From contig NZ_CANKXG010000003.1 in the NCBI RefSeq assembly GCF_947487575.1, positions 124,001-188,000 of the forward strand: DNA of 64,000 nucleotides, written 5' to 3'. The position numbers and the translations under genes are program-made. Shown piece by piece: positions 1 through 64,000 of the stretch (position 1 is the first letter of the stretch; each line of letters starts with the position of its first letter). The notes below the pieces were generated by a model, which made no database searches, was not told the origin of the DNA, and worked only from the letters and a program-made list of their open reading frames with translations. The stretch is from an uncultured Algibacter sp. GTDB taxonomy: Bacteria > Bacteroidota > Bacteroidia > Flavobacteriales > Flavobacteriaceae.

Positions 1-263
1 ATTGCAATAGGATTTATTTCAACACCCCCAAAACCAACACTTTTAAGCGATTCTAATTCCCTATCCAATTCTTGGGTTTTTATTTTATTGCCATTCCACC
101 ACCAACGTACAAATGGGCGTGCTTCAGTTGGTGGATTTTTAAATCTACTATACAAATCAGGCTTTATTTCTTCTTTTTTTTGAGTACTACAAGCATTTAA
201 AATCAATAAACAAAATAACAGAAATAGCAAACTAGATATTTTTCTTTTTTTCAATAAGAACAT
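1..263 (-). CDS. GH106 alpha-L-rhamnosidase, N-terminal part (cut by window edge)
   Basis: The 87 codons inside the window start with an ATG at 263 and run off the left edge. They encode a lipoprotein signal peptide with a lipobox ending in LNACS, so export and anchoring at the outer membrane or periplasm is likely. The mature start then has the GH106 opening pattern: FKNPPTEARPFVRWWWNGN, followed by a helix with ELDRELESLKSVGFGGVE. The same opening (NPP...RPxxWWW, then a conserved DLExMKxxGxxG) is seen in the complete GH106 genes downstream in this window. The family hydrolyses terminal alpha-L-rhamnose. Catalytic residues lie outside the window, so activity cannot be judged. It is separated from the next gene by about 430 bp and may have its own promoter. 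Confidence 0.85.
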   Translation of the reverse strand, partial: MFLLKKRKISSLLFLLFCLLILNACSTQKKEEIKPDLYSRFKNPPTEARPFVRWWWNGNKIKTQELDRELESLKSVGFGGVEINPIA

Positions 264-692
264 GTTGTCTTTTCTTTAATTTTACTTAGGATAATTGATT
301 CATTCTTTATATTCAACCTTCAAATCTGGAATAACAAGAATAAAACAATACAACAAGTATACTATTTTTAAAAGCTATCTCTATCATGCACTCCCATGCT
401 ACTTTTATTTTTTTATAACCTCACATAGGTAATCAATAACTAAGCTAAAAAAGAACATATAAGTTTTATAGTGCAACACATAAATTTACTATCCTTTCAA
501 CAGGATTCTTTCCATCAATAAACCATAATTATAAAATTTATATTTTAATCTTTATATGCTTACTTCACTAAACGAAAAGCAATCTTTTATTTATAGTTAT
601 TTTTAATTATGTATTCAAAATACTAATTCCATTTTCACAAGTTCTTAACCCTGATATATCTATTTCAAAATTATCTCTTACTGAATTATACA
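264..692. other. Intergenic region upstream of the partial GH106 gene
   Basis: This AT-rich stretch has no convincing ORF on either strand. It would contain the promoter of the partial GH106 gene and the 3' end of the preceding transcript. I see no clear hairpin terminator. At 383-399 there is a direct repeat ATCATGC/CCCATGC with 10 bp between half starts. It resembles a weak version of the operator repeat found upstream of other genes in this window. Confidence 0.5.
383..399 (-). promoter_or_regulatory. Weak candidate copy of the 10-bp-period direct repeat
   Basis: The halves are ATCATGC (383-389) and CCCATGC (393-399), 10 bp start to start, 120 bp upstream of the ATG of the partial GH106 gene. 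Both halves have CATG where better copies have CCTG. The copy at 29190 also has one CATG half. It may be a divergent operator or chance. Confidence 0.25.
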
Positions 693-3600
693 CTACTTCA
701 ATTCTTTCACTTTATAAACTACAAGTTTCACTTGCCCCAATAAACCAGATGGCAAAAGTTCTGAGTTTTTATTATAATGTTTAAATGCAGCTAAAGTTAC
801 ACGTTCTGTTGGTCTATTGCTATTGTTTAAAAGCCACTTGGGCCATTCTTTTATATTTGGTCCTTTTCTTTCGTAATCTAGCTCCATCAGCTCGTCGCCA
901 ATTAATCTATTTGGCCAAAGGTTAGTAATTTTTACTTCAAGTGTGTTGGTACCCTTTAAGATTGCATCATCAAGATTGATTCTATATGGGGTTTTCCATA
1001 ATATTCCAAGGTTTTCTCCATTAAGAATCACTTCAGCAATTACCTTAACATTACTTAAATCTAATTCTAAAGAATAACACGATTTTATAAGTTTTGTAGG
1101 GATTTGAAACTCTTTTTTATAGCTAACTGTCCCCGAAAAATAACGAATATCTTCTTCTAAAGCATCCGACCAAGAAATCAATTGATTAAATGTAGTTTCT
1201 AAAGTATCTTTGTTTATTAGCGGGAAGCTTACTTGCCAATCATTAGATAAATCAATAGGCTCAGGTATTGATTTTACTTTTAAAGTTTTGGTTTTTCCGT
1301 TTGACGATTCGTATTTTATTTCTCCAGCAAAGGGTGTAACCAAATTTACTTTATCATCTTCAAATACTAATTTTGGTCCTGATGTTGTTTGAGTAAATTT
1401 TAATATCCCTCCATTGGAAACAGTAACCATTTTCTCTTCATTATTAGTTGTGTAAATAACACGTAGGGCTTTCTTTGTCTTAATCTCTTTTCCTTCAAGG
1501 AAACCGTCATTTACTAGAATTTCATATACATCTGAAGCAACCATTGATCTTACTTTTTCAGTTACATCAAAAACTGGTTTATTTGGTGGGATGCCATCAA
1601 CACCTCTAGCAAATTTTCCAAAGACAGCTTTTAAGACCGTTAATTTCCCGCTGTTTGTAGCCTCTATTTCTAACCATTCTCTTTCCATGGCATTTTTTTC
1701 GAAGACCTCTTCTCCTATTGTATATTGAATGCGTAATTCTTTTTTGTAACCAGGTGCCGGATCACCTATAGAAAGTTCTCTCGTAGCGTGTATATTCAAT
1801 CCATTATTTTGAATCCTGTTTGCAACTACCTCCGTAACATCAACCAAGCCATCAGGTAAAAATGTTCCATATTCTGCTTTGATAATTTTCAAGTTTGAAA
1901 GGGGCGTTACTACTGGGTTTTCCAACTTCATTTCAGCATTTACAATGTGTTGATCTGAATGTATCGGATTTCTAAAAACCACAAAAACAGAACCTTCTGG
2001 TTCAAACGCTACCGATACTGTTGTAGTACCATCATCATTTTCATGCCATATTGTAGCCTTAGTTATTTCTCCGGTTTCGGCATTCCAAAGCTCAGGTTGT
2101 TTTCCTGATACTCTAAAACGACAGGCTAACTCTCGACTTTCTTTCTTAGAATTTACTACAAAATAAATGTCCGTATCTTGTGTTTTTCTGTGAATAAAAT
2201 CTATAGATTCACGGTGTCCTTCTTCAATAGAAAAATCTGGAGGCAATGTGCCGTTTTTTAAAACATCTAAAATCGAGTTATCTTTAATAATACCAGAATT
2301 CCATAAATTATCAGCTAACTCAATAACCTTTTCATCACAAGTAGGATACTTTTCAAGACTTGGCGATTTTTTTGGTTTTGGACCACTAATTTGTGCTCCT
2401 AAATTGGCTAGTTCTTTAATTTTAGTAAGTGTTTCTGGTGTCATCCATTCGATTGAAGGCAATACCAAAGCCTTGTATTTTTCTCCAACTGTGGTGTAAA
2501 TAAGACCGCCTTTTACCGTTAACGAACGTATTTTGTTTGACCCAATCACATCGTAATCATAGCCTAATGTTTTTAGTTCTGGCATTAAAAGCGCATCATT
2601 TGGAGATGCTTCTCCTGTAAAAACCAAGACATCGGCTACCGAGGTGCCTTGCTGTAGTAAAAACTGACCTCTACTAATATAATTTACAAAAGGTTTGCTC
2701 TGATTCCACCACGTATTTAAACGGTTAAAATCTGTTCCAAAAACTTGTAAAGTCAATCCAGGTCCAACATTCCAAGGTTGGTGTACATAACAGTGAAAAA
2801 CAAAACGATTGATCCCTTGCGCCCAGGCCAAGTCGCCCATGGCTTTTAGTGTACCTGGATGTTGGTTCCAGCCTCCCATACCAGTAAAAGATTCTGCTTC
2901 GGCAATTGGGCTTCCATTTAATTTGGCAATCGAAGCAACAAATTTTGGCGAGTCAAAAAAGGCCAAACTACCACTCCAAAACTCTGACATTACCACATCA
3001 GCAGTTGCACCAACTTGCATGCTATCAAATGGTCCCCAATAGGGTTCTGTAGAAAATTGCATGCCGTTTTTATGGCAAAGTTCACCGAAATAACCGTAAT
3101 AATTCTTAGCAATTAAATCTCCAATAGTGCGTCTAAAATCCCAAAGAAAACGTTCCGTTTCTTCGCCGTTTTCTATATAGTAACCGGCTAATGCAGGTAA
3201 ATATGCTTTACAGTTGTAAGAACGAAGGTTTTTAAATTCTTCAGCGAAATTTGCTGTCCAGTTTGTAGTACCTACCTCGTAGCTATCAATATGGCATCTT
3301 GTAACAGCAGTACCTATTAAAGTATCTAATTTTTTAATAATGGGTTGGATGCCACCTTGCCAAAAAACATCAACCGCTTTTTTATTCATTTTATCGCATT
3401 CTAAACCACGTCCGCCATCACTCGGAAAACGATTTTTTTCACCAGTTGGTGTATGTCCAATTCGTAAAATAGTCCATTCGCCTTTAGGTGCTTGCCATTT
3501 TAAAACCCCATCTTTCGAAAGCTTTGTTGTCAAATCGATAATTTCTGCTTTTTTAACTATTGCCAAATCAGAAACATTCTTATTATCAGGTGTTAGATGG

Positions 3601-4181
3601 TTTCTAACTTTATGCGAAAGTATTTTTGTATCTAATTCGTCAATACGCTGGTCGTTTTTAGGTTTAGGAAAAGCAAGAATGGCGATGTCTCTATAATAAT
3701 TTAAGTGTGTTTTAGGTTGAGGTAGTTTAGCGTTAAATACACCATTTCCGGCATGTGAGGTTTCAGAAAAAACCAGTTCTTGCATCGCATATTCTGGGGT
3801 GATTGATGGCCCTCCCGTTGACGACCAACCAGCACCATTATGAAAACTTAATTCGAGTTTTAACCGTTTGGCCTCCGAAGCTGCAAAATGAAATAAATCT
3901 AGCCATGCCGTACTTAAATAATCAGCAAAACCTTTGGGGTTTCCTAAATTCACATTAAAAATCAGAGCGCCCTGAATGCCTACGTTTTTCATAGCTTCTA
4001 AGTCGGCTGTTATACCTTCTTTTGTAACGTTTCCGTTTATCCAAAACCACATAGTACGTGGTTTCGCAGATGCTGGCGGATTCTGAAAATTTTGTTCTAA
4101 GGGTGTATTTTGGGCAGTTAAATTTGATACAAATAGACTCAGTATTAATGCTAAAAACAAGGTTTTACAGGATGCTTTCAT
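693..4181 (-). CDS. GH106 alpha-L-rhamnosidase with inserted repeat domains
   Basis: This is a secreted GH106-type inverting alpha-L-rhamnosidase. I place the start at the ATG at 4181 because the signal peptide MKASCKTLFLALILSLFVS begins there. An upstream in-frame ATG at 4211 would overlap the preceding gene by 11 bp and add ten basic residues. Family landmarks are the opening PPASAKPRTMWFWINGN, the acidic motif DSYEVGTTNW, the acidic motif AEAESFTGMGGW, and a C-terminal galactose-binding-like sheet with LNGENLGILWKTPYR. Between the catalytic part and the C-terminal sheet are two similar units of about 80 residues (roughly residues 760-930). They begin IIKAEYGTF and VLKAVFGKF and share DVTE; they resemble DUF3395-like modules and are absent from the other GH106 proteins here. 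It is probably cotranscribed with the GH106 gene upstream. Confidence 0.93.
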   Translation of the reverse strand: MKASCKTLFLALILSLFVSNLTAQNTPLEQNFQNPPASAKPRTMWFWINGNVTKEGITADLEAMKNVGIQGALIFNVNLGNPKGFADYLSTAWLDLFHFAASEAKRLKLELSFHNGAGWSSTGGPSITPEYAMQELVFSETSHAGNGVFNAKLPQPKTHLNYYRDIAILAFPKPKNDQRIDELDTKILSHKVRNHLTPDNKNVSDLAIVKKAEIIDLTTKLSKDGVLKWQAPKGEWTILRIGHTPTGEKNRFPSDGGRGLECDKMNKKAVDVFWQGGIQPIIKKLDTLIGTAVTRCHIDSYEVGTTNWTANFAEEFKNLRSYNCKAYLPALAGYYIENGEETERFLWDFRRTIGDLIAKNYYGYFGELCHKNGMQFSTEPYWGPFDSMQVGATADVVMSEFWSGSLAFFDSPKFVASIAKLNGSPIAEAESFTGMGGWNQHPGTLKAMGDLAWAQGINRFVFHCYVHQPWNVGPGLTLQVFGTDFNRLNTWWNQSKPFVNYISRGQFLLQQGTSVADVLVFTGEASPNDALLMPELKTLGYDYDVIGSNKIRSLTVKGGLIYTTVGEKYKALVLPSIEWMTPETLTKIKELANLGAQISGPKPKKSPSLEKYPTCDEKVIELADNLWNSGIIKDNSILDVLKNGTLPPDFSIEEGHRESIDFIHRKTQDTDIYFVVNSKKESRELACRFRVSGKQPELWNAETGEITKATIWHENDDGTTTVSVAFEPEGSVFVVFRNPIHSDQHIVNAEMKLENPVVTPLSNLKIIKAEYGTFLPDGLVDVTEVVANRIQNNGLNIHATRELSIGDPAPGYKKELRIQYTIGEEVFEKNAMEREWLEIEATNSGKLTVLKAVFGKFARGVDGIPPNKPVFDVTEKVRSMVASDVYEILVNDGFLEGKEIKTKKALRVIYTTNNEEKMVTVSNGGILKFTQTTSGPKLVFEDDKVNLVTPFAGEIKYESSNGKTKTLKVKSIPEPIDLSNDWQVSFPLINKDTLETTFNQLISWSDALEEDIRYFSGTVSYKKEFQIPTKLIKSCYSLELDLSNVKVIAEVILNGENLGILWKTPYRINLDDAILKGTNTLEVKITNLWPNRLIGDELMELDYERKGPNIKEWPKWLLNNSNRPTERVTLAAFKHYNKNSELLPSGLLGQVKLVVYKVKELK

Positions 4182-4200
4182 TTTTTTGATAGTACGATTT

Positions 4201-7200
4201 TTAATTGTCATTTATTATGGATAGCCATACGCTACCTGATATACCTGAGTGCATGATGCCGTTATTTGGCATTTTTTCAAGGGTGTTTGCTAGCACCCAT
4301 GTGTCTCTTTCGTGTTGAGGTTTCTTGTTTTGCCACAACATTTGGTTCATCCAATTATTTGTAACATCAATTTCTAGGACATTTGTCCCAGGTTTAGCAG
4401 TGTTAACCATCTCTATTCGGTAAGGATTTGTCCAAAGTGTTCCAAGTTTTTTCCCGTTGAGTTTAACAGTTGCTATGGTTCCTATATTTTCAAAATTTAA
4501 TGCAATGCTTTGTTTTGCTTCTTCTTCAGTTAATTCAAAAGAAGTTTTATATGTGGCGGTTCCAGAGAAATATTTAATCTTTTCATCAGAGGAAGTTGTC
4601 CAGTCAAATAAAGGTTGTTTTTTTAGTGTAAAATCGGTTTCTAACCATTTGTTTTTAAATTGAATATCCCATAATGAACTTAATTGTTTCAATGGTTTTT
4701 CAGCTTCGAAATTTTGTCCTACAGATAGGTTTTTATTTATTCCATGCCCCTGCTCTCTAAATACAATAAAGTAGCTTTCATTCACATCAAAACTTAAAGG
4801 AACAATGGTACGCTCTCCTTCATTACTATACATAGACAGTTTACGAGATGTAGCATCAAGTGCGGACCAAAGTTCTGGACTTTTTCCAGCAATTCTAAAC
4901 GAAGCATCAAAGGTTACTTTGGTATCCCCTTGATTAGTTATAAAATAAATATCTGCCCCCTTTAACTTGCGATGTATCCATTTTACATTTAACGAATCAG
5001 GAAAAATAAAATCCTCAAATATTCCATGTTTGTTTAAAATCTCATTGATATTTCCGTTCGCATACACATGTCCTTTTCCTAATTTATGATGGAAAAAATC
5101 TTTAGTGTTTGGAAGTGATTCACCCCATAATTCCTTAACCAGTTGCTGTACTTCAATATCACAATTTGGATAATTTTGAAGGCTTGGAGATTTTTCGGGC
5201 GGCATTCCTATTAAAGTTGCACCTTGCTCAACCAACTCTTTAAGTTTTTTTAAAACCTTAGGGCGCATCGTATTCCAAGGAGGCAATACCAATGCGCTAT
5301 AGCTTGCTCCGCTTTTTAAAACAAGTCGCCCGTTTTCTACTTTTGTCTGTTCTGTAATGATTTCTGCATTGATAAAATCATATTCATAACCCGTAGAGAG
5401 ATTTTTATCTACCCATCCTCTCATTTTAGGAGACTCTTCACCAATATAAAAACAAACGTCAGCAATATGTTTTCCTTGTTGCAATAGAAAATAGTTTCTA
5501 CGTTGGTAAGTAACCCATTCTTTACTTTGCGCAAACCAAGTGTTGTTTCTATTAAATTCTGTTCCGAACCATGCATTCATCCCCGGAAATTTATCTTCAT
5601 AAGGCTGATGAATATACACATGTAAAATTCCTTGATTTACACCTTGTGTATAGCTCCAATCTCCTGATTTTTTTAACTTAATAGGGCTTACAGAAAAAGG
5701 AACTTCGCGTGAAGTGTAAGACTCTGCATAGACTCTGTTTTTACCATAAATATGACTGGCAGATGCTGCAAGTTTAGATTCGGGTCCTTGACGATGGATC
5801 CAGAATTCACCACCAATTTCATCGGCGCGACCACCATATTTCAAGAATTCAGAAGGAAAGCCAAAATGCCCATAGTTTTCAAGCCACATAGAAACACCAT
5901 TTTCTTCACAGATTTCTCTCAGTCCACCCACATACTCATTGGCAACCTTATCTGCTATTAATCGACGTATATCCCACAAAAAACGATCCGATTCTTCTGC
6001 AGAATTTACTATGTTTCCTGTAAGTGTTGCTAGCCAAGGTATAGGGTCATAGCCATAGGCTTGTTCAAATGACTCCTTCATATCATCTGTCCAGTTTTGA
6101 GGTCCTGTTTCGTAGCTGTCCGCAATAACACGTTTTAGAGATTTACGCTCTTCCGGAGTCATGGATTTTATCATTTTCCCCATATAAGCATCAAAGTGAG
6201 AACGCAAAGCTTTTTTACTCAATTTATCCACTTCAAGTCCGCGAGCATCAGGGGTTGCAGGACGGTTAGTTTGCCCTGTAGGTGTCATTCCTATACGCAG
6301 TATTTTCCATTGTCCTGCAGGTACATTATCCCATTTTAGCACATTGCCATCAAAATGTTCGGTTAAGTTTATAATTTCATCCGTATGCAATACGTCTTGT
6401 TGCTCACTGTATTCTGGTGTTTTCCATTGAAATACTTCCCATCCAGGAACACCTCTATTCGCCATTTTATTGAGCCATTTTTCATTCCCATGTTCAATTT
6501 TATAGGCATCGGAAATATGAATACCTGTCAATTCAAAATTAGCAGGTACCGTGTCTATTACGATTCTAAATTTTTTAGCCTCAATATTGTCCAATGCCAT
6601 AATCATATCCGCATCAGGTATAGGGCCACGCCCAGGCAAACTAAAAGCACGATCAAAAAGGGTTTTCTTTATCGATTCGTATTTTCCGTTTTGGTAGACT
6701 TGCACTTCAACATTCGATGTAAAGTGCATTTTTGTTGGGCTAACGGTAAGACTTCTTGCTGTTATAGGCGTATCAAATGAAACCTCAAAGATTAAAGGTT
6801 CTTGCCCATTGTTATTAAAAGTAGTTACTGTAGATTTATTTTGATCTAGCAAGTTTTTTAATGCCGAAGCTTTACAGTTTAGAACCTTGATTTTAGGAGT
6901 AGCTGTAAACTTTTGATTAATAGGGTACCCTAAAACCGATACATCCTGAAAAAATTCTTTTGGCTTTTCTAGTGCTATCTCAATATTTTTATCACCAGTT
7001 ACAACGGTTTCAGAATGCGTCAAATAGCGCATTGCCTGTTCTTCTTTCACCCATGGTCCACCAGACTGACTCCAACCTGGTGAGTTGAAAAAACTAATAT
7101 TAATCCCTAATCTCGTACCCTCACTTATCGCATGACGCATACAATCCCACCATTTTTCGCTTAGCGAAGGGGTTTTTCCCATTGGTGTATCATATCTTAA

Positions 7201-7482
7201 TCCATGTGGATTGGTTGAAGGAGGCATGTAAAATATATCCCCAATAAAAACCTCTCCGATACCAACGGCATTCATGGCTTCTAAATCTTTAGTAATACCT
7301 TCTTTAGAAATATGTCCACTTAAAAAATACCAATAAATACCAGGTTTTGTTGAATCAGGAGGATTTATAAACCCTTCTTTTAAATTGGCATATTCTTGAG
7401 GTGTTATTGATGCTATATCTCCTTTTTTACATGAAGAAATAGTCAATATAAATAGTATAAGAATTAAAAAATATCGTTTCAT
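4201..7482 (-). CDS. GH106 alpha-L-rhamnosidase lipoprotein
   Basis: This is a cell-envelope alpha-L-rhamnosidase. The first ATG at 7482 gives MKRYFLILILFILTISSC, a clear SPII lipobox; the codon two positions upstream is TTG and less likely. GH106 landmarks are NPPDSTKPGIYWYFLSGHIS, SFFNSPGWSQSGGPWV, DSYETGPQNW and AESYTSREV, and the C-terminal LNGKKLGTLWTNPYR. Residues of about 180-330 form an inserted beta-rich segment, seen also in the GH106 at 13312, which may be a carbohydrate-binding or structural module. The gene follows the 7495 GH106 with a 12-bp gap, and its 3' end touches the next GH106, so the three are likely one operon. The substrate linkage specificity cannot be read from sequence. 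Confidence 0.94.
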   Translation of the reverse strand: MKRYFLILILFILTISSCKKGDIASITPQEYANLKEGFINPPDSTKPGIYWYFLSGHISKEGITKDLEAMNAVGIGEVFIGDIFYMPPSTNPHGLRYDTPMGKTPSLSEKWWDCMRHAISEGTRLGINISFFNSPGWSQSGGPWVKEEQAMRYLTHSETVVTGDKNIEIALEKPKEFFQDVSVLGYPINQKFTATPKIKVLNCKASALKNLLDQNKSTVTTFNNNGQEPLIFEVSFDTPITARSLTVSPTKMHFTSNVEVQVYQNGKYESIKKTLFDRAFSLPGRGPIPDADMIMALDNIEAKKFRIVIDTVPANFELTGIHISDAYKIEHGNEKWLNKMANRGVPGWEVFQWKTPEYSEQQDVLHTDEIINLTEHFDGNVLKWDNVPAGQWKILRIGMTPTGQTNRPATPDARGLEVDKLSKKALRSHFDAYMGKMIKSMTPEERKSLKRVIADSYETGPQNWTDDMKESFEQAYGYDPIPWLATLTGNIVNSAEESDRFLWDIRRLIADKVANEYVGGLREICEENGVSMWLENYGHFGFPSEFLKYGGRADEIGGEFWIHRQGPESKLAASASHIYGKNRVYAESYTSREVPFSVSPIKLKKSGDWSYTQGVNQGILHVYIHQPYEDKFPGMNAWFGTEFNRNNTWFAQSKEWVTYQRRNYFLLQQGKHIADVCFYIGEESPKMRGWVDKNLSTGYEYDFINAEIITEQTKVENGRLVLKSGASYSALVLPPWNTMRPKVLKKLKELVEQGATLIGMPPEKSPSLQNYPNCDIEVQQLVKELWGESLPNTKDFFHHKLGKGHVYANGNINEILNKHGIFEDFIFPDSLNVKWIHRKLKGADIYFITNQGDTKVTFDASFRIAGKSPELWSALDATSRKLSMYSNEGERTIVPLSFDVNESYFIVFREQGHGINKNLSVGQNFEAEKPLKQLSSLWDIQFKNKWLETDFTLKKQPLFDWTTSSDEKIKYFSGTATYKTSFELTEEEAKQSIALNFENIGTIATVKLNGKKLGTLWTNPYRIEMVNTAKPGTNVLEIDVTNNWMNQMLWQNKKPQHERDTWVLANTLEKMPNNGIMHSGISGSVWLSIINDN

Positions 7483-7494
7483 AATCAAATAAAA

Positions 7495-10377
7495 TTAGTC
7501 ATTTTTTGTAATTAAGATTTGTACAGGCCCAATTAATCCAGAAGGAAGAAGCTTTGTTCCTTTAGTGAACTTTCTGATATTGGTTTTAGCAAATTGCTCT
7601 TTTTCTGGTAAAAAGGCATCACCAATAAGACGATTTGGCCAAAGGTTAACAACATCTATTTCTAAAGTATTGCCTTTTGCCTTTACATGCGATGTCATGT
7701 TTACTCGGTATGGTTTTGACCAAGTAACTCCTAAATCTACACCGTTCAATGTAACACGAGCCAACTCATGTACTTGTCCTAAATCAATGTAAAGCTCTTG
7801 ATTTTCATTTAAAGAGATCATATCGAAAGTTTTATGATAGGTAGCAGTACCCGAGTAATATTTAATACCTGAGTTTTCATGCGCAGACCAATCTACTAAA
7901 TTTGGAAAAATGATTGATTCTGGTCCTCCCCAATTTGTATCAAAACTCAAATTCCAAGACCCTTCAATAATTTTAACTACTTGAAATTCAGTCCAATTTA
8001 AAGTTGAATTTTGTATTGATATTGGTTCTTTAAAAACAACAAAATAAGAACTACAAGGTCCAAATTCCATAGGGATAATGGTTTGTCCGTTTTCTACTTT
8101 AAAATTGCTTAAAAGACGCGTTTCGCCAGTAACAGGATTCCACAATTCTGGTTGTTTATCACTCACTCTAAAACTACAGGCTACTTTTTCAGTAGGTTGC
8201 CATTTACTTGCAACATAATAGATATCGGTATCTTCCGTTTTACGGTGGATGAAATCGATAACCCCAGCATCACTTAAACCTTTACATTCAAAATCTGGAG
8301 GGATATTTTGATTTTGCAAGACTTCTCGAATCGATTTATTCCAAACAAATTTGCCTTTACCAATTTTATGTTCTCCCTTTTCAAGGTGAGCCCAAATACG
8401 CTTTGTCAAATTTTGGTACTCAGCAAGATTATCTTTATTACCCAACATCGAAGATTCTATTTTACCCACAACTGTTGCTCCTTGTTCTACAAGTTTTACT
8501 ATTTTTTTCAATGCTCTTAGAGATACAGGTGTTTTTTCGTCAATAACCAAAATCTTATAGTTCATACCGTCAGGCAACACCAGTTTGTCATTCTTGAACT
8601 CTAGTCTATTTAGCAGAACCTCTTCGTTGCACTTATCGTAATCGTAACCTTGACCTAAACTTTGTGGTGGATTCTTCATTCCGTCTTCCCATTCAAATGC
8701 ATCAGCACCTGAGCGTAGTCCATGACCGTTATAAAACAGCACATCGGCAACAAACAAACCTTGTTGCAACATGTAAGAACAACGTGAAAGGTAGTCAATA
8801 AAAGGCATCGACTGGTTCCACCAGGTATTGGTGCGGTCAAAATGAGTACCTGCACTATGGGTTAAACCAGGTACATCGGTAACAGACGGACGATGCGAAA
8901 ATGTGTGAAAACAAATCCAGTTGAGTCCATCACAAAATGCCTGATCCGCAACTGCTTTCATTTGAAAAGGAGATACCTCCCAATTAGGACCAACGGAAGT
9001 AAAGGATTCTGCAAATACTTTTTTAATTCCATAGGTATGCGCTGCAGTTGCCGCTTCACGCACTAAGAAGCGCCCACTTGGTTTTTCTCTGTGAGATGAT
9101 GGCATCCAAAATTCTCCCATCGCTACATCGCATTTACTTACGCATTTTTTTAAATCGGCTTGGTATTGGTGCGGTCCTGCAGCTTCCGCATAAGATTCTA
9201 ATTTGTGTTCGTGAGCAACCTCTTGCTGTCTTCCATAATGATTTTCAGAAATTAAATCGCTAATGGTTAATCTAAAATCATTTAAAAAATATTCAGTTTT
9301 CTCATTAGATTCAATATTAACTCCAATTAATGCAGGCATGTATTTTACAATATCATATCCCCTACGATTTTTAAATTCTTCCGGAAAATGTTTCGTCCAA
9401 TTTGGGTCACCAGCTTCCCAACTATCGCATTCTACGTATTTAAAAGCATGCCTTTCTTCCGGACTCATCTCCTTTAGTAAGGTTCCCACAGTTTTTTTCC
9501 AATGCAAATCAAATGCCTCTTTACTTAAATGGTCGATATAAAATACACCCCCTAAATTACGTCCAGTTGGGCGGTAACCGAACCGAATGACGCGCCAATC
9601 ACCTTTGGGAGCATCCCATTTTAAATGGCCATTTTCATCAAGCTTGTCGGTTATGTTTATTATTTCGTTTATCGAGGGTGTTTTCGTATCAGGTAAAGCC
9701 AAAACTGCAATCTCATTGTAAAAAGCATTTTGCGCGTCTTTTACCGTTTGATTTTCTCGTTGTCTTATTGTTTGAACAGGAAGTTTAGGTTTTGGAAATT
9801 CTTGGTTGATCCTTTTCCCTCCTTCAACTGATAGTTCACTCCAAACCAGCTCTTGTTGACCATAATTAGGTGTTACCCAAGGCGCAGCACATCCTGCAGG
9901 TCCAATAAACACCCCAAAGTCTAGTCCTAGTCTTCCAGCTTCAAAAGATGCAAAACGTACCATGTCTCGCCAAGGTTTAGACCATGTTTCCATTTTATCA
10001 TTGGGTTGACTCAAGCTTCCGCCTTTGTATTCGTTTGTAATTTCGTATCTGATTTCCGTAGTATCAATAACAGTCTTCTTTTTCCATTTATGCGGACCAA
10101 AAGGACCAACACCACCGTCTAACACCATACAACCGGATAAGCCTTTGGCTTTCATTTCTTCAAGATCTCTAGTAATGGCTTCTTTATTAGTTGGCGTTTG
10201 TAACCACCACCACCATGCTTGAGGTCGTACTTGGTGTGGTGGGCTTAGAAAATTTTCTTCAAGAGGCTGTTTTTTAAAATCATTAGATTTTGATGTTACT
10301 TTGCATGAAGACATTAATAGTATCAATCCAAAATAAAAAACTACTGCTCGTGAACTTAAATATGGTGTTTTCATCAT
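7495..10377 (-). CDS. GH106 alpha-L-rhamnosidase lipoprotein
   Basis: The protein starts with two consecutive ATGs and has a lipobox ending LLMSSC (Cys25). GH106 landmarks are SPPHQVRPQAWWWWLQTPTN, KEAITRDLEEMKAKGLSG, CDSWEAGDPNW, AESFTSVGPNW, and the C-terminal LNGVDLGVTWSKPYR and NLWPNRLIGD. At about 960 residues it lacks the N-terminal inserted module present in the 4201 and 13312 paralogues. A 137-bp non-coding gap lies upstream, the longest since 29 kb, so an internal promoter could sit there. The three GH106 genes 7495, 4201 and 693 then follow with almost no spacing. The expected role is removal of terminal or branching alpha-L-rhamnose at the cell surface or in the periplasm. Confidence 0.94.
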   Translation of the reverse strand: MMKTPYLSSRAVVFYFGLILLMSSCKVTSKSNDFKKQPLEENFLSPPHQVRPQAWWWWLQTPTNKEAITRDLEEMKAKGLSGCMVLDGGVGPFGPHKWKKKTVIDTTEIRYEITNEYKGGSLSQPNDKMETWSKPWRDMVRFASFEAGRLGLDFGVFIGPAGCAAPWVTPNYGQQELVWSELSVEGGKRINQEFPKPKLPVQTIRQRENQTVKDAQNAFYNEIAVLALPDTKTPSINEIINITDKLDENGHLKWDAPKGDWRVIRFGYRPTGRNLGGVFYIDHLSKEAFDLHWKKTVGTLLKEMSPEERHAFKYVECDSWEAGDPNWTKHFPEEFKNRRGYDIVKYMPALIGVNIESNEKTEYFLNDFRLTISDLISENHYGRQQEVAHEHKLESYAEAAGPHQYQADLKKCVSKCDVAMGEFWMPSSHREKPSGRFLVREAATAAHTYGIKKVFAESFTSVGPNWEVSPFQMKAVADQAFCDGLNWICFHTFSHRPSVTDVPGLTHSAGTHFDRTNTWWNQSMPFIDYLSRCSYMLQQGLFVADVLFYNGHGLRSGADAFEWEDGMKNPPQSLGQGYDYDKCNEEVLLNRLEFKNDKLVLPDGMNYKILVIDEKTPVSLRALKKIVKLVEQGATVVGKIESSMLGNKDNLAEYQNLTKRIWAHLEKGEHKIGKGKFVWNKSIREVLQNQNIPPDFECKGLSDAGVIDFIHRKTEDTDIYYVASKWQPTEKVACSFRVSDKQPELWNPVTGETRLLSNFKVENGQTIIPMEFGPCSSYFVVFKEPISIQNSTLNWTEFQVVKIIEGSWNLSFDTNWGGPESIIFPNLVDWSAHENSGIKYYSGTATYHKTFDMISLNENQELYIDLGQVHELARVTLNGVDLGVTWSKPYRVNMTSHVKAKGNTLEIDVVNLWPNRLIGDAFLPEKEQFAKTNIRKFTKGTKLLPSGLIGPVQILITKND

Positions 10378-10514
10378 TACTTAAACTTAATAGGCTAACT
10401 CAAATACAATTCTCTATTTCATGATTATTTTATTCAAAAACAATTAGCTCACATTTTATATTTATGACTTAACAGATACGAACTATCCTTAAATTCAACA
10501 ACTTCCCTAATTTA

Positions 10515-13283
10515 TCAATTTACCTCTATTTCAAATGAATATGTTCCTGGGTTTACCTGAAAAACAAAAGCTTTATTTGTTTTGCTTAGTAATTTTATAT
10601 CTGAATTACTATCAAATTCTACTCCGTTTACCTTAATGCTTTCTTGTGTATTTCCTGGTACAAAAACTTGAGCAGTTGTATTTGGAGGTACTATTATATC
10701 TAAATTAAATTGCTTGTCGACTATTTTCCAACTTGAACTTACTTTTCCATAAGGCGAATTGTAAGTAGCAGCTGCAGATGTTAAAGGGCCGCCTGGAATA
10801 GGAGCAATTTCTATTTCTTTGTAGCCCACTTTAATAGGTTTAATACCCGCAATGCGTTCGTACATCCAACGACCAATAGCTCCGTAGGCATAATGGTTGA
10901 AAGAATTCATACCGCCTTTGTTAAAACCATCTTTATGGGTGTAACTATTCCAACGTTCCCACATGGTAGTTGCCCCTTGATTTATAGAATAGAACCACGA
11001 TGGGTAGGTTCCTTTAAACAAAATTTCATACATCAAGTCGGTCTCGCCAATTTTATCAAGTACTAAAGGCAATAAAGGTGTACCTAAAAAACCGGTACGC
11101 AAATGGTTATCGGTTAGTTTTATTTGTTCCAATAAATGAGGTACTGCTTTTTGCGCTAATTCATCATCCAACAAATCGAACGCTAAGGCTAATAAATAAG
11201 CGGTTTGAGTTTCAGGACCTTCAATAATGCGTCCTTGAGTATCGAAAAAACTATTTTGAAATACATCGCGAATAGCATGGAATAAAAGCTCATATTCTTT
11301 GGCTTCAGACTCAAATCCTAGCACTCTTGCTGCTTGAGCAGTTAGGTTAACAGAGTGCGCATAATGAGCTGTGATAATTAGCTTATTTGAGGTTACACCA
11401 AATCGCTCATCTCTTTTGTGTGTTGAATAGGGTTGTAACCAATCGCCGTGGGTAAACATTTTGACAATATGGTCTTTGGCATTTGACTGATAAAATCCTA
11501 CCCATTTTTTCATACTTGCATAGTTTTCTTCCAAAACACCTACATCACCAGTACGCTGGTATGTTTCCCAAGGGACAATAGTGATTACATCGCTCCAACC
11601 AGCACCAGCTTTAAGCTTACCTCCTAAAGAAGGTACCATTACAGGAACCGCACCATCTTCATCTTGATCGTTTCGTACACTTTGCAACCAACTCATCCAA
11701 AAGGAATGCACATCACCTAAAAAAAACGAGGTGGGTGCAATAACCTGAGCATCTCCTGTCCAGCCTGCTCTTTCATCACGTTGCGGACAATCGGTTGGTA
11801 TATCGAGCGTATTACCTCTTAACCCCCAAATAATATTGCTTTGTAGTTGATTTAGTTTTTCGTGTGACGAGTTAAACTCAACATTCAAATTATAATCAGA
11901 ATGTTGCACAACACCTATTACCCACGATTTATCTGGTGCAGCATTTGCATTAAAACCACTCAACTCTACATATCTAAAACCGTGAAACGTAAATGTTGGT
12001 TGATACTCAATTTGTCCATCTTCTTTAGCAATATAATAATCGGTTGAAACTGCACCTCGGTAATTTTTAGTATACATGCGTCCATCTTGCTGAAGCATTT
12101 CGGCAAAACGTATTTTTAAAGTTCCGTCTTTATCCATTGGCACTTTAATACGCGGTACACCCACCATATTTTGTCCCATATCAAAAATTACCACACCTTT
12201 ATCAATCTCTGTAATAGCAATTGGTGCTAACTCTTCTACAGATTTAACTGTATTGTGTCGCTTAGGTGTCAAACTAATTTCTGCATCTATATCTTCAGCA
12301 ACCACCTTTTGCCAATTTGCATCATCAAATGATGATAACGACCAAGATTTTTGTTCTTTCCGTGCATCATATTGCTCTCCATCATAAATTCCAGCATAAA
12401 CAATTGGCCCCTCTTGGGTAGCTTTCCAACTTTCATCAGTAATAAAGGTTTTAACATCGCCATTGGTATATTTTACTTCAAGTTGACACATTACTTTGGG
12501 CGAAACTTTTGGATAGCCTCTAAGCATTAATCGACCTGCATACCAGCCCTCAGCTAAGGAAATTCCAATGACATTAGAACCATCTTGCAAATGGTCTGTT
12601 ACATCATAAGTTAACGTTTCAATGCGTTTATTGTAAGGGGTCCAACCTGGAGCCATTACATCGTCGCCAACCTTTTTACCATTGATTTCGGCTTCAAAAA
12701 GTCCCTTTGCCGTAATGTACAATCTAGCAGATTCAATTTTAGAGTCAAGAGTAAACTCATTTCGCAAGTACTGTACTTTGTAAGAGGTTTTATTCGTTTT
12801 TGGCGACTTTGCTTTATCAACTTTTGGCAAGCTAATCCATTTGGCCTGCCAATCGGAGTTATGGAGTAGTCCTAACTCAAAGTTAGCCACCTCACTCCAA
12901 GCAGAAGCCTTTTTATCTTGATCCCAAAACTTTAACTGCCAATACACTTTTTGTCGCGAAGAGAGTTTTTCTCCTTTGTATTTGACAAATAGAGTTTGCT
13001 CACTTTCCACTTTTCCGCTTTCCCATAAATCAGCATTATTAGGCAATAGTTCTGGTTTAGAAGCCACTACAATCGAATAAGCTGTTTGCTTTTTGATGTT
13101 TTTATCTTGTGGTAGTTTCCATGAAAAAGAAGGTGTAGCATCGTAAAAACCTATTGGATTTTTAAATTGTTCACTTACTACCAACTCGTGCGGTGGAATA
13201 TTATTTTGAACTGAAGAACACGAAACCAAAAATAGTATCGTCAGTATGACTGTTGCCAATCTATTGCTCGAAATTATGTACAT
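10515..13283 (-). CDS. GH78 alpha-L-rhamnosidase lipoprotein
   Basis: This GH78 inverting alpha-L-rhamnosidase has about 920 residues. The lipobox LFLVSC places the anchor Cys at 22. Domain order is an N-terminal Fn3-like rhamnosidase domain (about 35-145: NPIGFYDATPSFSWKLP through VYWQLKFWDQ), a Bac_rhamnosid_N-type sheet with LYITAKGLFEAEINGKKVGD, a concanavalin-like domain, the (alpha/alpha)6 catalytic barrel, and a C-terminal sheet. The general-acid loop is canonical: DCPQRDERAGWTGDAQ with Asp503 in the RDER stretch. The late barrel motif TTMWERWNSYTHKDG holds the other expected catalytic Glu. It lies 28 bp downstream of the GH106 at 13312 and is probably cotranscribed. Of the GH78 proteins here it is closest to textbook family members. 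Confidence 0.95.
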   Translation of the reverse strand: MYIISSNRLATVILTILFLVSCSSVQNNIPPHELVVSEQFKNPIGFYDATPSFSWKLPQDKNIKKQTAYSIVVASKPELLPNNADLWESGKVESEQTLFVKYKGEKLSSRQKVYWQLKFWDQDKKASAWSEVANFELGLLHNSDWQAKWISLPKVDKAKSPKTNKTSYKVQYLRNEFTLDSKIESARLYITAKGLFEAEINGKKVGDDVMAPGWTPYNKRIETLTYDVTDHLQDGSNVIGISLAEGWYAGRLMLRGYPKVSPKVMCQLEVKYTNGDVKTFITDESWKATQEGPIVYAGIYDGEQYDARKEQKSWSLSSFDDANWQKVVAEDIDAEISLTPKRHNTVKSVEELAPIAITEIDKGVVIFDMGQNMVGVPRIKVPMDKDGTLKIRFAEMLQQDGRMYTKNYRGAVSTDYYIAKEDGQIEYQPTFTFHGFRYVELSGFNANAAPDKSWVIGVVQHSDYNLNVEFNSSHEKLNQLQSNIIWGLRGNTLDIPTDCPQRDERAGWTGDAQVIAPTSFFLGDVHSFWMSWLQSVRNDQDEDGAVPVMVPSLGGKLKAGAGWSDVITIVPWETYQRTGDVGVLEENYASMKKWVGFYQSNAKDHIVKMFTHGDWLQPYSTHKRDERFGVTSNKLIITAHYAHSVNLTAQAARVLGFESEAKEYELLFHAIRDVFQNSFFDTQGRIIEGPETQTAYLLALAFDLLDDELAQKAVPHLLEQIKLTDNHLRTGFLGTPLLPLVLDKIGETDLMYEILFKGTYPSWFYSINQGATTMWERWNSYTHKDGFNKGGMNSFNHYAYGAIGRWMYERIAGIKPIKVGYKEIEIAPIPGGPLTSAAATYNSPYGKVSSSWKIVDKQFNLDIIVPPNTTAQVFVPGNTQESIKVNGVEFDSNSDIKLLSKTNKAFVFQVNPGTYSFEIEVN

Positions 13284-13311
13284 GTTATTTTATATTTGTG
13301 TGTATTATTTA

Positions 13312-16300
13312 TTATTGTTTAGTCGTTTCAATACTTACTGGACCTAACAATCCTGAAGGCTGTAATTTTGATTTCGATTTGACATCATCTATAACTAACC
13401 AAGTATATTTTTCATTTTCCGACCGTTGTTTGTCTTTTATCAATTGGTTTCGCCATAAATTAACCACTTCTATTTCCAATTGATTTTCTCCTTTTTTTAG
13501 TGCTTCTGAAATGTTTAAACGATAAGGTGCTATCCAAAGACCTTCCATATCTTTTCCATTTAATTTTACCTTAGCCATCACAGAAAGTTTTCCTAAATTC
13601 AAATAAAATTCTTTGTTTTTTAGAAGTTTATCTATTGTAAAAGTGGTTGTATACGTTGCTGTACCAGAATAATATTTAATTTGCTCGTTTTCTGATGTAG
13701 ACCAATCTTCTAAAGCATTAAAAACGATTGGTTCTTTAGGACCGATTTCCTTATTTGAGAAATCTACTATAAACGGATTTTTCAATTCGCTTACTGTTTC
13801 AAATGCAGGGAAATTTTCTGTACTCGTCGATTTTTCTAATAACTTATTATCTTTAGTAAACACAATAAACCAACTCTGAGCCGCTTTTAATCGTAAAGGT
13901 ATTTTTACTCCCGTTTTCGTGATTTCAAACTCTGGTAATGCTCTGATTTCTCCACTAACTGCATCCCAAAGTTGTGGTTTCAAATCTTTATGCACTCTAA
14001 AAACTGGAGATAATTCTATGGTTTCATCACTTTGATTTGTGATAAAATAAATATCCATTTCTGGCGTAGTTCTATGTGTCCATAACACAGGTGCATCATC
14101 AGAAACGTTCACATCTTCTGCTAATTTTAGCTTTTCAAAGACTTCAGATAATTCGTAACCGTCTAACACTTTACCTTTACCGAATCCTTTATCCATTTTA
14201 CCTTGATTGTAGGTACTACTCCACATTTTGTTGGCAATGGTTTTAACGATTTCGTCGCTTTCTGGATAATTTTGTAAACTTGGCGATTTTTCAGGTTTTT
14301 GTCCTAAAATGACTCCTCCTTGACGCACCAACTCTTCTATCTTTTTTAGCAATTCTGGTCGCATGGTTTTAAAAGGTGGCAACACCATTACTTTATAAGA
14401 CATACCATCTGGCAATACAAAACGTCCATCTTTTACAGACAATTTGTTTAGAATTACTTCGGCATTGATATAATCATACGAATAGCCTTTTGGAATTTCA
14501 GGAACACGACCGCCCGTCATTATTGGGGCATCTTCCCCAATAAAATAACAAACATCTGCTACATATTTACCTTGTTGTAACAAATGTTGGCAACGTCTTA
14601 AATAATCAAAATAAGTATCAGCTTGATTGAACCATGTGTTATGGCGATTGAATTCTGTACCAAACCAAGCATTCATTCCTGGTTTGCGATTATCGTCTGG
14701 TTGTTGAATGTATAAGTGCAAGACAAAATGATTGACCCCTTCTGTTAACGACCAATCGCCTCGTTTTTTTAACATGGCTGGGTGCCTAAGGTATGTTTTT
14801 CGAGAAGATGTAAATGCTTCTGCAGACGTTATCGGTTTTCCGTATGTATGAGACGTTGATGAAGAGGCTTTACATTCTATATTACCCAATGTACCTTCGT
14901 TCCAAAATTCTCCAGAAATCAAATCCGATTGACCACCATACATCATAAACTCTCCAGGAAAGCCCCAATGTCCATAATTTTCTAACCAGGTTTTCAAATT
15001 GTGTTTATTACTTGCTTTTTTTAAAGCTCCAACATACTCATATGCTACATCATCAGCAATAGAGCGACGTAAATCCCAAAGAAAACGCTCTGATTCTTCT
15101 ACGCTTCCAACAATTCTACCAGAAAGTACAGGTAAATATTTTACAGGGTCATAGCCATATTTTTCTTGAAATTTTACTTCATAATCGTCAGTCCAATTTT
15201 GAGAACCCATTTCATAACTATCTGCTATCACATATTTAAAGGCTGATTTGCTTTCTTCTGGAATGCGTTTTAACAATTCGCCCACGAAATTATCGAAATG
15301 ATATTGGACAAGCTTGCCATTCATTTTATCAACTTCATATCCTACTCCTTGAGGGGCTGCTGGTGCATTTTTAGTTCCTGTAGGCGACATTCCTATTCGT
15401 AAAACAGTCCAATTTCCTTTGGGTGCATTCCAATTTAAATTCCCATTTTCATCAATTTTATTACTTATATCAATAACCTGATTTGGATCTAAACTCAATT
15501 CTTTAGATTGAAGTTCTTCTTGCCTGTTAAAAACATAAGTGTCCCATTTTGGTTTTGGCGTTGGGTGCATTTTACCTAATTGTTTTTCGATATATTTATC
15601 TAAAACTGGAGCTTCAGAAATAGTTATTTCTGCAAAACCGAATGTTTTTTTACGAGAACTAAACTGACTACATTTTAATTTAAATTGCTGTGCTTTAACA
15701 TCTGGTAATGTTGTTGCATAAGCCCCTTTTAAAATTGGCCCTACATTGGGAGTCATTTTAGAACGATCGAAAATAATTTTTTTGATTACTTGCTCTTTTC
15801 CATCAACAACCGCAAATACTTCTATTTGACATTTAAATTCTTGACTTGGTACTATTGAAATGGAACGCGCTTTAATTGATTCATCTAAATTGAAAGTTAT
15901 CTCTAAAGCTTGCTTTCCTTGAACTTTAAAACGAGTGTCTGATTCTGTGTTTCCATCAATTAGTGCTTTTACATCTACATCATTCCAATTGGCAGTTACT
16001 TTGGTTGGAATGAATTTTGTACTTTTTTGTTCTGTCTCAGATGCTTTAAAAGCTAAAGTATGTGTGTCTTGAAACTTTTCGTTTGGCTGTTTTAATTTAA
16101 CGTTCACTAACTTACCTCCTTCAACTTTCGTTTCACTAAAGGTTAAATACCGCATTGCTTTTTCAGAATCTACCCAAGGTCCACCACTCTGACTCCAACC
16201 TGGACAATTAAAAACGCCTATATCTACACCAATTCGTTTTCCTTCTACAACAGCATGCACCATGTGCGACCACCACTCTTCACTTAACATAGGCACTTTT

Positions 16301-16545
16301 CCGTCTTTACGAGCTGGGTTTATATTACCAATTAAGGCACCTCCAATTCCCGCTTTTTTCATCGCTTCTAAATCTTTGGTAATACCTGATTTAGAAATAT
16401 CATCATTAACCCAATACCAATAGCACCAGAGGTTGTTTTCTTTTTTAAGTTCTACAAAACCAGATTGAATGCTTTCATAGTTTTGGGAATTAATCTTTCC
16501 TACTGCAAATAAGGATAAACAAAAAAGTACTATTAATTTCTTCAT
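13312..16545 (-). CDS. GH106 alpha-L-rhamnosidase, secreted
   Basis: The signal peptide is MKKLIVLFCLSLFAVGKINSQ with no lipobox Cys, so the mature protein is probably soluble in the periplasm or exported. GH106 landmarks are ENNLWCYWYWVNDDISKSG, GVFNCPGWSQSGGPWVDSEK, ADSYEMGSQNW and AEAFTSSRKTYLRHP, and a C-terminal LNGKDMEGLWIAPYR. It shares its architecture, including an inserted N-terminal beta-rich segment (about residues 170-330), with the 4201 gene, so the two are probably paralogues. Spacing to the GH78 upstream is 14 bp and downstream is 28 bp, consistent with a single long transcript. Linkage specificity is unknown. Confidence 0.94.
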   Translation of the reverse strand: MKKLIVLFCLSLFAVGKINSQNYESIQSGFVELKKENNLWCYWYWVNDDISKSGITKDLEAMKKAGIGGALIGNINPARKDGKVPMLSEEWWSHMVHAVVEGKRIGVDIGVFNCPGWSQSGGPWVDSEKAMRYLTFSETKVEGGKLVNVKLKQPNEKFQDTHTLAFKASETEQKSTKFIPTKVTANWNDVDVKALIDGNTESDTRFKVQGKQALEITFNLDESIKARSISIVPSQEFKCQIEVFAVVDGKEQVIKKIIFDRSKMTPNVGPILKGAYATTLPDVKAQQFKLKCSQFSSRKKTFGFAEITISEAPVLDKYIEKQLGKMHPTPKPKWDTYVFNRQEELQSKELSLDPNQVIDISNKIDENGNLNWNAPKGNWTVLRIGMSPTGTKNAPAAPQGVGYEVDKMNGKLVQYHFDNFVGELLKRIPEESKSAFKYVIADSYEMGSQNWTDDYEVKFQEKYGYDPVKYLPVLSGRIVGSVEESERFLWDLRRSIADDVAYEYVGALKKASNKHNLKTWLENYGHWGFPGEFMMYGGQSDLISGEFWNEGTLGNIECKASSSTSHTYGKPITSAEAFTSSRKTYLRHPAMLKKRGDWSLTEGVNHFVLHLYIQQPDDNRKPGMNAWFGTEFNRHNTWFNQADTYFDYLRRCQHLLQQGKYVADVCYFIGEDAPIMTGGRVPEIPKGYSYDYINAEVILNKLSVKDGRFVLPDGMSYKVMVLPPFKTMRPELLKKIEELVRQGGVILGQKPEKSPSLQNYPESDEIVKTIANKMWSSTYNQGKMDKGFGKGKVLDGYELSEVFEKLKLAEDVNVSDDAPVLWTHRTTPEMDIYFITNQSDETIELSPVFRVHKDLKPQLWDAVSGEIRALPEFEITKTGVKIPLRLKAAQSWFIVFTKDNKLLEKSTSTENFPAFETVSELKNPFIVDFSNKEIGPKEPIVFNALEDWSTSENEQIKYYSGTATYTTTFTIDKLLKNKEFYLNLGKLSVMAKVKLNGKDMEGLWIAPYRLNISEALKKGENQLEIEVVNLWRNQLIKDKQRSENEKYTWLVIDDVKSKSKLQPSGLLGPVSIETTKQ

Positions 16546-16559
16546 AATTGTTTTTAAAA

Positions 16560-18926
16560 TTAGTTATAAGAAGCTGTTATTTGCCAATTACCTGGTTCAA
16601 CTTGAAATTTTAAAAACTCATCATCTTCACTTTCAAAATCAAATGCATTTATTCGTTTTTTAAACTTGTTATTTTTCCAAATACTTTTACCGTTTACTTC
16701 AATCTTAGTTATATTTTTTCCAGCTTTAGGAATGTAAATTGTTGCTGTTGTTTTTTCTGGAGAAATTAAGTTTAATTGATAGTTATTTTCTGTTTTATGA
16801 ACCTCTACAGTAATATCTCCTTTTACTGAAGGCACAATTTGTTTTACAGAATTCATGTGCGCTAAATTTGGTTTTACTTCATACGAAGACCAAGCAATAG
16901 CTGTTGCTTTTACACCTGCAATGTATCTTGAAAGCACATAGTTTGGTGCATTCCATGCATGGTTATAGGTGCCACGCAATTTGGGTTGATATTTTTCATA
17001 AAGTGTTGTTAACCATTTGCGATCAACTTGTTCTTGATAACGGTCTTTCATTCGTAGCAAGCCTTTATCATATTGCCCTGTAATCATGATTGCTTCTTCA
17101 GCTAGCCACTCCATATGCGGACTCGATTTTTTTACAGGAACTAACACACTATCTACTAAAATAGTGTAATGTTCTTTTTTAGCCAAACCACTAATAATTG
17201 CTAAGGCACTCACGCGCTCTTCTATCAATTTATTTTTAGATCCATAACGATTCCCTTGCCAATATTCTTTTTCAAAATTTTCTTTAATACTATTTATTCG
17301 ACTGTTGTACCAAATAATATCTTTAGTTTTACCCAAAGCTATTGCCATTTTTTTAGTGGCCTTTAGCGCCATAAAATACAACACCACATTTGTTGCAACA
17401 GGATCTGTATCTATACCCCAATCTACCCAATTCGCATACCCTTTTCTGTGTTTTGGTAATCCGTTAGGTTGCATGCTCCACAATTTTAAATAATTTAAAA
17501 CGGCTGGATATGCATTTTCAAGCGTAGCTTTGTCTCCTGTGTTATAGTAGTATTGCCAAATCCCTTGGTCTATATATTGCAAACTTTGCCCAGTTAACTC
17601 ACTGCTTTTTCCACGGTAAGCACCAAATCCAGGTGCTAAACCTTGAATTGTATCTCCAGCTCTGTAAGCAATGGTATTATCAATTCCTTTTTTTAATAGC
17701 AAACGCCCTGGCTCATTCAATGTATAAAAAACAGCTCCTGTTTGATCTGCAACATCGCCTACCCACAAACCGCGTTCTCTATCTGGGCAATCCATATAAT
17801 TATCTCTAGCACAGACGTATAAAGTGTTTCTAGCCATCCACCATAAACGTGTAAAATAAGGGTCACTCGTTTCAAAAGTCCCTGTCATTTCTCCTACACC
17901 TGTCCAGCGGTATTTTAGTTCTAAAACTTCTACACCTGGTGGAATTGTGTATTCTACATTATGACCATTTATCCAAGAATAACTTTCAAATTCTTGCACA
18001 CCATCTTTAGTAATGTAAGTCCCTTTAAGCATATTAAACGGATTATCCATATCTGCGATAATGGTTTTACCCGCTTTACTATTTACTTTTAAATAAGGAG
18101 TAATTTGCTGATTAAAAGGAAGCTTTGCATGAATTACAACTAAAGAATCTGTAGTATTTTTATAAGGTAGTTCAATTTTATTGGATTCTAAGGTTAACGA
18201 TTCATAATTAGCTAAACCTCTGTCATTCCATTGCGGAATAACTCTTTTTACTAAAGTTTCCCAAGGTTTATTATTAGCTGCGCCTTTTTCAACAGGCTTA
18301 CCCCAATTAGCATCATCAAATGAATTTGAATACCAAGCAGCTTTAGACCAATCACCCATACTTTTTCGAGCATCGAACTTTACACTATAGGCATTTACTC
18401 TATTTGCACTTTTACCTCCTCCTCCACTTTTAGCATCATAGGCAGGGTGCACTTTTAGCTTCCAATCGGCATTAGAAACCAACTCTTCCTCTCCTAAATT
18501 AGCATGAAATAATAGACCTCCTTTTCCACTATCATCGTGTACTTTTCGGGTTCTACCCCAATACCAAACCAAAATAGCAATGGTATTTTCACCTTCTTTT
18601 AAATACTTTGTTAAATCTACCTCATCATAATAATTGGTATCTGGTGCAGCACCTCTAGCTAATCCGCCTTCAAACAAAACCATTTCTCCGTTAACCCAAA
18701 GCCAATATTTGGTGTCAACGGCAATTTTTGCTACTACATCTTTTGGTATTTTATTAAGGTTAAATGACTTTCGAAACGCTACCCAAGTATTTGCTGGCCC
18801 ATCTTCTTGTTGCCAAATCCATTGTGCTCCTTCCCAGTTAGGTGTACTAGCAAACACCGAAGCAGAAGAAACAATAGCCATTAATAATAGAAATATACCT
18901 TTATAGTATTTAAATTTTATCCTCAT
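16560..18926 (-). CDS. GH78-like alpha-L-rhamnosidase
   Basis: The signal peptide MRIKFKYYKGIFLLLMAIVSSASVFA is followed by an N-terminal galactose-binding-like domain (WEGAQWIWQQEDGPANTW) and then the (alpha/alpha)6 barrel. The general-acid loop reads DCPDRERGLWVGDVADQ with Glu384 in place of the usual Asp of RDER. This is a variant known among GH78-like sequences. The C-terminal sheet follows. At 788 residues it is shorter than the other GH78 proteins here and lacks the Fn3-like N-terminal domain. It is the upstream neighbour of the 13312 GH106 (14-bp gap). The family call is firm at fold level; whether its substrate is rhamnose or another alpha-linked sugar is inferred from context. Confidence 0.88.
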   Translation of the reverse strand: MRIKFKYYKGIFLLLMAIVSSASVFASTPNWEGAQWIWQQEDGPANTWVAFRKSFNLNKIPKDVVAKIAVDTKYWLWVNGEMVLFEGGLARGAAPDTNYYDEVDLTKYLKEGENTIAILVWYWGRTRKVHDDSGKGGLLFHANLGEEELVSNADWKLKVHPAYDAKSGGGGKSANRVNAYSVKFDARKSMGDWSKAAWYSNSFDDANWGKPVEKGAANNKPWETLVKRVIPQWNDRGLANYESLTLESNKIELPYKNTTDSLVVIHAKLPFNQQITPYLKVNSKAGKTIIADMDNPFNMLKGTYITKDGVQEFESYSWINGHNVEYTIPPGVEVLELKYRWTGVGEMTGTFETSDPYFTRLWWMARNTLYVCARDNYMDCPDRERGLWVGDVADQTGAVFYTLNEPGRLLLKKGIDNTIAYRAGDTIQGLAPGFGAYRGKSSELTGQSLQYIDQGIWQYYYNTGDKATLENAYPAVLNYLKLWSMQPNGLPKHRKGYANWVDWGIDTDPVATNVVLYFMALKATKKMAIALGKTKDIIWYNSRINSIKENFEKEYWQGNRYGSKNKLIEERVSALAIISGLAKKEHYTILVDSVLVPVKKSSPHMEWLAEEAIMITGQYDKGLLRMKDRYQEQVDRKWLTTLYEKYQPKLRGTYNHAWNAPNYVLSRYIAGVKATAIAWSSYEVKPNLAHMNSVKQIVPSVKGDITVEVHKTENNYQLNLISPEKTTATIYIPKAGKNITKIEVNGKSIWKNNKFKKRINAFDFESEDDEFLKFQVEPGNWQITASYN

Positions 18927-18963
18927 TCTTACTTTATATTTTTGACTATGGTACTATTTCAAC

Positions 18964-20052
18964 CTATTTTGTAACCACATCCCAAACTTTAGAACGTATA
19001 GATTTACCATCTTTATTTTCTACCGTAAGAACTACGGTCCAGTGACCTGCAGTATTATATTTATGTGTTGGATTTTGCTTATCAGAAGTTGTTCCATCTC
19101 CAAAATCCCATGTCCAAGTTTTAATTTTGCCTAATGATTCATCTTTGAATGCGAAAACACGCCTGTCTCTATCCACCTCAACAAACGACCAATTTGCTTG
19201 TAACTGAGGTTTTAAATCTTCTGTGAGCGGCATTAACCTGAATGCGTTCAAAAAATCGCCATCATGAATCATGTTAAGCGTATGCGCTAGGTTAATAAAA
19301 TCCTTCCTTTCTTTATTATCATTATCATAATCTAGAACGCACCACGACATAGCAATAAGCTCATTTTCTTTTAGTTCTGAAACAGCCGAACGATTCACGC
19401 CTTCAATAGCAGCATAATCGAATGGTGTTATCCAAAACTCCATTTTGAGCAAACCGGGTTTTCCTTGTTCTAAGTTGTGCTTATAGGCAGCATTGGCGTG
19501 CGGAAAATCTTTAATCCAAGGCGTATTTCCCCAAACCATGGCCCAGTCTTTATTTTTAGCAGGTATAAAAACATGGTAGTTTTGTGCATGTGCCCCATGT
19601 CCTCTAAAATGCAACTCTTCAATAGGTATCCGATTTATATTTGCATTCCACTTTTTGATAAAATTGCCACCAGAAACATCTGCATCTACCACCAATTCAA
19701 AAATATCTTGTTTAATATTCAGTTGCTCAAATTCCCAGAAATCATCAAAAATTTCTACATAGAAGTATAACCGATTTAAATCTTTTACCCATGCTACTTT
19801 TACGGTAATATCCAAGTCGGTTGCATCCAGATTAAACCCAATACCATTCATACTTTCTTTCATTTGGTCTAGACCAATTGCATAGGTATCTGGAACCAAA
19901 TCCCAATCGGAAAAATTGCCATCTATACGTGGCATTTTATGTTGCGGAAATTGAAAAATGGGGTAAATAGTGTCTCTACTTTGGAAGCCATAAGATTCGA
20001 AAACCCCACAGCAGCAGATTATAGCCAATACAAAACAAAACAATGAACGCAT
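18964..20052 (-). CDS. Secreted CBM9-like/PKD domain protein
   Basis: A signal peptide (MRSLFCFVLAIICCCGVFES) is followed by a CBM9-like beta-sandwich of about residues 35-270. It starts PRIDGNFSDWDLVPDTY, the usual opening of CBM9-type sugar-binding modules, and has NRLYFYVEIFDDFWEF. The C-terminal 75 residues are a PKD domain with the diagnostic WTWDFGDGTTSDKQNPTHKY. No catalytic module is visible. It sits inside the rhamnosidase block, 37 bp upstream of the GH78-like gene, so a role in glycan capture or in positioning enzymes is likely. It lacks a T9SS sorting domain and a lipobox, so its location is probably periplasmic. Confidence 0.82.
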   Translation of the reverse strand: MRSLFCFVLAIICCCGVFESYGFQSRDTIYPIFQFPQHKMPRIDGNFSDWDLVPDTYAIGLDQMKESMNGIGFNLDATDLDITVKVAWVKDLNRLYFYVEIFDDFWEFEQLNIKQDIFELVVDADVSGGNFIKKWNANINRIPIEELHFRGHGAHAQNYHVFIPAKNKDWAMVWGNTPWIKDFPHANAAYKHNLEQGKPGLLKMEFWITPFDYAAIEGVNRSAVSELKENELIAMSWCVLDYDNDNKERKDFINLAHTLNMIHDGDFLNAFRLMPLTEDLKPQLQANWSFVEVDRDRRVFAFKDESLGKIKTWTWDFGDGTTSDKQNPTHKYNTAGHWTVVLTVENKDGKSIRSKVWDVVTK

Positions 20053-20146
20053 ATTTATTAATTTTTGTTAATTACAACTTATTACCTAGCTAAAAACCAT
20101 CTATTTGCCTCCTATTTCCTACAAGTGAATATTTTTAAATACTAAA

Positions 20147-23100
20147 CTAATTAGTATATGAAATTTTTAGTTCTTTTATTGACGGTGTCCGTATAGCACC
20201 TACAATAAACAATCTACATTTTCTAGATTGAACAGAATCAAATTGATGAATTTTGTTCTCGCCGCAAGAAGTTCCTTTTACAATATCTTTCCAAGCACCG
20301 TAATCCCAATATTGTAATTTATAAGAAGTAATATTGTTCTCAAATTCATCTACAATGATTTGATTAAACGTTTGTGGTTTTATCCATTCTACTTCTAAAT
20401 ATTGATTTTTAGTTTCAGTAGCCAACCAACGGGTTTCCTCATCTTCATCATTTACTCTGAACGCTTCAAAAACAGGTAATTTTTCTGTTTTAATAAACAT
20501 AGAAGAAGCATTCATTCTACCTAAAGTTGCTAGGTTTTGCGACTCCACTATCGGATCAGGTAAAGATACTTCGGGTAATTCTTCTACATGGAAATCATAA
20601 ATTCCTGAGACGACATTATAAATAATATAGTTTCCTACGGTCTTATTTTTCTCAGTCCCTACAAAGGTGATACTTTCAGATTCATCAGCTAAAACACCAC
20701 TTTCTTGTACACTCTTTTTACTCGTAGCCGGCAAATACACTTTTGCAGTAGTATTTACAGGTACTTCAATATGAAATGCTGCCCCTTTATCTTCTTTTTT
20801 CCAGTTCACAATAACATTTCCATACATGGACTGATATTCTGTGTTTGCAAAAGTTAAATTGCCTACGGGAGCAGGTTTAATCATCATGTTTTGCATTCCT
20901 AATTGTTCTGAGTTTGGACGAATACCTCCAAAACCTTTGATAAAATACCCACCAATACCTGTATAACACGTATGTATTTGACTATTACCAATGGCAGACC
21001 AACGTTCTGGCCAAACGGTTTTTCCTTGCTCTAAAAAATAGCCATAGCTTGGGTGATGTTTATCTTGTAATAGCTCATAAATTAAATCCATACGCTCTCC
21101 GTATTCTGTAAAATATCGAGTATAAAGGGCTTGCCCTGAACTTCCTGTATCGTAATAAGGGAATTTATAGAGTACATTATCTTCCAGAACAGCTTCTACT
21201 TTTTCTTTTTCTGATGCTGGTGTTACTCCTGCCAATAAAGCAAATGCTTGATCTACCTGTTGCCCTTTTACATACTTTCCGGTCTCCGGATTGTATGATA
21301 GTTTGTGAGTCGCTTCTCTCTGTACTTTTAACCTATCTGCATATTTTTTTGCATCTTCATTCTTACCTAAAACTTTTGCAATTTTTTCTGCATTATCTAA
21401 CATAAAGGCATAAACACAATTATTAAAATGAATAGCTTCTGCCGAATTAAAACTACTCCAAAAATTACCTCTTGGTGTACACCAATCACCTAAACCAGGA
21501 AATTCTCTTGCGCCTTGTTTTCCAGCTTTTAGAGCACCTCCTGTTTTGTAATTTGAGTTATTAAACAACCATTGCATCCATTTTTGCATAGACTCATAAT
21601 TGTCTTCTAATACTTTTTTATCGCCTAACATTCTATAGGTTTCCCATACGGTTAATGGACTATTGGCTTTCCACATTAAAAACGGGCGATCTTGCTCATT
21701 TATAACACCCCTTATTTGACCATCAGTTACCTGAGCGTCTCGGGTGTATTGTAGATATTGATCCATATAGGCGCCACTCTCAAAATTTGGTAACGCATCT
21801 CCATACATTGCGGCTACTGTAACTTCTCCCCAACCACGGCGTTCACGATGCGGACAGTCCACCAAAATACCGTCCATGGTATTAGCCAAATACGTATTTA
21901 AATTGATTTGGTAAATTTGATTAAGCTGCTCATTTGAGGATGCAAATTTGCTAATTTGTTTACGATTGTTAGTAATAACGTAACCTTTAACATCTTCTAA
22001 TTTAGGCGCATAATTTAAACCATAAACGGTAATCCACCTGCCACCAGCAACATTAAATCGATTTTGGAACTTTCCTTTTCCAGACTTCCCAAAAATATAT
22101 TTACTCTTTTGGTTCCAGTTCATTACCTCCTCCGTTTGATCACTAATTTCAAACGTAATAGAATCGCCTTCTACACCATTATACAAATCCATTTCAAAGA
22201 AACCGGTGTAGTTTTCACCCATATCAATGCGGTAAGAGCCACTATCGTTTTTCTTAATGGCAATAGCTTTTAATTCTTTAAACTTTACTTGCGGTTCAAC
22301 TATTTGTGCGCTCAACTGCGCAGTAATTGGAGTGTAAAGTGCACGAGACCCTTTACCCTTATCACCAAAGATACGTATGTTATTGCCTTTGGGTATTTTT
22401 GCATTCAGGGCATTATAATCATAAACACTGGCGTTTATCCAATTATTGTCATCATATTCTGCGCTATTCCAATCGGGTTCTGCCTTTCTGGCGTCAATTG
22501 TTTCTCCTCCAAAATGTAACACATCCCAATCACCATAATATTCACTATAGCTTTTTTTAGTTTTCCAAGTCGTATCAGATTTTAGGGTTATTTGCTCTCC
22601 TCCAGCTATAATTTCTGCTTGAGCCTTAAACACAAAAGGAATCTTTCTATATTCTTTAATTCGTCTCCATCTAGACCAACCCGCAGCATGCCAAATAGCA
22701 ATGACATTATTCCCTTTTTTTAGTTTATCTGAAATGTCATAAGTTAAATAAGGAATTCTTTTTTTCATATATGAAGACACAGGATTCATCACATTTTCAG
22801 TAACCTTTTCTCCATTTACATACAATTCGTGATACCCAAATGAGCCAACAAATACGAATGCTGATGAAGCTTCTTCCTTTAATTCAAAATTCTTTCGATA
22901 CCAGTTATGATCGATTTTTTTCTGGTCTTCTTTCAAAATCCAATCGCCTTTCCAATCGGATTGTTTTAATAGTCCCATGGAAAAACTTGAAGCTTCACTC
23001 CAATCTGAAATGTTACCATCTTTATCCCAAACTTTAACTTTCCAGTAGTATTGTTTAGCAGATTCTAGTGTATTGCCTTGATAGGTATTGTTAACAGATT

Positions 23101-23380
23101 GATTGGTTTCAATTTTTCCTGAATTCCATACATCACCTTTATTGTTACTTAAAACATCTAAACTACTTGCTACTAAAATTTGATACGCTGTTTGTTTTTG
23201 TCCTCTCTCTTGATGATTCCCTTCTAACTTCCAACTTAATCGTGGACTTGTATTATCTATACCTAAAGGATTTATTCGGTATTCGCAACGCAAATCTAAA
23301 AGGGTTACAGAAGATTCACGGCAACTCAGTACGCATAGCGATAATATCAAACATAACGGGATTAATAATCTGTTTTTCAT
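20147..23380 (-). CDS. GH78 alpha-L-rhamnosidase lipoprotein with C-terminal discoidin-like domain
   Basis: The lipobox is LSLCVLSC. Domains in order are an Fn3-like rhamnosidase domain (LRCEYRINPLGIDNTSPRLS to VYYWKVKVW-like strand), a Bac_rhamnosid_N sheet (FVFVGSFGYHELYVNGEKV), a concanavalin-like domain, and the catalytic barrel. The acid loop is DCPHRERRGWGEVTVAAMYG with Glu513. The last 110 residues form an F5/8-C (discoidin/CBM32-like) domain: RWLATETKNQYLEVEWIKP and SYKLQYWDYGAWK. It is a close paralogue of the gene at 25832, and the GH59 gene lies between them. An acidic residue replaces the canonical Asp, as in many PUL-encoded GH78 proteins. A 94-bp gap separates it from the CBM9-like gene. 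Confidence 0.93.
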   Translation of the reverse strand: MKNRLLIPLCLILSLCVLSCRESSVTLLDLRCEYRINPLGIDNTSPRLSWKLEGNHQERGQKQTAYQILVASSLDVLSNNKGDVWNSGKIETNQSVNNTYQGNTLESAKQYYWKVKVWDKDGNISDWSEASSFSMGLLKQSDWKGDWILKEDQKKIDHNWYRKNFELKEEASSAFVFVGSFGYHELYVNGEKVTENVMNPVSSYMKKRIPYLTYDISDKLKKGNNVIAIWHAAGWSRWRRIKEYRKIPFVFKAQAEIIAGGEQITLKSDTTWKTKKSYSEYYGDWDVLHFGGETIDARKAEPDWNSAEYDDNNWINASVYDYNALNAKIPKGNNIRIFGDKGKGSRALYTPITAQLSAQIVEPQVKFKELKAIAIKKNDSGSYRIDMGENYTGFFEMDLYNGVEGDSITFEISDQTEEVMNWNQKSKYIFGKSGKGKFQNRFNVAGGRWITVYGLNYAPKLEDVKGYVITNNRKQISKFASSNEQLNQIYQINLNTYLANTMDGILVDCPHRERRGWGEVTVAAMYGDALPNFESGAYMDQYLQYTRDAQVTDGQIRGVINEQDRPFLMWKANSPLTVWETYRMLGDKKVLEDNYESMQKWMQWLFNNSNYKTGGALKAGKQGAREFPGLGDWCTPRGNFWSSFNSAEAIHFNNCVYAFMLDNAEKIAKVLGKNEDAKKYADRLKVQREATHKLSYNPETGKYVKGQQVDQAFALLAGVTPASEKEKVEAVLEDNVLYKFPYYDTGSSGQALYTRYFTEYGERMDLIYELLQDKHHPSYGYFLEQGKTVWPERWSAIGNSQIHTCYTGIGGYFIKGFGGIRPNSEQLGMQNMMIKPAPVGNLTFANTEYQSMYGNVIVNWKKEDKGAAFHIEVPVNTTAKVYLPATSKKSVQESGVLADESESITFVGTEKNKTVGNYIIYNVVSGIYDFHVEELPEVSLPDPIVESQNLATLGRMNASSMFIKTEKLPVFEAFRVNDEDEETRWLATETKNQYLEVEWIKPQTFNQIIVDEFENNITSYKLQYWDYGAWKDIVKGTSCGENKIHQFDSVQSRKCRLFIVGAIRTPSIKELKISYTN

Positions 23381-23444
23381 TTTTTCAGTACCAAACTTGA
23401 GTTACAATTAAGTTTTTTAAACCTCTTTTAAATTATACTAATTA

Positions 23445-25775
23445 CTAGTGAGTAATTTCTAAATCATCAAATAAATTTTCATCATAAGAACTAGCCAACA
23501 TAACATATCCTGAGGTTTTCTGATGAGACATACTTAACACAGATACCTCATCTATAAAGGCTTCTATTTCATTATCTTGAAAAGTAAGTTTAAGGGTGTG
23601 CCACTTATTACCATCAAAATCAGGAATAACACCCTTTTTTAGAACCTCTTTATCAAACATCAACTTCCAATCACCATTTTTCGCTACTTGAAAACGATAA
23701 CCTTTTAGGTAGCTTCCTTTTACATGCCCTCCTAGTTCCACATTCCCACCTTCAATAAACACATTGACACTACAGGTATAATTTTTCCATTTTACATCGC
23801 CTACTAATGTATTTGGTTTTACATTTGAAAGTCTGTAAACTCTCATCCAGTCGTACCCCTGCTCTGGGATAATTTGTTTCAAACATTGTGATCCATCTTC
23901 CTTTAGAGCTATTTCAAAACTTCCAGTTTGATCTGAATGGTACTTAGGCAAGTCTCCCACTTTTCTATCTTCATAATCTTCCTTATAGGGAAATGGAAAT
24001 GGGCTCTCTTCAGGGATTTTATAAGCTCCTTTTTTCTGTCCAGATGTAGTTGTTAAAGAGTATATACATTGAGGGTCTAGTGAAATTCGAATCACTCCGT
24101 CTTTTGGGGTTATACTTTCTTGTTGTACAAACTGTTCTTTTTCGTTAGATTTCCAAACGTTAATTGTACCTGTAGAAAGTCCTTCTCCAATTTTAACTTC
24201 AATTTCTTCTTGCTTTTCAGTGCAAATAATCATACTCCATTCAGAGCCATCCTTTTCTTTTAAAGTAACACAACTTCCTTTATACGTTGTGCCTTCAAAA
24301 AGACCACACGCACTGTTTAAGTACTGCCAATTAAGAGGCTCCGTAAACTGTGTAGTATGCGCAGTTGCCCAAATAGTTGGCCATACTTCATAATAACCAC
24401 TCCATGGACTATTTGCTTTCATAGCCCCAGCTTTATCCCAAGTTACCGATTCATAAATGGAACCTATAGGCGCCCATATTAAAGTTTTAGTTATCCTATC
24501 ACGGATATAAAATTTGTTGTAAACACGAGCCAAATTTAACGCTCCTGCGCCTCCCCATTCCTTTCCTGTCCAACTCCAATCTTCACTAGCCCATAAAGGT
24601 TTACCGCTATTCTTAGCTTTTTCGGTTGTAGGGCGGCCGCGACCATCTACCATATTTTCATTAAACTCACGCCCCGTAACATAATGGTAACCTACGGCCT
24701 CCATAATGCTATCTAAAGATTTATTTTTTTCAAACTCATCAAAAATCTTCCAGTCTCCACTATTATCATCGGGACCTTGAATTTTTACATTTTCATACCC
24801 TCTAGCATCCAATAATGGACGCACGTGGTTTATTAGCCAATCGGGACTTGTATAATTTTCATTCTCTGCAGCGGCCACCCAATCAATATCCATTCCCCAT
24901 TGTTTTTTAGCTACATCAAGGAAAGAAACAAAATACTCTGCAGATTCCTCTGTGAAAATATCCGGTTTTAAGTATCCAGGAAAACTCCATGGTAGGTATT
25001 CCAAAATAACCTCAGAATTTCTATTACGTGCCTCTTTCATTAACCAAAATTCATAGCCTCTAGACACTGGATTCTTTAATTCTTCTCGTGTAATAGCGTG
25101 TGATGGTTCCGAACCACAGGTTGAGTTCTCACCACCACCCATTTCTACTTTTAAATGCTGAAAACCAGCACCAAATTTGGGTTTAAACAAGAAATCTAAT
25201 ATCTGACTTCTAATTGGGTCTTCATAATCGTATAATAAATCAGTTGAAGCACCTGCGCTTACTCCTCCAATACCTTCAAATGTACGCCCATTATCATGTC
25301 CATTTAATGCAATTTGTACAACTCCATTAGTATTAGGAAATACATAAGGTTTAAATGCAGTTTCTGGGTTTTCTATATCTCCCATTTCAAACCATGAAGG
25401 TTCACTATGTGATACGCCTCGGTTATTTCCCCAAACCGTTACTTTCCAATACACACGCTGACCTGACTTTAAAGGTTCTCCTAAATATTCAAAAGGTCCT
25501 GTTTCGGAAATACTTGTTGGCCCTGTATCCCAAAGGTCTGGATATTTAAGTTTTTCTATAGATGTAGCCATCATAATACGATAACCACCTTGTTTCGAAC
25601 TTTTTTCATCACCAATGAATGTCCAACTAAAATGCGGTCTTGAATTAATTATACCTACTGGGTTTACTTGAGAGTTACATTTTAAATTCTTTACTTCAAT
25701 AGCATAAATGAATGAACTAAAAAATAATGAATAAATTAAAATAATACTAGTGTATCTCTTTTGCCATGTTTTCAT
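23445..25775 (-). CDS. GH59 beta-galactosidase (galactocerebrosidase family) with a GH78-type N-terminal domain
   Basis: After a signal peptide, residues of about 26-135 form the Fn3-like domain normally found at the N-terminus of GH78 rhamnosidases (NLKCNSQVNPVGIINSRPHF, then VYWKVTVWGNN). The rest matches galactocerebrosidase (GALC, GH59) along its length: LNGHDNGRTFEGIGGVSAG, RSQILDFLFKPKFGAGFQHL, EILxYLPWSFPGYL-like strands, PLWASEDWSW and AHTTQFTEP. The GH-A acid/base Asn-Glu pair fits N305-E306 (ENENY) and the nucleophile fits E398 (ASED). The C-terminal 150 residues form a LamG-like lectin domain, as in GALC. It should release beta-linked galactose. It has no lipobox or T9SS signal. 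It is flanked by two GH78 paralogues in the same putative operon. Confidence 0.9.
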   Translation of the reverse strand: MKTWQKRYTSIILIYSLFFSSFIYAIEVKNLKCNSQVNPVGIINSRPHFSWTFIGDEKSSKQGGYRIMMATSIEKLKYPDLWDTGPTSISETGPFEYLGEPLKSGQRVYWKVTVWGNNRGVSHSEPSWFEMGDIENPETAFKPYVFPNTNGVVQIALNGHDNGRTFEGIGGVSAGASTDLLYDYEDPIRSQILDFLFKPKFGAGFQHLKVEMGGGENSTCGSEPSHAITREELKNPVSRGYEFWLMKEARNRNSEVILEYLPWSFPGYLKPDIFTEESAEYFVSFLDVAKKQWGMDIDWVAAAENENYTSPDWLINHVRPLLDARGYENVKIQGPDDNSGDWKIFDEFEKNKSLDSIMEAVGYHYVTGREFNENMVDGRGRPTTEKAKNSGKPLWASEDWSWTGKEWGGAGALNLARVYNKFYIRDRITKTLIWAPIGSIYESVTWDKAGAMKANSPWSGYYEVWPTIWATAHTTQFTEPLNWQYLNSACGLFEGTTYKGSCVTLKEKDGSEWSMIICTEKQEEIEVKIGEGLSTGTINVWKSNEKEQFVQQESITPKDGVIRISLDPQCIYSLTTTSGQKKGAYKIPEESPFPFPYKEDYEDRKVGDLPKYHSDQTGSFEIALKEDGSQCLKQIIPEQGYDWMRVYRLSNVKPNTLVGDVKWKNYTCSVNVFIEGGNVELGGHVKGSYLKGYRFQVAKNGDWKLMFDKEVLKKGVIPDFDGNKWHTLKLTFQDNEIEAFIDEVSVLSMSHQKTSGYVMLASSYDENLFDDLEITH

Positions 25776-25831
25776 ATTTCTATTCTTTTATTTTAACTCT
25801 TAATATATTAATAAATTTATATTTATAAACT

Positions 25832-28800
25832 CTACTTATGGTAAATCTTGAATTCTGAAATTGCTGGATTGCTCTTAGACTGATGCACTAAGACTCTGCA
25901 TTTTGATGCTGTTACCGTTTCAAAATCATGGCTATTATTATTACCACAACTTTTACCATCGGCTACATCATACCATTTGTCTTCATAAAAATACTGAATT
26001 TTATAGCTTGAAATATTTGCGTTGTATTCATCAATTACAACTTGATTAAACGTTTGTGGTTTAAACCATTCAATTTCTAACCATTCATTTGAGTTAGAAT
26101 TAGCTTTCCAGTGGGTTTCATTATTTTCATCATTCGCCCTAAAAGCTTCAAAAACAGGTAGTTTTTCGGATTGAATGGTCATTGAAGAGGCATTCATTCG
26201 TCCTATTAAAGCTAAATTATCTGGTTTATTAATTGGTTCAGGATAATTTACTTTAGGCAATTCATTTACTTTAAAAGTATAAGTACCAGAACCCACTTCG
26301 TAGATGACATAGTTACCTACAGCACCACTTTTTTCTGTGCCGATATATTTGATACTTTCTACATTTTCAGCAATAGTTTCACTTTCAAAAACAGCATTAC
26401 TTTCGTTTGCAGGAATGTATATTTTTGCGGATGTATTTACAGGAACTTCAATATGAAATGTTGCACTTTCATTTTCTTTTTTCCAATTTACTGTTATGTT
26501 ACCATACATAGATTGGTAGCTTGTATTGGCATAGGTTAAATCGCCAACGGGAGAAGGTTTTATAATAAAATGTTGCATACCTAACCTTTCAGAATCTGGA
26601 CGAATACCAGCAAATCCTTTAATAAAATAGCCTCCAATACCCGTATAACAAGTATGAATTTGACTGTTTCCAATGGCAGACCAACGCTCTGGCCATACGG
26701 TTTTACCTTGTTCTATAAAATACCCATAACTAGGGTGACGCTTGTCTTTTAAGAGTTCGTAGATTAAATCCATACGCTCTCCATATTCCGTAAAATAACG
26801 TGTATATAAAGCCTGTCCTGAACTTCCTGTATCGTAATACGGAAATTTATATAGTACTTGGTCTACTAAGTTATTGTACGCTTTTTGTTTTTCAGCTTCT
26901 GGCGTAACACCTGTTAACAAAGCAAAGGCTTGATTAACTTGATGCCCTTTGCCATACTTTCCTGTATTGGCATCGTAACTGTTATTATGTGTGGCTTTTC
27001 GTTGGACGTCTAAGCGTTTTTTAAAAACCTCAGCATCATCCGTTTTGTTTAAAGTCTTTGCAATATTGAGGGCGTTTTCTAACATAAACGCATATACACA
27101 GTTGTTAAAATGTGCCGATTCTGGCGAATTACTTGATGTCCAGAAATTACCTCTAGGTGTACACCAATCTCCCAAACCAGGAAATTCTAAAGAACCTCGT
27201 GTACCAATTTTTAGAGCGCCTCCCGTTTCGTAATCCGAATGCTCGTATAACCAATGCATCCACTTTTGTAATGTTGGATAATGGTTTTCTAACAATTTTT
27301 TATCGCCTAACATTCTGTAGGTTTCCCAAATGGTAATTGGGCTGTTTGCCATCCACATTAAAAACTCAAAATCATCACCATTGATTACCGCTCTCATTTT
27401 ACCATCTTCGGCCTGTGCGTCTTGCATAAATTGCGCGTACTGTGTCATATACGCCCCACTTTCAAAATTTGGCAGTGCATCGCCATACATAGCCGCTACG
27501 GTAACCTCTCCCCAACCACGACGTTCACGATGTGGACAATCGACTAAGATACCATCAATAGTATTGGCAATGTATGTATTTAAATTAACTTGATAGATTT
27601 TGTTCAGCAGTTCACTAGAACTTTCAAACTTGCTAATTTGCTTTCTATCGTTAGTAATTACATAGCCCTTAATGTCTTTTAATTCTGGTTTGTAATTGAT
27701 ACCGTCAATCGTTATCCAACGCCCTCCTGCTAGATTAAAACGGTTTGTAAAATGTCCTGTTCCTGTGCTATCAAAAACATACTTACTACGTTGGTCCCAA
27801 GATGATTTTACTACCTCACGATCCGCTATTTTAAAAGTAATAGTATCGCCTTCTTTTCCATTAAATAAATTCATTTCAAAAAAACCGGTGTAATTTTCAC
27901 CCATATCCACCACATAGTTTCCTGTTTTATCTTTTTGAACACCAATTGGTTTTATTTCTTTATACTTCACTTGTGGCTCCACCATTTGAGCACTTAACTC
28001 TGCTGTGATTTTACTTGTTGGTGGATTTTCATCTGTACTGGGAACAACAATAGCTCCTTTAGGACCAAGATTTACATTGGAGATACCAACTTCCGTTGCC
28101 TCATTATTATTAAAAACAACGGCATTATCCCAGTCACTGTCATCATAAGCAGTAGTATTCCAATCGTCTTCTCGTAAACGCTCGTCTATAATTTCTCCGC
28201 CAAAATCTTTAATATCCCAGCGCCCAACATAAGCGCTATAGCTCTTTTTACACTTCCAAGAAGCATCTGTATTTATTAATAAGTTACTATTACTTAACTT
28301 AATATCTGCTTGTGCTTTAAACACAAACGGGGCATCGTAATAATCTTTGATCCTTCCCCAGCGTGACCATCCTGCTGCGTGCCAAACACCAATAACATTA
28401 TCTCCTTTTTTAAGATGTTCTTTAATATCATAAGTTAAGTACGGTAATCGCTTTTTTACAAAAGAATACACAGGATTCATTACCGCATTGCTCACTTTTT
28501 GTCCATTTACATAAACTTCATGATACCCAAAGGATGCTACATAAATAAAAGCGGACTGTGGATTTTCTTCTAATGAAATATTTTTTCTATACCAATTGTG
28601 GTCTTTTTTATTCTGACCTTTTTTGTAAATCCATTCGCCTTTCCAATCTTCTTTTTTTAATAAACCCATTGAAAAGTGTCCAATTTCGCTCCAATTTGAA
28701 ACATTTCCTGAAACATCCCAAGCTTTTACTTTCCAAAAATATTGTTGCGCTGATGCCAAATTTTTACCTTCGTACTTTACATTTACAGATTGATTGGATT

Positions 28801-29101
28801 CAATTTTTCCAGAATCCCAAACATCTCCAACATTACCTTCTAAATTCTTTATAGAACTTGCTACCAAAATTTGGTAAGCCGTTTGTTTTTGACCTCTGGT
28901 TTGACTGTTATCAAAAAGATTCCAACTTAACCTTGGGGCAGTATTATCTATACCCAAGGGGTTTGTGCGGTATTCTGATTTTAAATCTGTTAACTCTATA
29001 GTTGACGATGAATCGCAACCTGAAAAACTAATAAGTAAGACTATTGCAAAAAAAGAAAAAATATACTTTATATATGCGGTTCTGCTTAGTTGCATTTTCA
29101 T
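25832..29101 (-). CDS. GH78 alpha-L-rhamnosidase lipoprotein with C-terminal discoidin-like domain
   Basis: This is the first gene of the long minus-strand rhamnosidase block. It has two in-frame ATGs (29101, 29095) and a lipobox VLLISFSGC. Domain order equals that of the 20147 paralogue: Fn3-like domain (SEYRTNPLGIDNTAPRLSW), Bac_rhamnosid_N sheet (IYVASFGYHEVYVNGQKV), concanavalin-like domain, barrel with DCPHRERRGWGEVTVAAMYG (Glu526), and a discoidin-like tail (KANSNSNEWLEIEWFKPQ). Long stretches of the barrel are identical between the two paralogues, so duplication looks fairly recent. The upstream 210 bp are shared with the divergent AraC-type regulator and contain an operator-like direct repeat at 29190. 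Confidence 0.94.
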   Translation of the reverse strand: MKMQLSRTAYIKYIFSFFAIVLLISFSGCDSSSTIELTDLKSEYRTNPLGIDNTAPRLSWNLFDNSQTRGQKQTAYQILVASSIKNLEGNVGDVWDSGKIESNQSVNVKYEGKNLASAQQYFWKVKAWDVSGNVSNWSEIGHFSMGLLKKEDWKGEWIYKKGQNKKDHNWYRKNISLEENPQSAFIYVASFGYHEVYVNGQKVSNAVMNPVYSFVKKRLPYLTYDIKEHLKKGDNVIGVWHAAGWSRWGRIKDYYDAPFVFKAQADIKLSNSNLLINTDASWKCKKSYSAYVGRWDIKDFGGEIIDERLREDDWNTTAYDDSDWDNAVVFNNNEATEVGISNVNLGPKGAIVVPSTDENPPTSKITAELSAQMVEPQVKYKEIKPIGVQKDKTGNYVVDMGENYTGFFEMNLFNGKEGDTITFKIADREVVKSSWDQRSKYVFDSTGTGHFTNRFNLAGGRWITIDGINYKPELKDIKGYVITNDRKQISKFESSSELLNKIYQVNLNTYIANTIDGILVDCPHRERRGWGEVTVAAMYGDALPNFESGAYMTQYAQFMQDAQAEDGKMRAVINGDDFEFLMWMANSPITIWETYRMLGDKKLLENHYPTLQKWMHWLYEHSDYETGGALKIGTRGSLEFPGLGDWCTPRGNFWTSSNSPESAHFNNCVYAFMLENALNIAKTLNKTDDAEVFKKRLDVQRKATHNNSYDANTGKYGKGHQVNQAFALLTGVTPEAEKQKAYNNLVDQVLYKFPYYDTGSSGQALYTRYFTEYGERMDLIYELLKDKRHPSYGYFIEQGKTVWPERWSAIGNSQIHTCYTGIGGYFIKGFAGIRPDSERLGMQHFIIKPSPVGDLTYANTSYQSMYGNITVNWKKENESATFHIEVPVNTSAKIYIPANESNAVFESETIAENVESIKYIGTEKSGAVGNYVIYEVGSGTYTFKVNELPKVNYPEPINKPDNLALIGRMNASSMTIQSEKLPVFEAFRANDENNETHWKANSNSNEWLEIEWFKPQTFNQVVIDEYNANISSYKIQYFYEDKWYDVADGKSCGNNNSHDFETVTASKCRVLVHQSKSNPAISEFKIYHK

Positions 29102-29189
29102 TTTTAAATAGATGTGTTTGTTTTTATGTCAAAAAAATTGAAGTACTTTTTTAAACTCCTTAAATATATTTCTAAAATGTAAATTTATC

Positions 29190-29206
29190 ATCCTGTAATA
29201 TCATGT
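29190..29206 (-). promoter_or_regulatory. Operator-like direct repeat upstream of the GH78-GH59-GH106 block
   Basis: Halves are ATCCTGT (29190-29196) and ATCATGT (29200-29206), 10 bp start to start. It lies 88 bp upstream of the GH78 start at 29101 and about 105 bp upstream of the divergent regulator start. It matches the copies at 32209, 34115, 37731, 39217, 52275 and 59974. Confidence 0.5.
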
Positions 29207-29224
29207 ACCAAATAAAGTAAAAGT

Positions 29225-29254
29225 TTTGTCATAAAAGTTAGTGTGATAAATTTC
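29225..29254 (+). promoter_or_regulatory. Possible Bacteroidetes-type promoter for the AraC regulator
   Basis: TTTG at 29225-29228 and TAAATTTC at 29247-29254 approximate the Bacteroidetes -33 TTTG / -7 TAnnTTTG pattern with an 18-bp gap. It is followed after about 57 bp by the regulator start codon at 29312. The -7 element differs from consensus at its last base, so this is tentative. Confidence 0.3.
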
Positions 29255-29311
29255 GACATTATTAATGCTTATATCAATTAACAATTTGATATATTAGTAG
29301 CACAAAATGAT

Positions 29312-30196
29312 ATGAAAAATACCTATAGAAAATATCTTATTACCTCAAAAAAAGATAAATTATGGGGATTTTATGTGAATAATTTAGGACGAAATGTTAT
29401 AAAAAAATATGAAAATTATCCTTCTATGGATCATCCAGATCAATATATTTTTACTTGGGATAAAGGACGTATTTTAAATGAATTTCATCTAGTATTTATC
29501 ACTAAAGGCGAAGGTGTTTTTGAAAGCAACGCTACTGGAAAAATAAAAGTTTCTGATGGTGATGTGTTTTTATTATTCCCTGATGTTTGGCATCGTTATA
29601 AACCCAAAAAAAGTACAGGTTGGACAGAGCGGTGGGTTGGGTTTTCTGGAGCTATTGCAAATCAGTTTTTATCCAATGGTTTTTTCAACCCAGATGAACC
29701 TATTATTTCAAAATGTAACAAACCTCAAATACTAAATCATTTTAACACACTGTTTAAATTGTTTGACGAAACCACTTATGGATATCAACATTTAGCTTCT
29801 GGCATTTGTATACAGTTAATGGCAGAACTACATAATATAAAAAGTGGGGGTAGCAATTTAGACGATTTAAATTCTATGATATCTCATGCAAAAGGCATTA
29901 TGTATAAAAACATAAATAGTTCTATTAATCTTATTGAGATAGCTTCAAATTTAGGCATTAGTTATTCTAAATTTCGAATAGACTTCAAGAAACAAACAGG
30001 GGTTTCTCCATTACAATATCATTTGCTCTTAAAAATTGAAAAGTCTAAAGAATTATTACTAAACTCTAATAAGTCTCAAAAAGAAATTGCTTTCGAACTC
30101 GGTTTTGAATCTGATGTGTATTACAATAGATTGTTTAAAAGAAAAACTGGATTAGCACCTGGTCAATTTAGAAATATAAGCAAGGACATCTTGTGA
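29312..30196 (+). CDS. AraC-family transcriptional regulator
   Basis: This is the only plus-strand gene. The 294-residue protein has an N-terminal cupin-like sugar-sensing domain (about 45-175; DGDVFLLFPDVWHRYKP is the conserved end of its first half) and a C-terminal HTH_18 domain with two helix-turn-helices. The motif IEIASNLGISYSKFR lies in the first, and QKEIAFELGFESDVYYNRLF followed by FKRKTGLAPGQFR in the second. There is no signal peptide or membrane segment, so it is cytoplasmic. It is divergent from the GH78-led operon and convergent with the 30242 gene. It most likely responds to a released sugar such as rhamnose, or a breakdown product, and controls the rhamnosidase block. The ligand is an inference from context only. 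Confidence 0.93.
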   Translation: MKNTYRKYLITSKKDKLWGFYVNNLGRNVIKKYENYPSMDHPDQYIFTWDKGRILNEFHLVFITKGEGVFESNATGKIKVSDGDVFLLFPDVWHRYKPKKSTGWTERWVGFSGAIANQFLSNGFFNPDEPIISKCNKPQILNHFNTLFKLFDETTYGYQHLASGICIQLMAELHNIKSGGSNLDDLNSMISHAKGIMYKNINSSINLIEIASNLGISYSKFRIDFKKQTGVSPLQYHLLLKIEKSKELLLNSNKSQKEIAFELGFESDVYYNRLFKRKTGLAPGQFRNISKDIL

Positions 30197-30200
30197 TAAA

Positions 30201-30233
30201 AAACAGAGAATCATTTAAAATAATACCCTGTTT
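30201..30233. terminator. Weak convergent hairpin
   Basis: AAACAG (30201-30206) can pair with CTGTTT (30228-30233) between the convergent regulator and the 30242 gene. The stem is only six A/U-rich pairs with a long loop and no clean T-run, so termination here is uncertain. Confidence 0.25.
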
Positions 30234-30241
30234 ATTATTAA

Positions 30242-32158
30242 TTAGCTTATTGTTATTGTAAGCTCAATAGTTTTATTATCCTCCTCAAAAAACACTTCTA
30301 GGGGTAATGCCTCGACTCCAGGCACCATATTAAAAGTTCTTTTTCCTGAAATTTCTTTAGTTCTAATGGGCGCATTTGCTTTAATCGTTACTAATCCTTC
30401 CGGTTTTTGAATGGTAATTTCGTTTTCACTAATATTTGTTACAACTTCGCTTGAAGGCGAAACAATTGGTAATACAAAAGCAGTTTGCTCTATAATATCT
30501 TGCTCTGTACTTACTTTAATTTCTGTTTTATCAGCAGCACACTTGTAAGCAATATTAAATGTAGAAGCCGTTTCTGTAACTTCTTCTCTATTTACATTTT
30601 TTATTTTTGTATCTGCTAATAATTCAATCGTTCCATTTTCGTCTTTAGAAGTCACTGTTGCTGGTAAATCGTATAAATTTGTATACCAAACATCATCTTT
30701 AAACACCTCAACTCTTGGTGTTAAACAGATATCTTTATTAGGTTGTACTTGTTGATTATTTTTTTCAACTAAAGCATATTCTGCCATACTTGCTGCACAT
30801 AAAAGCCCAACTTTATTGTGATATAAAACCCCTAAAGTTCCTCCTGAAGCCTGACGATAATCGTACTTATAATGATATTCTGCATCGTAAGCACTTACGG
30901 TTCCTCTCCAATCGCCTCTTGCAAATAGGAAGACATCCAAATCTTTAAAATGTTTTACACCATCTGCAGTTGTTCTTGGCAGATTAGCATTTGTATTGAT
31001 TTCTGGTAAATGACCCCAATGATCTAACAATGCTGCTAAAGGCTTTGCATGTGTAAATGTATGGTGCACACAAGGTGGAATGCCTGCTTCAATAAAACCA
31101 GGGCCTCCATGTATTAGCCCATTGGCAGTGCAACGCTGCAATAATTCTGTATTTTTTACCGCTGCTGTTCCAAACGCAGGATTGATATGAGACATCATTC
31201 CAAATGCCGGTTGGCTACCATCACAGGTTCTACTGCCCCAATAGCTCCATTTGTACATTCTATTACCCCAGCTATTATCCCAGCCACCATCTGGTAACAT
31301 AAACTCTAAATGGCTATTTAAGGATTTTGTTAAGATCTGTAAAAGCTCTTCATCTTTTTCCTTAAGGGCGTACATGACTAAGCTGTTTAGCGTTTCTTCT
31401 ACGTTATACCCCAAGTCCACACCATGCAATCCTTTTTCACTAAGCTTACTGGAGCTCTTTTTACACTCCCCAAATAATAAGCCTTCATTTGCAGTAAAAT
31501 ATGATTTTACTTGAGACGCTAATGTTTTACTCTTAGCTTTAAAATCGTCTCTATTTAAAACATTACCTATTAAATTTAAACCGTAAACTGCTGTCCCTGG
31601 ATAATTTATATTGGTAAAATCTATTGTAAACTCTTTATAAATATAATTTCCAGCTTTTTCTAAACGTTTTGTCCAAGCCTGTTTTGTTGTTTTATCTAAA
31701 ACATGACCATGATAATGTAAAGCTTCTGCCAAAGCTATCGCTCCAAAAACGGTAATTCCTTTCCAAGATTTTGGGTTTGTAATTACTGTCCATGAACCAT
31801 CCTTTTGAGAAACATTATTTTCTGCCCAAGTCATTACCAATTTAGCACCTTCTATATACTTTTCATCGCCAGTTTTATCTGCCATATATAAAAACGGATA
31901 TACCGCGTCCATACAGCGCCCGTGAATATGAGAACAAGATGGACAGCCTAAAGCGCCATGTTCATCTAAATTAGATGGATTGTTAATTTGTACTTTTAAC
32001 ATCCCATCACTCCAATCTTTTAACAAACCTGTAATTAAGTTTTTAAACTCTAAAGAATGTTCTGAGTGGCTTTCGCATGCATTTAGCAATCCTGCCATTG
32101 GAAGAGAGATTCCTATTCCTGCGAGGGTTGATAGTTGTATAAAGTTGCGTCTTTTCAT
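30242..32158 (-). CDS. Tat-exported toroid/beta-sandwich protein, putative polysaccharide lyase
   Basis: The N-terminus MKRRNFIQLSTLAGIG is a twin-arginine signal, with a possible lipobox Cys in LLNACESH. Residues of about 40-400 look like an (alpha/alpha) toroid: repeated helical segments with aromatic/His-rich motifs such as GCPSCSHIHGRC, DGGWDNSWGNRMYKWSYWGS and CVHHTFTHAKPLAALLDHWG. The C-terminal 230 residues are all-beta, with ARGDWRGTVSAYDAEYHYKY. This architecture fits heparinase II/III-like or other toroid-plus-sandwich polysaccharide lyases; I cannot assign a CAZy family. A PL40-type ulvan lyase is one possibility. Neighbours (a PL28 lyase upstream, and GH105) support a uronate-polymer substrate. 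It has its own operator-like repeat 50 bp upstream. Confidence 0.75.
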   Translation of the reverse strand: MKRRNFIQLSTLAGIGISLPMAGLLNACESHSEHSLEFKNLITGLLKDWSDGMLKVQINNPSNLDEHGALGCPSCSHIHGRCMDAVYPFLYMADKTGDEKYIEGAKLVMTWAENNVSQKDGSWTVITNPKSWKGITVFGAIALAEALHYHGHVLDKTTKQAWTKRLEKAGNYIYKEFTIDFTNINYPGTAVYGLNLIGNVLNRDDFKAKSKTLASQVKSYFTANEGLLFGECKKSSSKLSEKGLHGVDLGYNVEETLNSLVMYALKEKDEELLQILTKSLNSHLEFMLPDGGWDNSWGNRMYKWSYWGSRTCDGSQPAFGMMSHINPAFGTAAVKNTELLQRCTANGLIHGGPGFIEAGIPPCVHHTFTHAKPLAALLDHWGHLPEINTNANLPRTTADGVKHFKDLDVFLFARGDWRGTVSAYDAEYHYKYDYRQASGGTLGVLYHNKVGLLCAASMAEYALVEKNNQQVQPNKDICLTPRVEVFKDDVWYTNLYDLPATVTSKDENGTIELLADTKIKNVNREEVTETASTFNIAYKCAADKTEIKVSTEQDIIEQTAFVLPIVSPSSEVVTNISENEITIQKPEGLVTIKANAPIRTKEISGKRTFNMVPGVEALPLEVFFEEDNKTIELTITIS

Positions 32159-32208
32159 TTTTATTATATTAAATCATCGGAAAACTATTAAAATGTTATT
32201 TAAAAACC

Positions 32209-32225
32209 GTCCTGTTTTATCCTGA
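32209..32225 (-). promoter_or_regulatory. Operator-like direct repeat
   Basis: Halves are GTCCTGT (32209-32215) and ATCCTGA (32219-32225), 10 bp start to start, 50 bp upstream of the start codon of the Tat-exported lyase candidate. This is one of the two best copies in the window. Confidence 0.6.
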
Positions 32226-32249
32226 GTTATAAAAATAATATTTTAAGAG

Positions 32250-32475
32250 CGTTCTTGGTTTTTTCTATTTTAAGCCTTATGCTGTTTTTAGAACGACTAC
32301 TTTCGGGTTTATTCCGCTTAGGGATAGAAACGGTATCCTTTTGTTTGTTTATTGATTGCCATAACAATGAAAAGGCACAAATATTCAATTATATATTTCT
32401 TGCCTGCTCAGAAACAACAAAAACAAAAGATATAGTGGATAGCCCGACCCGACCTTAGGAGGGGAACGCCCAAAA
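32250..32475. repeat. Structured intergenic element resembling a dispersed flavobacterial repeat/RNA
   Basis: The gap between the PL28 gene and the Tat-lyase gene is more base-paired and more GC-rich than other gaps. CGTTCT (32250-32255) can pair with AGAACG (32290-32295). The block GGGATAGAAACGGTATCC ends in an arm ATCCTTTTGTTT (32335-32346) that pairs, with one bulge, with AAACAAAAGAT (32421-32431). This is followed by ATAGTGGATAGCCCGACCC and a GC-rich small hairpin ending GGGGAACGCCC. From memory, very similar blocks recur between genes in many flavobacterial genomes. I cannot confirm whether they match a named RNA family such as Flavo-1. It lies just 3' of the PL28 gene and may act in its mRNA end. 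Confidence 0.5.
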
Positions 32476-32506
32476 TATTTTTTGTTTTAATTTAATACCT
32501 ACTAGC

Positions 32507-34057
32507 TTATTGTATTACAAGCTTTGTAGTGTAAGTTTTATTATCGTTTGTAGTAGCTTTTATGAGATACATACCTGATGTAAATGCCTTATTATTTATT
32601 TCTAACTTTTGATTGTTTGTTTTGTTTTCGTAAACCAATTCACCAAGTATACTGTAAATTTTAACGTTAACAGCATCTAAATTTTTAAACGCTAAAGTAA
32701 AATCGCCATTTGTTGGATTTGAATATACTTTTAATGCACTATTTTTCAACTCTTCAACAGAAACACTTAAAGCTCTTTTCAAAATAACTTCCCATACACT
32801 TCTATTATCAGTTTCTGAAGCCCAAATATGTGTTACGTTTCCATTTACTTCATGATATAAGTACCTAGCACTACTAGATTCAAATCTAAAAGTATCATTA
32901 GATTCATTGTAATGTATCGTCCAAATTTTATCGCTAGTACTTTCTGGCGAATCTCTTTCCGTACTTAAAACAACATAAGGTCCTCCTGGACCACCTGAAC
33001 CTGGAGCTCGCAGTATTCCAAAAGTTTCACTATCAATATTAAAAAAAGCTCCACTATTAACAAAAGTCCAATGCGTATTTTGTGCTTCATCTGAATCACT
33101 CATGGTAACTGGTGTCGCAGCTAACCCTACATCGGTTAAGAATTCCCCAGTAGCTACATTTCTTAAACTGTAAACTGCTTTCGTTAAATCTGGATCGTCG
33201 CTTACAACAGGTTCCCCTTCTACTTCTTCCATCTGGTACGTTGTATTTGCCCATCTAATTTGAGCTCTACCGCCTTTAACTCTGTATGCACCATATCTAA
33301 CACCTGATTGTATGCCTCTTTCTGGTTCTGGAATGTTCCAATTAAAAACTTGCCCACCTATAACAGCATCGGCATAATGTATTTTTTTTGAAGGATTATT
33401 AGGGTTTTCTCTAAAACCTACCTCTAGTTCAATATCAGTAGGTACATTTTTAGCTATATTGGTTAAAAAAGCGAATTCTCTTTGTCCTTCTCGATTAACA
33501 ATTTGCTCTCTAAAAATATCAAAAGACACCTGTACATTACTATTAGCACCTGAACCATATATTGGTAGCGCCAAATACAAACAAATAGCAGGATCTGGAG
33601 AACCTCCACCGCCAGTATGCTTCCCTTTGGCTTGCATGATATAACTACCATCTCGACTAAGAGAACCATCAACGCTACCAACTTCAAGTATTCTAACGGT
33701 TCCTGTAAATCTTGCATAACTCCCCACACCTGTTGTTTGAGACCTAGGTAATGAACGCTCTATTCTAGGCTGTAAAGATTCCGGAAAATGGTTTGAACCA
33801 ACTGTTATATTGTATACCCCCCAAGTATTATCATAAACATTACTTTCTGAGTAATCTGAGTAGCAACTTCTATCATCAATAGTCCCTACATTTACAGGGT
33901 TTGGCAAGTCTGATGATGTCCTAGTAGCATTTCGGAATTCATCTGAACAAGCAATACTTGAATCTGTATCTTCATCAGGCGCCGTTTGGGCTGTTAAAAA
34001 AAGAGAGAACAGTGCAAAACTGTAAAATAATAGGTGTTTAAAAGTGTTTTTTTTCAT
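32507..34057 (-). CDS. PL28-type ulvan lyase with ricin-like module and T9SS sorting domain
   Basis: A signal peptide (LFSLFLTAQ) precedes the mature start [20 protein letters not shown]. Residues of about 25-275 match what I recall of PL28 ulvan lyases such as the Nonlabens enzyme: [51 protein letters not shown] and [22 protein letters not shown]28 enzymes cleave ulvan by beta-elimination between rhamnose-3-sulfate and uronic acid. Residues of about 285-430 form a ricin/beta-trefoil-like module ([28 protein letters not shown]) that may bind glycan. The last 75 residues are a type IX sorting domain ([13 protein letters not shown] to YTTKLVIQ), so the enzyme is secreted or surface-attached. 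It is an endo-acting starter enzyme for the locus. Confidence 0.88.
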
Positions 34058-34114
34058 AGCTATGACTTAAGATAATCGTTTTTTTGAAAATTATAAAATC
34101 ATAAGGAAAAACCA

Positions 34115-34131
34115 ATCCTAAACTATCCTAA
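34115..34131 (-). promoter_or_regulatory. Operator-like direct repeat
   Basis: Perfect direct repeat ATCCTAA (34115-34121) and ATCCTAA (34125-34131), 10 bp start to start, 57 bp upstream of the PL28-type lyase start codon. Confidence 0.55.
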
Positions 34132-34216
34132 TTTTTAATTATTTAAGTCATGTTTTCGCCAAAAGACATTATATTTTGGATGAAAGTTTTCTTAATTATA
34201 CAAACTATGCTTTTGT

Positions 34217-37200
34217 TTAATTGATAGACCTTAAAACCACTGGACCAATTAAGCCTGATTTATCAAGATTTTTTTCATTTTTTTTAGGAGGGTTTGTCGT
34301 CCAAGTCTTTTTTTCTGCTTTAGGGCGAGAATTATCAAAAATAAGCTGATTACGCCACGTATTGGTAACTTTAATTTCCAACTGATTTTCTCCAACTTTC
34401 ACTAAATTAGAAATATCAAACTCGAAAGGAGGCGCCCATTTTACACCAACTTTTTTACCATTACACCAAAGCTCTGTAATGTTTGCAACGTCACCCAAAT
34501 TTAAAATCGTGTGCTTTTTAATACTTTCTAAATTAAACACCTTGCTATATATTATAGTTCCCGAATAATGTTTTACTGCATCATTATCCAATTGAGTAAG
34601 CGATTTTAATTCTGAAACTTCAATTATTTCTGGTGTATCCCAACCATTTTCAAAAGATAATTTCCAGTTGTTTTGAAGTGATTTTTCTTCAATACTAACC
34701 ACGCTTTTAATTTCTTTTCCTTTTTGATAAAATACATATTCACCAGAATTTGAAGCTATATAATCATCTTCTTTCCAAGATAATTTTGAATAATCTTCTA
34801 AATCATGAATGTTATACCATCCTGTTTTAGAATCTAAAACAATTTTATTATTACAAGTTACTTTTGATGCATAAGGGGTTTTATTTCCCTTGGGAAACAC
34901 TACAATTGTACTTCCACTTGGTGGAAAAGATAAAGCTACATTTGTTCTATCATTTGATGCATTCCAAATTTTAGCATCTTGTTGTTCGCCATTAAAAGCA
35001 TTCCATATTTGCGGATAGACATTATTTAGCCTAAAACTTAAAGTAGCGTCAACCGGTTTATTGTGATTTGAAGCTATAAAATAAATATGAGCATCTGTTG
35101 TTTCTCGATGAATCCATTTTATATTTAATTCATCTGGAACTATAACATCTTGTTCAATACGTTCTGCTTTTAAAACGTCATCAAGTGTTTTTCCCCAATA
35201 TACCTTTCCCTTACCAACTTGTTTTACACCCTCGATCGTATTTGCCCATAATTCATCTGCTATTTGAGATAATTCTTTTAAATCATTTTCATCATCCATT
35301 AAACTTGGAGAGTCTTGAGGTTTATCTCCAAGAATTACTGCACCTGCCAAAACCAATTCTTTTAGTTTTTTAGCTGTAGATAACAACATGTCTTTTGAAT
35401 CTCTGAGTGTAATCACCCTATAATTTCCAGCGTCTTCAACATGAATTTCCCCGTTTACGATACTCAACTTATCTTGTAATATTTCCGCATTTAAATAATC
35501 AAAACGATAGCCTTTTGGGAAATAATCTAAATCGAAAGGCGGTCTTTCAAAATTATCACCATAATACCGCAATACATCAGCAACGTATTCACCTTGTTGT
35601 AAAATATATTGATTTCGTGCCAAGTAATCCGTCCAATCTTTCATGTAAGGCCACCATGTTTGTTTGCGTACCAATGGAAAACCTATATTGCCACCAAAAC
35701 TAGACCCAGGAAATACATTGGTTTGAGGTGTATGCGAAAATGTGTGAAATACTAAATGATTAATACCCTTGGTAAAATTATAATCTATTAAATATTTTAA
35801 TGTAAATGGATGCTCATTCCACTGCACTCCTAATTGTGTTCCCGCCTCGGCAGCCAACATCGGTTTATTGTACAAATGTGTTGCAGATGCAGCATTAAAA
35901 ACAGGTTTAGCATATTCATTTTGAGCAGAAGGTGCTTTAGGATACCAAAACTCGGTCATTGGTATATCGCTAACACCATAATATCTCATTGGGTCTATTG
36001 GTAAGACTTCACCTCCAGCCCCTTCTGTATAAACATCTGCTCCCATCTCATTTGCAACAGTTGCAAAATGCTTAAAGAAATTATCTATAAATACCTCATC
36101 CATGGTATGGCGTAAATCTCTTAAAAATTTAGTTGTTATCTCAGGACTTTGAACAATGTAACCCATAGTTGCAGGCAAATAGGTTTTCATGCTATATCCT
36201 CTTCTACTTTCAAATTCAGCGAACATATCTTCTGAATTCATGGTCCAAGTGGGTACATGACTTTCCCAACTATCAATCAATAAGCCATGTAACTTTCCAT
36301 CTCCTATAGGACCTCCATCTTTAATTAAATTACCAATCATCCCATTTCTCAAGTGATTTTCAATTGCAACTTTATCTAATTTACTAGATTCCCAACCAGT
36401 AGCTTCGGGAACTGCTGGTTTGTTTGTTAATCGCATGTTTACATGCCCAAAACGCACCACTGTCCAATTGCCTTTAGGTGCTTCCCAAGTTAACTTACCC
36501 TCAGCATCCATTTTATCGGTAAGATTAATAATGGCATTCGATTTAATGAAGGTGTTTTCGGCATAATCATACTTTACATCATTTTGTAAACGCCTTAGTA
36601 CTTTAGCCGCTTTAGCCTCATGATTATGAAACTTAGGTTTTGGACTTAAACGAATAAATTCTGGAGCAATAGTATGTTGGCCTTCAAAAGTAAACTTAAA
36701 AGTATTTGAAGTGGTTTCTGGTATAGCAAGCGTAAGATGTTTTCTCCTATCATTCCAGTTAGCATCAGGCAATTTTACGGTTGCTATTGTAGTTAATTTA
36801 TCATTAATAAAAGCTTCCACTTTAATAGCTATATTTACTTGAGGGTATTCTGTTCCCATTATCATATGACGCGTTTGAGGAAACATAATAGAACGTAAAG
36901 TAACTGCCTCTTTAAACATAGTTTTAACCCAAGAATTTGTTTCATTAACTTTTGAAATACCTTGATTTCTGTATGATTTTAAGGGTTTAACTAATTGCGT
37001 AGTTTTACGAGTTACTATAATTTTTGAATTGGGGTTAAATATATCTTCCCATGGAACCAAAGGATTATTCGTTTCTATTTCAAATGGATTAAAAGGTTCA
37101 ATGTCATCGCCTTCTGGTGTTGGAAAAGCTAATACTTGGATATCTTTATAATTATAATCTGGTGTATGATATAATGAGTCTAACTGAAGAATTTCCTCAA

Positions 37201-37675
37201 AGAGTTTTCCACCCTTTATTCTATAAACGGTTTCCACCATTTCACGCTGCGCCTCTTCTACTGGTACCCAAGGACCTCCAGTCATAGACCAGCCTGGGCA
37301 ATTTTGCATCGTAAATTTTAAGCTTAAACGTCTGCATTCATCAGCCGCATGACGAATCATATCTTCCCATTCGTGGGATAAGATTTTAATTGGTTTTACA
37401 TTTGGAAAAGGACGTCCTGACTTATTAAATAAATGTATACCTTGAAGTCCTGCTTCTTTTATAGCCTCCAAATCAAGGGTTAAACCCTCTTTAGAAATGT
37501 TGTTTCCGTTTATGTGAAACCATGTTTCTGGACGGAATTGTTTAGACGGAGCTGTAAAACCATTAGCTAATTGTTTTAAACTAATTGTTGACTTCTTTTT
37601 TTCGACCGGAGACTTACACTGTATAAATGATAATTGTACAAATAACGCTAGTGTTAAAAAAAATTGAAACCTCAT
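34217..37675 (-). CDS. Divergent GH106 alpha-L-rhamnosidase lipoprotein
   Basis: This 1152-residue protein has a lipobox VQLSFIQC. GH106 landmarks are SKQFRPETWFHINGNNISKE, MQNCPGWSMTGGPWVPVEEA, LIDSWESHVPTW, FHTFSHTPQTNVFPG and a C-terminal LWCNGKKVGVKWAPPFEFD. It differs from the other five GH106 proteins at several conserved spots: WFHINGN replaces WWW/WFW, DSWESHVPTW replaces DSYExGxxNW, and AAEAGTQLGVQW replaces AESFTS. It also lies apart from them, between the PL28 lyase and the sorting-domain proteins, and has its own operator-like repeat. It may act on sulfated or differently linked rhamnose in ulvan oligomers, which is inference. Confidence 0.9.
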   Translation of the reverse strand: MRFQFFLTLALFVQLSFIQCKSPVEKKKSTISLKQLANGFTAPSKQFRPETWFHINGNNISKEGLTLDLEAIKEAGLQGIHLFNKSGRPFPNVKPIKILSHEWEDMIRHAADECRRLSLKFTMQNCPGWSMTGGPWVPVEEAQREMVETVYRIKGGKLFEEILQLDSLYHTPDYNYKDIQVLAFPTPEGDDIEPFNPFEIETNNPLVPWEDIFNPNSKIIVTRKTTQLVKPLKSYRNQGISKVNETNSWVKTMFKEAVTLRSIMFPQTRHMIMGTEYPQVNIAIKVEAFINDKLTTIATVKLPDANWNDRRKHLTLAIPETTSNTFKFTFEGQHTIAPEFIRLSPKPKFHNHEAKAAKVLRRLQNDVKYDYAENTFIKSNAIINLTDKMDAEGKLTWEAPKGNWTVVRFGHVNMRLTNKPAVPEATGWESSKLDKVAIENHLRNGMIGNLIKDGGPIGDGKLHGLLIDSWESHVPTWTMNSEDMFAEFESRRGYSMKTYLPATMGYIVQSPEITTKFLRDLRHTMDEVFIDNFFKHFATVANEMGADVYTEGAGGEVLPIDPMRYYGVSDIPMTEFWYPKAPSAQNEYAKPVFNAASATHLYNKPMLAAEAGTQLGVQWNEHPFTLKYLIDYNFTKGINHLVFHTFSHTPQTNVFPGSSFGGNIGFPLVRKQTWWPYMKDWTDYLARNQYILQQGEYVADVLRYYGDNFERPPFDLDYFPKGYRFDYLNAEILQDKLSIVNGEIHVEDAGNYRVITLRDSKDMLLSTAKKLKELVLAGAVILGDKPQDSPSLMDDENDLKELSQIADELWANTIEGVKQVGKGKVYWGKTLDDVLKAERIEQDVIVPDELNIKWIHRETTDAHIYFIASNHNKPVDATLSFRLNNVYPQIWNAFNGEQQDAKIWNASNDRTNVALSFPPSGSTIVVFPKGNKTPYASKVTCNNKIVLDSKTGWYNIHDLEDYSKLSWKEDDYIASNSGEYVFYQKGKEIKSVVSIEEKSLQNNWKLSFENGWDTPEIIEVSELKSLTQLDNDAVKHYSGTIIYSKVFNLESIKKHTILNLGDVANITELWCNGKKVGVKWAPPFEFDISNLVKVGENQLEIKVTNTWRNQLIFDNSRPKAEKKTWTTNPPKKNEKNLDKSGLIGPVVLRSIN

Positions 37676-37730
37676 CTTTTATATAGTTTTAAAAAATTTA
37701 CTAAATAAAAAGAAATATTAACAAAAAAGC

Positions 37731-37747
37731 ATCCTGCACACTCTTGT
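37731..37747 (-). promoter_or_regulatory. Operator-like direct repeat
   Basis: Halves are ATCCTGC (37731-37737) and CTCTTGT (37741-37747), 10 bp start to start, 55 bp upstream of the divergent GH106 start codon. The second half is less conserved. Confidence 0.45.
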
Positions 37748-37801
37748 TGATAATAAAATTATACGTACAATTTTCTTTACCTTATTTTTTCAACAATATA
37801 T

Positions 37802-38008
37802 TTATTGAGTTTTAAAAGGCCATACCTGACCAATTGTTACTCCTCCATTAACATCTTTTACAACTACTTTAAAATAATAGGTCGTTGCCGCAGTTAAGTT
37901 TGCTGCATTAAAAGTGATTTCTGTTTGATTTTCTGAAACTTTTACTATTGGATTGCTAGCTGTATCCAAATATACATCAAAAGTTAATGCATCATTATCT
38001 CGATTACT
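37802..38008 (-). pseudogene. C-terminal remnant of an Fn3-type domain protein
   Basis: The minus strand from 38008 to the stop at 37802-37804 encodes about 68 residues ending in a complete-looking Fn3 C-terminal half. It reads SNRDNDALTFDVYLDTASNP, then TAATTYYFKVVVKDVNGG, ending QVWPFKTQ. There is no start codon in frame, and a TGA stop at 38009-38011 cuts it off upstream. Sequence beyond that stop shows no further domain. Such ends are typical of Bacteroidetes surface lipoproteins with Fn3/Ig repeats. I read it as debris of a deleted gene, not a functional small protein. Confidence 0.7.
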
Positions 38009-38208
38009 TCAGAAAAATACTAACCCTAAAATTACGACTATATATACTTTTTTATTTTATTTCTTTTGGACTTGTAGCAAAAAAACATAACACTTGAGCA
38101 TAGTATTATTTATACTTTTCTTATTATACAAATTATAATTTTAAAAATTTGCAGACAAAGTTAGTAACTAAAACTAATTTTTACTATAAAGTTTATTCAT
38201 TTATAACC

Positions 38209-38248
38209 AAAAAAAAAGCCATTTAATGTTATTAAATGGCCTTTTTTT
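38209..38248 (-). terminator. Hairpin terminator of the 38275 gene (bidirectional form)
   Basis: GCCATTTAAT (38218-38227) and ATTAAATGGC (38231-38240) form a perfect 10-bp stem with a 3-nt loop. An A-run before it and a T-run after it give U-tracts in both directions. It follows the minus-strand sorting-domain gene at 38275 and insulates the Fn3 remnant and the GH106 unit. Confidence 0.85.
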
Positions 38249-38274
38249 AAGTAAAAATTTTATTTACTATTTTC

Positions 38275-39159
38275 TTATTGCTTTACTATTTTCTTAGTAA
38301 AACTTCCTGAATCACTTGAAATTTTTACAAGATACATTCCACTTGTTAAAGTATTAACATCAACCTTAATAGATTCTGAATTTACTGTTCTACTTAATAC
38401 TTCTTGACCTAGTAATGAATATACAGATATTTGTTTAATATTAGAAGGAAGACCTTTAATAGTTAATTCATCATTTACAGGGTTTGAAACAAATATTGAA
38501 CTTGCATCAAAGTCTGGAGTGCTTAATAGAGATATAAGATGGAACTGTATAACATCAATACCTCCGCCATCAAACGTCACAACATCACCTGCTGCAGCTG
38601 GAATTACACCATACCTTGAATTAGTACCTAGTGTATTTTGTAGAAAAAGTGCATTATTATTTGGATTTCCAGGTGGATTAGCCCCAGCAGGATCAGCAAG
38701 CCCTTCTGCATTAACTTTAGCTTTTCTTCTTTGAAACTGATCTAGACCAGAACGATCACCAGAATAGGTAATCGGATCTGTTGTATCATCGTATGCTACA
38801 CTTACCGGATTACCAGGTCTAGCTATAAGCGTTTGACTTGGATGCGCTGAGTCGTCAGCTGTAGCCATGGTAACGGGTCCTAAACCAGTAATGTTTCCCG
38901 TAATTTCCATCAATCCCGCAGAAGCAGGGGTCCTATGGCCTTGTATAGTCCAAAGTTGTGTTTCATCATCAGGTGTTATTTCTGGCTGCCATACTATAGC
39001 ACCAGTAGAAAGGTCAACTGTCATGTAAAGATTTGGTGTTAAACCTGATGTTGAAATTTTATAAATACCATCGCCTGTAAAATTTGCCTGTGCTTGCACT
39101 TGAAACGCAAACATAGTAAATAATAAAAATGCACTAATTTTTAAAGTAATTTTTTTCAT
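38275..39159 (-). CDS. Secreted ricin-like protein with T9SS sorting domain
   Basis: The 294-residue protein has a signal peptide ending FAFQVQAQ. A ricin-like, non-catalytic region covers about residues 25-215 (GDGIYKISTSGLTPNLYMTV, ETQLWTIQGHR), and a type IX sorting domain forms the last 80 residues (SSIFVSNPVNDELTIKGLPS to FTKKIVKQ). The linker FDASSIFVSNPV is nearly the same as in the 39799 and 41541 proteins, so the three are related. No catalytic motif is visible. It probably binds glycan at the cell surface or in the medium. A strong terminator follows, and an operator-like repeat lies 57 bp upstream of the start. Confidence 0.8.
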   Translation of the reverse strand: MKKITLKISAFLLFTMFAFQVQAQANFTGDGIYKISTSGLTPNLYMTVDLSTGAIVWQPEITPDDETQLWTIQGHRTPASAGLMEITGNITGLGPVTMATADDSAHPSQTLIARPGNPVSVAYDDTTDPITYSGDRSGLDQFQRRKAKVNAEGLADPAGANPPGNPNNNALFLQNTLGTNSRYGVIPAAAGDVVTFDGGGIDVIQFHLISLLSTPDFDASSIFVSNPVNDELTIKGLPSNIKQISVYSLLGQEVLSRTVNSESIKVDVNTLTSGMYLVKISSDSGSFTKKIVKQ

Positions 39160-39216
39160 AATTTTAGTTTTATATTAATTAATACTACAATATAGTAACT
39201 TTTAGTTATTTATAGT

Positions 39217-39233
39217 ATCCTGTACTAACCTGC
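39217..39233 (-). promoter_or_regulatory. Operator-like direct repeat
   Basis: Halves are ATCCTGT (39217-39223) and AACCTGC (39227-39233), 10 bp start to start, 57 bp upstream of the 38275 gene's start codon. Confidence 0.55.
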
Positions 39234-39608
39234 TTCTACTTATTTTTTTAAATAAAAAAGTTTGAATACATAGTATTATCAGAGGTTTATTACACTTTTT
39301 TGATTTAAAAAAAATGAATAATAATATTTCAATAACACCTTCGCCTATTTACAAAACTAGTAATTTTATTCCTACAACAAAACACACCAAAATATTATAT
39401 AGTTGAAAAACAATACTTAATATTTCTAATAACAATAATGAAAATACTCACCGTCTCTTACAAATTCTTTTATTAGTATTAAAAACTTAGGTGTTAGTAG
39501 TCTCAATATTCAAGAAACTACAATAATTTTGACAAATTAAAAAGATAGCCCTGGACTTCTATTTTTAAATAAAAGTAAAAGAATATATTAAAAAAAAGAA
39601 ATTATAGT

Positions 39609-39625
39609 ATTCTGCAATTTACTGA
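39609..39625 (-). promoter_or_regulatory. Orphan, degenerate copy of the direct repeat
   Basis: Halves are ATTCTGC (39609-39615) and TTACTGA (39619-39625), 10 bp start to start. It is about 450 bp upstream of the nearest minus-strand start codon. Confidence 0.25.
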
Positions 39626-39702
39626 ATACTAGATGAATTACATAAAAATCGGATTCTGATATGGAATAAAAGCTAAAATTAGTTTTCTAAATTTGAAGTA
39701 TC

Positions 39703-39719
39703 ACCCTGTGTTGACTTGA
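39703..39719 (-). promoter_or_regulatory. Orphan copy of the direct repeat
   Basis: Halves are ACCCTGT (39703-39709) and GACTTGA (39713-39719), 10 bp start to start. It lies about 80 bp 3' of the 39799 gene and about 540 bp from the next start codon, so it has no obvious target. Confidence 0.3.
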
Positions 39720-39798
39720 TTTTTAAAAATTCATAAATCAGTAAACTAAATAAAAATTATTTAATTTTTTATCAGACTAAAGAAACTACTCTAGGAGT

Positions 39799-41400
39799 CT
39801 ATCTCTTAATGAATTTTATTGTAAATATTGACGTTTTCCCATAAAACTTAACAAGGTATAAACCATTAGTTAAGGTGTTAGCGTCTATGCGCATTGATGA
39901 TGCTTTTTTTACATCTTGCACTAATATAGATTTACCCATTATGTTAAACACTTCAATTTTATTTACTTTATCGTCTAATCCATTAATTAATATTTGATTA
40001 TCCACAGGATTGGAAACGAATATTGAACTTTTATCAAAATCTTCACTACCAAGCGAATTAATATCTTCGAGTATCCATTTAGTGTTAGCTGATGCAGAGC
40101 CTGTATAATTCACGTCTCCAGAATTGTCATAAGCATATCTCCCAGTGGTAGTCTGTGGCGTATGGATATCATATGCACCAGAGCCATTCGAAAGAATTTC
40201 AAAAATTCTTGTGTTATTTGTATCAGTAGTTGGTGTTGAAGTTGTAGTTGGATAAACATTAGTAGTATGAAACCTTACAGCATCCCAATTAGGATCGGCA
40301 CAAGAAATGTTATAATAACCAGTAGTTCCAACAGATTTTACCTCAAAAATTTGCGTCGCACTATCTGGTGTCATCTCATCTGCAGTTATAATATTTGAAT
40401 TTGTATTGTCAACAGTCCAATACTTACTGGTTACACTATGTTTTATTTTATAAATTCCTTCTAAACCGTTAGGGTTTCCGCCATTTGGATTACTAGGTAA
40501 TGCCTCAGCGTATGTTGAAGCAACCCGCATATCATCAAAATCTGTTATCACCTCAAAATCGCAAGCGTTTTCATTGTAAGCCCCCCACTTAGGATAAACT
40601 TCAATACCATCGAAGGTTTTATGATAAGCTCTAGTATTTGAATTTGCAAGCACCACTTGATATTCATCAAAATCTATATTAGATAAGGTTTGTTGCTCTC
40701 CGTTAAACCAAAATTCAATATAACCGTCGTATCTATTGTTATTGCCATCATATGTATCTTCAACTTTTACCTTAATCACAAAAGTAACCCATGTATCTTC
40801 CTGTATAGCTTGTTGCCAAAGTGTAGTACGCCTTTGAGTGATTGACCCTGGCCTATTCCAGTTGGGTTCTGCTGGCCCAAAAGCATTCAAATGCAATACA
40901 CTCCCATCATATTCCATATTAAACGGATAATTCTGCTTATTTGTATTTATGTCCCCACCTTCATCAGTTTTCCATTGAAAAACAGCAATACCACCATCAG
41001 CTAGATTAGGCGTAGCATTTATGCGCCATCGCCACCCATAATAATATGTTCCAGCCTTTTGTGGAACAAAAGAATTAATATCACCAGTGGTTCTGGCAAA
41101 CTCTGCCCGTTTTCTTGAGATAGGCTTTGTTATACGCCAAAATTTCCCATATACTGGATCTGTAGGCTTAGTAACAAAAGGCGGATTATTAGGATCATCA
41201 ACACAGCGGTCTCCCGTTGGGTTACTATTTCCATTTGGATCCAACCTTCTAAAATTATCGTTTACAGATAAATTAGGGTCTCCATACCACAATACTTGGG
41301 CGTTTAGTTCTTGAGCTAAAAATATTACAACAAAAACCGAAAAAATATATAATCGGTATTCATTTGAACAAGCATGATTTTTAAAACAGACATTTTTCAT
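39799..41400 (-). CDS. Jelly-roll polysaccharide-lyase-like protein with ricin-like module and T9SS sorting domain
   Basis: The start is the ATG at 41400; the upstream candidate at 41418 is a TTG. A signal peptide ends AQELNAQ. Residues of about 35-290 resemble the beta-jelly-roll Polysacc_lyase fold (PF14099-like, as in glucuronan or heparin lyases): GTYYYGWRWRINATPNLADG, GGIAVFQWKTDEGG, FNMEYDGSVLHLNAFGPAEP, DTWVTFVIKVKVEDT and YIEFWFNGEQQT. A ricin-like module (about 295-450) and a type IX sorting domain (SSIFVSNPVDNQILINGLDD to FTIKFIKR) follow. The likely role is an extracellular lyase on a uronic-acid-containing glycan such as ulvan. The family is uncertain (PL20/PL13-like fold). Confidence 0.75.
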   Translation of the reverse strand: MKNVCFKNHACSNEYRLYIFSVFVVIFLAQELNAQVLWYGDPNLSVNDNFRRLDPNGNSNPTGDRCVDDPNNPPFVTKPTDPVYGKFWRITKPISRKRAEFARTTGDINSFVPQKAGTYYYGWRWRINATPNLADGGIAVFQWKTDEGGDINTNKQNYPFNMEYDGSVLHLNAFGPAEPNWNRPGSITQRRTTLWQQAIQEDTWVTFVIKVKVEDTYDGNNNRYDGYIEFWFNGEQQTLSNIDFDEYQVVLANSNTRAYHKTFDGIEVYPKWGAYNENACDFEVITDFDDMRVASTYAEALPSNPNGGNPNGLEGIYKIKHSVTSKYWTVDNTNSNIITADEMTPDSATQIFEVKSVGTTGYYNISCADPNWDAVRFHTTNVYPTTTSTPTTDTNNTRIFEILSNGSGAYDIHTPQTTTGRYAYDNSGDVNYTGSASANTKWILEDINSLGSEDFDKSSIFVSNPVDNQILINGLDDKVNKIEVFNIMGKSILVQDVKKASSMRIDANTLTNGLYLVKFYGKTSIFTIKFIKR

Positions 41401-41540
41401 AATTTCTTTTTTTAGCAATTTACTATTTATGCAATGAAATAAGTTTTAACAAAATATACTCTATAATTTTATAACAGAAAACAGTTTGATGCATATAACA
41501 TCAAACCGCTTCCATCATTGAAAAAAAATACTTTAACGTT

Positions 41541-42311
41541 TTATCTTTTTATAATTTTTTTCGTGAATTCAAATGTTTCTCCATAAAACTTAAGAAGGTA
41601 TATTCCACTGGAAAGAGCACTTGCATCTATACTTACAGAGGAATTTCCTTTAGTATTTTCAACAAAAAGAGACCTACCTACTAAATTAAACACCTCTACT
41701 TTACTAACATTCCTCGTTAAACCTTTAATCTCTATGCTACTAAATATAGGATTCGAAACAAAAACAGAACTCTCATCCAAATCGGCTGTACTTAAAACAG
41801 GTGGTTCAATAATCCATTGGGTTCTAGTAAAGTCGCTACCTGAATAACCAATAACCCCTGGATTGGAGCTACTGAGAGCGTTATAAACTAAATATCTAGG
41901 AGAACTAGTAGTAGGAGTGAAAATATTATAAACACCCGGAGTACTTGGAGATTCAACAACAGTCCAAATCTCAGGGTTAGATGTAGACCCACTTCCGTTC
42001 CAGGCTCTTAACTCTATAGCTGTAGTGTTATTGGCTCTTAAATTGTAGTCTCCTGTGCTAATTACAATATCATAATTACCTGATGTGCCAATTTCAACAA
42101 ACTGAAATACTGTAGGATCAGTAGGAGTATTATCCCCTGCTGCTGGTGCAGAAATTGCTTTAGTTGTTCCATCAGGCGCTCCATCGTGAGAAAGATATAT
42201 AGTACCGTCAGCCGTAAAGTTATTTTTTAGTCTATAGTATCCCCCATCAACAACTTGAGCATAAGTGCTTGTTACAAAGCATAAACAAAGAAACAGTGTA
42301 ATTTTTTTCAT
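41541..42311 (-). CDS. Secreted ricin-like protein with T9SS sorting domain
   Basis: This 256-residue protein has a signal peptide (MKKITLFLCLCFVTSTYAQ) and one ricin-like module of about residues 22-170: GGYYRLKNNFTADGTIYLSH, YDIVISTGDYNLRANN, IWTVVESPSTPGVYNIFTPT, TQWIIEPP. The C-terminal type IX sorting domain runs from SSVFVSNPIFSSIEIKGLTR to FTKKIIKR. The module matches the one in the 39799 lyase. It therefore looks like a free-standing binding module whose catalytic partner is absent, or a lyase derivative. It lies 140 bp upstream of the lyase and 166 bp downstream of the hybrid sensor gene. Direct repeats of ACTCCT at 42377 and 42398 lie upstream. Confidence 0.8.
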   Translation of the reverse strand: MKKITLFLCLCFVTSTYAQVVDGGYYRLKNNFTADGTIYLSHDGAPDGTTKAISAPAAGDNTPTDPTVFQFVEIGTSGNYDIVISTGDYNLRANNTTAIELRAWNGSGSTSNPEIWTVVESPSTPGVYNIFTPTTSSPRYLVYNALSSSNPGVIGYSGSDFTRTQWIIEPPVLSTADLDESSVFVSNPIFSSIEIKGLTRNVSKVEVFNLVGRSLFVENTKGNSSVSIDASALSSGIYLLKFYGETFEFTKKIIKR

Positions 42312-42477
42312 AATCTTAAATAGTTTTAATTAGTAAATTTTTATGGTATAAAATTACTAGAAAAGAAGGGTGTAGAACTCCTAAAAAAGTGGACAAAACT
42401 CCTTTTTTAAGGCTTTGATGGAGGTGCTCATTCTAATAAAATAGCACAATGAGTAAAAAACTATGAATTAAAGGCTA

Positions 42478-45400
42478 CTAGTATTCGATAAAAGATTCTG
42501 AATACGCTTTAGGAGTTTTACCAAACTTACTTTTAAAGATGCGACTGAAATATTTAGAGTCCTTAAAGCCAACCTTAAGGCTAATTTGACCAATATTAAT
42601 TTTACCTTGCTCAAGAAGAAGAGCAGCACGTTTTAGCCTTATGTGCTGAATAAATTGTTTGGGTGTAAAATCTGTCCAAGCTTTTACTTTAGTAAATAAT
42701 ACGGATTTGCTTACACCTAATTCTTCGCAAAAATAGGGAATATCGAAATTTGAATTGCTTATGTTTTTTTCAATTATATCTAACGCTTTCTTGTAGAGTT
42801 TTTCATCTAGAGAAGACATTACAAGATCCTCTGGCTGTAAAACTTCATTGGCATTCATTTTTTGTTTTAATCTAGAAATAGATTTTAAAACATTTGATAT
42901 CCTTAATTCAAACTCTTTTATATTAAATGGTTTGCTAATATAATCGTCTGCACCACGCTCTAATCCTTCTAATTTATAGATTAAGGAAGACCGAGTGGTT
43001 AATAAAATCACTGGAATATGGCTGGTTCTTATATCTCCCTTAACTAATGCACATAATTCTATCCCACTAGTTATGGGCATAACCACATCACTTACAATAA
43101 GGTCTATTTCTTCTTTAATTGCTATTTTAAATCCTTCCTTTCCATTTTCAGCTTCGTAAACATTATAATTAAACTCGAGTAGATTACGCATAAAACCTCG
43201 TAGTTGTTTATTATCTTCAACTACTAAAATTGAAGATTTTTCGACTGAAGGAATATTTTTAAAGATAGTGGTATCATCAAAACTTAAATCTTGCTCTTTT
43301 AACTGATTTTCATATAATGAAATATCTTCACTGAACTTGAAGTTTTTAACAATATCATTATCATTTAAGTGCCCTTTCCCTTTTAAAAGTTCTACCGAAA
43401 AAATAGAACCAGAGGTTTTAGTAGAGTTAGCAACACTTATTTTACCTTTATGTAAATCTATTATACTTTTAACTATCGACAAACCAATTCCAGTACCTTT
43501 ATTATTGTTTTTGCTATCCTTAAGATCAGAAATATCAAAAAACCGTTCAAAAATTTTATCAACATATTCTTCTGGAACCCCAACACCTGTGTCGCTGACC
43601 GATACAACTACTTTATCTATATCTTCAATAATTTCAATATTTATTTCTCCTTGATCTGGTGTATATTTAAATGCATTAGAAATTAAATTATAAAACACCC
43701 TTTCTAACTTAGCGCTATCATAGTACAAATTGATATTATCTGATGATTTTGCAAAATTATATTTATAATCTTTAGCCTTAGCATACTCAGAAAATGACAA
43801 GCATATTTCTTCAATAAACTTTACGATATTTCCTTCTGAAGCTTCTAGTTTCATCAATTTATTCTCATACTTTCGAAAATCCATCAATCTATTGATAAGC
43901 TGCAATAATTGATTTGAGCTACTTTCAACAACTTTTAGTTTTCTGTACATCTGACTACTCCCTCTATAATTTTCTAATATTTGTTGAAGTGGCCCTAGAA
44001 TAAGCGTTAATGGTGTTCGAAATTCATGAGATATATTTGTAAAAAACTCTAGTTTAGACTTATTTATTTTTTCAATTTGTTCCGTTTTTACATGCTCTAA
44101 TTCTAATTGATGCTTAAGCTTAGTTTTTGTTTTTAAAGTATTAAATAGATAATACACGACAATGCAAATAGCTACAAGATATAAAGTGTAAGCCCACCAA
44201 CTTGCCCATGGTGCCGGATTTACATGTATTTGTAATGCTGTTGGGGTTTGATTTACCACACCATCACTATTAATGCCTTTAACTTCAAAAGTATAGCTCC
44301 CAGGTTTTTGGATTGTGTAAGTTGCTGTGTTATTAGAAGTCATGACCCAATCTGTTTCTAAACCTTTTAAACGGTACATGTAGCTGTTACTGCCTGCATT
44401 AATAAAATTAGGGATTGCATAGGATAAACTAAAATTTCCTTGATTGTATTCTAATTCTAGGTACTTTGTATGAGAAATTGTATTTTCAAGAAGTTGATGT
44501 TTACCATCTACCTCAACAGAGGCATTTTGTAATTTGAAGTCTGTAATAATTACCTGTGGGGAATATTTGTTTTTAGTTAACTTACTTTCATCAAAATATG
44601 TTACTCCAAAGGAACCGCCAAAATAATACTGTGTTTTACCAATACGCAAACTGGCGTCTCGATTAAACTGGTTACTAGCAAGCCCCTCCTTTTTAGAATA
44701 ATAAGCTTCAATCTCATCTTCAAGAGGGTTGTATTTTAAAATACCTTGTGTAAAGGTACTAATCCAGAACTTACCTTTTTCAGCTTCCTCAATACTTCGT
44801 ATACCGTTAATTTCAACCTTATCTATTTTCAAAGAAACAGGTTCAAATTGATTATTTTCAAATTTAAAGAGTCCATCCTCGAACGTTCCAATCCACAACA
44901 CTCCTTTGTTATCTTCAAAAATGGTATTTATTTCAAACTTAACTTTCAAATCCGCTTTATATACATGATTTGTAATTTCCTCATTTGGCGAAATACAGTT
45001 TAACCCCCTTATTGTGCCAACCCAAATATTATTTTTTGAATCTACTTTTATTGTTTTAACATTGTTACTTGTAAGCCCAATAGGCTTAGAATTAGTGTTA
45101 TATATCTTAAATATATTTTGGCGTGTATTATACTTAACCAAACCTTTATAGTTAGTACCAATTAGGATGTTATCATTATCATATTGTATAATAGACAACA
45201 CACCTACATTTTCTAAAAAATCAATTAGTTTTTTAGAAAAAGGTAATTTTTCAAACGCCTTTTTTTTAAGGTTGTATATGGCTATACTGTTAGTAAAAGT
45301 ACCAACCCAAAGTTTATCATCATTGGTAACACAAAGCGATTTAATATTATCACTTTTAAGCGCTGATGAATTTTTAGTGGTAATATGTTGTATAGCATTT

Positions 45401-46521
45401 GTGTCTTGATTTAAAACAGAAATCCCACCACCCTCAGTACCAAAAAAAAGTAAGTTATTGTAATTTACAATTGAACTAACTACCTTAAAACTAAGACCTG
45501 ATTTTGAGGATTTTTGACTAATATTAATAAAGTTCTTATTAAAATCATTCCAAATATTAATACCTCCATAATAAGTACCAATCCATATTACACCTGTATT
45601 ATCTTTAAATAAGGTTTTGATGAAATTATCATTTATAGATTTATCATCATTATATAATGCGATTAAATCATTTTGATTATTTGATATTTGGAGTCCATTA
45701 TAAGTAGCAATCCACAGTTCTCCATTATCATCAAAAAGTAATTTTCTAACATTTTTATTTTTGTCTTTTATTAGAGACTTCTCAAAGTAAGATTGAATAT
45801 TATTTTTGGAAATATCATACTTTAAAACACTATTCATTTGGGTTCCAAGCAATATATTCCCCCCAGCAGTTTCTACCATATCCTGAACAAATAATGATTC
45901 TGTACCAATAATATTTTCAAATTGATAATTACCGTTTTCTTTATCTGACAACCTTAACAACCCCTTTGTTGTCCCAATTAACAGAATACCAGATTTCGTT
46001 TCAAGAATAGAAGTTATATTATTCTTTTTTAAAATTGTATAAAACTTATCTGTTTTATTATTGTAGATAGAAACTCCGCTTGAAGACACTATCCAAATTT
46101 CATGATTAGATATTTCTTTAATTACTTTAATCATATTATTTCCTAAAAACCTTGCTTTGTCATTTAAAAAATATGTTTTAAAAGCATTTTTTTTAGGGTT
46201 ATATCTATTCAATCCAAAAGATGTACCCACCCAGATAAACCCACGACTATCACCTTCTATACAAAGCACTCCATTGTTACTAATGGATGATTTATTATCT
46301 TTTTGGTGTCTATAAACCGTAAATTCTTCACCATCATATTTATTTAAACCATCTCTAGTTCCAAACCATATTTGACCTAATCTATCTTGATGAATAGCCA
46401 CCACCGAATTTTGAGACAACCCATCAACATCAGTTATATGACTAAACTTATACATGTCGTTTTGAGCTGAAACAAAGCGCATGAATAGAAAAATAAATAT
46501 AACAGTGAACGATTTAGGCAT
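42478..46521 (-). CDS. Hybrid two-component system sensor/regulator (HTCS)
   Basis: The first ATG is at 46521; a TTG three codons upstream is less likely. The order is: signal peptide (to about 20), periplasmic two-component propeller of about 24-690 with repeated IWxGTxxGLxxY units (QIWFGTRDGLNKYDG, VLWIGTFEDGLFKF), Y_Y_Y domain (about 690-770), and one membrane helix (YTLYLVAICIVVYYLF, about 790). Next come HisKA with His832 in SHEFRTPL, HATPase with NLISNAFKYTP, DTGVGVP and GTGIGLS, a receiver with phospho-acceptor Asp1145 in VSDVVMP, and a C-terminal HTH_18 AraC-type domain. HTCS proteins sense PUL oligosaccharides in the periplasm and switch on their locus. This is the best candidate for binding the direct repeats in the window. 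Confidence 0.96.
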   Translation of the reverse strand: MPKSFTVIFIFLFMRFVSAQNDMYKFSHITDVDGLSQNSVVAIHQDRLGQIWFGTRDGLNKYDGEEFTVYRHQKDNKSSISNNGVLCIEGDSRGFIWVGTSFGLNRYNPKKNAFKTYFLNDKARFLGNNMIKVIKEISNHEIWIVSSSGVSIYNNKTDKFYTILKKNNITSILETKSGILLIGTTKGLLRLSDKENGNYQFENIIGTESLFVQDMVETAGGNILLGTQMNSVLKYDISKNNIQSYFEKSLIKDKNKNVRKLLFDDNGELWIATYNGLQISNNQNDLIALYNDDKSINDNFIKTLFKDNTGVIWIGTYYGGINIWNDFNKNFINISQKSSKSGLSFKVVSSIVNYNNLLFFGTEGGGISVLNQDTNAIQHITTKNSSALKSDNIKSLCVTNDDKLWVGTFTNSIAIYNLKKKAFEKLPFSKKLIDFLENVGVLSIIQYDNDNILIGTNYKGLVKYNTRQNIFKIYNTNSKPIGLTSNNVKTIKVDSKNNIWVGTIRGLNCISPNEEITNHVYKADLKVKFEINTIFEDNKGVLWIGTFEDGLFKFENNQFEPVSLKIDKVEINGIRSIEEAEKGKFWISTFTQGILKYNPLEDEIEAYYSKKEGLASNQFNRDASLRIGKTQYYFGGSFGVTYFDESKLTKNKYSPQVIITDFKLQNASVEVDGKHQLLENTISHTKYLELEYNQGNFSLSYAIPNFINAGSNSYMYRLKGLETDWVMTSNNTATYTIQKPGSYTFEVKGINSDGVVNQTPTALQIHVNPAPWASWWAYTLYLVAICIVVYYLFNTLKTKTKLKHQLELEHVKTEQIEKINKSKLEFFTNISHEFRTPLTLILGPLQQILENYRGSSQMYRKLKVVESSSNQLLQLINRLMDFRKYENKLMKLEASEGNIVKFIEEICLSFSEYAKAKDYKYNFAKSSDNINLYYDSAKLERVFYNLISNAFKYTPDQGEINIEIIEDIDKVVVSVSDTGVGVPEEYVDKIFERFFDISDLKDSKNNNKGTGIGLSIVKSIIDLHKGKISVANSTKTSGSIFSVELLKGKGHLNDNDIVKNFKFSEDISLYENQLKEQDLSFDDTTIFKNIPSVEKSSILVVEDNKQLRGFMRNLLEFNYNVYEAENGKEGFKIAIKEEIDLIVSDVVMPITSGIELCALVKGDIRTSHIPVILLTTRSSLIYKLEGLERGADDYISKPFNIKEFELRISNVLKSISRLKQKMNANEVLQPEDLVMSSLDEKLYKKALDIIEKNISNSNFDIPYFCEELGVSKSVLFTKVKAWTDFTPKQFIQHIRLKRAALLLEQGKINIGQISLKVGFKDSKYFSRIFKSKFGKTPKAYSESFIEY

Positions 46522-46564
46522 CTTTATCAATAAAGCATTTAATTATTTAAAATTGATTTAATAT

Positions 46565-46595
46565 AAAAAAATCGAGGACTAATAGCCCTCGATTT
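46565..46595 (-). terminator. Hairpin terminator after the GH43-GH3-GH105 operon
   Basis: AAATCGAGG (46569-46577) pairs with CCTCGATTT (46587-46595) across a 9-nt loop. On the minus strand the stem is followed by a T-run from the A-run at 46565-46570. It lies just 3' of the GH105 gene and separates it from the hybrid sensor. Confidence 0.9.
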
Positions 46596-46631
46596 ATAGT
46601 AATTATTCTCAAAATCTAGTTATTATTTAAC

Positions 46632-47759
46632 TCAATCTAAATTCAAAATCTCACTACCTGCCATTAAAAAGGCACCTGTTCCAAAATTTTGCCAAGAATC
46701 TGCCGATGCTGGCTCTGGAAATGCGCCGATATTTTGCACCCAACCTACACGACCATCGTCGTGCTGGCATTTTGCTATAGCGTTCCAAGCTTTAATAACT
46801 GCTGGCTTATGTTTTTTATCTAACAAACCGTTGTTGATACCCCAGGCTAAGGCAAACGTGTGGAAACCACTGCCGCTTACTTCACCATGATTATAGGATT
46901 CTGGACTTAGTAAACTTGTTCTCCACAGCCCATCTTCTGGTTGAATTTCTAACATTTTTGCGGCCATATCTTTATATAGTTTTTCGTAAAACGGACGGTG
47001 CTTATAGTCTGCCGGCATATCGTCTAGAATTAGAGCTAAACCTGCAATAACCCAACCGTTTCCGCGAGACCAGAATACTTTTTTGCCGTTTGGCTCTTTA
47101 CTATCTTTTTCTGACCCTGTCCAAACAAAACGCATATCTCTTGCGAATAACCGCTCTTCTTCATCATACAATTGGTTATAAGTTTCCATGTAAAACTTAT
47201 GCATATCATCCAAATACTTAGGTTGATTGGTGTGTTTTGCATACAGGTTTAATACTGGCGGTGCCATAAATAAGGCATCGCACCACCACCATAAAATGGT
47301 TCTTCCGTATTTTGATTTATCGGTTCCGGCTTTCCAATTATCGTCTTCGTATAAATGCGCGTCTAAGAATTTTTTTGTAGGTTCTAGATCTACAAAATTC
47401 TTTCTACGGTCTGTCATATCTATATACAAATAGCTATACGAAATAGCTACATCGTCTGCATGGTGTACACGATCAAGCGTGTTCCAGTTGTTCCAATACC
47501 CTTGGTTTTTTAAAGCCGCCATATACATCATATCTTTTGTGGCTTTGTGGGCTCTAACCACGCCTGTGTAATAGGCACCGTTAGTCCAATCGGTAGGTGC
47601 AAGAGCAATAATTGGGTGTGCTTCTTGCCACTCTAAAGCATCGATCATAGATGCTTTTATTTGAGTTTTATCAATTGCTTGTGTTTCAGTAACTTTTTGA
47701 GCTGTAGAACAATTGAATAATAATACAACTGCTAGAAGTGTTAAAATTGTTTTATTCAT
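46632..47759 (-). CDS. GH105 unsaturated glucuronyl/galacturonyl hydrolase
   Basis: This 375-residue GH105 enzyme has a lipobox VVLLFNC. The (alpha/alpha)6 barrel carries the family's signature residues: [26 protein letters not shown] with Asp161, and [14 protein letters not shown]. The enzyme hydrates the 4,5-double bond of the unsaturated uronic acid that lyases leave at the non-reducing end, so the sugar falls off. In an ulvan locus the substrate would be unsaturated glucuronyl-rhamnose-3-sulfate oligomers. It is the last gene of a four-gene operon (51417 to 46632) ended by a strong terminator. The position next to PL28 and PL24/25-like genes supports this role. Confidence 0.95.
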
Positions 47760-47768
47760 TTTTTAGTA

Positions 47769-50033
47769 TTATTTTTTTAGTTTGAATGTTGTTTCTAAAT
47801 ATTCTTGTGAAGAGGTACCCACTTTTACAGTATAGTCTCCTGCTTCTAAAACTTTTTTCATTGAAATACCAGTAAACTCTAACATTTTTGGTGTTATGGT
47901 GAAAGAAACCGTTTTACTTTCTCCAGCGTCTAGTTCTATTTTCTCAAAGGCTTTGAGTTCTTTGTCTGGTCTTGTTACTGAACCAATTTCATCTTTAATA
48001 TACATTTGCACCACTTCTTTGGCTTTAACGCTACCATTGTTAGTGACTTTTACGCTAACTTCTAACTCAGTATCTGGTGTTATTTCTGCATTTGAAATTG
48101 CAATATCTGAATATTTGAAATCGCCATAACTTAACCCATGACCAAAAGGATATAACGGCCCTTTACCCAAAAATAAATATTCTTTTTTATAGTTGATTTC
48201 TTTCATGCTATAATGGTATGGCAATTGCCCAATAGATCTTGGAATTGTTACAGGTGATTTACCTGATGGCGACACCTCTCCAAAGATGATTCTTGCTGTA
48301 GAATGATCTCCAAATTCACTTAAATCCCAAGTGTCTAAAATAGCATCTGCATGTTCAGAAATGGCATTTATAGATAATGTTCTTCTATGTTTTAATACTA
48401 CAATTACTGGTTTTCCTAAGGCTTTAATTTTTTCAACCAACTCGTCTTGAGGCCCTACAGGGTCTATCGTAGCGCGGTCTCCTAAAGTACTGCTGCTAAA
48501 ATAAGCTTCTTTAGCGGTGTACTTATCGCCTCCTAAAAACAATATAGATACATCGGCAGACCTCGCTTTATTCACCAAACTGGCAATGGCCTTTGGATCT
48601 CTTTCTAAAAGCTCTGGTGCACCACCTTTTTGATTGGTTAATTGAAAGCCTTTTTCTGCAATAAATTTTATATTGGAACCTGCTGCAGACTCAAACATTT
48701 GTTTTGTATCTTCATTTAATAGCGGCCCTAATAATGCCACTTTTAAAGACTTGTTTTTTGATAATGGCAAGGCTTTATTTTCATTCTTTAATAAGATAAC
48801 AGACTCTAAATCTGACTCTTTAGCTAATTCTAAAGACGACTCAGCTCTTACTCCTTTTTTAACCGCTTCAATATCGATGTAAGGATTATCGAACAATCCT
48901 AAAATAAATTTTGTTCTTAGTACACGTCTTACAGATCTATCTATTAGTTTTTCTAGATCTGGATTATCTTTTACCATTTCTGGTAAGTACGCATAAGAAT
49001 CTTCAGCATATAAATCAATATCTATTCCTGCTTCTAAGCCCATTTGTGCTGCGGCTTCTGGAGACTCTGCCACATTCATAAAATAATACAAGCGTGCGAT
49101 ATCGTTAGAATCTGACACCACGTAACCTTCAAACCCCCATTGGTCCCGTAATACGCCCGTTAGTAATTCTGGATTACCATGACTTGCCACACCGTTTAAA
49201 TCGCCATGAGATGCCATAACACCTAAGGTTTTTGCTTCTTTTACTGCCGCTTCAAACGGTGGATAAATTTCATCAATTAATGTTCTTTCAGAAATTTCAA
49301 TGGCTGCAAAGTTAGAGCCTCCTAATACTTGCCCGTACCCTGCAAAGTGTTTTGCTACGGCACCAATATGTGTTCCGTTTCCTAAACCTTCGTAATTACC
49401 TTGCACACCAATTATGGCATTTTTAACCATTTGCGTTGTTAAATAGGTGTCTTCTCCAAACGCCTCACTCATGCGTCCAAAACGTGGATCGCGAACAATA
49501 TCTGCTTCTGGAGAGTGGCACATATGCATGCCTCTTAATCGTGCTTCTCTACCTACAACATCCCACTGGCGTCGCACTAAATCTGGATTGAATGATGCTG
49601 CAGACGTCATTGGGCGACCAAACTTAGTACAACCTTCGGCATCTACACCGTTATATGATTCTGTAACGAATAATGCAGGAATACCCCAACGGTTGTTTTC
49701 TATAATGTATTTTTGAAGTTCATTGTTCAGTTTAGCAGCAGCAACAGCATCAATATGCTCTCCTGGGTTTTTAATACCTGCAATACCCAACTTTAGCTTT
49801 TCTATAACTTTATCAGAAAGTTTTAAGTTGCCGTTTTCATCAGGTTTTGTACCAATATTAGCATGAAAAATTCGCATTTGAGCCACTTTCTCTTCAAGTG
49901 ACAACTTTGGCAATAATGCTTCTACACGCTCATCAATTGATAAGGACGCATCTTTATAATCGGCAGAACTAGATGCCTTTGTATTACATGACACTACAAT
50001 TAATAATACGGCTATAAAAAATAATTTCTTCAT
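47769..50033 (-). CDS. GH3 beta-glycosidase lipoprotein, probably beta-xylosidase/beta-glucosidase
   Basis: The lipobox is VLLIVVSC. Domain order is the GH3 N-terminal TIM barrel (about 30-370), the C-terminal alpha/beta sandwich (about 400-640) and an Fn3-like tail (PDKELKAFEKIELDAGES, TVSFTITPKML). Landmarks are GRMSEAFGEDTYLT, AVAKHFAGYGQVLGG, and the nucleophile loop VVSDSNDIARL with Asp308. The gene has 6 bp to the GH43 upstream and 9 bp to GH105 downstream, so these form a tight operon. In an ulvan setting it would release terminal beta-xylose, or beta-glucuronate-linked sugars. Family membership is firm and specificity is inferred. Confidence 0.94.
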   Translation of the reverse strand: MKKLFFIAVLLIVVSCNTKASSSADYKDASLSIDERVEALLPKLSLEEKVAQMRIFHANIGTKPDENGNLKLSDKVIEKLKLGIAGIKNPGEHIDAVAAAKLNNELQKYIIENNRWGIPALFVTESYNGVDAEGCTKFGRPMTSAASFNPDLVRRQWDVVGREARLRGMHMCHSPEADIVRDPRFGRMSEAFGEDTYLTTQMVKNAIIGVQGNYEGLGNGTHIGAVAKHFAGYGQVLGGSNFAAIEISERTLIDEIYPPFEAAVKEAKTLGVMASHGDLNGVASHGNPELLTGVLRDQWGFEGYVVSDSNDIARLYYFMNVAESPEAAAQMGLEAGIDIDLYAEDSYAYLPEMVKDNPDLEKLIDRSVRRVLRTKFILGLFDNPYIDIEAVKKGVRAESSLELAKESDLESVILLKNENKALPLSKNKSLKVALLGPLLNEDTKQMFESAAGSNIKFIAEKGFQLTNQKGGAPELLERDPKAIASLVNKARSADVSILFLGGDKYTAKEAYFSSSTLGDRATIDPVGPQDELVEKIKALGKPVIVVLKHRRTLSINAISEHADAILDTWDLSEFGDHSTARIIFGEVSPSGKSPVTIPRSIGQLPYHYSMKEINYKKEYLFLGKGPLYPFGHGLSYGDFKYSDIAISNAEITPDTELEVSVKVTNNGSVKAKEVVQMYIKDEIGSVTRPDKELKAFEKIELDAGESKTVSFTITPKMLEFTGISMKKVLEAGDYTVKVGTSSQEYLETTFKLKK

Positions 50034-50039
50034 TAGTTT

Positions 50040-51410
50040 TTAATTATTTGTTTGATTGTTAGTTTTAAATTTGAATCGGTTTAGTTTGAAAGATTGTTGG
50101 TTTACGCCTTTAAACACAAAGCACAACGACTGATTATCTTTTATATTTTTAGTTGTAAAGTTTCTTTTTTGAAAGGTATAAATTTCATTTTTAGGCACAT
50201 TACAAGTAAACAAGAGTATACCATTAGCATCATTTTCTCTCACTTCTATTTGTAGTGCTGCTTTTGCAATAACTTCTAATTCTAAAGTAGTTACGTTACT
50301 TAAATTCTTAATATTTGGATAGACAACGTAGCTTAAACCTTCGGTTGGTTCTATTGAAAATCCGCCTTTGGTATTTTCAACTTTTGCTACATCATTAGAC
50401 TTGAAAAAATCTTCAGCCTCAATAGTAGCATTTGCATTATAATTGCCCACACCAACACCATCAACTCTTATCGTTGCCATTTCACCATTAGCTTTATAAT
50501 GCACGTAACTTATAAAACTATCTCTAAAATAGCGATTTCCAGTTTGACTGATATCACAATATACGTAATACCATTGGTTATGCCACTCAAAAAAACTACC
50601 ATGGCGTCCTTGTAAAAATCCATTAGGCCACGTTGGAGCTTCATATCCTTGTGCAAAACTTTCTTCTTTTATTACAGTGTCTTTATAATCGTAGGGCCCA
50701 TAAACATCGTTAGACATGGCATAAAAACAGCCCCAAGACAAATAGTATTTACCATTGTATTTGTGTACAAATGGTTTATCATCAGTTGGCATTTTTGTAT
50801 TACTACCATCAGGATTGTAGGGTCCTCTCGGGTTATTTATAGTTATTTTTTTTGGTGTTTCAGCTAAACTTATCATGTCATCATTAAGTTTTGCTATATA
50901 ATAGTCCCAAACACCAAAAATGATATAGTGCGTGCCGTTATCCTCAAAAATTGCCATATCATATTCATGGGTTGGCGTTAATGTACTATCTAATAATGGT
51001 TTTTCTAAAACGTCTTTCCAAGTCCCAACTGGAGTATCGCCTACTACAACCCCTGTTTGATCATTCCCTTCAGAAAAATACCAATAATATTTTCCGTTTT
51101 TATAGCCTACATCTGTAGCCCAACATCTTGTAAAGTCTTTTCCTAAGTATGTATTTTTAGGATTTAACACACTACGTTTTGTCCAATTTACCAAATCTGG
51201 TGATGACCAAATCCACCAATCTTCCATGATAAATTTATCATTATTTATAGACTTATCATGTGATGCGTAAACGTATGCGGTATCGTTAAAAATATGAATA
51301 TGCGGATCGTTTAATCCTTTATTTGGCACTATTGGATTTTGAGCATAAGTAAACACTATACATCCAAATAATACTACTTTAAATAGCTGTTTATTCATAT
51401 TCTTAAACAT
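50040..51410 (-). CDS. GH43-type glycosidase with C-terminal CBM6-like domain
   Basis: A signal peptide ends CIVFTYAQ; starts at 51410 or the internal ATG at 51398 are both possible. The five-bladed propeller (about 22-320) has the GH43 triad pattern: base Asp35 in LNDPHIHIF, the EYDMAIF Asp, and acid Glu257 in EAPTWPNGF. The last 110 residues form a CBM6-like beta-sandwich starting ATIEAEDFF. It most likely removes beta-xylose or alpha-arabinose-type residues; in ulvan degradation GH43 enzymes are reported as xylosidases. It sits between a lipoprotein (51417) and GH3 with 6-bp gaps. Confidence 0.93.
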   Translation of the reverse strand: MFKNMNKQLFKVVLFGCIVFTYAQNPIVPNKGLNDPHIHIFNDTAYVYASHDKSINNDKFIMEDWWIWSSPDLVNWTKRSVLNPKNTYLGKDFTRCWATDVGYKNGKYYWYFSEGNDQTGVVVGDTPVGTWKDVLEKPLLDSTLTPTHEYDMAIFEDNGTHYIIFGVWDYYIAKLNDDMISLAETPKKITINNPRGPYNPDGSNTKMPTDDKPFVHKYNGKYYLSWGCFYAMSNDVYGPYDYKDTVIKEESFAQGYEAPTWPNGFLQGRHGSFFEWHNQWYYVYCDISQTGNRYFRDSFISYVHYKANGEMATIRVDGVGVGNYNANATIEAEDFFKSNDVAKVENTKGGFSIEPTEGLSYVVYPNIKNLSNVTTLELEVIAKAALQIEVRENDANGILLFTCNVPKNEIYTFQKRNFTTKNIKDNQSLCFVFKGVNQQSFKLNRFKFKTNNQTNN

Positions 51411-51416
51411 GTTTGC

Positions 51417-52196
51417 TTATTTACATGTTATTTCGCTGAAGTTAGCAACTTTGGCCTGTTCTAGTGTTCTATCTGTTTTAAATAGTACAAATTGATCTAT
51501 AGCATGCGACCTTGAACGCCCAGAAATTTCAACATCGTAAGTTCCTGCATTATCAAATGTTACAAAAACATCATACGGATCATTATCATTTGTAGATGAT
51601 CTCCAAAACCATTCTCCCAATCTATTCATATATATTTTAAACCATCCATCTTTACTAGACCCTTCTGGGTTTGGTGTTTTCCCTGAACCTCTTGGATATA
51701 CGCGTAGCCCAGTATTTAACTTCTCTCCGTAAAAATCATCTCCTTTAATTCTTAACCAAGAGTCATTATGTTCTGTATTACTATTGCCTGTGGTTATTCT
51801 AGAGTTCCAAACAAATTGATAAGTTCCAGGTGTATTTATTTTTATAGAGAACTTAATTAATCCTTGCCCCGGATTATTAAAATTATCTGCCCCAGTCCAA
51901 ACTAAATATCCATCGCCTTTAAAGCCTGCCAAAGCCCTAGTTATTGTCCAGCCATTGGCTGTAGCGCTAGGGTTTTCAATATCTACACGAACAAGACCAT
52001 CTTTCTCAATAAATAATTTACCAGATACACAGGTATCAACTTGCTCTACTTCTTCTTCCTCCTCTTCATCTTCTTCTTTATCCGTTTCCATTATTTCTTC
52101 GGACTCATCATTTGAATTATTTGAACAGGAACTAGCGATAGCAGTTAAGTTAAAACATAAAATAAAAATTAATATATTACTCTTGGATTTTTTCAT
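51417..52196 (-). CDS. Surface lipoprotein with acidic linker and beta-sandwich domain, function unassigned
   Basis: The ATG at 52196 is chosen because it begins the lipoprotein signal (KSKSNILIFILCFNLTAIA, lipobox ASSC). The in-frame candidate upstream at 52241 is a TTG. An unusual stretch with nine consecutive acidic residues (KEEDEEEEEEVEQVD) links the anchor to a mature domain of about 200 residues. That domain has TPGTYQFVWNSRITTGNS, NRLGEWFWRSSTNDNDPYDV and GTYDVEISGRSRSHAIDQFV, a pattern common in marine Bacteroidetes carbohydrate-binding or PUL-associated sandwich proteins. No named family is certain. It is the first gene of the GH43-GH3-GH105 operon and has an operator-like repeat 78 bp upstream. 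Confidence 0.8.
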   Translation of the reverse strand: MKKSKSNILIFILCFNLTAIASSCSNNSNDESEEIMETDKEEDEEEEEEVEQVDTCVSGKLFIEKDGLVRVDIENPSATANGWTITRALAGFKGDGYLVWTGADNFNNPGQGLIKFSIKINTPGTYQFVWNSRITTGNSNTEHNDSWLRIKGDDFYGEKLNTGLRVYPRGSGKTPNPEGSSKDGWFKIYMNRLGEWFWRSSTNDNDPYDVFVTFDNAGTYDVEISGRSRSHAIDQFVLFKTDRTLEQAKVANFSEITCK

Positions 52197-52274
52197 TTTC
52201 ACTACTTTGCTTTCTAATGTAAATTCAATAAAATTTTTCAATGTTTAAATATAAAATATGATTACTTGACACCT

Positions 52275-52291
52275 ATCCTGTACTATGCCGA
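52275..52291 (-). promoter_or_regulatory. Operator-like direct repeat
   Basis: Halves are ATCCTGT (52275-52281) and ATGCCGA (52285-52291), 10 bp start to start, upstream of the lipoprotein-GH43-GH3-GH105 operon. The distance to the ATG at 52196 is 78 bp. Confidence 0.5.
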
Positions 52292-52336
52292 AAATGATAT
52301 ATCTCCTTAAACATGAGTTAAAATCCAAAGACCAAC

Positions 52337-54190
52337 TCATTCTTTTTTTATTAAAACAACCCAATCCTTATCATAGGACAAAGGAGGCATCCCTAATACT
52401 ACAACATTACCATTAGCTTCAACTGAAGTAATAGAACCATCTTGTAAGCTCCCACCATTTCTTGGATCAAACCATTTGATTTTAAATGTATAATTAGAAT
52501 TCCCTAAATCAATTTCCAAACTATCAACTACAGATTCAGCATAGACGACATAAACTTGATCTTCTTTAGCCAAGCAATATGAAGTATCATCTATTACTAA
52601 AGCATCACTAGGTTCCATCTCCCAGAACGGGATATACTTATTAAAAAACTGTAATGCATACCGGTTTTGATCCCAGAATAAATCACGACTCCTAAAATCT
52701 TGACATGTTAAATCTGAGTTTGGACTTGCATATCCAAAATACCATTCTACACCATAACCACCTGCCATAAGCGTTCCCCACATCGCTCTAGATCTTGCAA
52801 AATTATGTTCAGGGTCTTCATCATCAGGTAACAAGGCAATATTGGCTTTTCCTGGTTCATCAACTGATAGTGCCCATTTTTTACCTGTAGCGTTTGATTT
52901 TTCTCGCCATTTTAAAACTCTTGGATGTACATCTACAAACTCAGGGTCTCGCAATTGCAAAGAAGCTCCTGTTAAGGGGGATTGGTCTCCTATTAATTCT
53001 GCATACCTATCGTCTTTATTCGGAAATGTATGAATAACTAAATGACTGTTATAAGCATCTAACTTTGAAACATAATTGGCTACTTTAACAACCTCTTCAA
53101 TTGGTTGATTATTTTCTTCACCTAAATTCCAATTCATGGATAAGTGATGACCAAACCTTGCAATTAATTCTCTGTAGTACAATTTACCTTCCGTTCCAAA
53201 AACACCTTTATCCATTAAATGGTCTGTCTCAGTTTCGTGTGTTTTAAAATGTAGAAATATGCCTTTTGTTTCGGCATATTCGAAAATACGTTCCCACTGA
53301 TCTAACTTTGAAACATCAAATCTTGTTTTATGAAACATGGTTTCCCATGCTTCTTTATTTTTCTTTATACTGGCATAGGTTTCATAATCTTCAACTGGAA
53401 CTTTCAATAGGTGTGGAAATATATTTCTATCATCACCATCTATGTTAAAGGTTAAAAATGAAAACACATTAAGCTCTTCGCTCGCTAAATAATTAATAGC
53501 ACCTAAAAGGTTTTTTCCTTTAGTTTCTTGCCACAAATATTGTATTCCGCTTTCATCAAAGTCTTTTGCATGTGGTTCCCATGCTTTTTGAAAACCTAGT
53601 GCATTTGTAGAAACATCAAAATCTGTATATGCTAATAAATTCTCAGGAGCATCAACACCTAATTTTATGAAGTATTTTTGACTTTCGGCAAACTTTAAAT
53701 ACGATTCACCAATATATTGAAGCCTACCTTTAGCACGATTATCTTTTCCTTTTTTATCAGATTCAGAGATTGTGAATTTTCCAGATTGACCATCCATAAA
53801 ACCTGCACTAGAGGCTTTTCTTAAATCATCAGACACAGCTATATTGTCTCCCTTTTTAAAAGAAACGGAGTAAGTCCATTCACCAATACCATCTGGTGTA
53901 AAACGCACTTGCCAAATATTTCCAGAACTACTACTTGTTTCAGCAGCATTACCATCGGCTGCATAAAACCCTGGAATTTCATAAGTTTTATCTCCTTTTT
54001 TAAAGATTACATCTAAACGGTAATTCAGAAATGGATTTACTTGATTTAGCTCACTAGTCTGGGGTCCTTCGAAGTTAAGAACAATTCTGTGCCATTTTTT
54101 TAGCTCGCCTTCTATTACTACCTCTTCGTATTTCTCACAAGTACTTAACACAAAAAATAACGAAAAGAGAAGATAGACGAATTTATTCAT
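52337..54190 (-). CDS. DUF5060-type glycoside-hydrolase-like lipoprotein
   Basis: The signal peptide ends with a possible lipobox LSTC. Residues of about 30-135 fit a DUF5060 sandwich (VLNFEGPQTSELNQVNPFLN to GIGEWTYSVSFKKG). Residues of about 150-520 fit a TIM-barrel glycosidase-like domain with YFIKLGVDAPENLLAYTDFD, a possible acid/base in MNWNLGEENNQP, and VEWYFGYASPNSDLTCQDF. The final 90 residues resemble the collagenase-type C-terminal sheet often attached to DUF4038/DUF5060 enzymes (IKWFDPRNGGSL). I do not recognise a defined substrate. It has 7 bp to the PL24/25-like lyase upstream and is likely cotranscribed with it. Confidence 0.78.
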   Translation of the reverse strand: MNKFVYLLFSLFFVLSTCEKYEEVVIEGELKKWHRIVLNFEGPQTSELNQVNPFLNYRLDVIFKKGDKTYEIPGFYAADGNAAETSSSSGNIWQVRFTPDGIGEWTYSVSFKKGDNIAVSDDLRKASSAGFMDGQSGKFTISESDKKGKDNRAKGRLQYIGESYLKFAESQKYFIKLGVDAPENLLAYTDFDVSTNALGFQKAWEPHAKDFDESGIQYLWQETKGKNLLGAINYLASEELNVFSFLTFNIDGDDRNIFPHLLKVPVEDYETYASIKKNKEAWETMFHKTRFDVSKLDQWERIFEYAETKGIFLHFKTHETETDHLMDKGVFGTEGKLYYRELIARFGHHLSMNWNLGEENNQPIEEVVKVANYVSKLDAYNSHLVIHTFPNKDDRYAELIGDQSPLTGASLQLRDPEFVDVHPRVLKWREKSNATGKKWALSVDEPGKANIALLPDDEDPEHNFARSRAMWGTLMAGGYGVEWYFGYASPNSDLTCQDFRSRDLFWDQNRYALQFFNKYIPFWEMEPSDALVIDDTSYCLAKEDQVYVVYAESVVDSLEIDLGNSNYTFKIKWFDPRNGGSLQDGSITSVEANGNVVVLGMPPLSYDKDWVVLIKKE

Positions 54191-54197
54191 TGACTAT

Positions 54198-56267
54198 TTA
54201 TTTTATTACTATCCGCTTTACTAAGTTATCATTATTATTGGTTAACTTTAGAAAATAAACACCTTGACTAAACTTTGAAAAATCAACTTGGTTTTGTAAA
54301 ACTTTACCCTTATCCAAAATTTGTCCTTGTATATTAACTAAAGTATATTCAAGGTTTTTAATATTAGATTGAATATTGAAAACACCTTCACTTGGATTAG
54401 GGTAAACAGCAACGTCATTTTGGTTAAACGAGTTAACGCTCAAAGGTGTTTTCAAAAATAATTCCAGCTTATCTGGTTCGCTAGATAGTGAGCGTTCCTG
54501 CTTTAACCTTATTACGTTTTCACCCAGAGTTAATTCAACATTAGGAATTGTATTCTGCCCATAAACATTCCAATCTCCAGTTTTTTCCATTAATACATTA
54601 TCATACAATTGCCCGTTCACTGTAACATCCATAGTTGAATCATCCCTGTTTCTAACCGCTACAAACAGTACTAAATTATATAGACCCGCTTGAGTCACTT
54701 GAAATCTATATTCCAAAAATTGATCTTTGGCAAATGAATCTATATATTCACCTCCTGAAGCACTAGAGTTTGTACCTACCACTATATCAGACGATGCTGT
54801 TATATAATCTTCTGCCTCTAGTAAGTAATCAGGAACTTCAACAACAGGAATATCCTCTTCTGAAAGGGTAAATACTTGTACATGTAACGGGCGAGCATCG
54901 CCACCAGCTAGTTGCATTAAATATACATAGAGTTTATCATCTTGTACAAAAGCATCAAAATGCATAAAACTTTCACTAGCAGTTCCTGTATAAATTATTT
55001 TCCAATCACTATCATCTTCCAAAGTAGTTTTAATATTTACCTTACCACCCAAAAGCTCCACCATAAACACATGGCTTTTATAACTATAAATTTCACCTCT
55101 AACGCTTGGGTTAGGTATTAATCCATCAACACTACTTAAAAACTCAGTAGTACCAGAAGCCCTATAATAGTGAACATTTCTATTATCTACACGTGTTATA
55201 AAATGTATTGCTTCATTCTCTGTAACTGTCCAAGCAGGATCTGAAGTTGTTCTAGGGAACGTTGCCGTACCATAATCGTCTCCTGGTTCTGCAATTTTAA
55301 CTGGATCTAAATTTTCGTCTATATTATTCCGTATTGGCAATGTAATCGCTTGGTTATTTACGTTAAACCATTGACTTGATTGATTTTTGGGTACTTCATT
55401 AGTATAAGCATAATACAAACCACTATTAATAGAATACCCATTAGTTGGATTAGCACTTGTATTATTAGCATACCTAATAGCAAAACCACTAAAAAATTTA
55501 CCATTTAAAAAACGTTCACCTCCGTACATATTATTTCTATTAGGCAAAGGAATTGAACCATCATGAAATAACCAATTGTCTGTCCATACATTTCCATCAT
55601 AGTGTGCCATAAAAATATCACCATTACCTGAACCTCCTACTCTATAACGGGTAACTAAACTTCCATCATCAGCTCTATGAATCATTGGATAGGTTATTCT
55701 TTCATAGTTTTCACCTTGTTTTAAATAATTTTGCTTTGGATTAAAAATATCTAAAGTAAACTCACTATCCGGCACAAAAGCTTTATTTTTCAAAGATACT
55801 GAGTAATTAAAAAAGTCGTTTGGCAATGATGATGAGCTATAGGCATGCATGTCATACATAATATGAATTGTATTATCTATAGTGCTTACACCTATAGCAG
55901 CGGTATTGTGGGAATCTCCTTTTGTTGGATCAGTTCCTCGAAAACCCACATGCTGATGAGGAAATTCTATGGTAACCCAACTTGAATTTGCTACATTTAA
56001 GTTTTTCCTAGAAAGCATTAAGTTACGCTTATCCATACCACCTTTGTACCATGTAACAAACACATAACCATTTACAACATCTATACAATCACCATGAGGT
56101 GTAATACGTGGTGAAAATTGATAGGCTACGCCCTTTACTCCATCAAAATACAATCCATTGTTGGCAACGACAGTAGATTCATCTAAGTTAGCAGCTAGTT
56201 GTTTTTGAGCTTCAACTAAAGAACAAAACACTAATACCAAATATAACCCTAAGTAGTACTTTTTCAT
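54198..56267 (-). CDS. PL24/PL25-like beta-propeller ulvan lyase with CBM and T9SS sorting domain
   Basis: A signal peptide ends SLVEAQ. Residues of about 30-470 match BNR_4-type ulvan lyases (PL24/PL25) in key places: TPHGDCIDVVNGYVFVTWY, GDSHNTAAIGVS (His120), IMYDMHAYSSS (His141), YERITYPMIHRADDGSLV and TRYRVGGSGNGD. The two His and the Tyr/Arg segments correspond to catalytic residues reported for the PL25 structure. This is followed by a CBM6/35-like sandwich (LLEAEDYITASSD to TLGENVIRLKQ) and a type IX sorting domain (VAVYPNPSEGVFNIQS). It would cleave extracellular ulvan to short oligomers, complementing the PL28 lyase. It is preceded by the terminator of the sulfatase-GH78 gene. Confidence 0.85.
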   Translation of the reverse strand: MKKYYLGLYLVLVFCSLVEAQKQLAANLDESTVVANNGLYFDGVKGVAYQFSPRITPHGDCIDVVNGYVFVTWYKGGMDKRNLMLSRKNLNVANSSWVTIEFPHQHVGFRGTDPTKGDSHNTAAIGVSTIDNTIHIMYDMHAYSSSSLPNDFFNYSVSLKNKAFVPDSEFTLDIFNPKQNYLKQGENYERITYPMIHRADDGSLVTRYRVGGSGNGDIFMAHYDGNVWTDNWLFHDGSIPLPNRNNMYGGERFLNGKFFSGFAIRYANNTSANPTNGYSINSGLYYAYTNEVPKNQSSQWFNVNNQAITLPIRNNIDENLDPVKIAEPGDDYGTATFPRTTSDPAWTVTENEAIHFITRVDNRNVHYYRASGTTEFLSSVDGLIPNPSVRGEIYSYKSHVFMVELLGGKVNIKTTLEDDSDWKIIYTGTASESFMHFDAFVQDDKLYVYLMQLAGGDARPLHVQVFTLSEEDIPVVEVPDYLLEAEDYITASSDIVVGTNSSASGGEYIDSFAKDQFLEYRFQVTQAGLYNLVLFVAVRNRDDSTMDVTVNGQLYDNVLMEKTGDWNVYGQNTIPNVELTLGENVIRLKQERSLSSEPDKLELFLKTPLSVNSFNQNDVAVYPNPSEGVFNIQSNIKNLEYTLVNIQGQILDKGKVLQNQVDFSKFSQGVYFLKLTNNNDNLVKRIVIK

Positions 56268-56303
56268 TTTTTTATTAATATGTCTTTGTTCTTACACAAA
56301 ACT

Positions 56304-56341
56304 TACAAAAAAGCCAGTAAAATAAACAATTTACTGGCTTT
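56304..56341 (-). terminator. Hairpin terminator after the sulfatase-GH78 gene
   Basis: AAGCCAGTAAA (56311-56321) pairs perfectly with TTTACTGGCTT (56330-56340) across an 8-nt loop. The minus strand continues into a T-run (A-run at 56307-56310). It ends the transcript of the 56363 gene, so the 54198 lyase needs its own promoter in the short space that remains. Confidence 0.9.
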
Positions 56342-56362
56342 AAAATATTTTTATACTCTTTT

Positions 56363-59300
56363 CTAAAAGGAATTTATTTTTAACTGAATAACATGTTTAC
56401 CAGGTTCTAGCCTTATAGAATCAAAAGCTGAAGGTACTTTCTTTCCATTATGAATTAAGTCTTTTCCATTTAAACCGTTCAAAGAAAATTCAGCAACCAT
56501 ATTACCAGGAATTTCGATTTCATAAGTTTGAAGTCTTGCTCCATTATAGGTGTATTTCCCTTTTATTGCCCCCCTTACAGTAGGTACTTCTATAGTACTT
56601 GATTTCAATTTACTCATCTGTGGTTTAATAGTTGCAACGCCAAAACCAGGTGTTTTTGGCTTGATACCCCATAACCCCCTTGGAATTACGTTTGCCGGTA
56701 CAGCTCCCCATGCATGATTCCAATCTAGATTATTCTTGTATTTTAAATCCCAAGCTTCTAACGTAATCGTTGAGCCACTTCTAATCATATTATACCAACT
56801 TCTTTCTGCTTTACTTTCCATAAGTTCTAAGGCATAGTCTGCTTCTCCTGCATTGTATAAGCCATCCATTAAAAATTGGGCACCATAAACACTACAAGCC
56901 AAACCTCTAGACTTTACATAATCTACAACAGATTGGTAATGCTCTTCTGGAACCAATCCAAAGGCTAAAGGCATCATATTAGCGTGTAAGGAAGCATGAT
57001 CTGTTCCAATACCATCAACATAAATACCACGTTCTACATCAAACATTTGTTCATTAACTGCTTTTTTAGCTTTAATTGCTCTTAGTTCAAAATCTAAAAC
57101 CTCTTGAGTTTTACCTAAAATTTTTGCAAATTCTGCCATAATTTTCATGTTCTCATAGAAAAATGAATTAATTACAGTACTATATGGTTTAAAAACAAAT
57201 CCATCACGTTCACCTTTAGTTTTACTACCATTAAAATTAGCAGAAGGCCAATCCACAATATCAGTTAACGGTTTTTTATAGCCGTCTTGAAAGCCAAGTT
57301 TACGCATAAACTCTTGGTCTACTTTAGTTGATGTGATTAACCCATGCTCATTAGATAGTTCAAAAAGTGTTTTGTATTTCAAAGGTTCGTAATAACGTTC
57401 AATAAGCTCAATATTACCTGTATACATATAATCAGCATAAATCAATAACGCCACATGCTGTTGCCATTCAGTAGGCCATGTTGGGTTTTTCATGAAATAC
57501 TCAATGGTACGTCTTGCCATTGCAAACTCTCTATCTGTTGTGTAGTGACTTAATTGATTTAAATAAGCATCAGCCTCATAAGGAATACGCTCTCTATCAC
57601 CATCAACATATAAGCCGTTAAATGTTGTTGCCTTAATCGAATATTTACATAAATCCCAAACTTGGTTTAAAATATCATTGTTACTTGTAAAACCACTCGC
57701 ATTGTCATCCCAATAAGTGCGGAATGCTAACTGCTCAAAATTTTCAGAAGTAAGCGTTCCTTGAGCTCCTTCTACTTCAGCATATCTAAATGGAACTAAT
57801 GGAGGGAATCCGTCTGGCAAAGGAATGGCTTTATTAGCTCTTGTATTTCTCTCGTTTTCTTGTACTTTAATTTGATATTTAGTTTGGCCTGGTTTTACAT
57901 TAACTTTAATCTCTTGGTATCGAATATTACTTTTCTTTGGTGGTGTTCTATTAACATTACCTTTATTATCAACCATTTCGCTTACCCTTACTGTTAAAGT
58001 ATGTGGCGTTTTTGCTTCATAAGTAAAATCCATTGTAGCAAATGCTGCCTTACCAAAATCCATGAAATAAAAATCTCCTCGGTTTTCAAACTTAACTGGC
58101 TTTATTCTATCAATTTCAAATTTATTTTCGGTTGAAATAATATAACTATCACTTTTTCCAGTTGTGAATTTTTGTGCTTCAGAATAATCTACAAGTCTGT
58201 TTTCTTGCTCCCATATTCTAACTTTCCAAAAGTATGCTTTTCCAATTTCCAAAGGATTACCTGCATACTCAACATCTGTTGATTTTGTAGAAGCTACTCT
58301 CCCACTATCCCAAACATTTCCATTATTTGCATCGATACTTTTTTGATTTGAAGCCACTAAAATTTGATACGCCCCTTGAAATTTAGAACCTAAAGGCACT
58401 GTCCAACCAAATTCTGGTTTTAAATCGAATATTTTTACATCAGTACTTGGCTCTCGAATAAGTTCAACGGTTAAATCTGTTGGTGCTGCTCTATATTCGT
58501 TGCTATTCTTTTTAATTAATTCATCAAGCTTTATGCGTAATTTATTAGCTACTTCTTTGTACTTTTTCTTTCCTATTAAATTTTTAATTTCTTGAGGATC
58601 TTTTTCTAAATCATAAAGTTCTTCAATAGATTTATCATTAACATACCTGAAATACTTCCACTTTTTTGTACGCACACCTTCACTTGGTGGAATATGTTTA
58701 AAATCCCAAATGTGTTCAATCAAAATAGTGTCTCTAGCTATTGTATTTGTTTCCTTTTTAACAATAGGCATCAAGCTTTTACCTTGCCATGTATCTGGGG
58801 CTTTAACACCTGCTATATCTGCAATGGTTTGCGGAACATCAATGTTTAGCACCATATCATCAACATCCTGATGCTGATTTATTCTAGGGTCAAATACAAT
58901 TAATGGCACACGTATAGAATTATCATACATTAACCATTTTCCAGCAAATTGACGTTCTCCTAAAAAGTAGCCATTATCCCCCATTACAATGATTACGGTG
59001 TTTTTATCAACCCCTTTTGCTTTTAGTTTTTTACGTATTTTTTTGATTTCCAAATCTACTCCAGAAATCATTCTGTAATAACCTTTTAAACTATGCTGAT
59101 ATTTTTCAGGGGTATCATAACGCCATGTCCAACGCAATCTATTAAACCCATCTCTTACAATTTTTGGTTGCGCATCAAAATACTTATCATCTCCTAATTC
59201 TGGCTCAGGAATAGTTGTACTTTCCAACATTTGGTCCATTTCAGATTGCCAGAAATATTGCTTTGGAGCTCCATCATGGGCATGTGGTGCACTAAAACTT

Positions 59301-59896
59301 AATGACAAACAAAACGGCTCATCGTTAGAAGCATTAGCGTCTATAAAATCTAGAGCTTTTTGTCCTGTATATCTTGTTAAGTGAACCGTATCATTATCAA
59401 TAGTTTTATAGTAATATCCTCTTCTATCTTTATAACGGTTATTTCTGTCGTAAGATTCGTATTCATCAAATTGTTTATCTAAATCGTTATAGCGCACTCC
59501 ATATTTTCCAAAGAAACCAGTATAATATCCATTATCTTTAAGTAATCTTGGATAAGAGTTTGCCATATATTCTTCCCGTACATTACCTGTTTGAAAATTA
59601 AAATTATGTGCACGCTCATGTAACCCCGTTAAGATACTAGCTCTACTTGCAGCACAAATAGGAGTAGTAACTATTGCTGTGTTGAAATACGTTCCTGATT
59701 TAGCCAAATCATCCATTTGTGGAGTTTCTACAAATTGATTTCCTGCATAACCAATGGCATCAAAACGCTGATCATCAGTTAATATGAAAATAATATTTGG
59801 TTTTTCACCGTTGTTAGCCTGTTTAGCTTGTCCGGAAATTTTGTTAAAACATACTAGCATCGAAATAATGGCTAGTAAAAAGCAGTTCTTTTGCAT
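56363..59896 (-). CDS. Sulfatase (S1)-GH78 rhamnosidase fusion
   Basis: Residues 1-22 are a signal peptide. Residues of about 30-470 are an S1 formylglycine sulfatase: metal site DDQ (41-43), formylglycine Cys81 in [11 protein letters not shown], and [17 protein letters not shown]. Residues of about 480-590 are the GH78-type Fn3-like domain ([20 protein letters not shown]). The GH78 barrel follows, with acid motif [14 protein letters not shown] (Glu769). The fusion would remove sulfate from, and then release, terminal rhamnose. It resembles the sulfatase S1_25-GH78 enzyme known from the Formosa agariphila ulvan locus; that link is from memory. It has no lipobox. A repeat lies 77 bp upstream and a terminator follows. 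Confidence 0.93.
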
Positions 59897-59973
59897 AAAA
59901 ATAGTCTTAGTTTAATGGATAATTTTAATAAAATCTATAGCCTATAAATTTATTTATTTTTTAGCCAAAAGCT

Positions 59974-59990
59974 ATCCTGTTGTGTCCTGA
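59974..59990 (-). promoter_or_regulatory. Operator-like direct repeat
   Basis: Halves are ATCCTGT (59974-59980) and GTCCTGA (59984-59990), 10 bp start to start, 77 bp upstream of the sulfatase-GH78 start codon. With 32209 this is the best-conserved copy. Confidence 0.6.
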
Positions 59991-60053
59991 AACAAAATCT
60001 AATGAATTGGGAATTCTACTACTTCTAAAGATGTGTAGAACTAAGATACTATT

Positions 60054-61472
60054 TTACCAGTTATCTGTTCTAAATATAGAAATTGGTAAACCTGAATTTG
60101 TTTTCAAATTGCTTTCAAAACAGTCTTCAAAACCATATCTCACAGCTACAGGCTTTTTTACCTGTTCACTATAGATTATTAAGCTTTTTTTGTCTTCACT
60201 AAAACTCACTTGAGCAGGATAAAACACTTTATCAAAAGATGCTACTACAAATCCTTTTATATTTTTGCTTTTTAGGAAAAAATCGCTTTTTTGAAATTTA
60301 AAATGAAGTTTTACTTTGCTATTTTTTACTATCATTTTATTTAGCTCACCACTTCTATAATTTAAATTATTAACACTATACTGTTTAGTAAGTGCCCAAT
60401 TTGCTAATCGCTTTGCTACTATTTCTTTTTTTGAAGGATGAATATCATTACAATCTCCAGAATCTGTAGTAATTACTAACCCTGTATTACGAATTTTCTG
60501 GAAAACTTTAAATTGCGCTTCTCTAATTAAATCGGCTCCCATATCTACAGCCTTTTTATTTTTAACATAATCAAAAGGGGCAATTTGCACAAAATAAAAA
60601 GGAAGGTTTTTATCTTTCCATTGAGTTCTCCATGAAGCTATTAAATCTTTCATATAACTCTTATATGCGCTAGGATGCATCCTATTTGATTCCCCTTGAT
60701 ACCAAAGTATACCTTTAATCTTAAAATCCTGAAAAGGATAAATCATTGCATTGTATAAAAAAGTTGGTTTCTTTTGCTTGTTTTCCTCTATCGGTAAAGA
60801 ATCAAAAAACTTAATGTTGTTATATTTTAGCAATTTATGCTTGGGTATCCATGATTCAATTTTAGTTCCTCCCCATGAAGATTCAATAATCCCTATTGGT
60901 ACATTTAGATTTTCAAAAAGCGTTGTACCAAAAACATATCCAATTGCACTAAAATCTTTTGCTGAAGCTTCATTAGATTTAACCCACTTACCGCCAACAT
61001 CAAAATTAGGTAAAACACTTGCCGCTCTTGGATTATTGAATAATCGAATACTGTTATTTTTAGCAATTTTGAGATATTTTTCTGAGTTTAAAACCATTGA
61101 TTTTCTTAAACCTTTCAATGGCATTTCCATATTAGATTGTCCAGAACAAAACCAAACTTCACCAATTAAAACGTTAGACAAAGTTACAGTATTACTCCCT
61201 TCAATCTTTAACGAATGACTTTCAAAAGAACCTCGTTTTGTTTTAATTTTTGAAAACCAGAAACCCTCTGAATTTACAACTGTTGATTTTTTTTCTCCCC
61301 AACTTGAAGAAATTTTTATTAGTGTGTTAGGAATATCTTTACCCCAAATTGAAACGATTTCCTTTTGTTGCAAAACCATATTATCTCCAAAAAAAGCTGG
61401 CAACTCAACCTGACTGTTAAGTTGAAAACTTACAAGGCAAACAACTATGTAAACAAGTCTTAAATGTTTCAT
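60054..61472 (-). CDS. SGNH/sialate O-acetylesterase-like carbohydrate esterase
   Basis: A signal peptide (VYIVVCLVSFQLNSQ) precedes an SGNH-type esterase domain. The catalytic Ser113 is in FCSGQSNMEMPL, the oxyanion/GES block is WYQGESNRMHPSAY, and the Asp343/His345 pair is in DIHPSKK. The family removes O-acetyl groups from sugars such as sialic acid, rhamnogalacturonan or xylan. There is no sialic acid context here, so the name should be read as fold-level. It is 8 bp downstream of the Gfo/Idh oxidoreductase (61481) and probably in the same transcript, ending before the sulfatase-GH78 promoter region. Confidence 0.88.
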   Translation of the reverse strand: MKHLRLVYIVVCLVSFQLNSQVELPAFFGDNMVLQQKEIVSIWGKDIPNTLIKISSSWGEKKSTVVNSEGFWFSKIKTKRGSFESHSLKIEGSNTVTLSNVLIGEVWFCSGQSNMEMPLKGLRKSMVLNSEKYLKIAKNNSIRLFNNPRAASVLPNFDVGGKWVKSNEASAKDFSAIGYVFGTTLFENLNVPIGIIESSWGGTKIESWIPKHKLLKYNNIKFFDSLPIEENKQKKPTFLYNAMIYPFQDFKIKGILWYQGESNRMHPSAYKSYMKDLIASWRTQWKDKNLPFYFVQIAPFDYVKNKKAVDMGADLIREAQFKVFQKIRNTGLVITTDSGDCNDIHPSKKEIVAKRLANWALTKQYSVNNLNYRSGELNKMIVKNSKVKLHFKFQKSDFFLKSKNIKGFVVASFDKVFYPAQVSFSEDKKSLIIYSEQVKKPVAVRYGFEDCFESNLKTNSGLPISIFRTDNW

Positions 61473-61480
61473 TAATTTTA

Positions 61481-62674
61481 TTAGAGAACTATTTTATCAT
61501 TCCATTTTACAATTTCATTGTTATACATAGCGTCAAGTCCCATTTGTACGCATATTGCAGCTTTTGCACCAGTAATAACATTTGATTCTGGTGTTTTATT
61601 ACTTATTATTGATGATTTAAAATCAAGCAAAGCTTGCTTACTTGGATTTAAATGCTCCAAATCTATTTTATAACCTTTTTCTTTATCCCATTGCGCAGTC
61701 GCTCCACTTACACCATCTACATCTTGTATAATTTTATTCTTCCTTTTGCCTTCTGGATAAAACCAGGCGTGCTTAGTATCGATAATTATGGTTCCTTTAT
61801 CTCCAATCACCTTTATTTGATAACCATCTTTCGCATTACTGGTTAAACAAGTAAACTTTGCTTCTACTCCGTTTGGGTAACTATATATTAAATGAACATT
61901 ATCAAACGTTTCTCTTCCATCTTTCCAATAATCAACACCCCCAACACCCATAACTTGATTTGGGGTTTCATTAAGAACCCAATTAACAAAATCGATTTGA
62001 TGTGAACATAATTCAGCAGTTAATCCTCCTGAGAATTCTCGATACATCCTCCAATTTATAGCTTTTTCAAATTTAGAATCAGGAACTGGTCTTCGCCAGT
62101 TTCCATGCCTATTCCATTGACACTCAAAACCTGTAATATTACCAACTTTTCCTTGTTTAATTAAATCTACTATATGTGTATAAAGCCTTGAACTATGGTA
62201 TTGATGACCTGTTTGAAATATTCGATTAGAATCATTTTCCTTATTAACTAATTCAATAATTCCTTTGTAGCCCTTAGCTAATGTTTTTTCGCAATATACA
62301 TGCTTGCCAGCATCAAGTGCATCAATCGCAATTTTTGAGTGCGTATTAAATGGTGTTGCAACTATAATTGCATCAATATCTTTGTTATCTAAAAGTTTTC
62401 GGTAATCTGAATAACCAGTAGGATTTGAATTAGATTTTGCTAAACCTTTATTTAATCTAAATGGCAAAATATCGCAAGCAGCTATTACATTTACATGGTC
62501 TATTGAATTGATTATAGACGTTAAACCGCCTCCACGATCTCCAGTACCAATAACACCAATATTTATATTGTTGTTGGCATTTAAATTAGACATCACATTG
62601 CCATATAAATAAGAAGAACTTGCTATACCTGCAGTAACTACAGCTGTATTTTTTATAAATGAGCGTCTTTTCAA
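61481..62674 (-). CDS. Gfo/Idh/MocA family oxidoreductase, Tat-exported, TTG start
   Basis: The N-terminus KRRSFIKNTAVVTAGIAS is a twin-arginine signal. The first codon is TTG at 62674: the previous in-frame codon but one is the stop of the upstream gene, and no ATG precedes the RR motif. The Rossmann part has INIGVIGTGDRGGGL and ASKIAIDALDAGKHVYCEKT-like segments. The usual EKP is EKT here, which is atypical. The C-terminal dimerisation sheet follows, with FSGGLTAELCSHQIDFVNWV. It would use NAD(P) to oxidise or reduce a sugar, or act GH109-like on a glycoside; the substrate is unknown. Gene order 62678-61481-60054 with 3-8 bp gaps indicates an operon. Confidence 0.88.
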   Translation of the reverse strand: MKRRSFIKNTAVVTAGIASSSYLYGNVMSNLNANNNINIGVIGTGDRGGGLTSIINSIDHVNVIAACDILPFRLNKGLAKSNSNPTGYSDYRKLLDNKDIDAIIVATPFNTHSKIAIDALDAGKHVYCEKTLAKGYKGIIELVNKENDSNRIFQTGHQYHSSRLYTHIVDLIKQGKVGNITGFECQWNRHGNWRRPVPDSKFEKAINWRMYREFSGGLTAELCSHQIDFVNWVLNETPNQVMGVGGVDYWKDGRETFDNVHLIYSYPNGVEAKFTCLTSNAKDGYQIKVIGDKGTIIIDTKHAWFYPEGKRKNKIIQDVDGVSGATAQWDKEKGYKIDLEHLNPSKQALLDFKSSIISNKTPESNVITGAKAAICVQMGLDAMYNNEIVKWNDKIVL

Positions 62675-62677
62675 ATT

Positions 62678-64000
62678 TTATAGTTTTGGTTCCCAACCTG
62701 GCTCATAAGTTCTAGACCAGAGTTTCATGGCATCTCTGTTATACATCATACCTGTTTTATCATCTATATCAAAACCATCATTAATTCTGTAAGCAATATT
62801 TGCGTAATGCACCATAGCCATACTTTTACTAGCATCATCAATAGGTGCGTTTAATTTAGTTTTTCCTCTAATGGTATCAAAAAGATTTTGAACATGTTTT
62901 GTTGAGGTATCTCCACCTCCACCTAAAGCAGTTCCTGCTTCTTTCGATGCTGAATTGTATTCTTTAACTAATTTTCCTTTACGGTCATATAGCATGTATT
63001 TACCTCTATCTACAAATACTGATCCTTCTGTTCCATAAATAACAGTTCCACGACCTCCTCCATAAGTACTGTAACTATTTCTAGATTTACCATCCCACTT
63101 AATAACCTTATTATCAGCAAATTTAAATGTAGCTTCCATATCATCATACATTTCCCAACCATCATCTAAAAAGTGACGCTTTTCAGCTTCAACATATACA
63201 TGCTGAGGAAAATCCACTTGTAATGCCCAACGAGCCACATCTAACTCATGGGTGCCATTATTACCAGCTTCGGCGGTTCCATATTCCCAACCATACCAAT
63301 GCCAGTTATAATTCCATGTTTCAGAGGTATAATCGCGTCTTGGCGCGGGACCTTGCCATAAACTCCAATCTAATCCATCTGGTATTGGAGCACTTTTTTG
63401 TACTGGTGACTCACCACGTCCATTGTTATAAAATGCAACAGCTTTATATGGTTTCCCAATAATGCCATTATGTATTTCATTAATAATTTCAATAGTATGA
63501 CCTGATGAACGTTGTTGATTACCCATTTGAACCACTTTGTTAAAATATTTTGCTGCTTTAACCAATTGTTCATTTTCATGCATATTGTGACTACAAGGTT
63601 TTTCTACATACACATGTTTGCCTGCTTTCATTGCCATTATTGATCCTGGAGCATGCCAATGGTCTGGTGTGGCATTAATCAATACATCTACATTTTTATC
63701 GTCTAATACTTTTCTAATATCATTCTCTAGTGAAGGGTTATAATCTATATATTCTCTAAACCCCTTTAAAGCCTTCAAGCGTTGACTTTCCATAACATCA
63801 CATAAGTAAAGCAATTTGGCATTAGTTGCTTTTGAAGCTATGGGTGGCTTAAAAGCATTCAAACGCCTTCCTAAACCAGCAATAGCTACGTTTAAGCGGT
63901 CATTTGCACCAATGATATTCTTATAACTTTTAGCAGACATAGCATTAACGCCACCTGTTAAACTAACTCCGATTGCCGCTACAGTTGTTTTTTTTAAAAA
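62678..64000 (-). CDS. Gfo/Idh/MocA family oxidoreductase (cut by window edge at the N-terminus)
   Basis: The reading frame continues beyond position 63940 to the window end without a stop: FLKKTTVAAIGVSLTGGVNA precedes an internal Met at 63940. The real start lies beyond the edge and is probably a twin-arginine signal. The Rossmann part shows LNVAIAGLGRRLNAFKPP, KHVYVEKPCSHNMHE (canonical EKP) and QMGNQQRSSGHT. The C-terminal sheet has TAEAGNNGTHELDVARWALQ. It belongs to the same class as the next gene (61481), 3 bp downstream in the same frame, but the two are not close paralogues. The likely role is redox modification or glycosidase-like hydrolysis of a sugar in the periplasm; the substrate is unknown. 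Confidence 0.9.
   Translation of the reverse strand, partial: FLKKTTVAAIGVSLTGGVNAMSAKSYKNIIGANDRLNVAIAGLGRRLNAFKPPIASKATNAKLLYLCDVMESQRLKALKGFREYIDYNPSLENDIRKVLDDKNVDVLINATPDHWHAPGSIMAMKAGKHVYVEKPCSHNMHENEQLVKAAKYFNKVVQMGNQQRSSGHTIEIINEIHNGIIGKPYKAVAFYNNGRGESPVQKSAPIPDGLDWSLWQGPAPRRDYTSETWNYNWHWYGWEYGTAEAGNNGTHELDVARWALQVDFPQHVYVEAEKRHFLDDGWEMYDDMEATFKFADNKVIKWDGKSRNSYSTYGGGRGTVIYGTEGSVFVDRGKYMLYDRKGKLVKEYNSASKEAGTALGGGGDTSTKHVQNLFDTIRGKTKLNAPIDDASKSMAMVHYANIAYRINDGFDIDDKTGMMYNRDAMKLWSRTYEPGWEPKL

Follow-up and report, generated by a model that had tools for sequence, protein, structure and literature searches.

L-rhamnose regulons described elsewhere are governed by regulators of the AraC, DeoR or LacI family, and most of them are local; some include genes for rhamnose oligosaccharides, and the DeoR-type sites are direct repeats with a period of 10-11 bp (PMC3870299, in the portion available). 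The system described here, seven of whose sites lie in a 64,000-nucleotide stretch of DNA from an uncultured Algibacter sp. (the window), resembles those regulons in that its presumed regulator is encoded with the rha genes and its sites stand before rha operons (same portion of PMC3870299). Unlike them, it appears to have a GntR-family regulator, RhaR, in charge of at least 29 sites, some in trans and the others spread over 230 kb.

GntR-family sites are typically palindromes, as is that of AraR, so a direct-repeat site serving an activator is unusual. AraR of Bacillus subtilis, which joins a GntR winged helix to a GalR/LacI-like sensor, has the same two-domain architecture as RhaR, and direct-repeat operators are on record in the family for FarR, NagQ and NanR (PMC4494728, in its accessible text). 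In contrast to AraR, a repressor, RhaR would be an activator, and its associated site is a direct repeat rather than a palindrome.

Hybrid two-component systems (HTCSs) are usually regarded as local master switches. Those of Bacteroides control polysaccharide loci through direct repeats with a reported average spacing of 21 bp (PMC3878776, excerpted text), and a repeat at 42368-42402 of the window fits that spacing, whereas the CAGGA motif of the seven sites is spaced 10 bp and does not follow HTCS genes. In its ulvan gene content the island resembles PUL H of Formosa agariphila, a fusion of sulfatase and GH78 like P36 being among the shared features, and the available part of that description mentions no regulator or operator (PMC8511951). 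A search of the open-licence literature by titles and the beginnings of abstracts returned neither this motif nor a GntR rhamnose regulator in Flavobacteria, and yielded no account of how marine Bacteroidota regulate ulvan degradation. The motif links genes for the degradation of ulvan, a seaweed polysaccharide, to L-rhamnose breakdown in marine bacteria, as an apparent on-switch present in dozens of copies.

Operator sites in the window and the genome

A sequence-only reading of the window had proposed a common operator, made of direct repeats one helical turn apart before functionally linked genes, and had assigned it to the AraC domain of an HTCS or, alternatively, to an AraC regulator; the shared operator was supported, but neither binder was. 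The seven sites were confirmed at the coordinates given and as intergenic and on the minus strand, with the listed start of a minus-strand ORF 34-89 bp downstream of each, and their halves are spaced by exactly 10 bp. The repeat, given as 17 bp, is 20 bp long. ORF names below were given by eye.

29187..29206, minus strand: operator site ACATGATATTACAGGATGAT; -7-like box at 29161-29168 (TATATTTA); upstream of 25832-29101 (GH78-type)
32206..32225, minus strand: operator site TCAGGATAAAACAGGACGGT; -7-like box at 32180-32187 (TAGTTTTC); upstream of 30242-32158
34112..34131, minus strand: operator site TTAGGATAGTTTAGGATTGG, weaker; -7-like box at 34086-34093 (TAATTTTC); upstream of the PL28 ulvan lyase
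32507..34057, minus strand: PL28 ulvan lyase, one of three PL28 found in the genome, with an operator upstream of 3/3
37728..37747, minus strand: operator site ACAAGAGTGTGCAGGATGCT, weakest by leave-one-out; only 4/6 -7 letters at +38; upstream of GH106, 34217-37675
39214..39233, minus strand: operator site GCAGGTTAGTACAGGATACT; exact offset without a -7 match (3/6); upstream of 38275-39159
52272..52291, minus strand: operator site TCGGCATAGTACAGGATAGG; -7-like box at 52246-52253 (TATATTTA); upstream of 51417-52241, then GH43, GH3 and GH88
59971..59990, minus strand: operator site TCAGGACACAACAGGATAGC; -7-like box at 59945-59952 (TAAATTTA); upstream of the sulfatase-GH78 fusion, 56363-59896

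The site at 29187 possibly also serves the minus-strand run down to 693, and the HTCS gene possibly lies within reach of the site at 52272. At 52241 the listed start codon is TTG, and an ATG follows 15 codons further in. By leave-one-out scoring five of the seven sites score above all other window positions; those at 34115 and 37731, outscored by 3 and 25 window positions respectively, are weak taken singly.

The motif is not limited to the window and its seven transcription units, as had been thought. At least 29 sites were found in the window's own genome (G000), 26 of them across 230 kb of one contig and the remainder in trans, before both other PL28 ulvan lyases of the genome and an operon for lactate use (Lut-like). 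Pooling the sites gives as consensus a 10-bp tandem, ACAGGATAGT-ACAGGATAGT. On C3:1-240000 there were 35 weight-matrix matches scoring at least 11.5, of which 25 were accepted as sites, nine inside ORFs (the best at 16.7, above some kept sites) and one overlapping intergenic match being dropped; the site at 84724 was retained, a later ATG placing it upstream of its gene. The own-genome model gave 27 matches with E<0.01, comprising 23 training sites and four new ones, which precede the two PL28 lyases, the Lut-like operon and a GntR gene. With up to three mismatches allowed, the consensus matched 51 times in the whole genome and the reversed pattern 11 times; six of the 51 fall in a single repetitive stretch of C7. 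The search consensus is matched perfectly inside an ORF at C12:74137, and this occurrence was regarded as chance, as was a match at C4:257011.

Had the matrix been equally frequent inside genes, the idea of an operator would have failed. In six islands, where DNA outside called ORFs makes up only 5-6%, 116 of 122 matches scoring at least 15 are intergenic, although 24 of the 116 come from the G000 island, which contains the training sites. Only these 116 intergenic matches were pooled for the spacing count, and 92 of them lie outside training.

RhaR and the distribution of the motif

The proposed binder is encoded outside the window.

C3:10699-11745: RhaR, GntR-family regulator with LacI-like sensor, beside the L-rhamnose catabolic operon, ~112 kb from the window
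C3:9551-10597: RhaR paralogue, beside the L-rhamnose catabolic operon

The protein at C3:9551 has an N-terminal GntR winged helix (Pfam GntR, E=1.5e-11) and a sensor of the LacI/periplasmic-binding type (Peripla_BP_3, E=1e-5, 26.2 bits against a cut-off of 26.5). The DNA-binding domain of C3:10699 matches YvoA (1.7e-8) and the AraR DNA-binding domain 4egy (1e-7) in the PDB, and the sensor in the predicted structure of an 89% orthologue (L194) resembles LacI and RbsR (E ~1e-11). No palindrome of the AraR type was seen, the motif associated with RhaR being a 10-bp direct repeat, so the likeness claimed is one of architecture and not of operator. In the neighbouring operon the aldolase scores above the RhaD equivalog cut-off, the isomerase matches L-rhamnose isomerase models below cut-off, and the kinase matches weakly. 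The recognition-helix core SRDTV is common to the G000 GntR paralogues C3:212835 and C3:238756, so some sites could belong to these.

The motif adjoins RhaR and the rha operon in most loci. A match at E<=0.05 was contained in 51 of 57 RhaR loci (the six without are L140, L158, L180, L186, L191 and L196), many of which were fetched around motif matches and are therefore biased for comparing loci. Within RhaR loci a site in the same orientation stands at most 400 bp upstream of the rhamnulose-phosphate aldolase gene in 39 of 46 cases; a near site is absent from the other seven, in four of which one stands ~1.1 kb upstream. The rha region was also read in ten genomes with 1-10 matches, and a site stood before the aldolase gene in all ten and next to RhaR in seven.

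Across 43 genomes, at least two motif matches occurred in 24/25 with RhaR and 0/18 without (Fisher p 3e-11, not corrected for relatedness, and p-values are overstated because genomes share ancestry). All 25 genomes with RhaR also have the aldolase, so the co-occurrence speaks equally for RhaR and for any other factor invariably found with the rha operon. The 42 further genomes are a non-random set, selected by HTCS and PL28 status before RhaR was considered, and their match counts are lower bounds under stricter filters than the E<0.01 used for G000. The cut-offs for RhaR (at least 49% identity, the next being 43%) and for the HTCS (at least 52%, the next 49%) were both set at gaps after the tables had been seen. 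Among genomes with RhaR the HTCS makes no difference, two or more matches being present in 17/17 with it and 7/8 without. A single match at E<=0.02 was found in five genomes without RhaR (G010, G019, G025, G246 and G248), and that of G246 sits upstream of a PL28 gene. The only genome to separate the rha operon from the regulator, G024, has the aldolase (64%), a GntR protein at only 37%, and no matches.

The hybrid two-component systems and the AraC regulator

Three features of the window bear on the binders first proposed.

42478..46530, minus strand: HTCS (Reg_prop, Y_Y_Y, HisKA, HATPase_c, Response_reg, HTH_18)
42368..42402, minus strand: different operator, GGAGTTTTGTCCAC-N7-GGAGTTCTACACCC, a 21-bp direct repeat assigned to the HTCS; -7-like box at 42349-42356 (TAATTTTA)
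29312..30196, plus strand: AraC-family regulator with AraC_binding (cupin) sensor

A paralogue of the HTCS lies at C3:225157. Of 14 regions read next to HTCS genes of this type, 11, among them that of the window, contain a direct repeat of 21/22 bp; the exceptions were G129, G011 and G002. A simple self-repeat scan of such regions gave no clean operator, and it was a motif sampler that revealed this one, at 26.0 bits against 16.9 +/- 0.4 (maximum 17.9) for 30 resampled sets at equal effort. Its input was ten of the 14 regions, with G129, G011, G002 and G242 (a near copy of G010, with the repeat) omitted, and a -7 box stands at one fixed offset in nine of the ten. Both C3 matches of the resulting matrix belong to its training set, and seven other matches scoring at least 12 lay in ORFs. 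The two HTCSs would act locally, through a different operator adjoining their own genes.

Binding of the CAGGA motif by the AraC domain of either HTCS, the assignment first made, is very improbable. The ability of AraC domains to touch two neighbouring major grooves was counted as fitting, but the motif's 10-bp spacing is not the ~21 bp of HTCS sites. The gene sits inside the island and 17/20 genomes with the HTCS have at least two matches, yet the eight genomes with RhaR and without the HTCS have 1-19, and those with the HTCS and without RhaR (G010, G242 and G246) have 1, 0 and 1. Among the candidates scored (up to 19 per genome), G045, G070 and G132 yielded none related to the HTCS DNA-binding domain at E<=1e-20; these genomes have 15, 15 and 19 model matches, and 48 HTH_18 matches, eight of which are of HTCS length (>900 aa) with 22-37% identity in the DNA-binding domain. 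In G132 one other HTCS (31-33% identity in that domain) does adjoin the island, and the gene beside the HTCS in G129, G011 and G002 has a CAGGA site, both of which favour an HTCS; the other 11 HTCS-adjacent regions have the separate operator, whose spacing fits that of Bacteroides (PMC3878776, as excerpted). In the three species where neither HTCS has a close relative, the islands hold 17-27 sites, and two of the three also lack the AraC regulator. That regulator, the earlier alternative, is a scarcely credible binder: it lies in the island beside a site and all 12 genomes having it carry at least three matches, but these are only 12 of 43, and it is missing from G045, G070, G115, G228, G229 and G011, with 15, 15, 10, 10, 9 and 7 matches. 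Compared with either, the GntR-family regulator encoded outside the window is a far better fit.

Binder and mode of action

The promoter consensus comprises a -33 element and a -7 box, TAnnTTTG. A -7 box (at least 5/6) lies exactly 38 bp from the start of the site in 68 of the 92 sites outside training, and each other offset from 30 to 49 has one in at most 3/92; in G000, 17/25 sites have the box at exactly +38, leaving 8/25 there and 24/92 elsewhere without one at that offset. This geometry would be that of an activator taking the place of the -33 element, a position comparable to that of class II activators. Every site precedes a gene and most stand at one fixed distance from the -7 box, where the -33 element would sit, so RhaR is probably an activator in contact with RNA polymerase.

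The motif is likely the operator of a rhamnose regulon, most probably bound by RhaR as an activator. The same binder could instead repress, keeping the promoter blocked as long as rhamnose is absent, a doubtful but not negligible alternative: most GntR/LacI-type sugar regulators repress, and the site overlaps the position of RNA polymerase, but a repressor does not require the single fixed spacing and the gene-facing orientation that would be expected with an activator. Somewhat harder to accept is that a regulator so far unrecognised, always accompanying the rha operon, binds the motif, with RhaR a bystander or acting on other sites. The presence of the rha aldolase in 25/25 genomes with RhaR and the palindromic habit of GntR regulators would allow this, but no other regulator family was seen recurring beside sites in the regions read (ORF lists, by eye), and G024 keeps the aldolase with neither RhaR nor the motif.

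If RhaR is the activator, it would bind the 20-bp tandem of two ACAGGATAGT units in response to L-rhamnose or an early breakdown product, the likely effector. One cytoplasmic monosaccharide sensor would then turn on an ulvan programme of lyases, rhamnosidases, sulfatases, SusC/D systems and sugar-acid catabolism, and so coordinate a very large regulon. Its targets in trans would include the two further PL28 lyases and the Lut-like operon, lactate being a product of rhamnose breakdown. The motif would also be a readable signature predicting rhamnose-polysaccharide genes in flavobacterial genomes, even where the enzymes, like the two orphan PL28 lyases, are encoded at a distance from the main locus. 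Two layers of control, both testable, would be set apart in this way, a master operator at the monosaccharide level and the local HTCS operators.

A wider proposal, to which we give about even credence, is that Flavobacteriaceae use RhaR, a GntR/LacI hybrid, as a monosaccharide-sensing master activator whose 10-bp tandem operator replaces the -33 element, commanding whole polysaccharide islands and downstream lactate use, with each HTCS controlling only one adjacent promoter. Judged by Echinicola loci, it possibly extends to a neighbouring family. The islands concerned are those for ulvan, joined in some species by further loci that contain a rhamnose-mutarotase-like gene.

The proposed CAGGA operator and its genes

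The window (G000:C3:124001-188000, in a genome of 3.5 Mb) carries genes for a PL28 ulvan lyase, GH106 and GH78 rhamnosidases, GH88, GH3 and GH43 enzymes, a sulfatase-GH78 fusion and a hybrid two-component system (HTCS; 42478-46530, minus strand), and is part of an ulvan-degradation island. The sequence-only reading had suggested that a direct repeat with 10-bp spacing, here called the CAGGA site, at seven places is a common operator before functionally linked genes. All seven sites were recovered, intergenic, on the minus strand and 34-89 bp from the next ORF starts; in leave-one-out scoring within the window, five of the seven outscored all other positions, and those at 34115 and 37731 were weak by themselves. 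Ten minus-strand ORFs with gaps of at most 138 bp lie downstream of the 29190 site (693-29101), possibly a single operon of about 28 kb. Three adjoining proteins at 38275-42311 have a T9SS sorting tail in common, together with a 63-nt stretch that is repeated; this has the look of a local duplication.

The proposal of a shared operator was supported beyond the window, where the seven-site matrix led to further intergenic sites over C3:9083-238635. There were 35 matrix hits scoring at least 11.5, and 25 were accepted as sites. Behind the C3 sites lie genes for a RhaD-type rhamnulose-phosphate aldolase/dehydrogenase, a SusC-like receptor with SusD adjoining, a rhamnosidase, GH5, GH39, sulfatases, and an SDR with glucuronate isomerase among its downstream neighbours. 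A sequence model built from the 25 sites gave 27 matches in the same genome at E<0.01; 23 had been in the training set and four were new. Two of the latter are upstream of the genome's other PL28 ulvan lyases, outside the island (C11:10402-11160 and C13:83446-84192), so that the operator is found on 3/3 PL28 genes; the others precede a GntR gene (C3:238756) and a Lut-like operon on contig C8, the second gene of which exceeds the LutB/LldF cut-off while the first is a weak match. Lactate is a product of rhamnose breakdown, and this placement of the operator fits with that.

The operator also precedes the Lut-like lactate operon in genome G134, as in G000, and in G115 the operon is inside an operator-preceded run (genes of G134 and G115 named by eye).

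Lut-like lactate operons with the operator upstream or in an operator-preceded run
L054:11769-14447
L122:10681
L136:5773

The gene neighbourhood of the C11 lyase resembles that of the G246 PL28 gene. Six identical pattern matches at C7:181834-184100, with spacings of 375 or 750 bp, look like a tandem-repeat stretch rather than the operator.

The pooled consensus was ACAGGATAGT-ACAGGATAGT (116 intergenic sites, six islands). At 68 of 92 non-training sites, TAnnTTTG (5/6 or better) lay precisely 38 bp from the start of the site; the other offsets between 30 and 49 each had it at three of the 92 at most. This is independent support because that region was outside the matrix. TAnnTTTG is the Bacteroidetes -7 element, with the -33 element about 20 bp upstream. 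The site thus sits at the -33 position, a location suggesting that the motif-binding protein is an activator. The -7 box is present at five of the seven window sites.

Candidate binding proteins

The likely binder of the operator had been given as the AraC domain of the HTCS, with the AraC regulator at 29312-30196 (plus strand) as alternative, and neither attribution was supported. The DNA-binding domain of the HTCS is 63% identical to that of its paralogue at C3:225157 (29-37% for the other HTCS-like proteins of the genome). Of 249 family genomes, 20 have a relative at 52% or above. Eleven of the 14 PL28-bearing genomes have the HTCS. The three without it (G045, G070 and G132) are motif-rich, with 15, 15 and 19 model matches and 17, 22 and 27 intergenic matrix matches in their islands, respectively, while G010, G242 and G246 have the HTCS and 0-1 matches. 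G132 has a different HTCS just beside the island, with only 31-33% domain identity. Orthologues of the AraC regulator were found in 12 of 43 genomes and are missing from several motif-rich ones.

At the L-rhamnose (rha) operon, read in ten genomes with 1-10 matches, a site precedes the aldolase gene in all ten, and a GntR-family gene adjoins that site in seven. This regulator, here RhaR (C3:10699, paralogue C3:9551), combines a GntR domain with a LacI-like sensor. Counting relatives of at least 49% identity (next best 43%), RhaR is present in 25 of 43 genomes. Two or more motif matches occur in 24/25 genomes with RhaR versus 0/18 without, a comparison for which Fisher values are only indicative because the genomes are related. 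The lone exception, G001, has one match, as do five of the 18 genomes lacking RhaR; G246, one of those without RhaR, retains a site before its PL28 gene. With RhaR, at least two matches were found in 17/17 genomes with the HTCS and 7/8 without; lacking RhaR, in 0/3 and 0/15. Given RhaR status, the HTCS contributes nothing to motif presence. The aldolase occurs in all 25 RhaR genomes and in G024, where the best GntR reaches only 37% and there are no matches. In 51/57 RhaR loci from titled records the motif is matched at E<=0.05; of 46 aldolase genes there, 39 have a site close upstream.

The recognition-helix segment SRDTVEKAY is nearly constant in 23 aligned RhaR orthologues, down to 51% identity, and direct-repeat operators are described for the GntR family (PMC4494728). 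RhaR fits as the candidate regulator of the motif, for which we infer binding, effector and sign. Both RhaR paralogues have the same recognition-helix core as another two GntR paralogues in the island, so single sites may belong to any of these, and RhaR is proposed for the motif as a whole.

The rhamnose regulators covered in PMC3870299 belong to the AraC, DeoR and LacI families and have mostly local regulons, whereas here the candidate is of the GntR family and a polysaccharide island is involved. A search of open-licence literature found neither this motif nor a GntR rhamnose regulator in Flavobacteria. A monosaccharide regulon would here be extended to command a polysaccharide island.

A second repeat beside the HTCS genes

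A conserved 21/22-bp direct repeat was found in 11 of 14 regions between an HTCS gene and the next gene; the other three (G129, G011 and G002) have no such repeat but a CAGGA site instead. With a motif sampler, 10 of the 11 regions gave 26.0 bits, versus 16.9 +/- 0.4 (maximum 17.9) for 30 resampled sets at equal effort. Leave-one-region-out runs recovered the repeat in each region of the sampler set, and in 9/10 a -7 box stands at the same distance.

Repeat beside the window HTCS gene
Window 42368-42402: 21-bp direct repeat GGAGTTTTGTCCAC-N7-GGAGTTCTACACCC, -7 box at fixed distance

This is likely the HTCS operator, although the three regions that have a CAGGA site in its place count against that reading. 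The only two intergenic matches on C3:1-240000, both members of the training set, are this one and C3:225082, beside the two HTCS genes. The spacing agrees with that of HTCS motifs in Bacteroides, which is reported to average 21 bp (PMC3878776).

The AraC regulator is 100% identical over 294 aa to G152:C1:441999-442880, from another genus, and the rha aldolase of G152 is 96% identical; such near-identity suggests that the ulvan island was transferred laterally in recent times.
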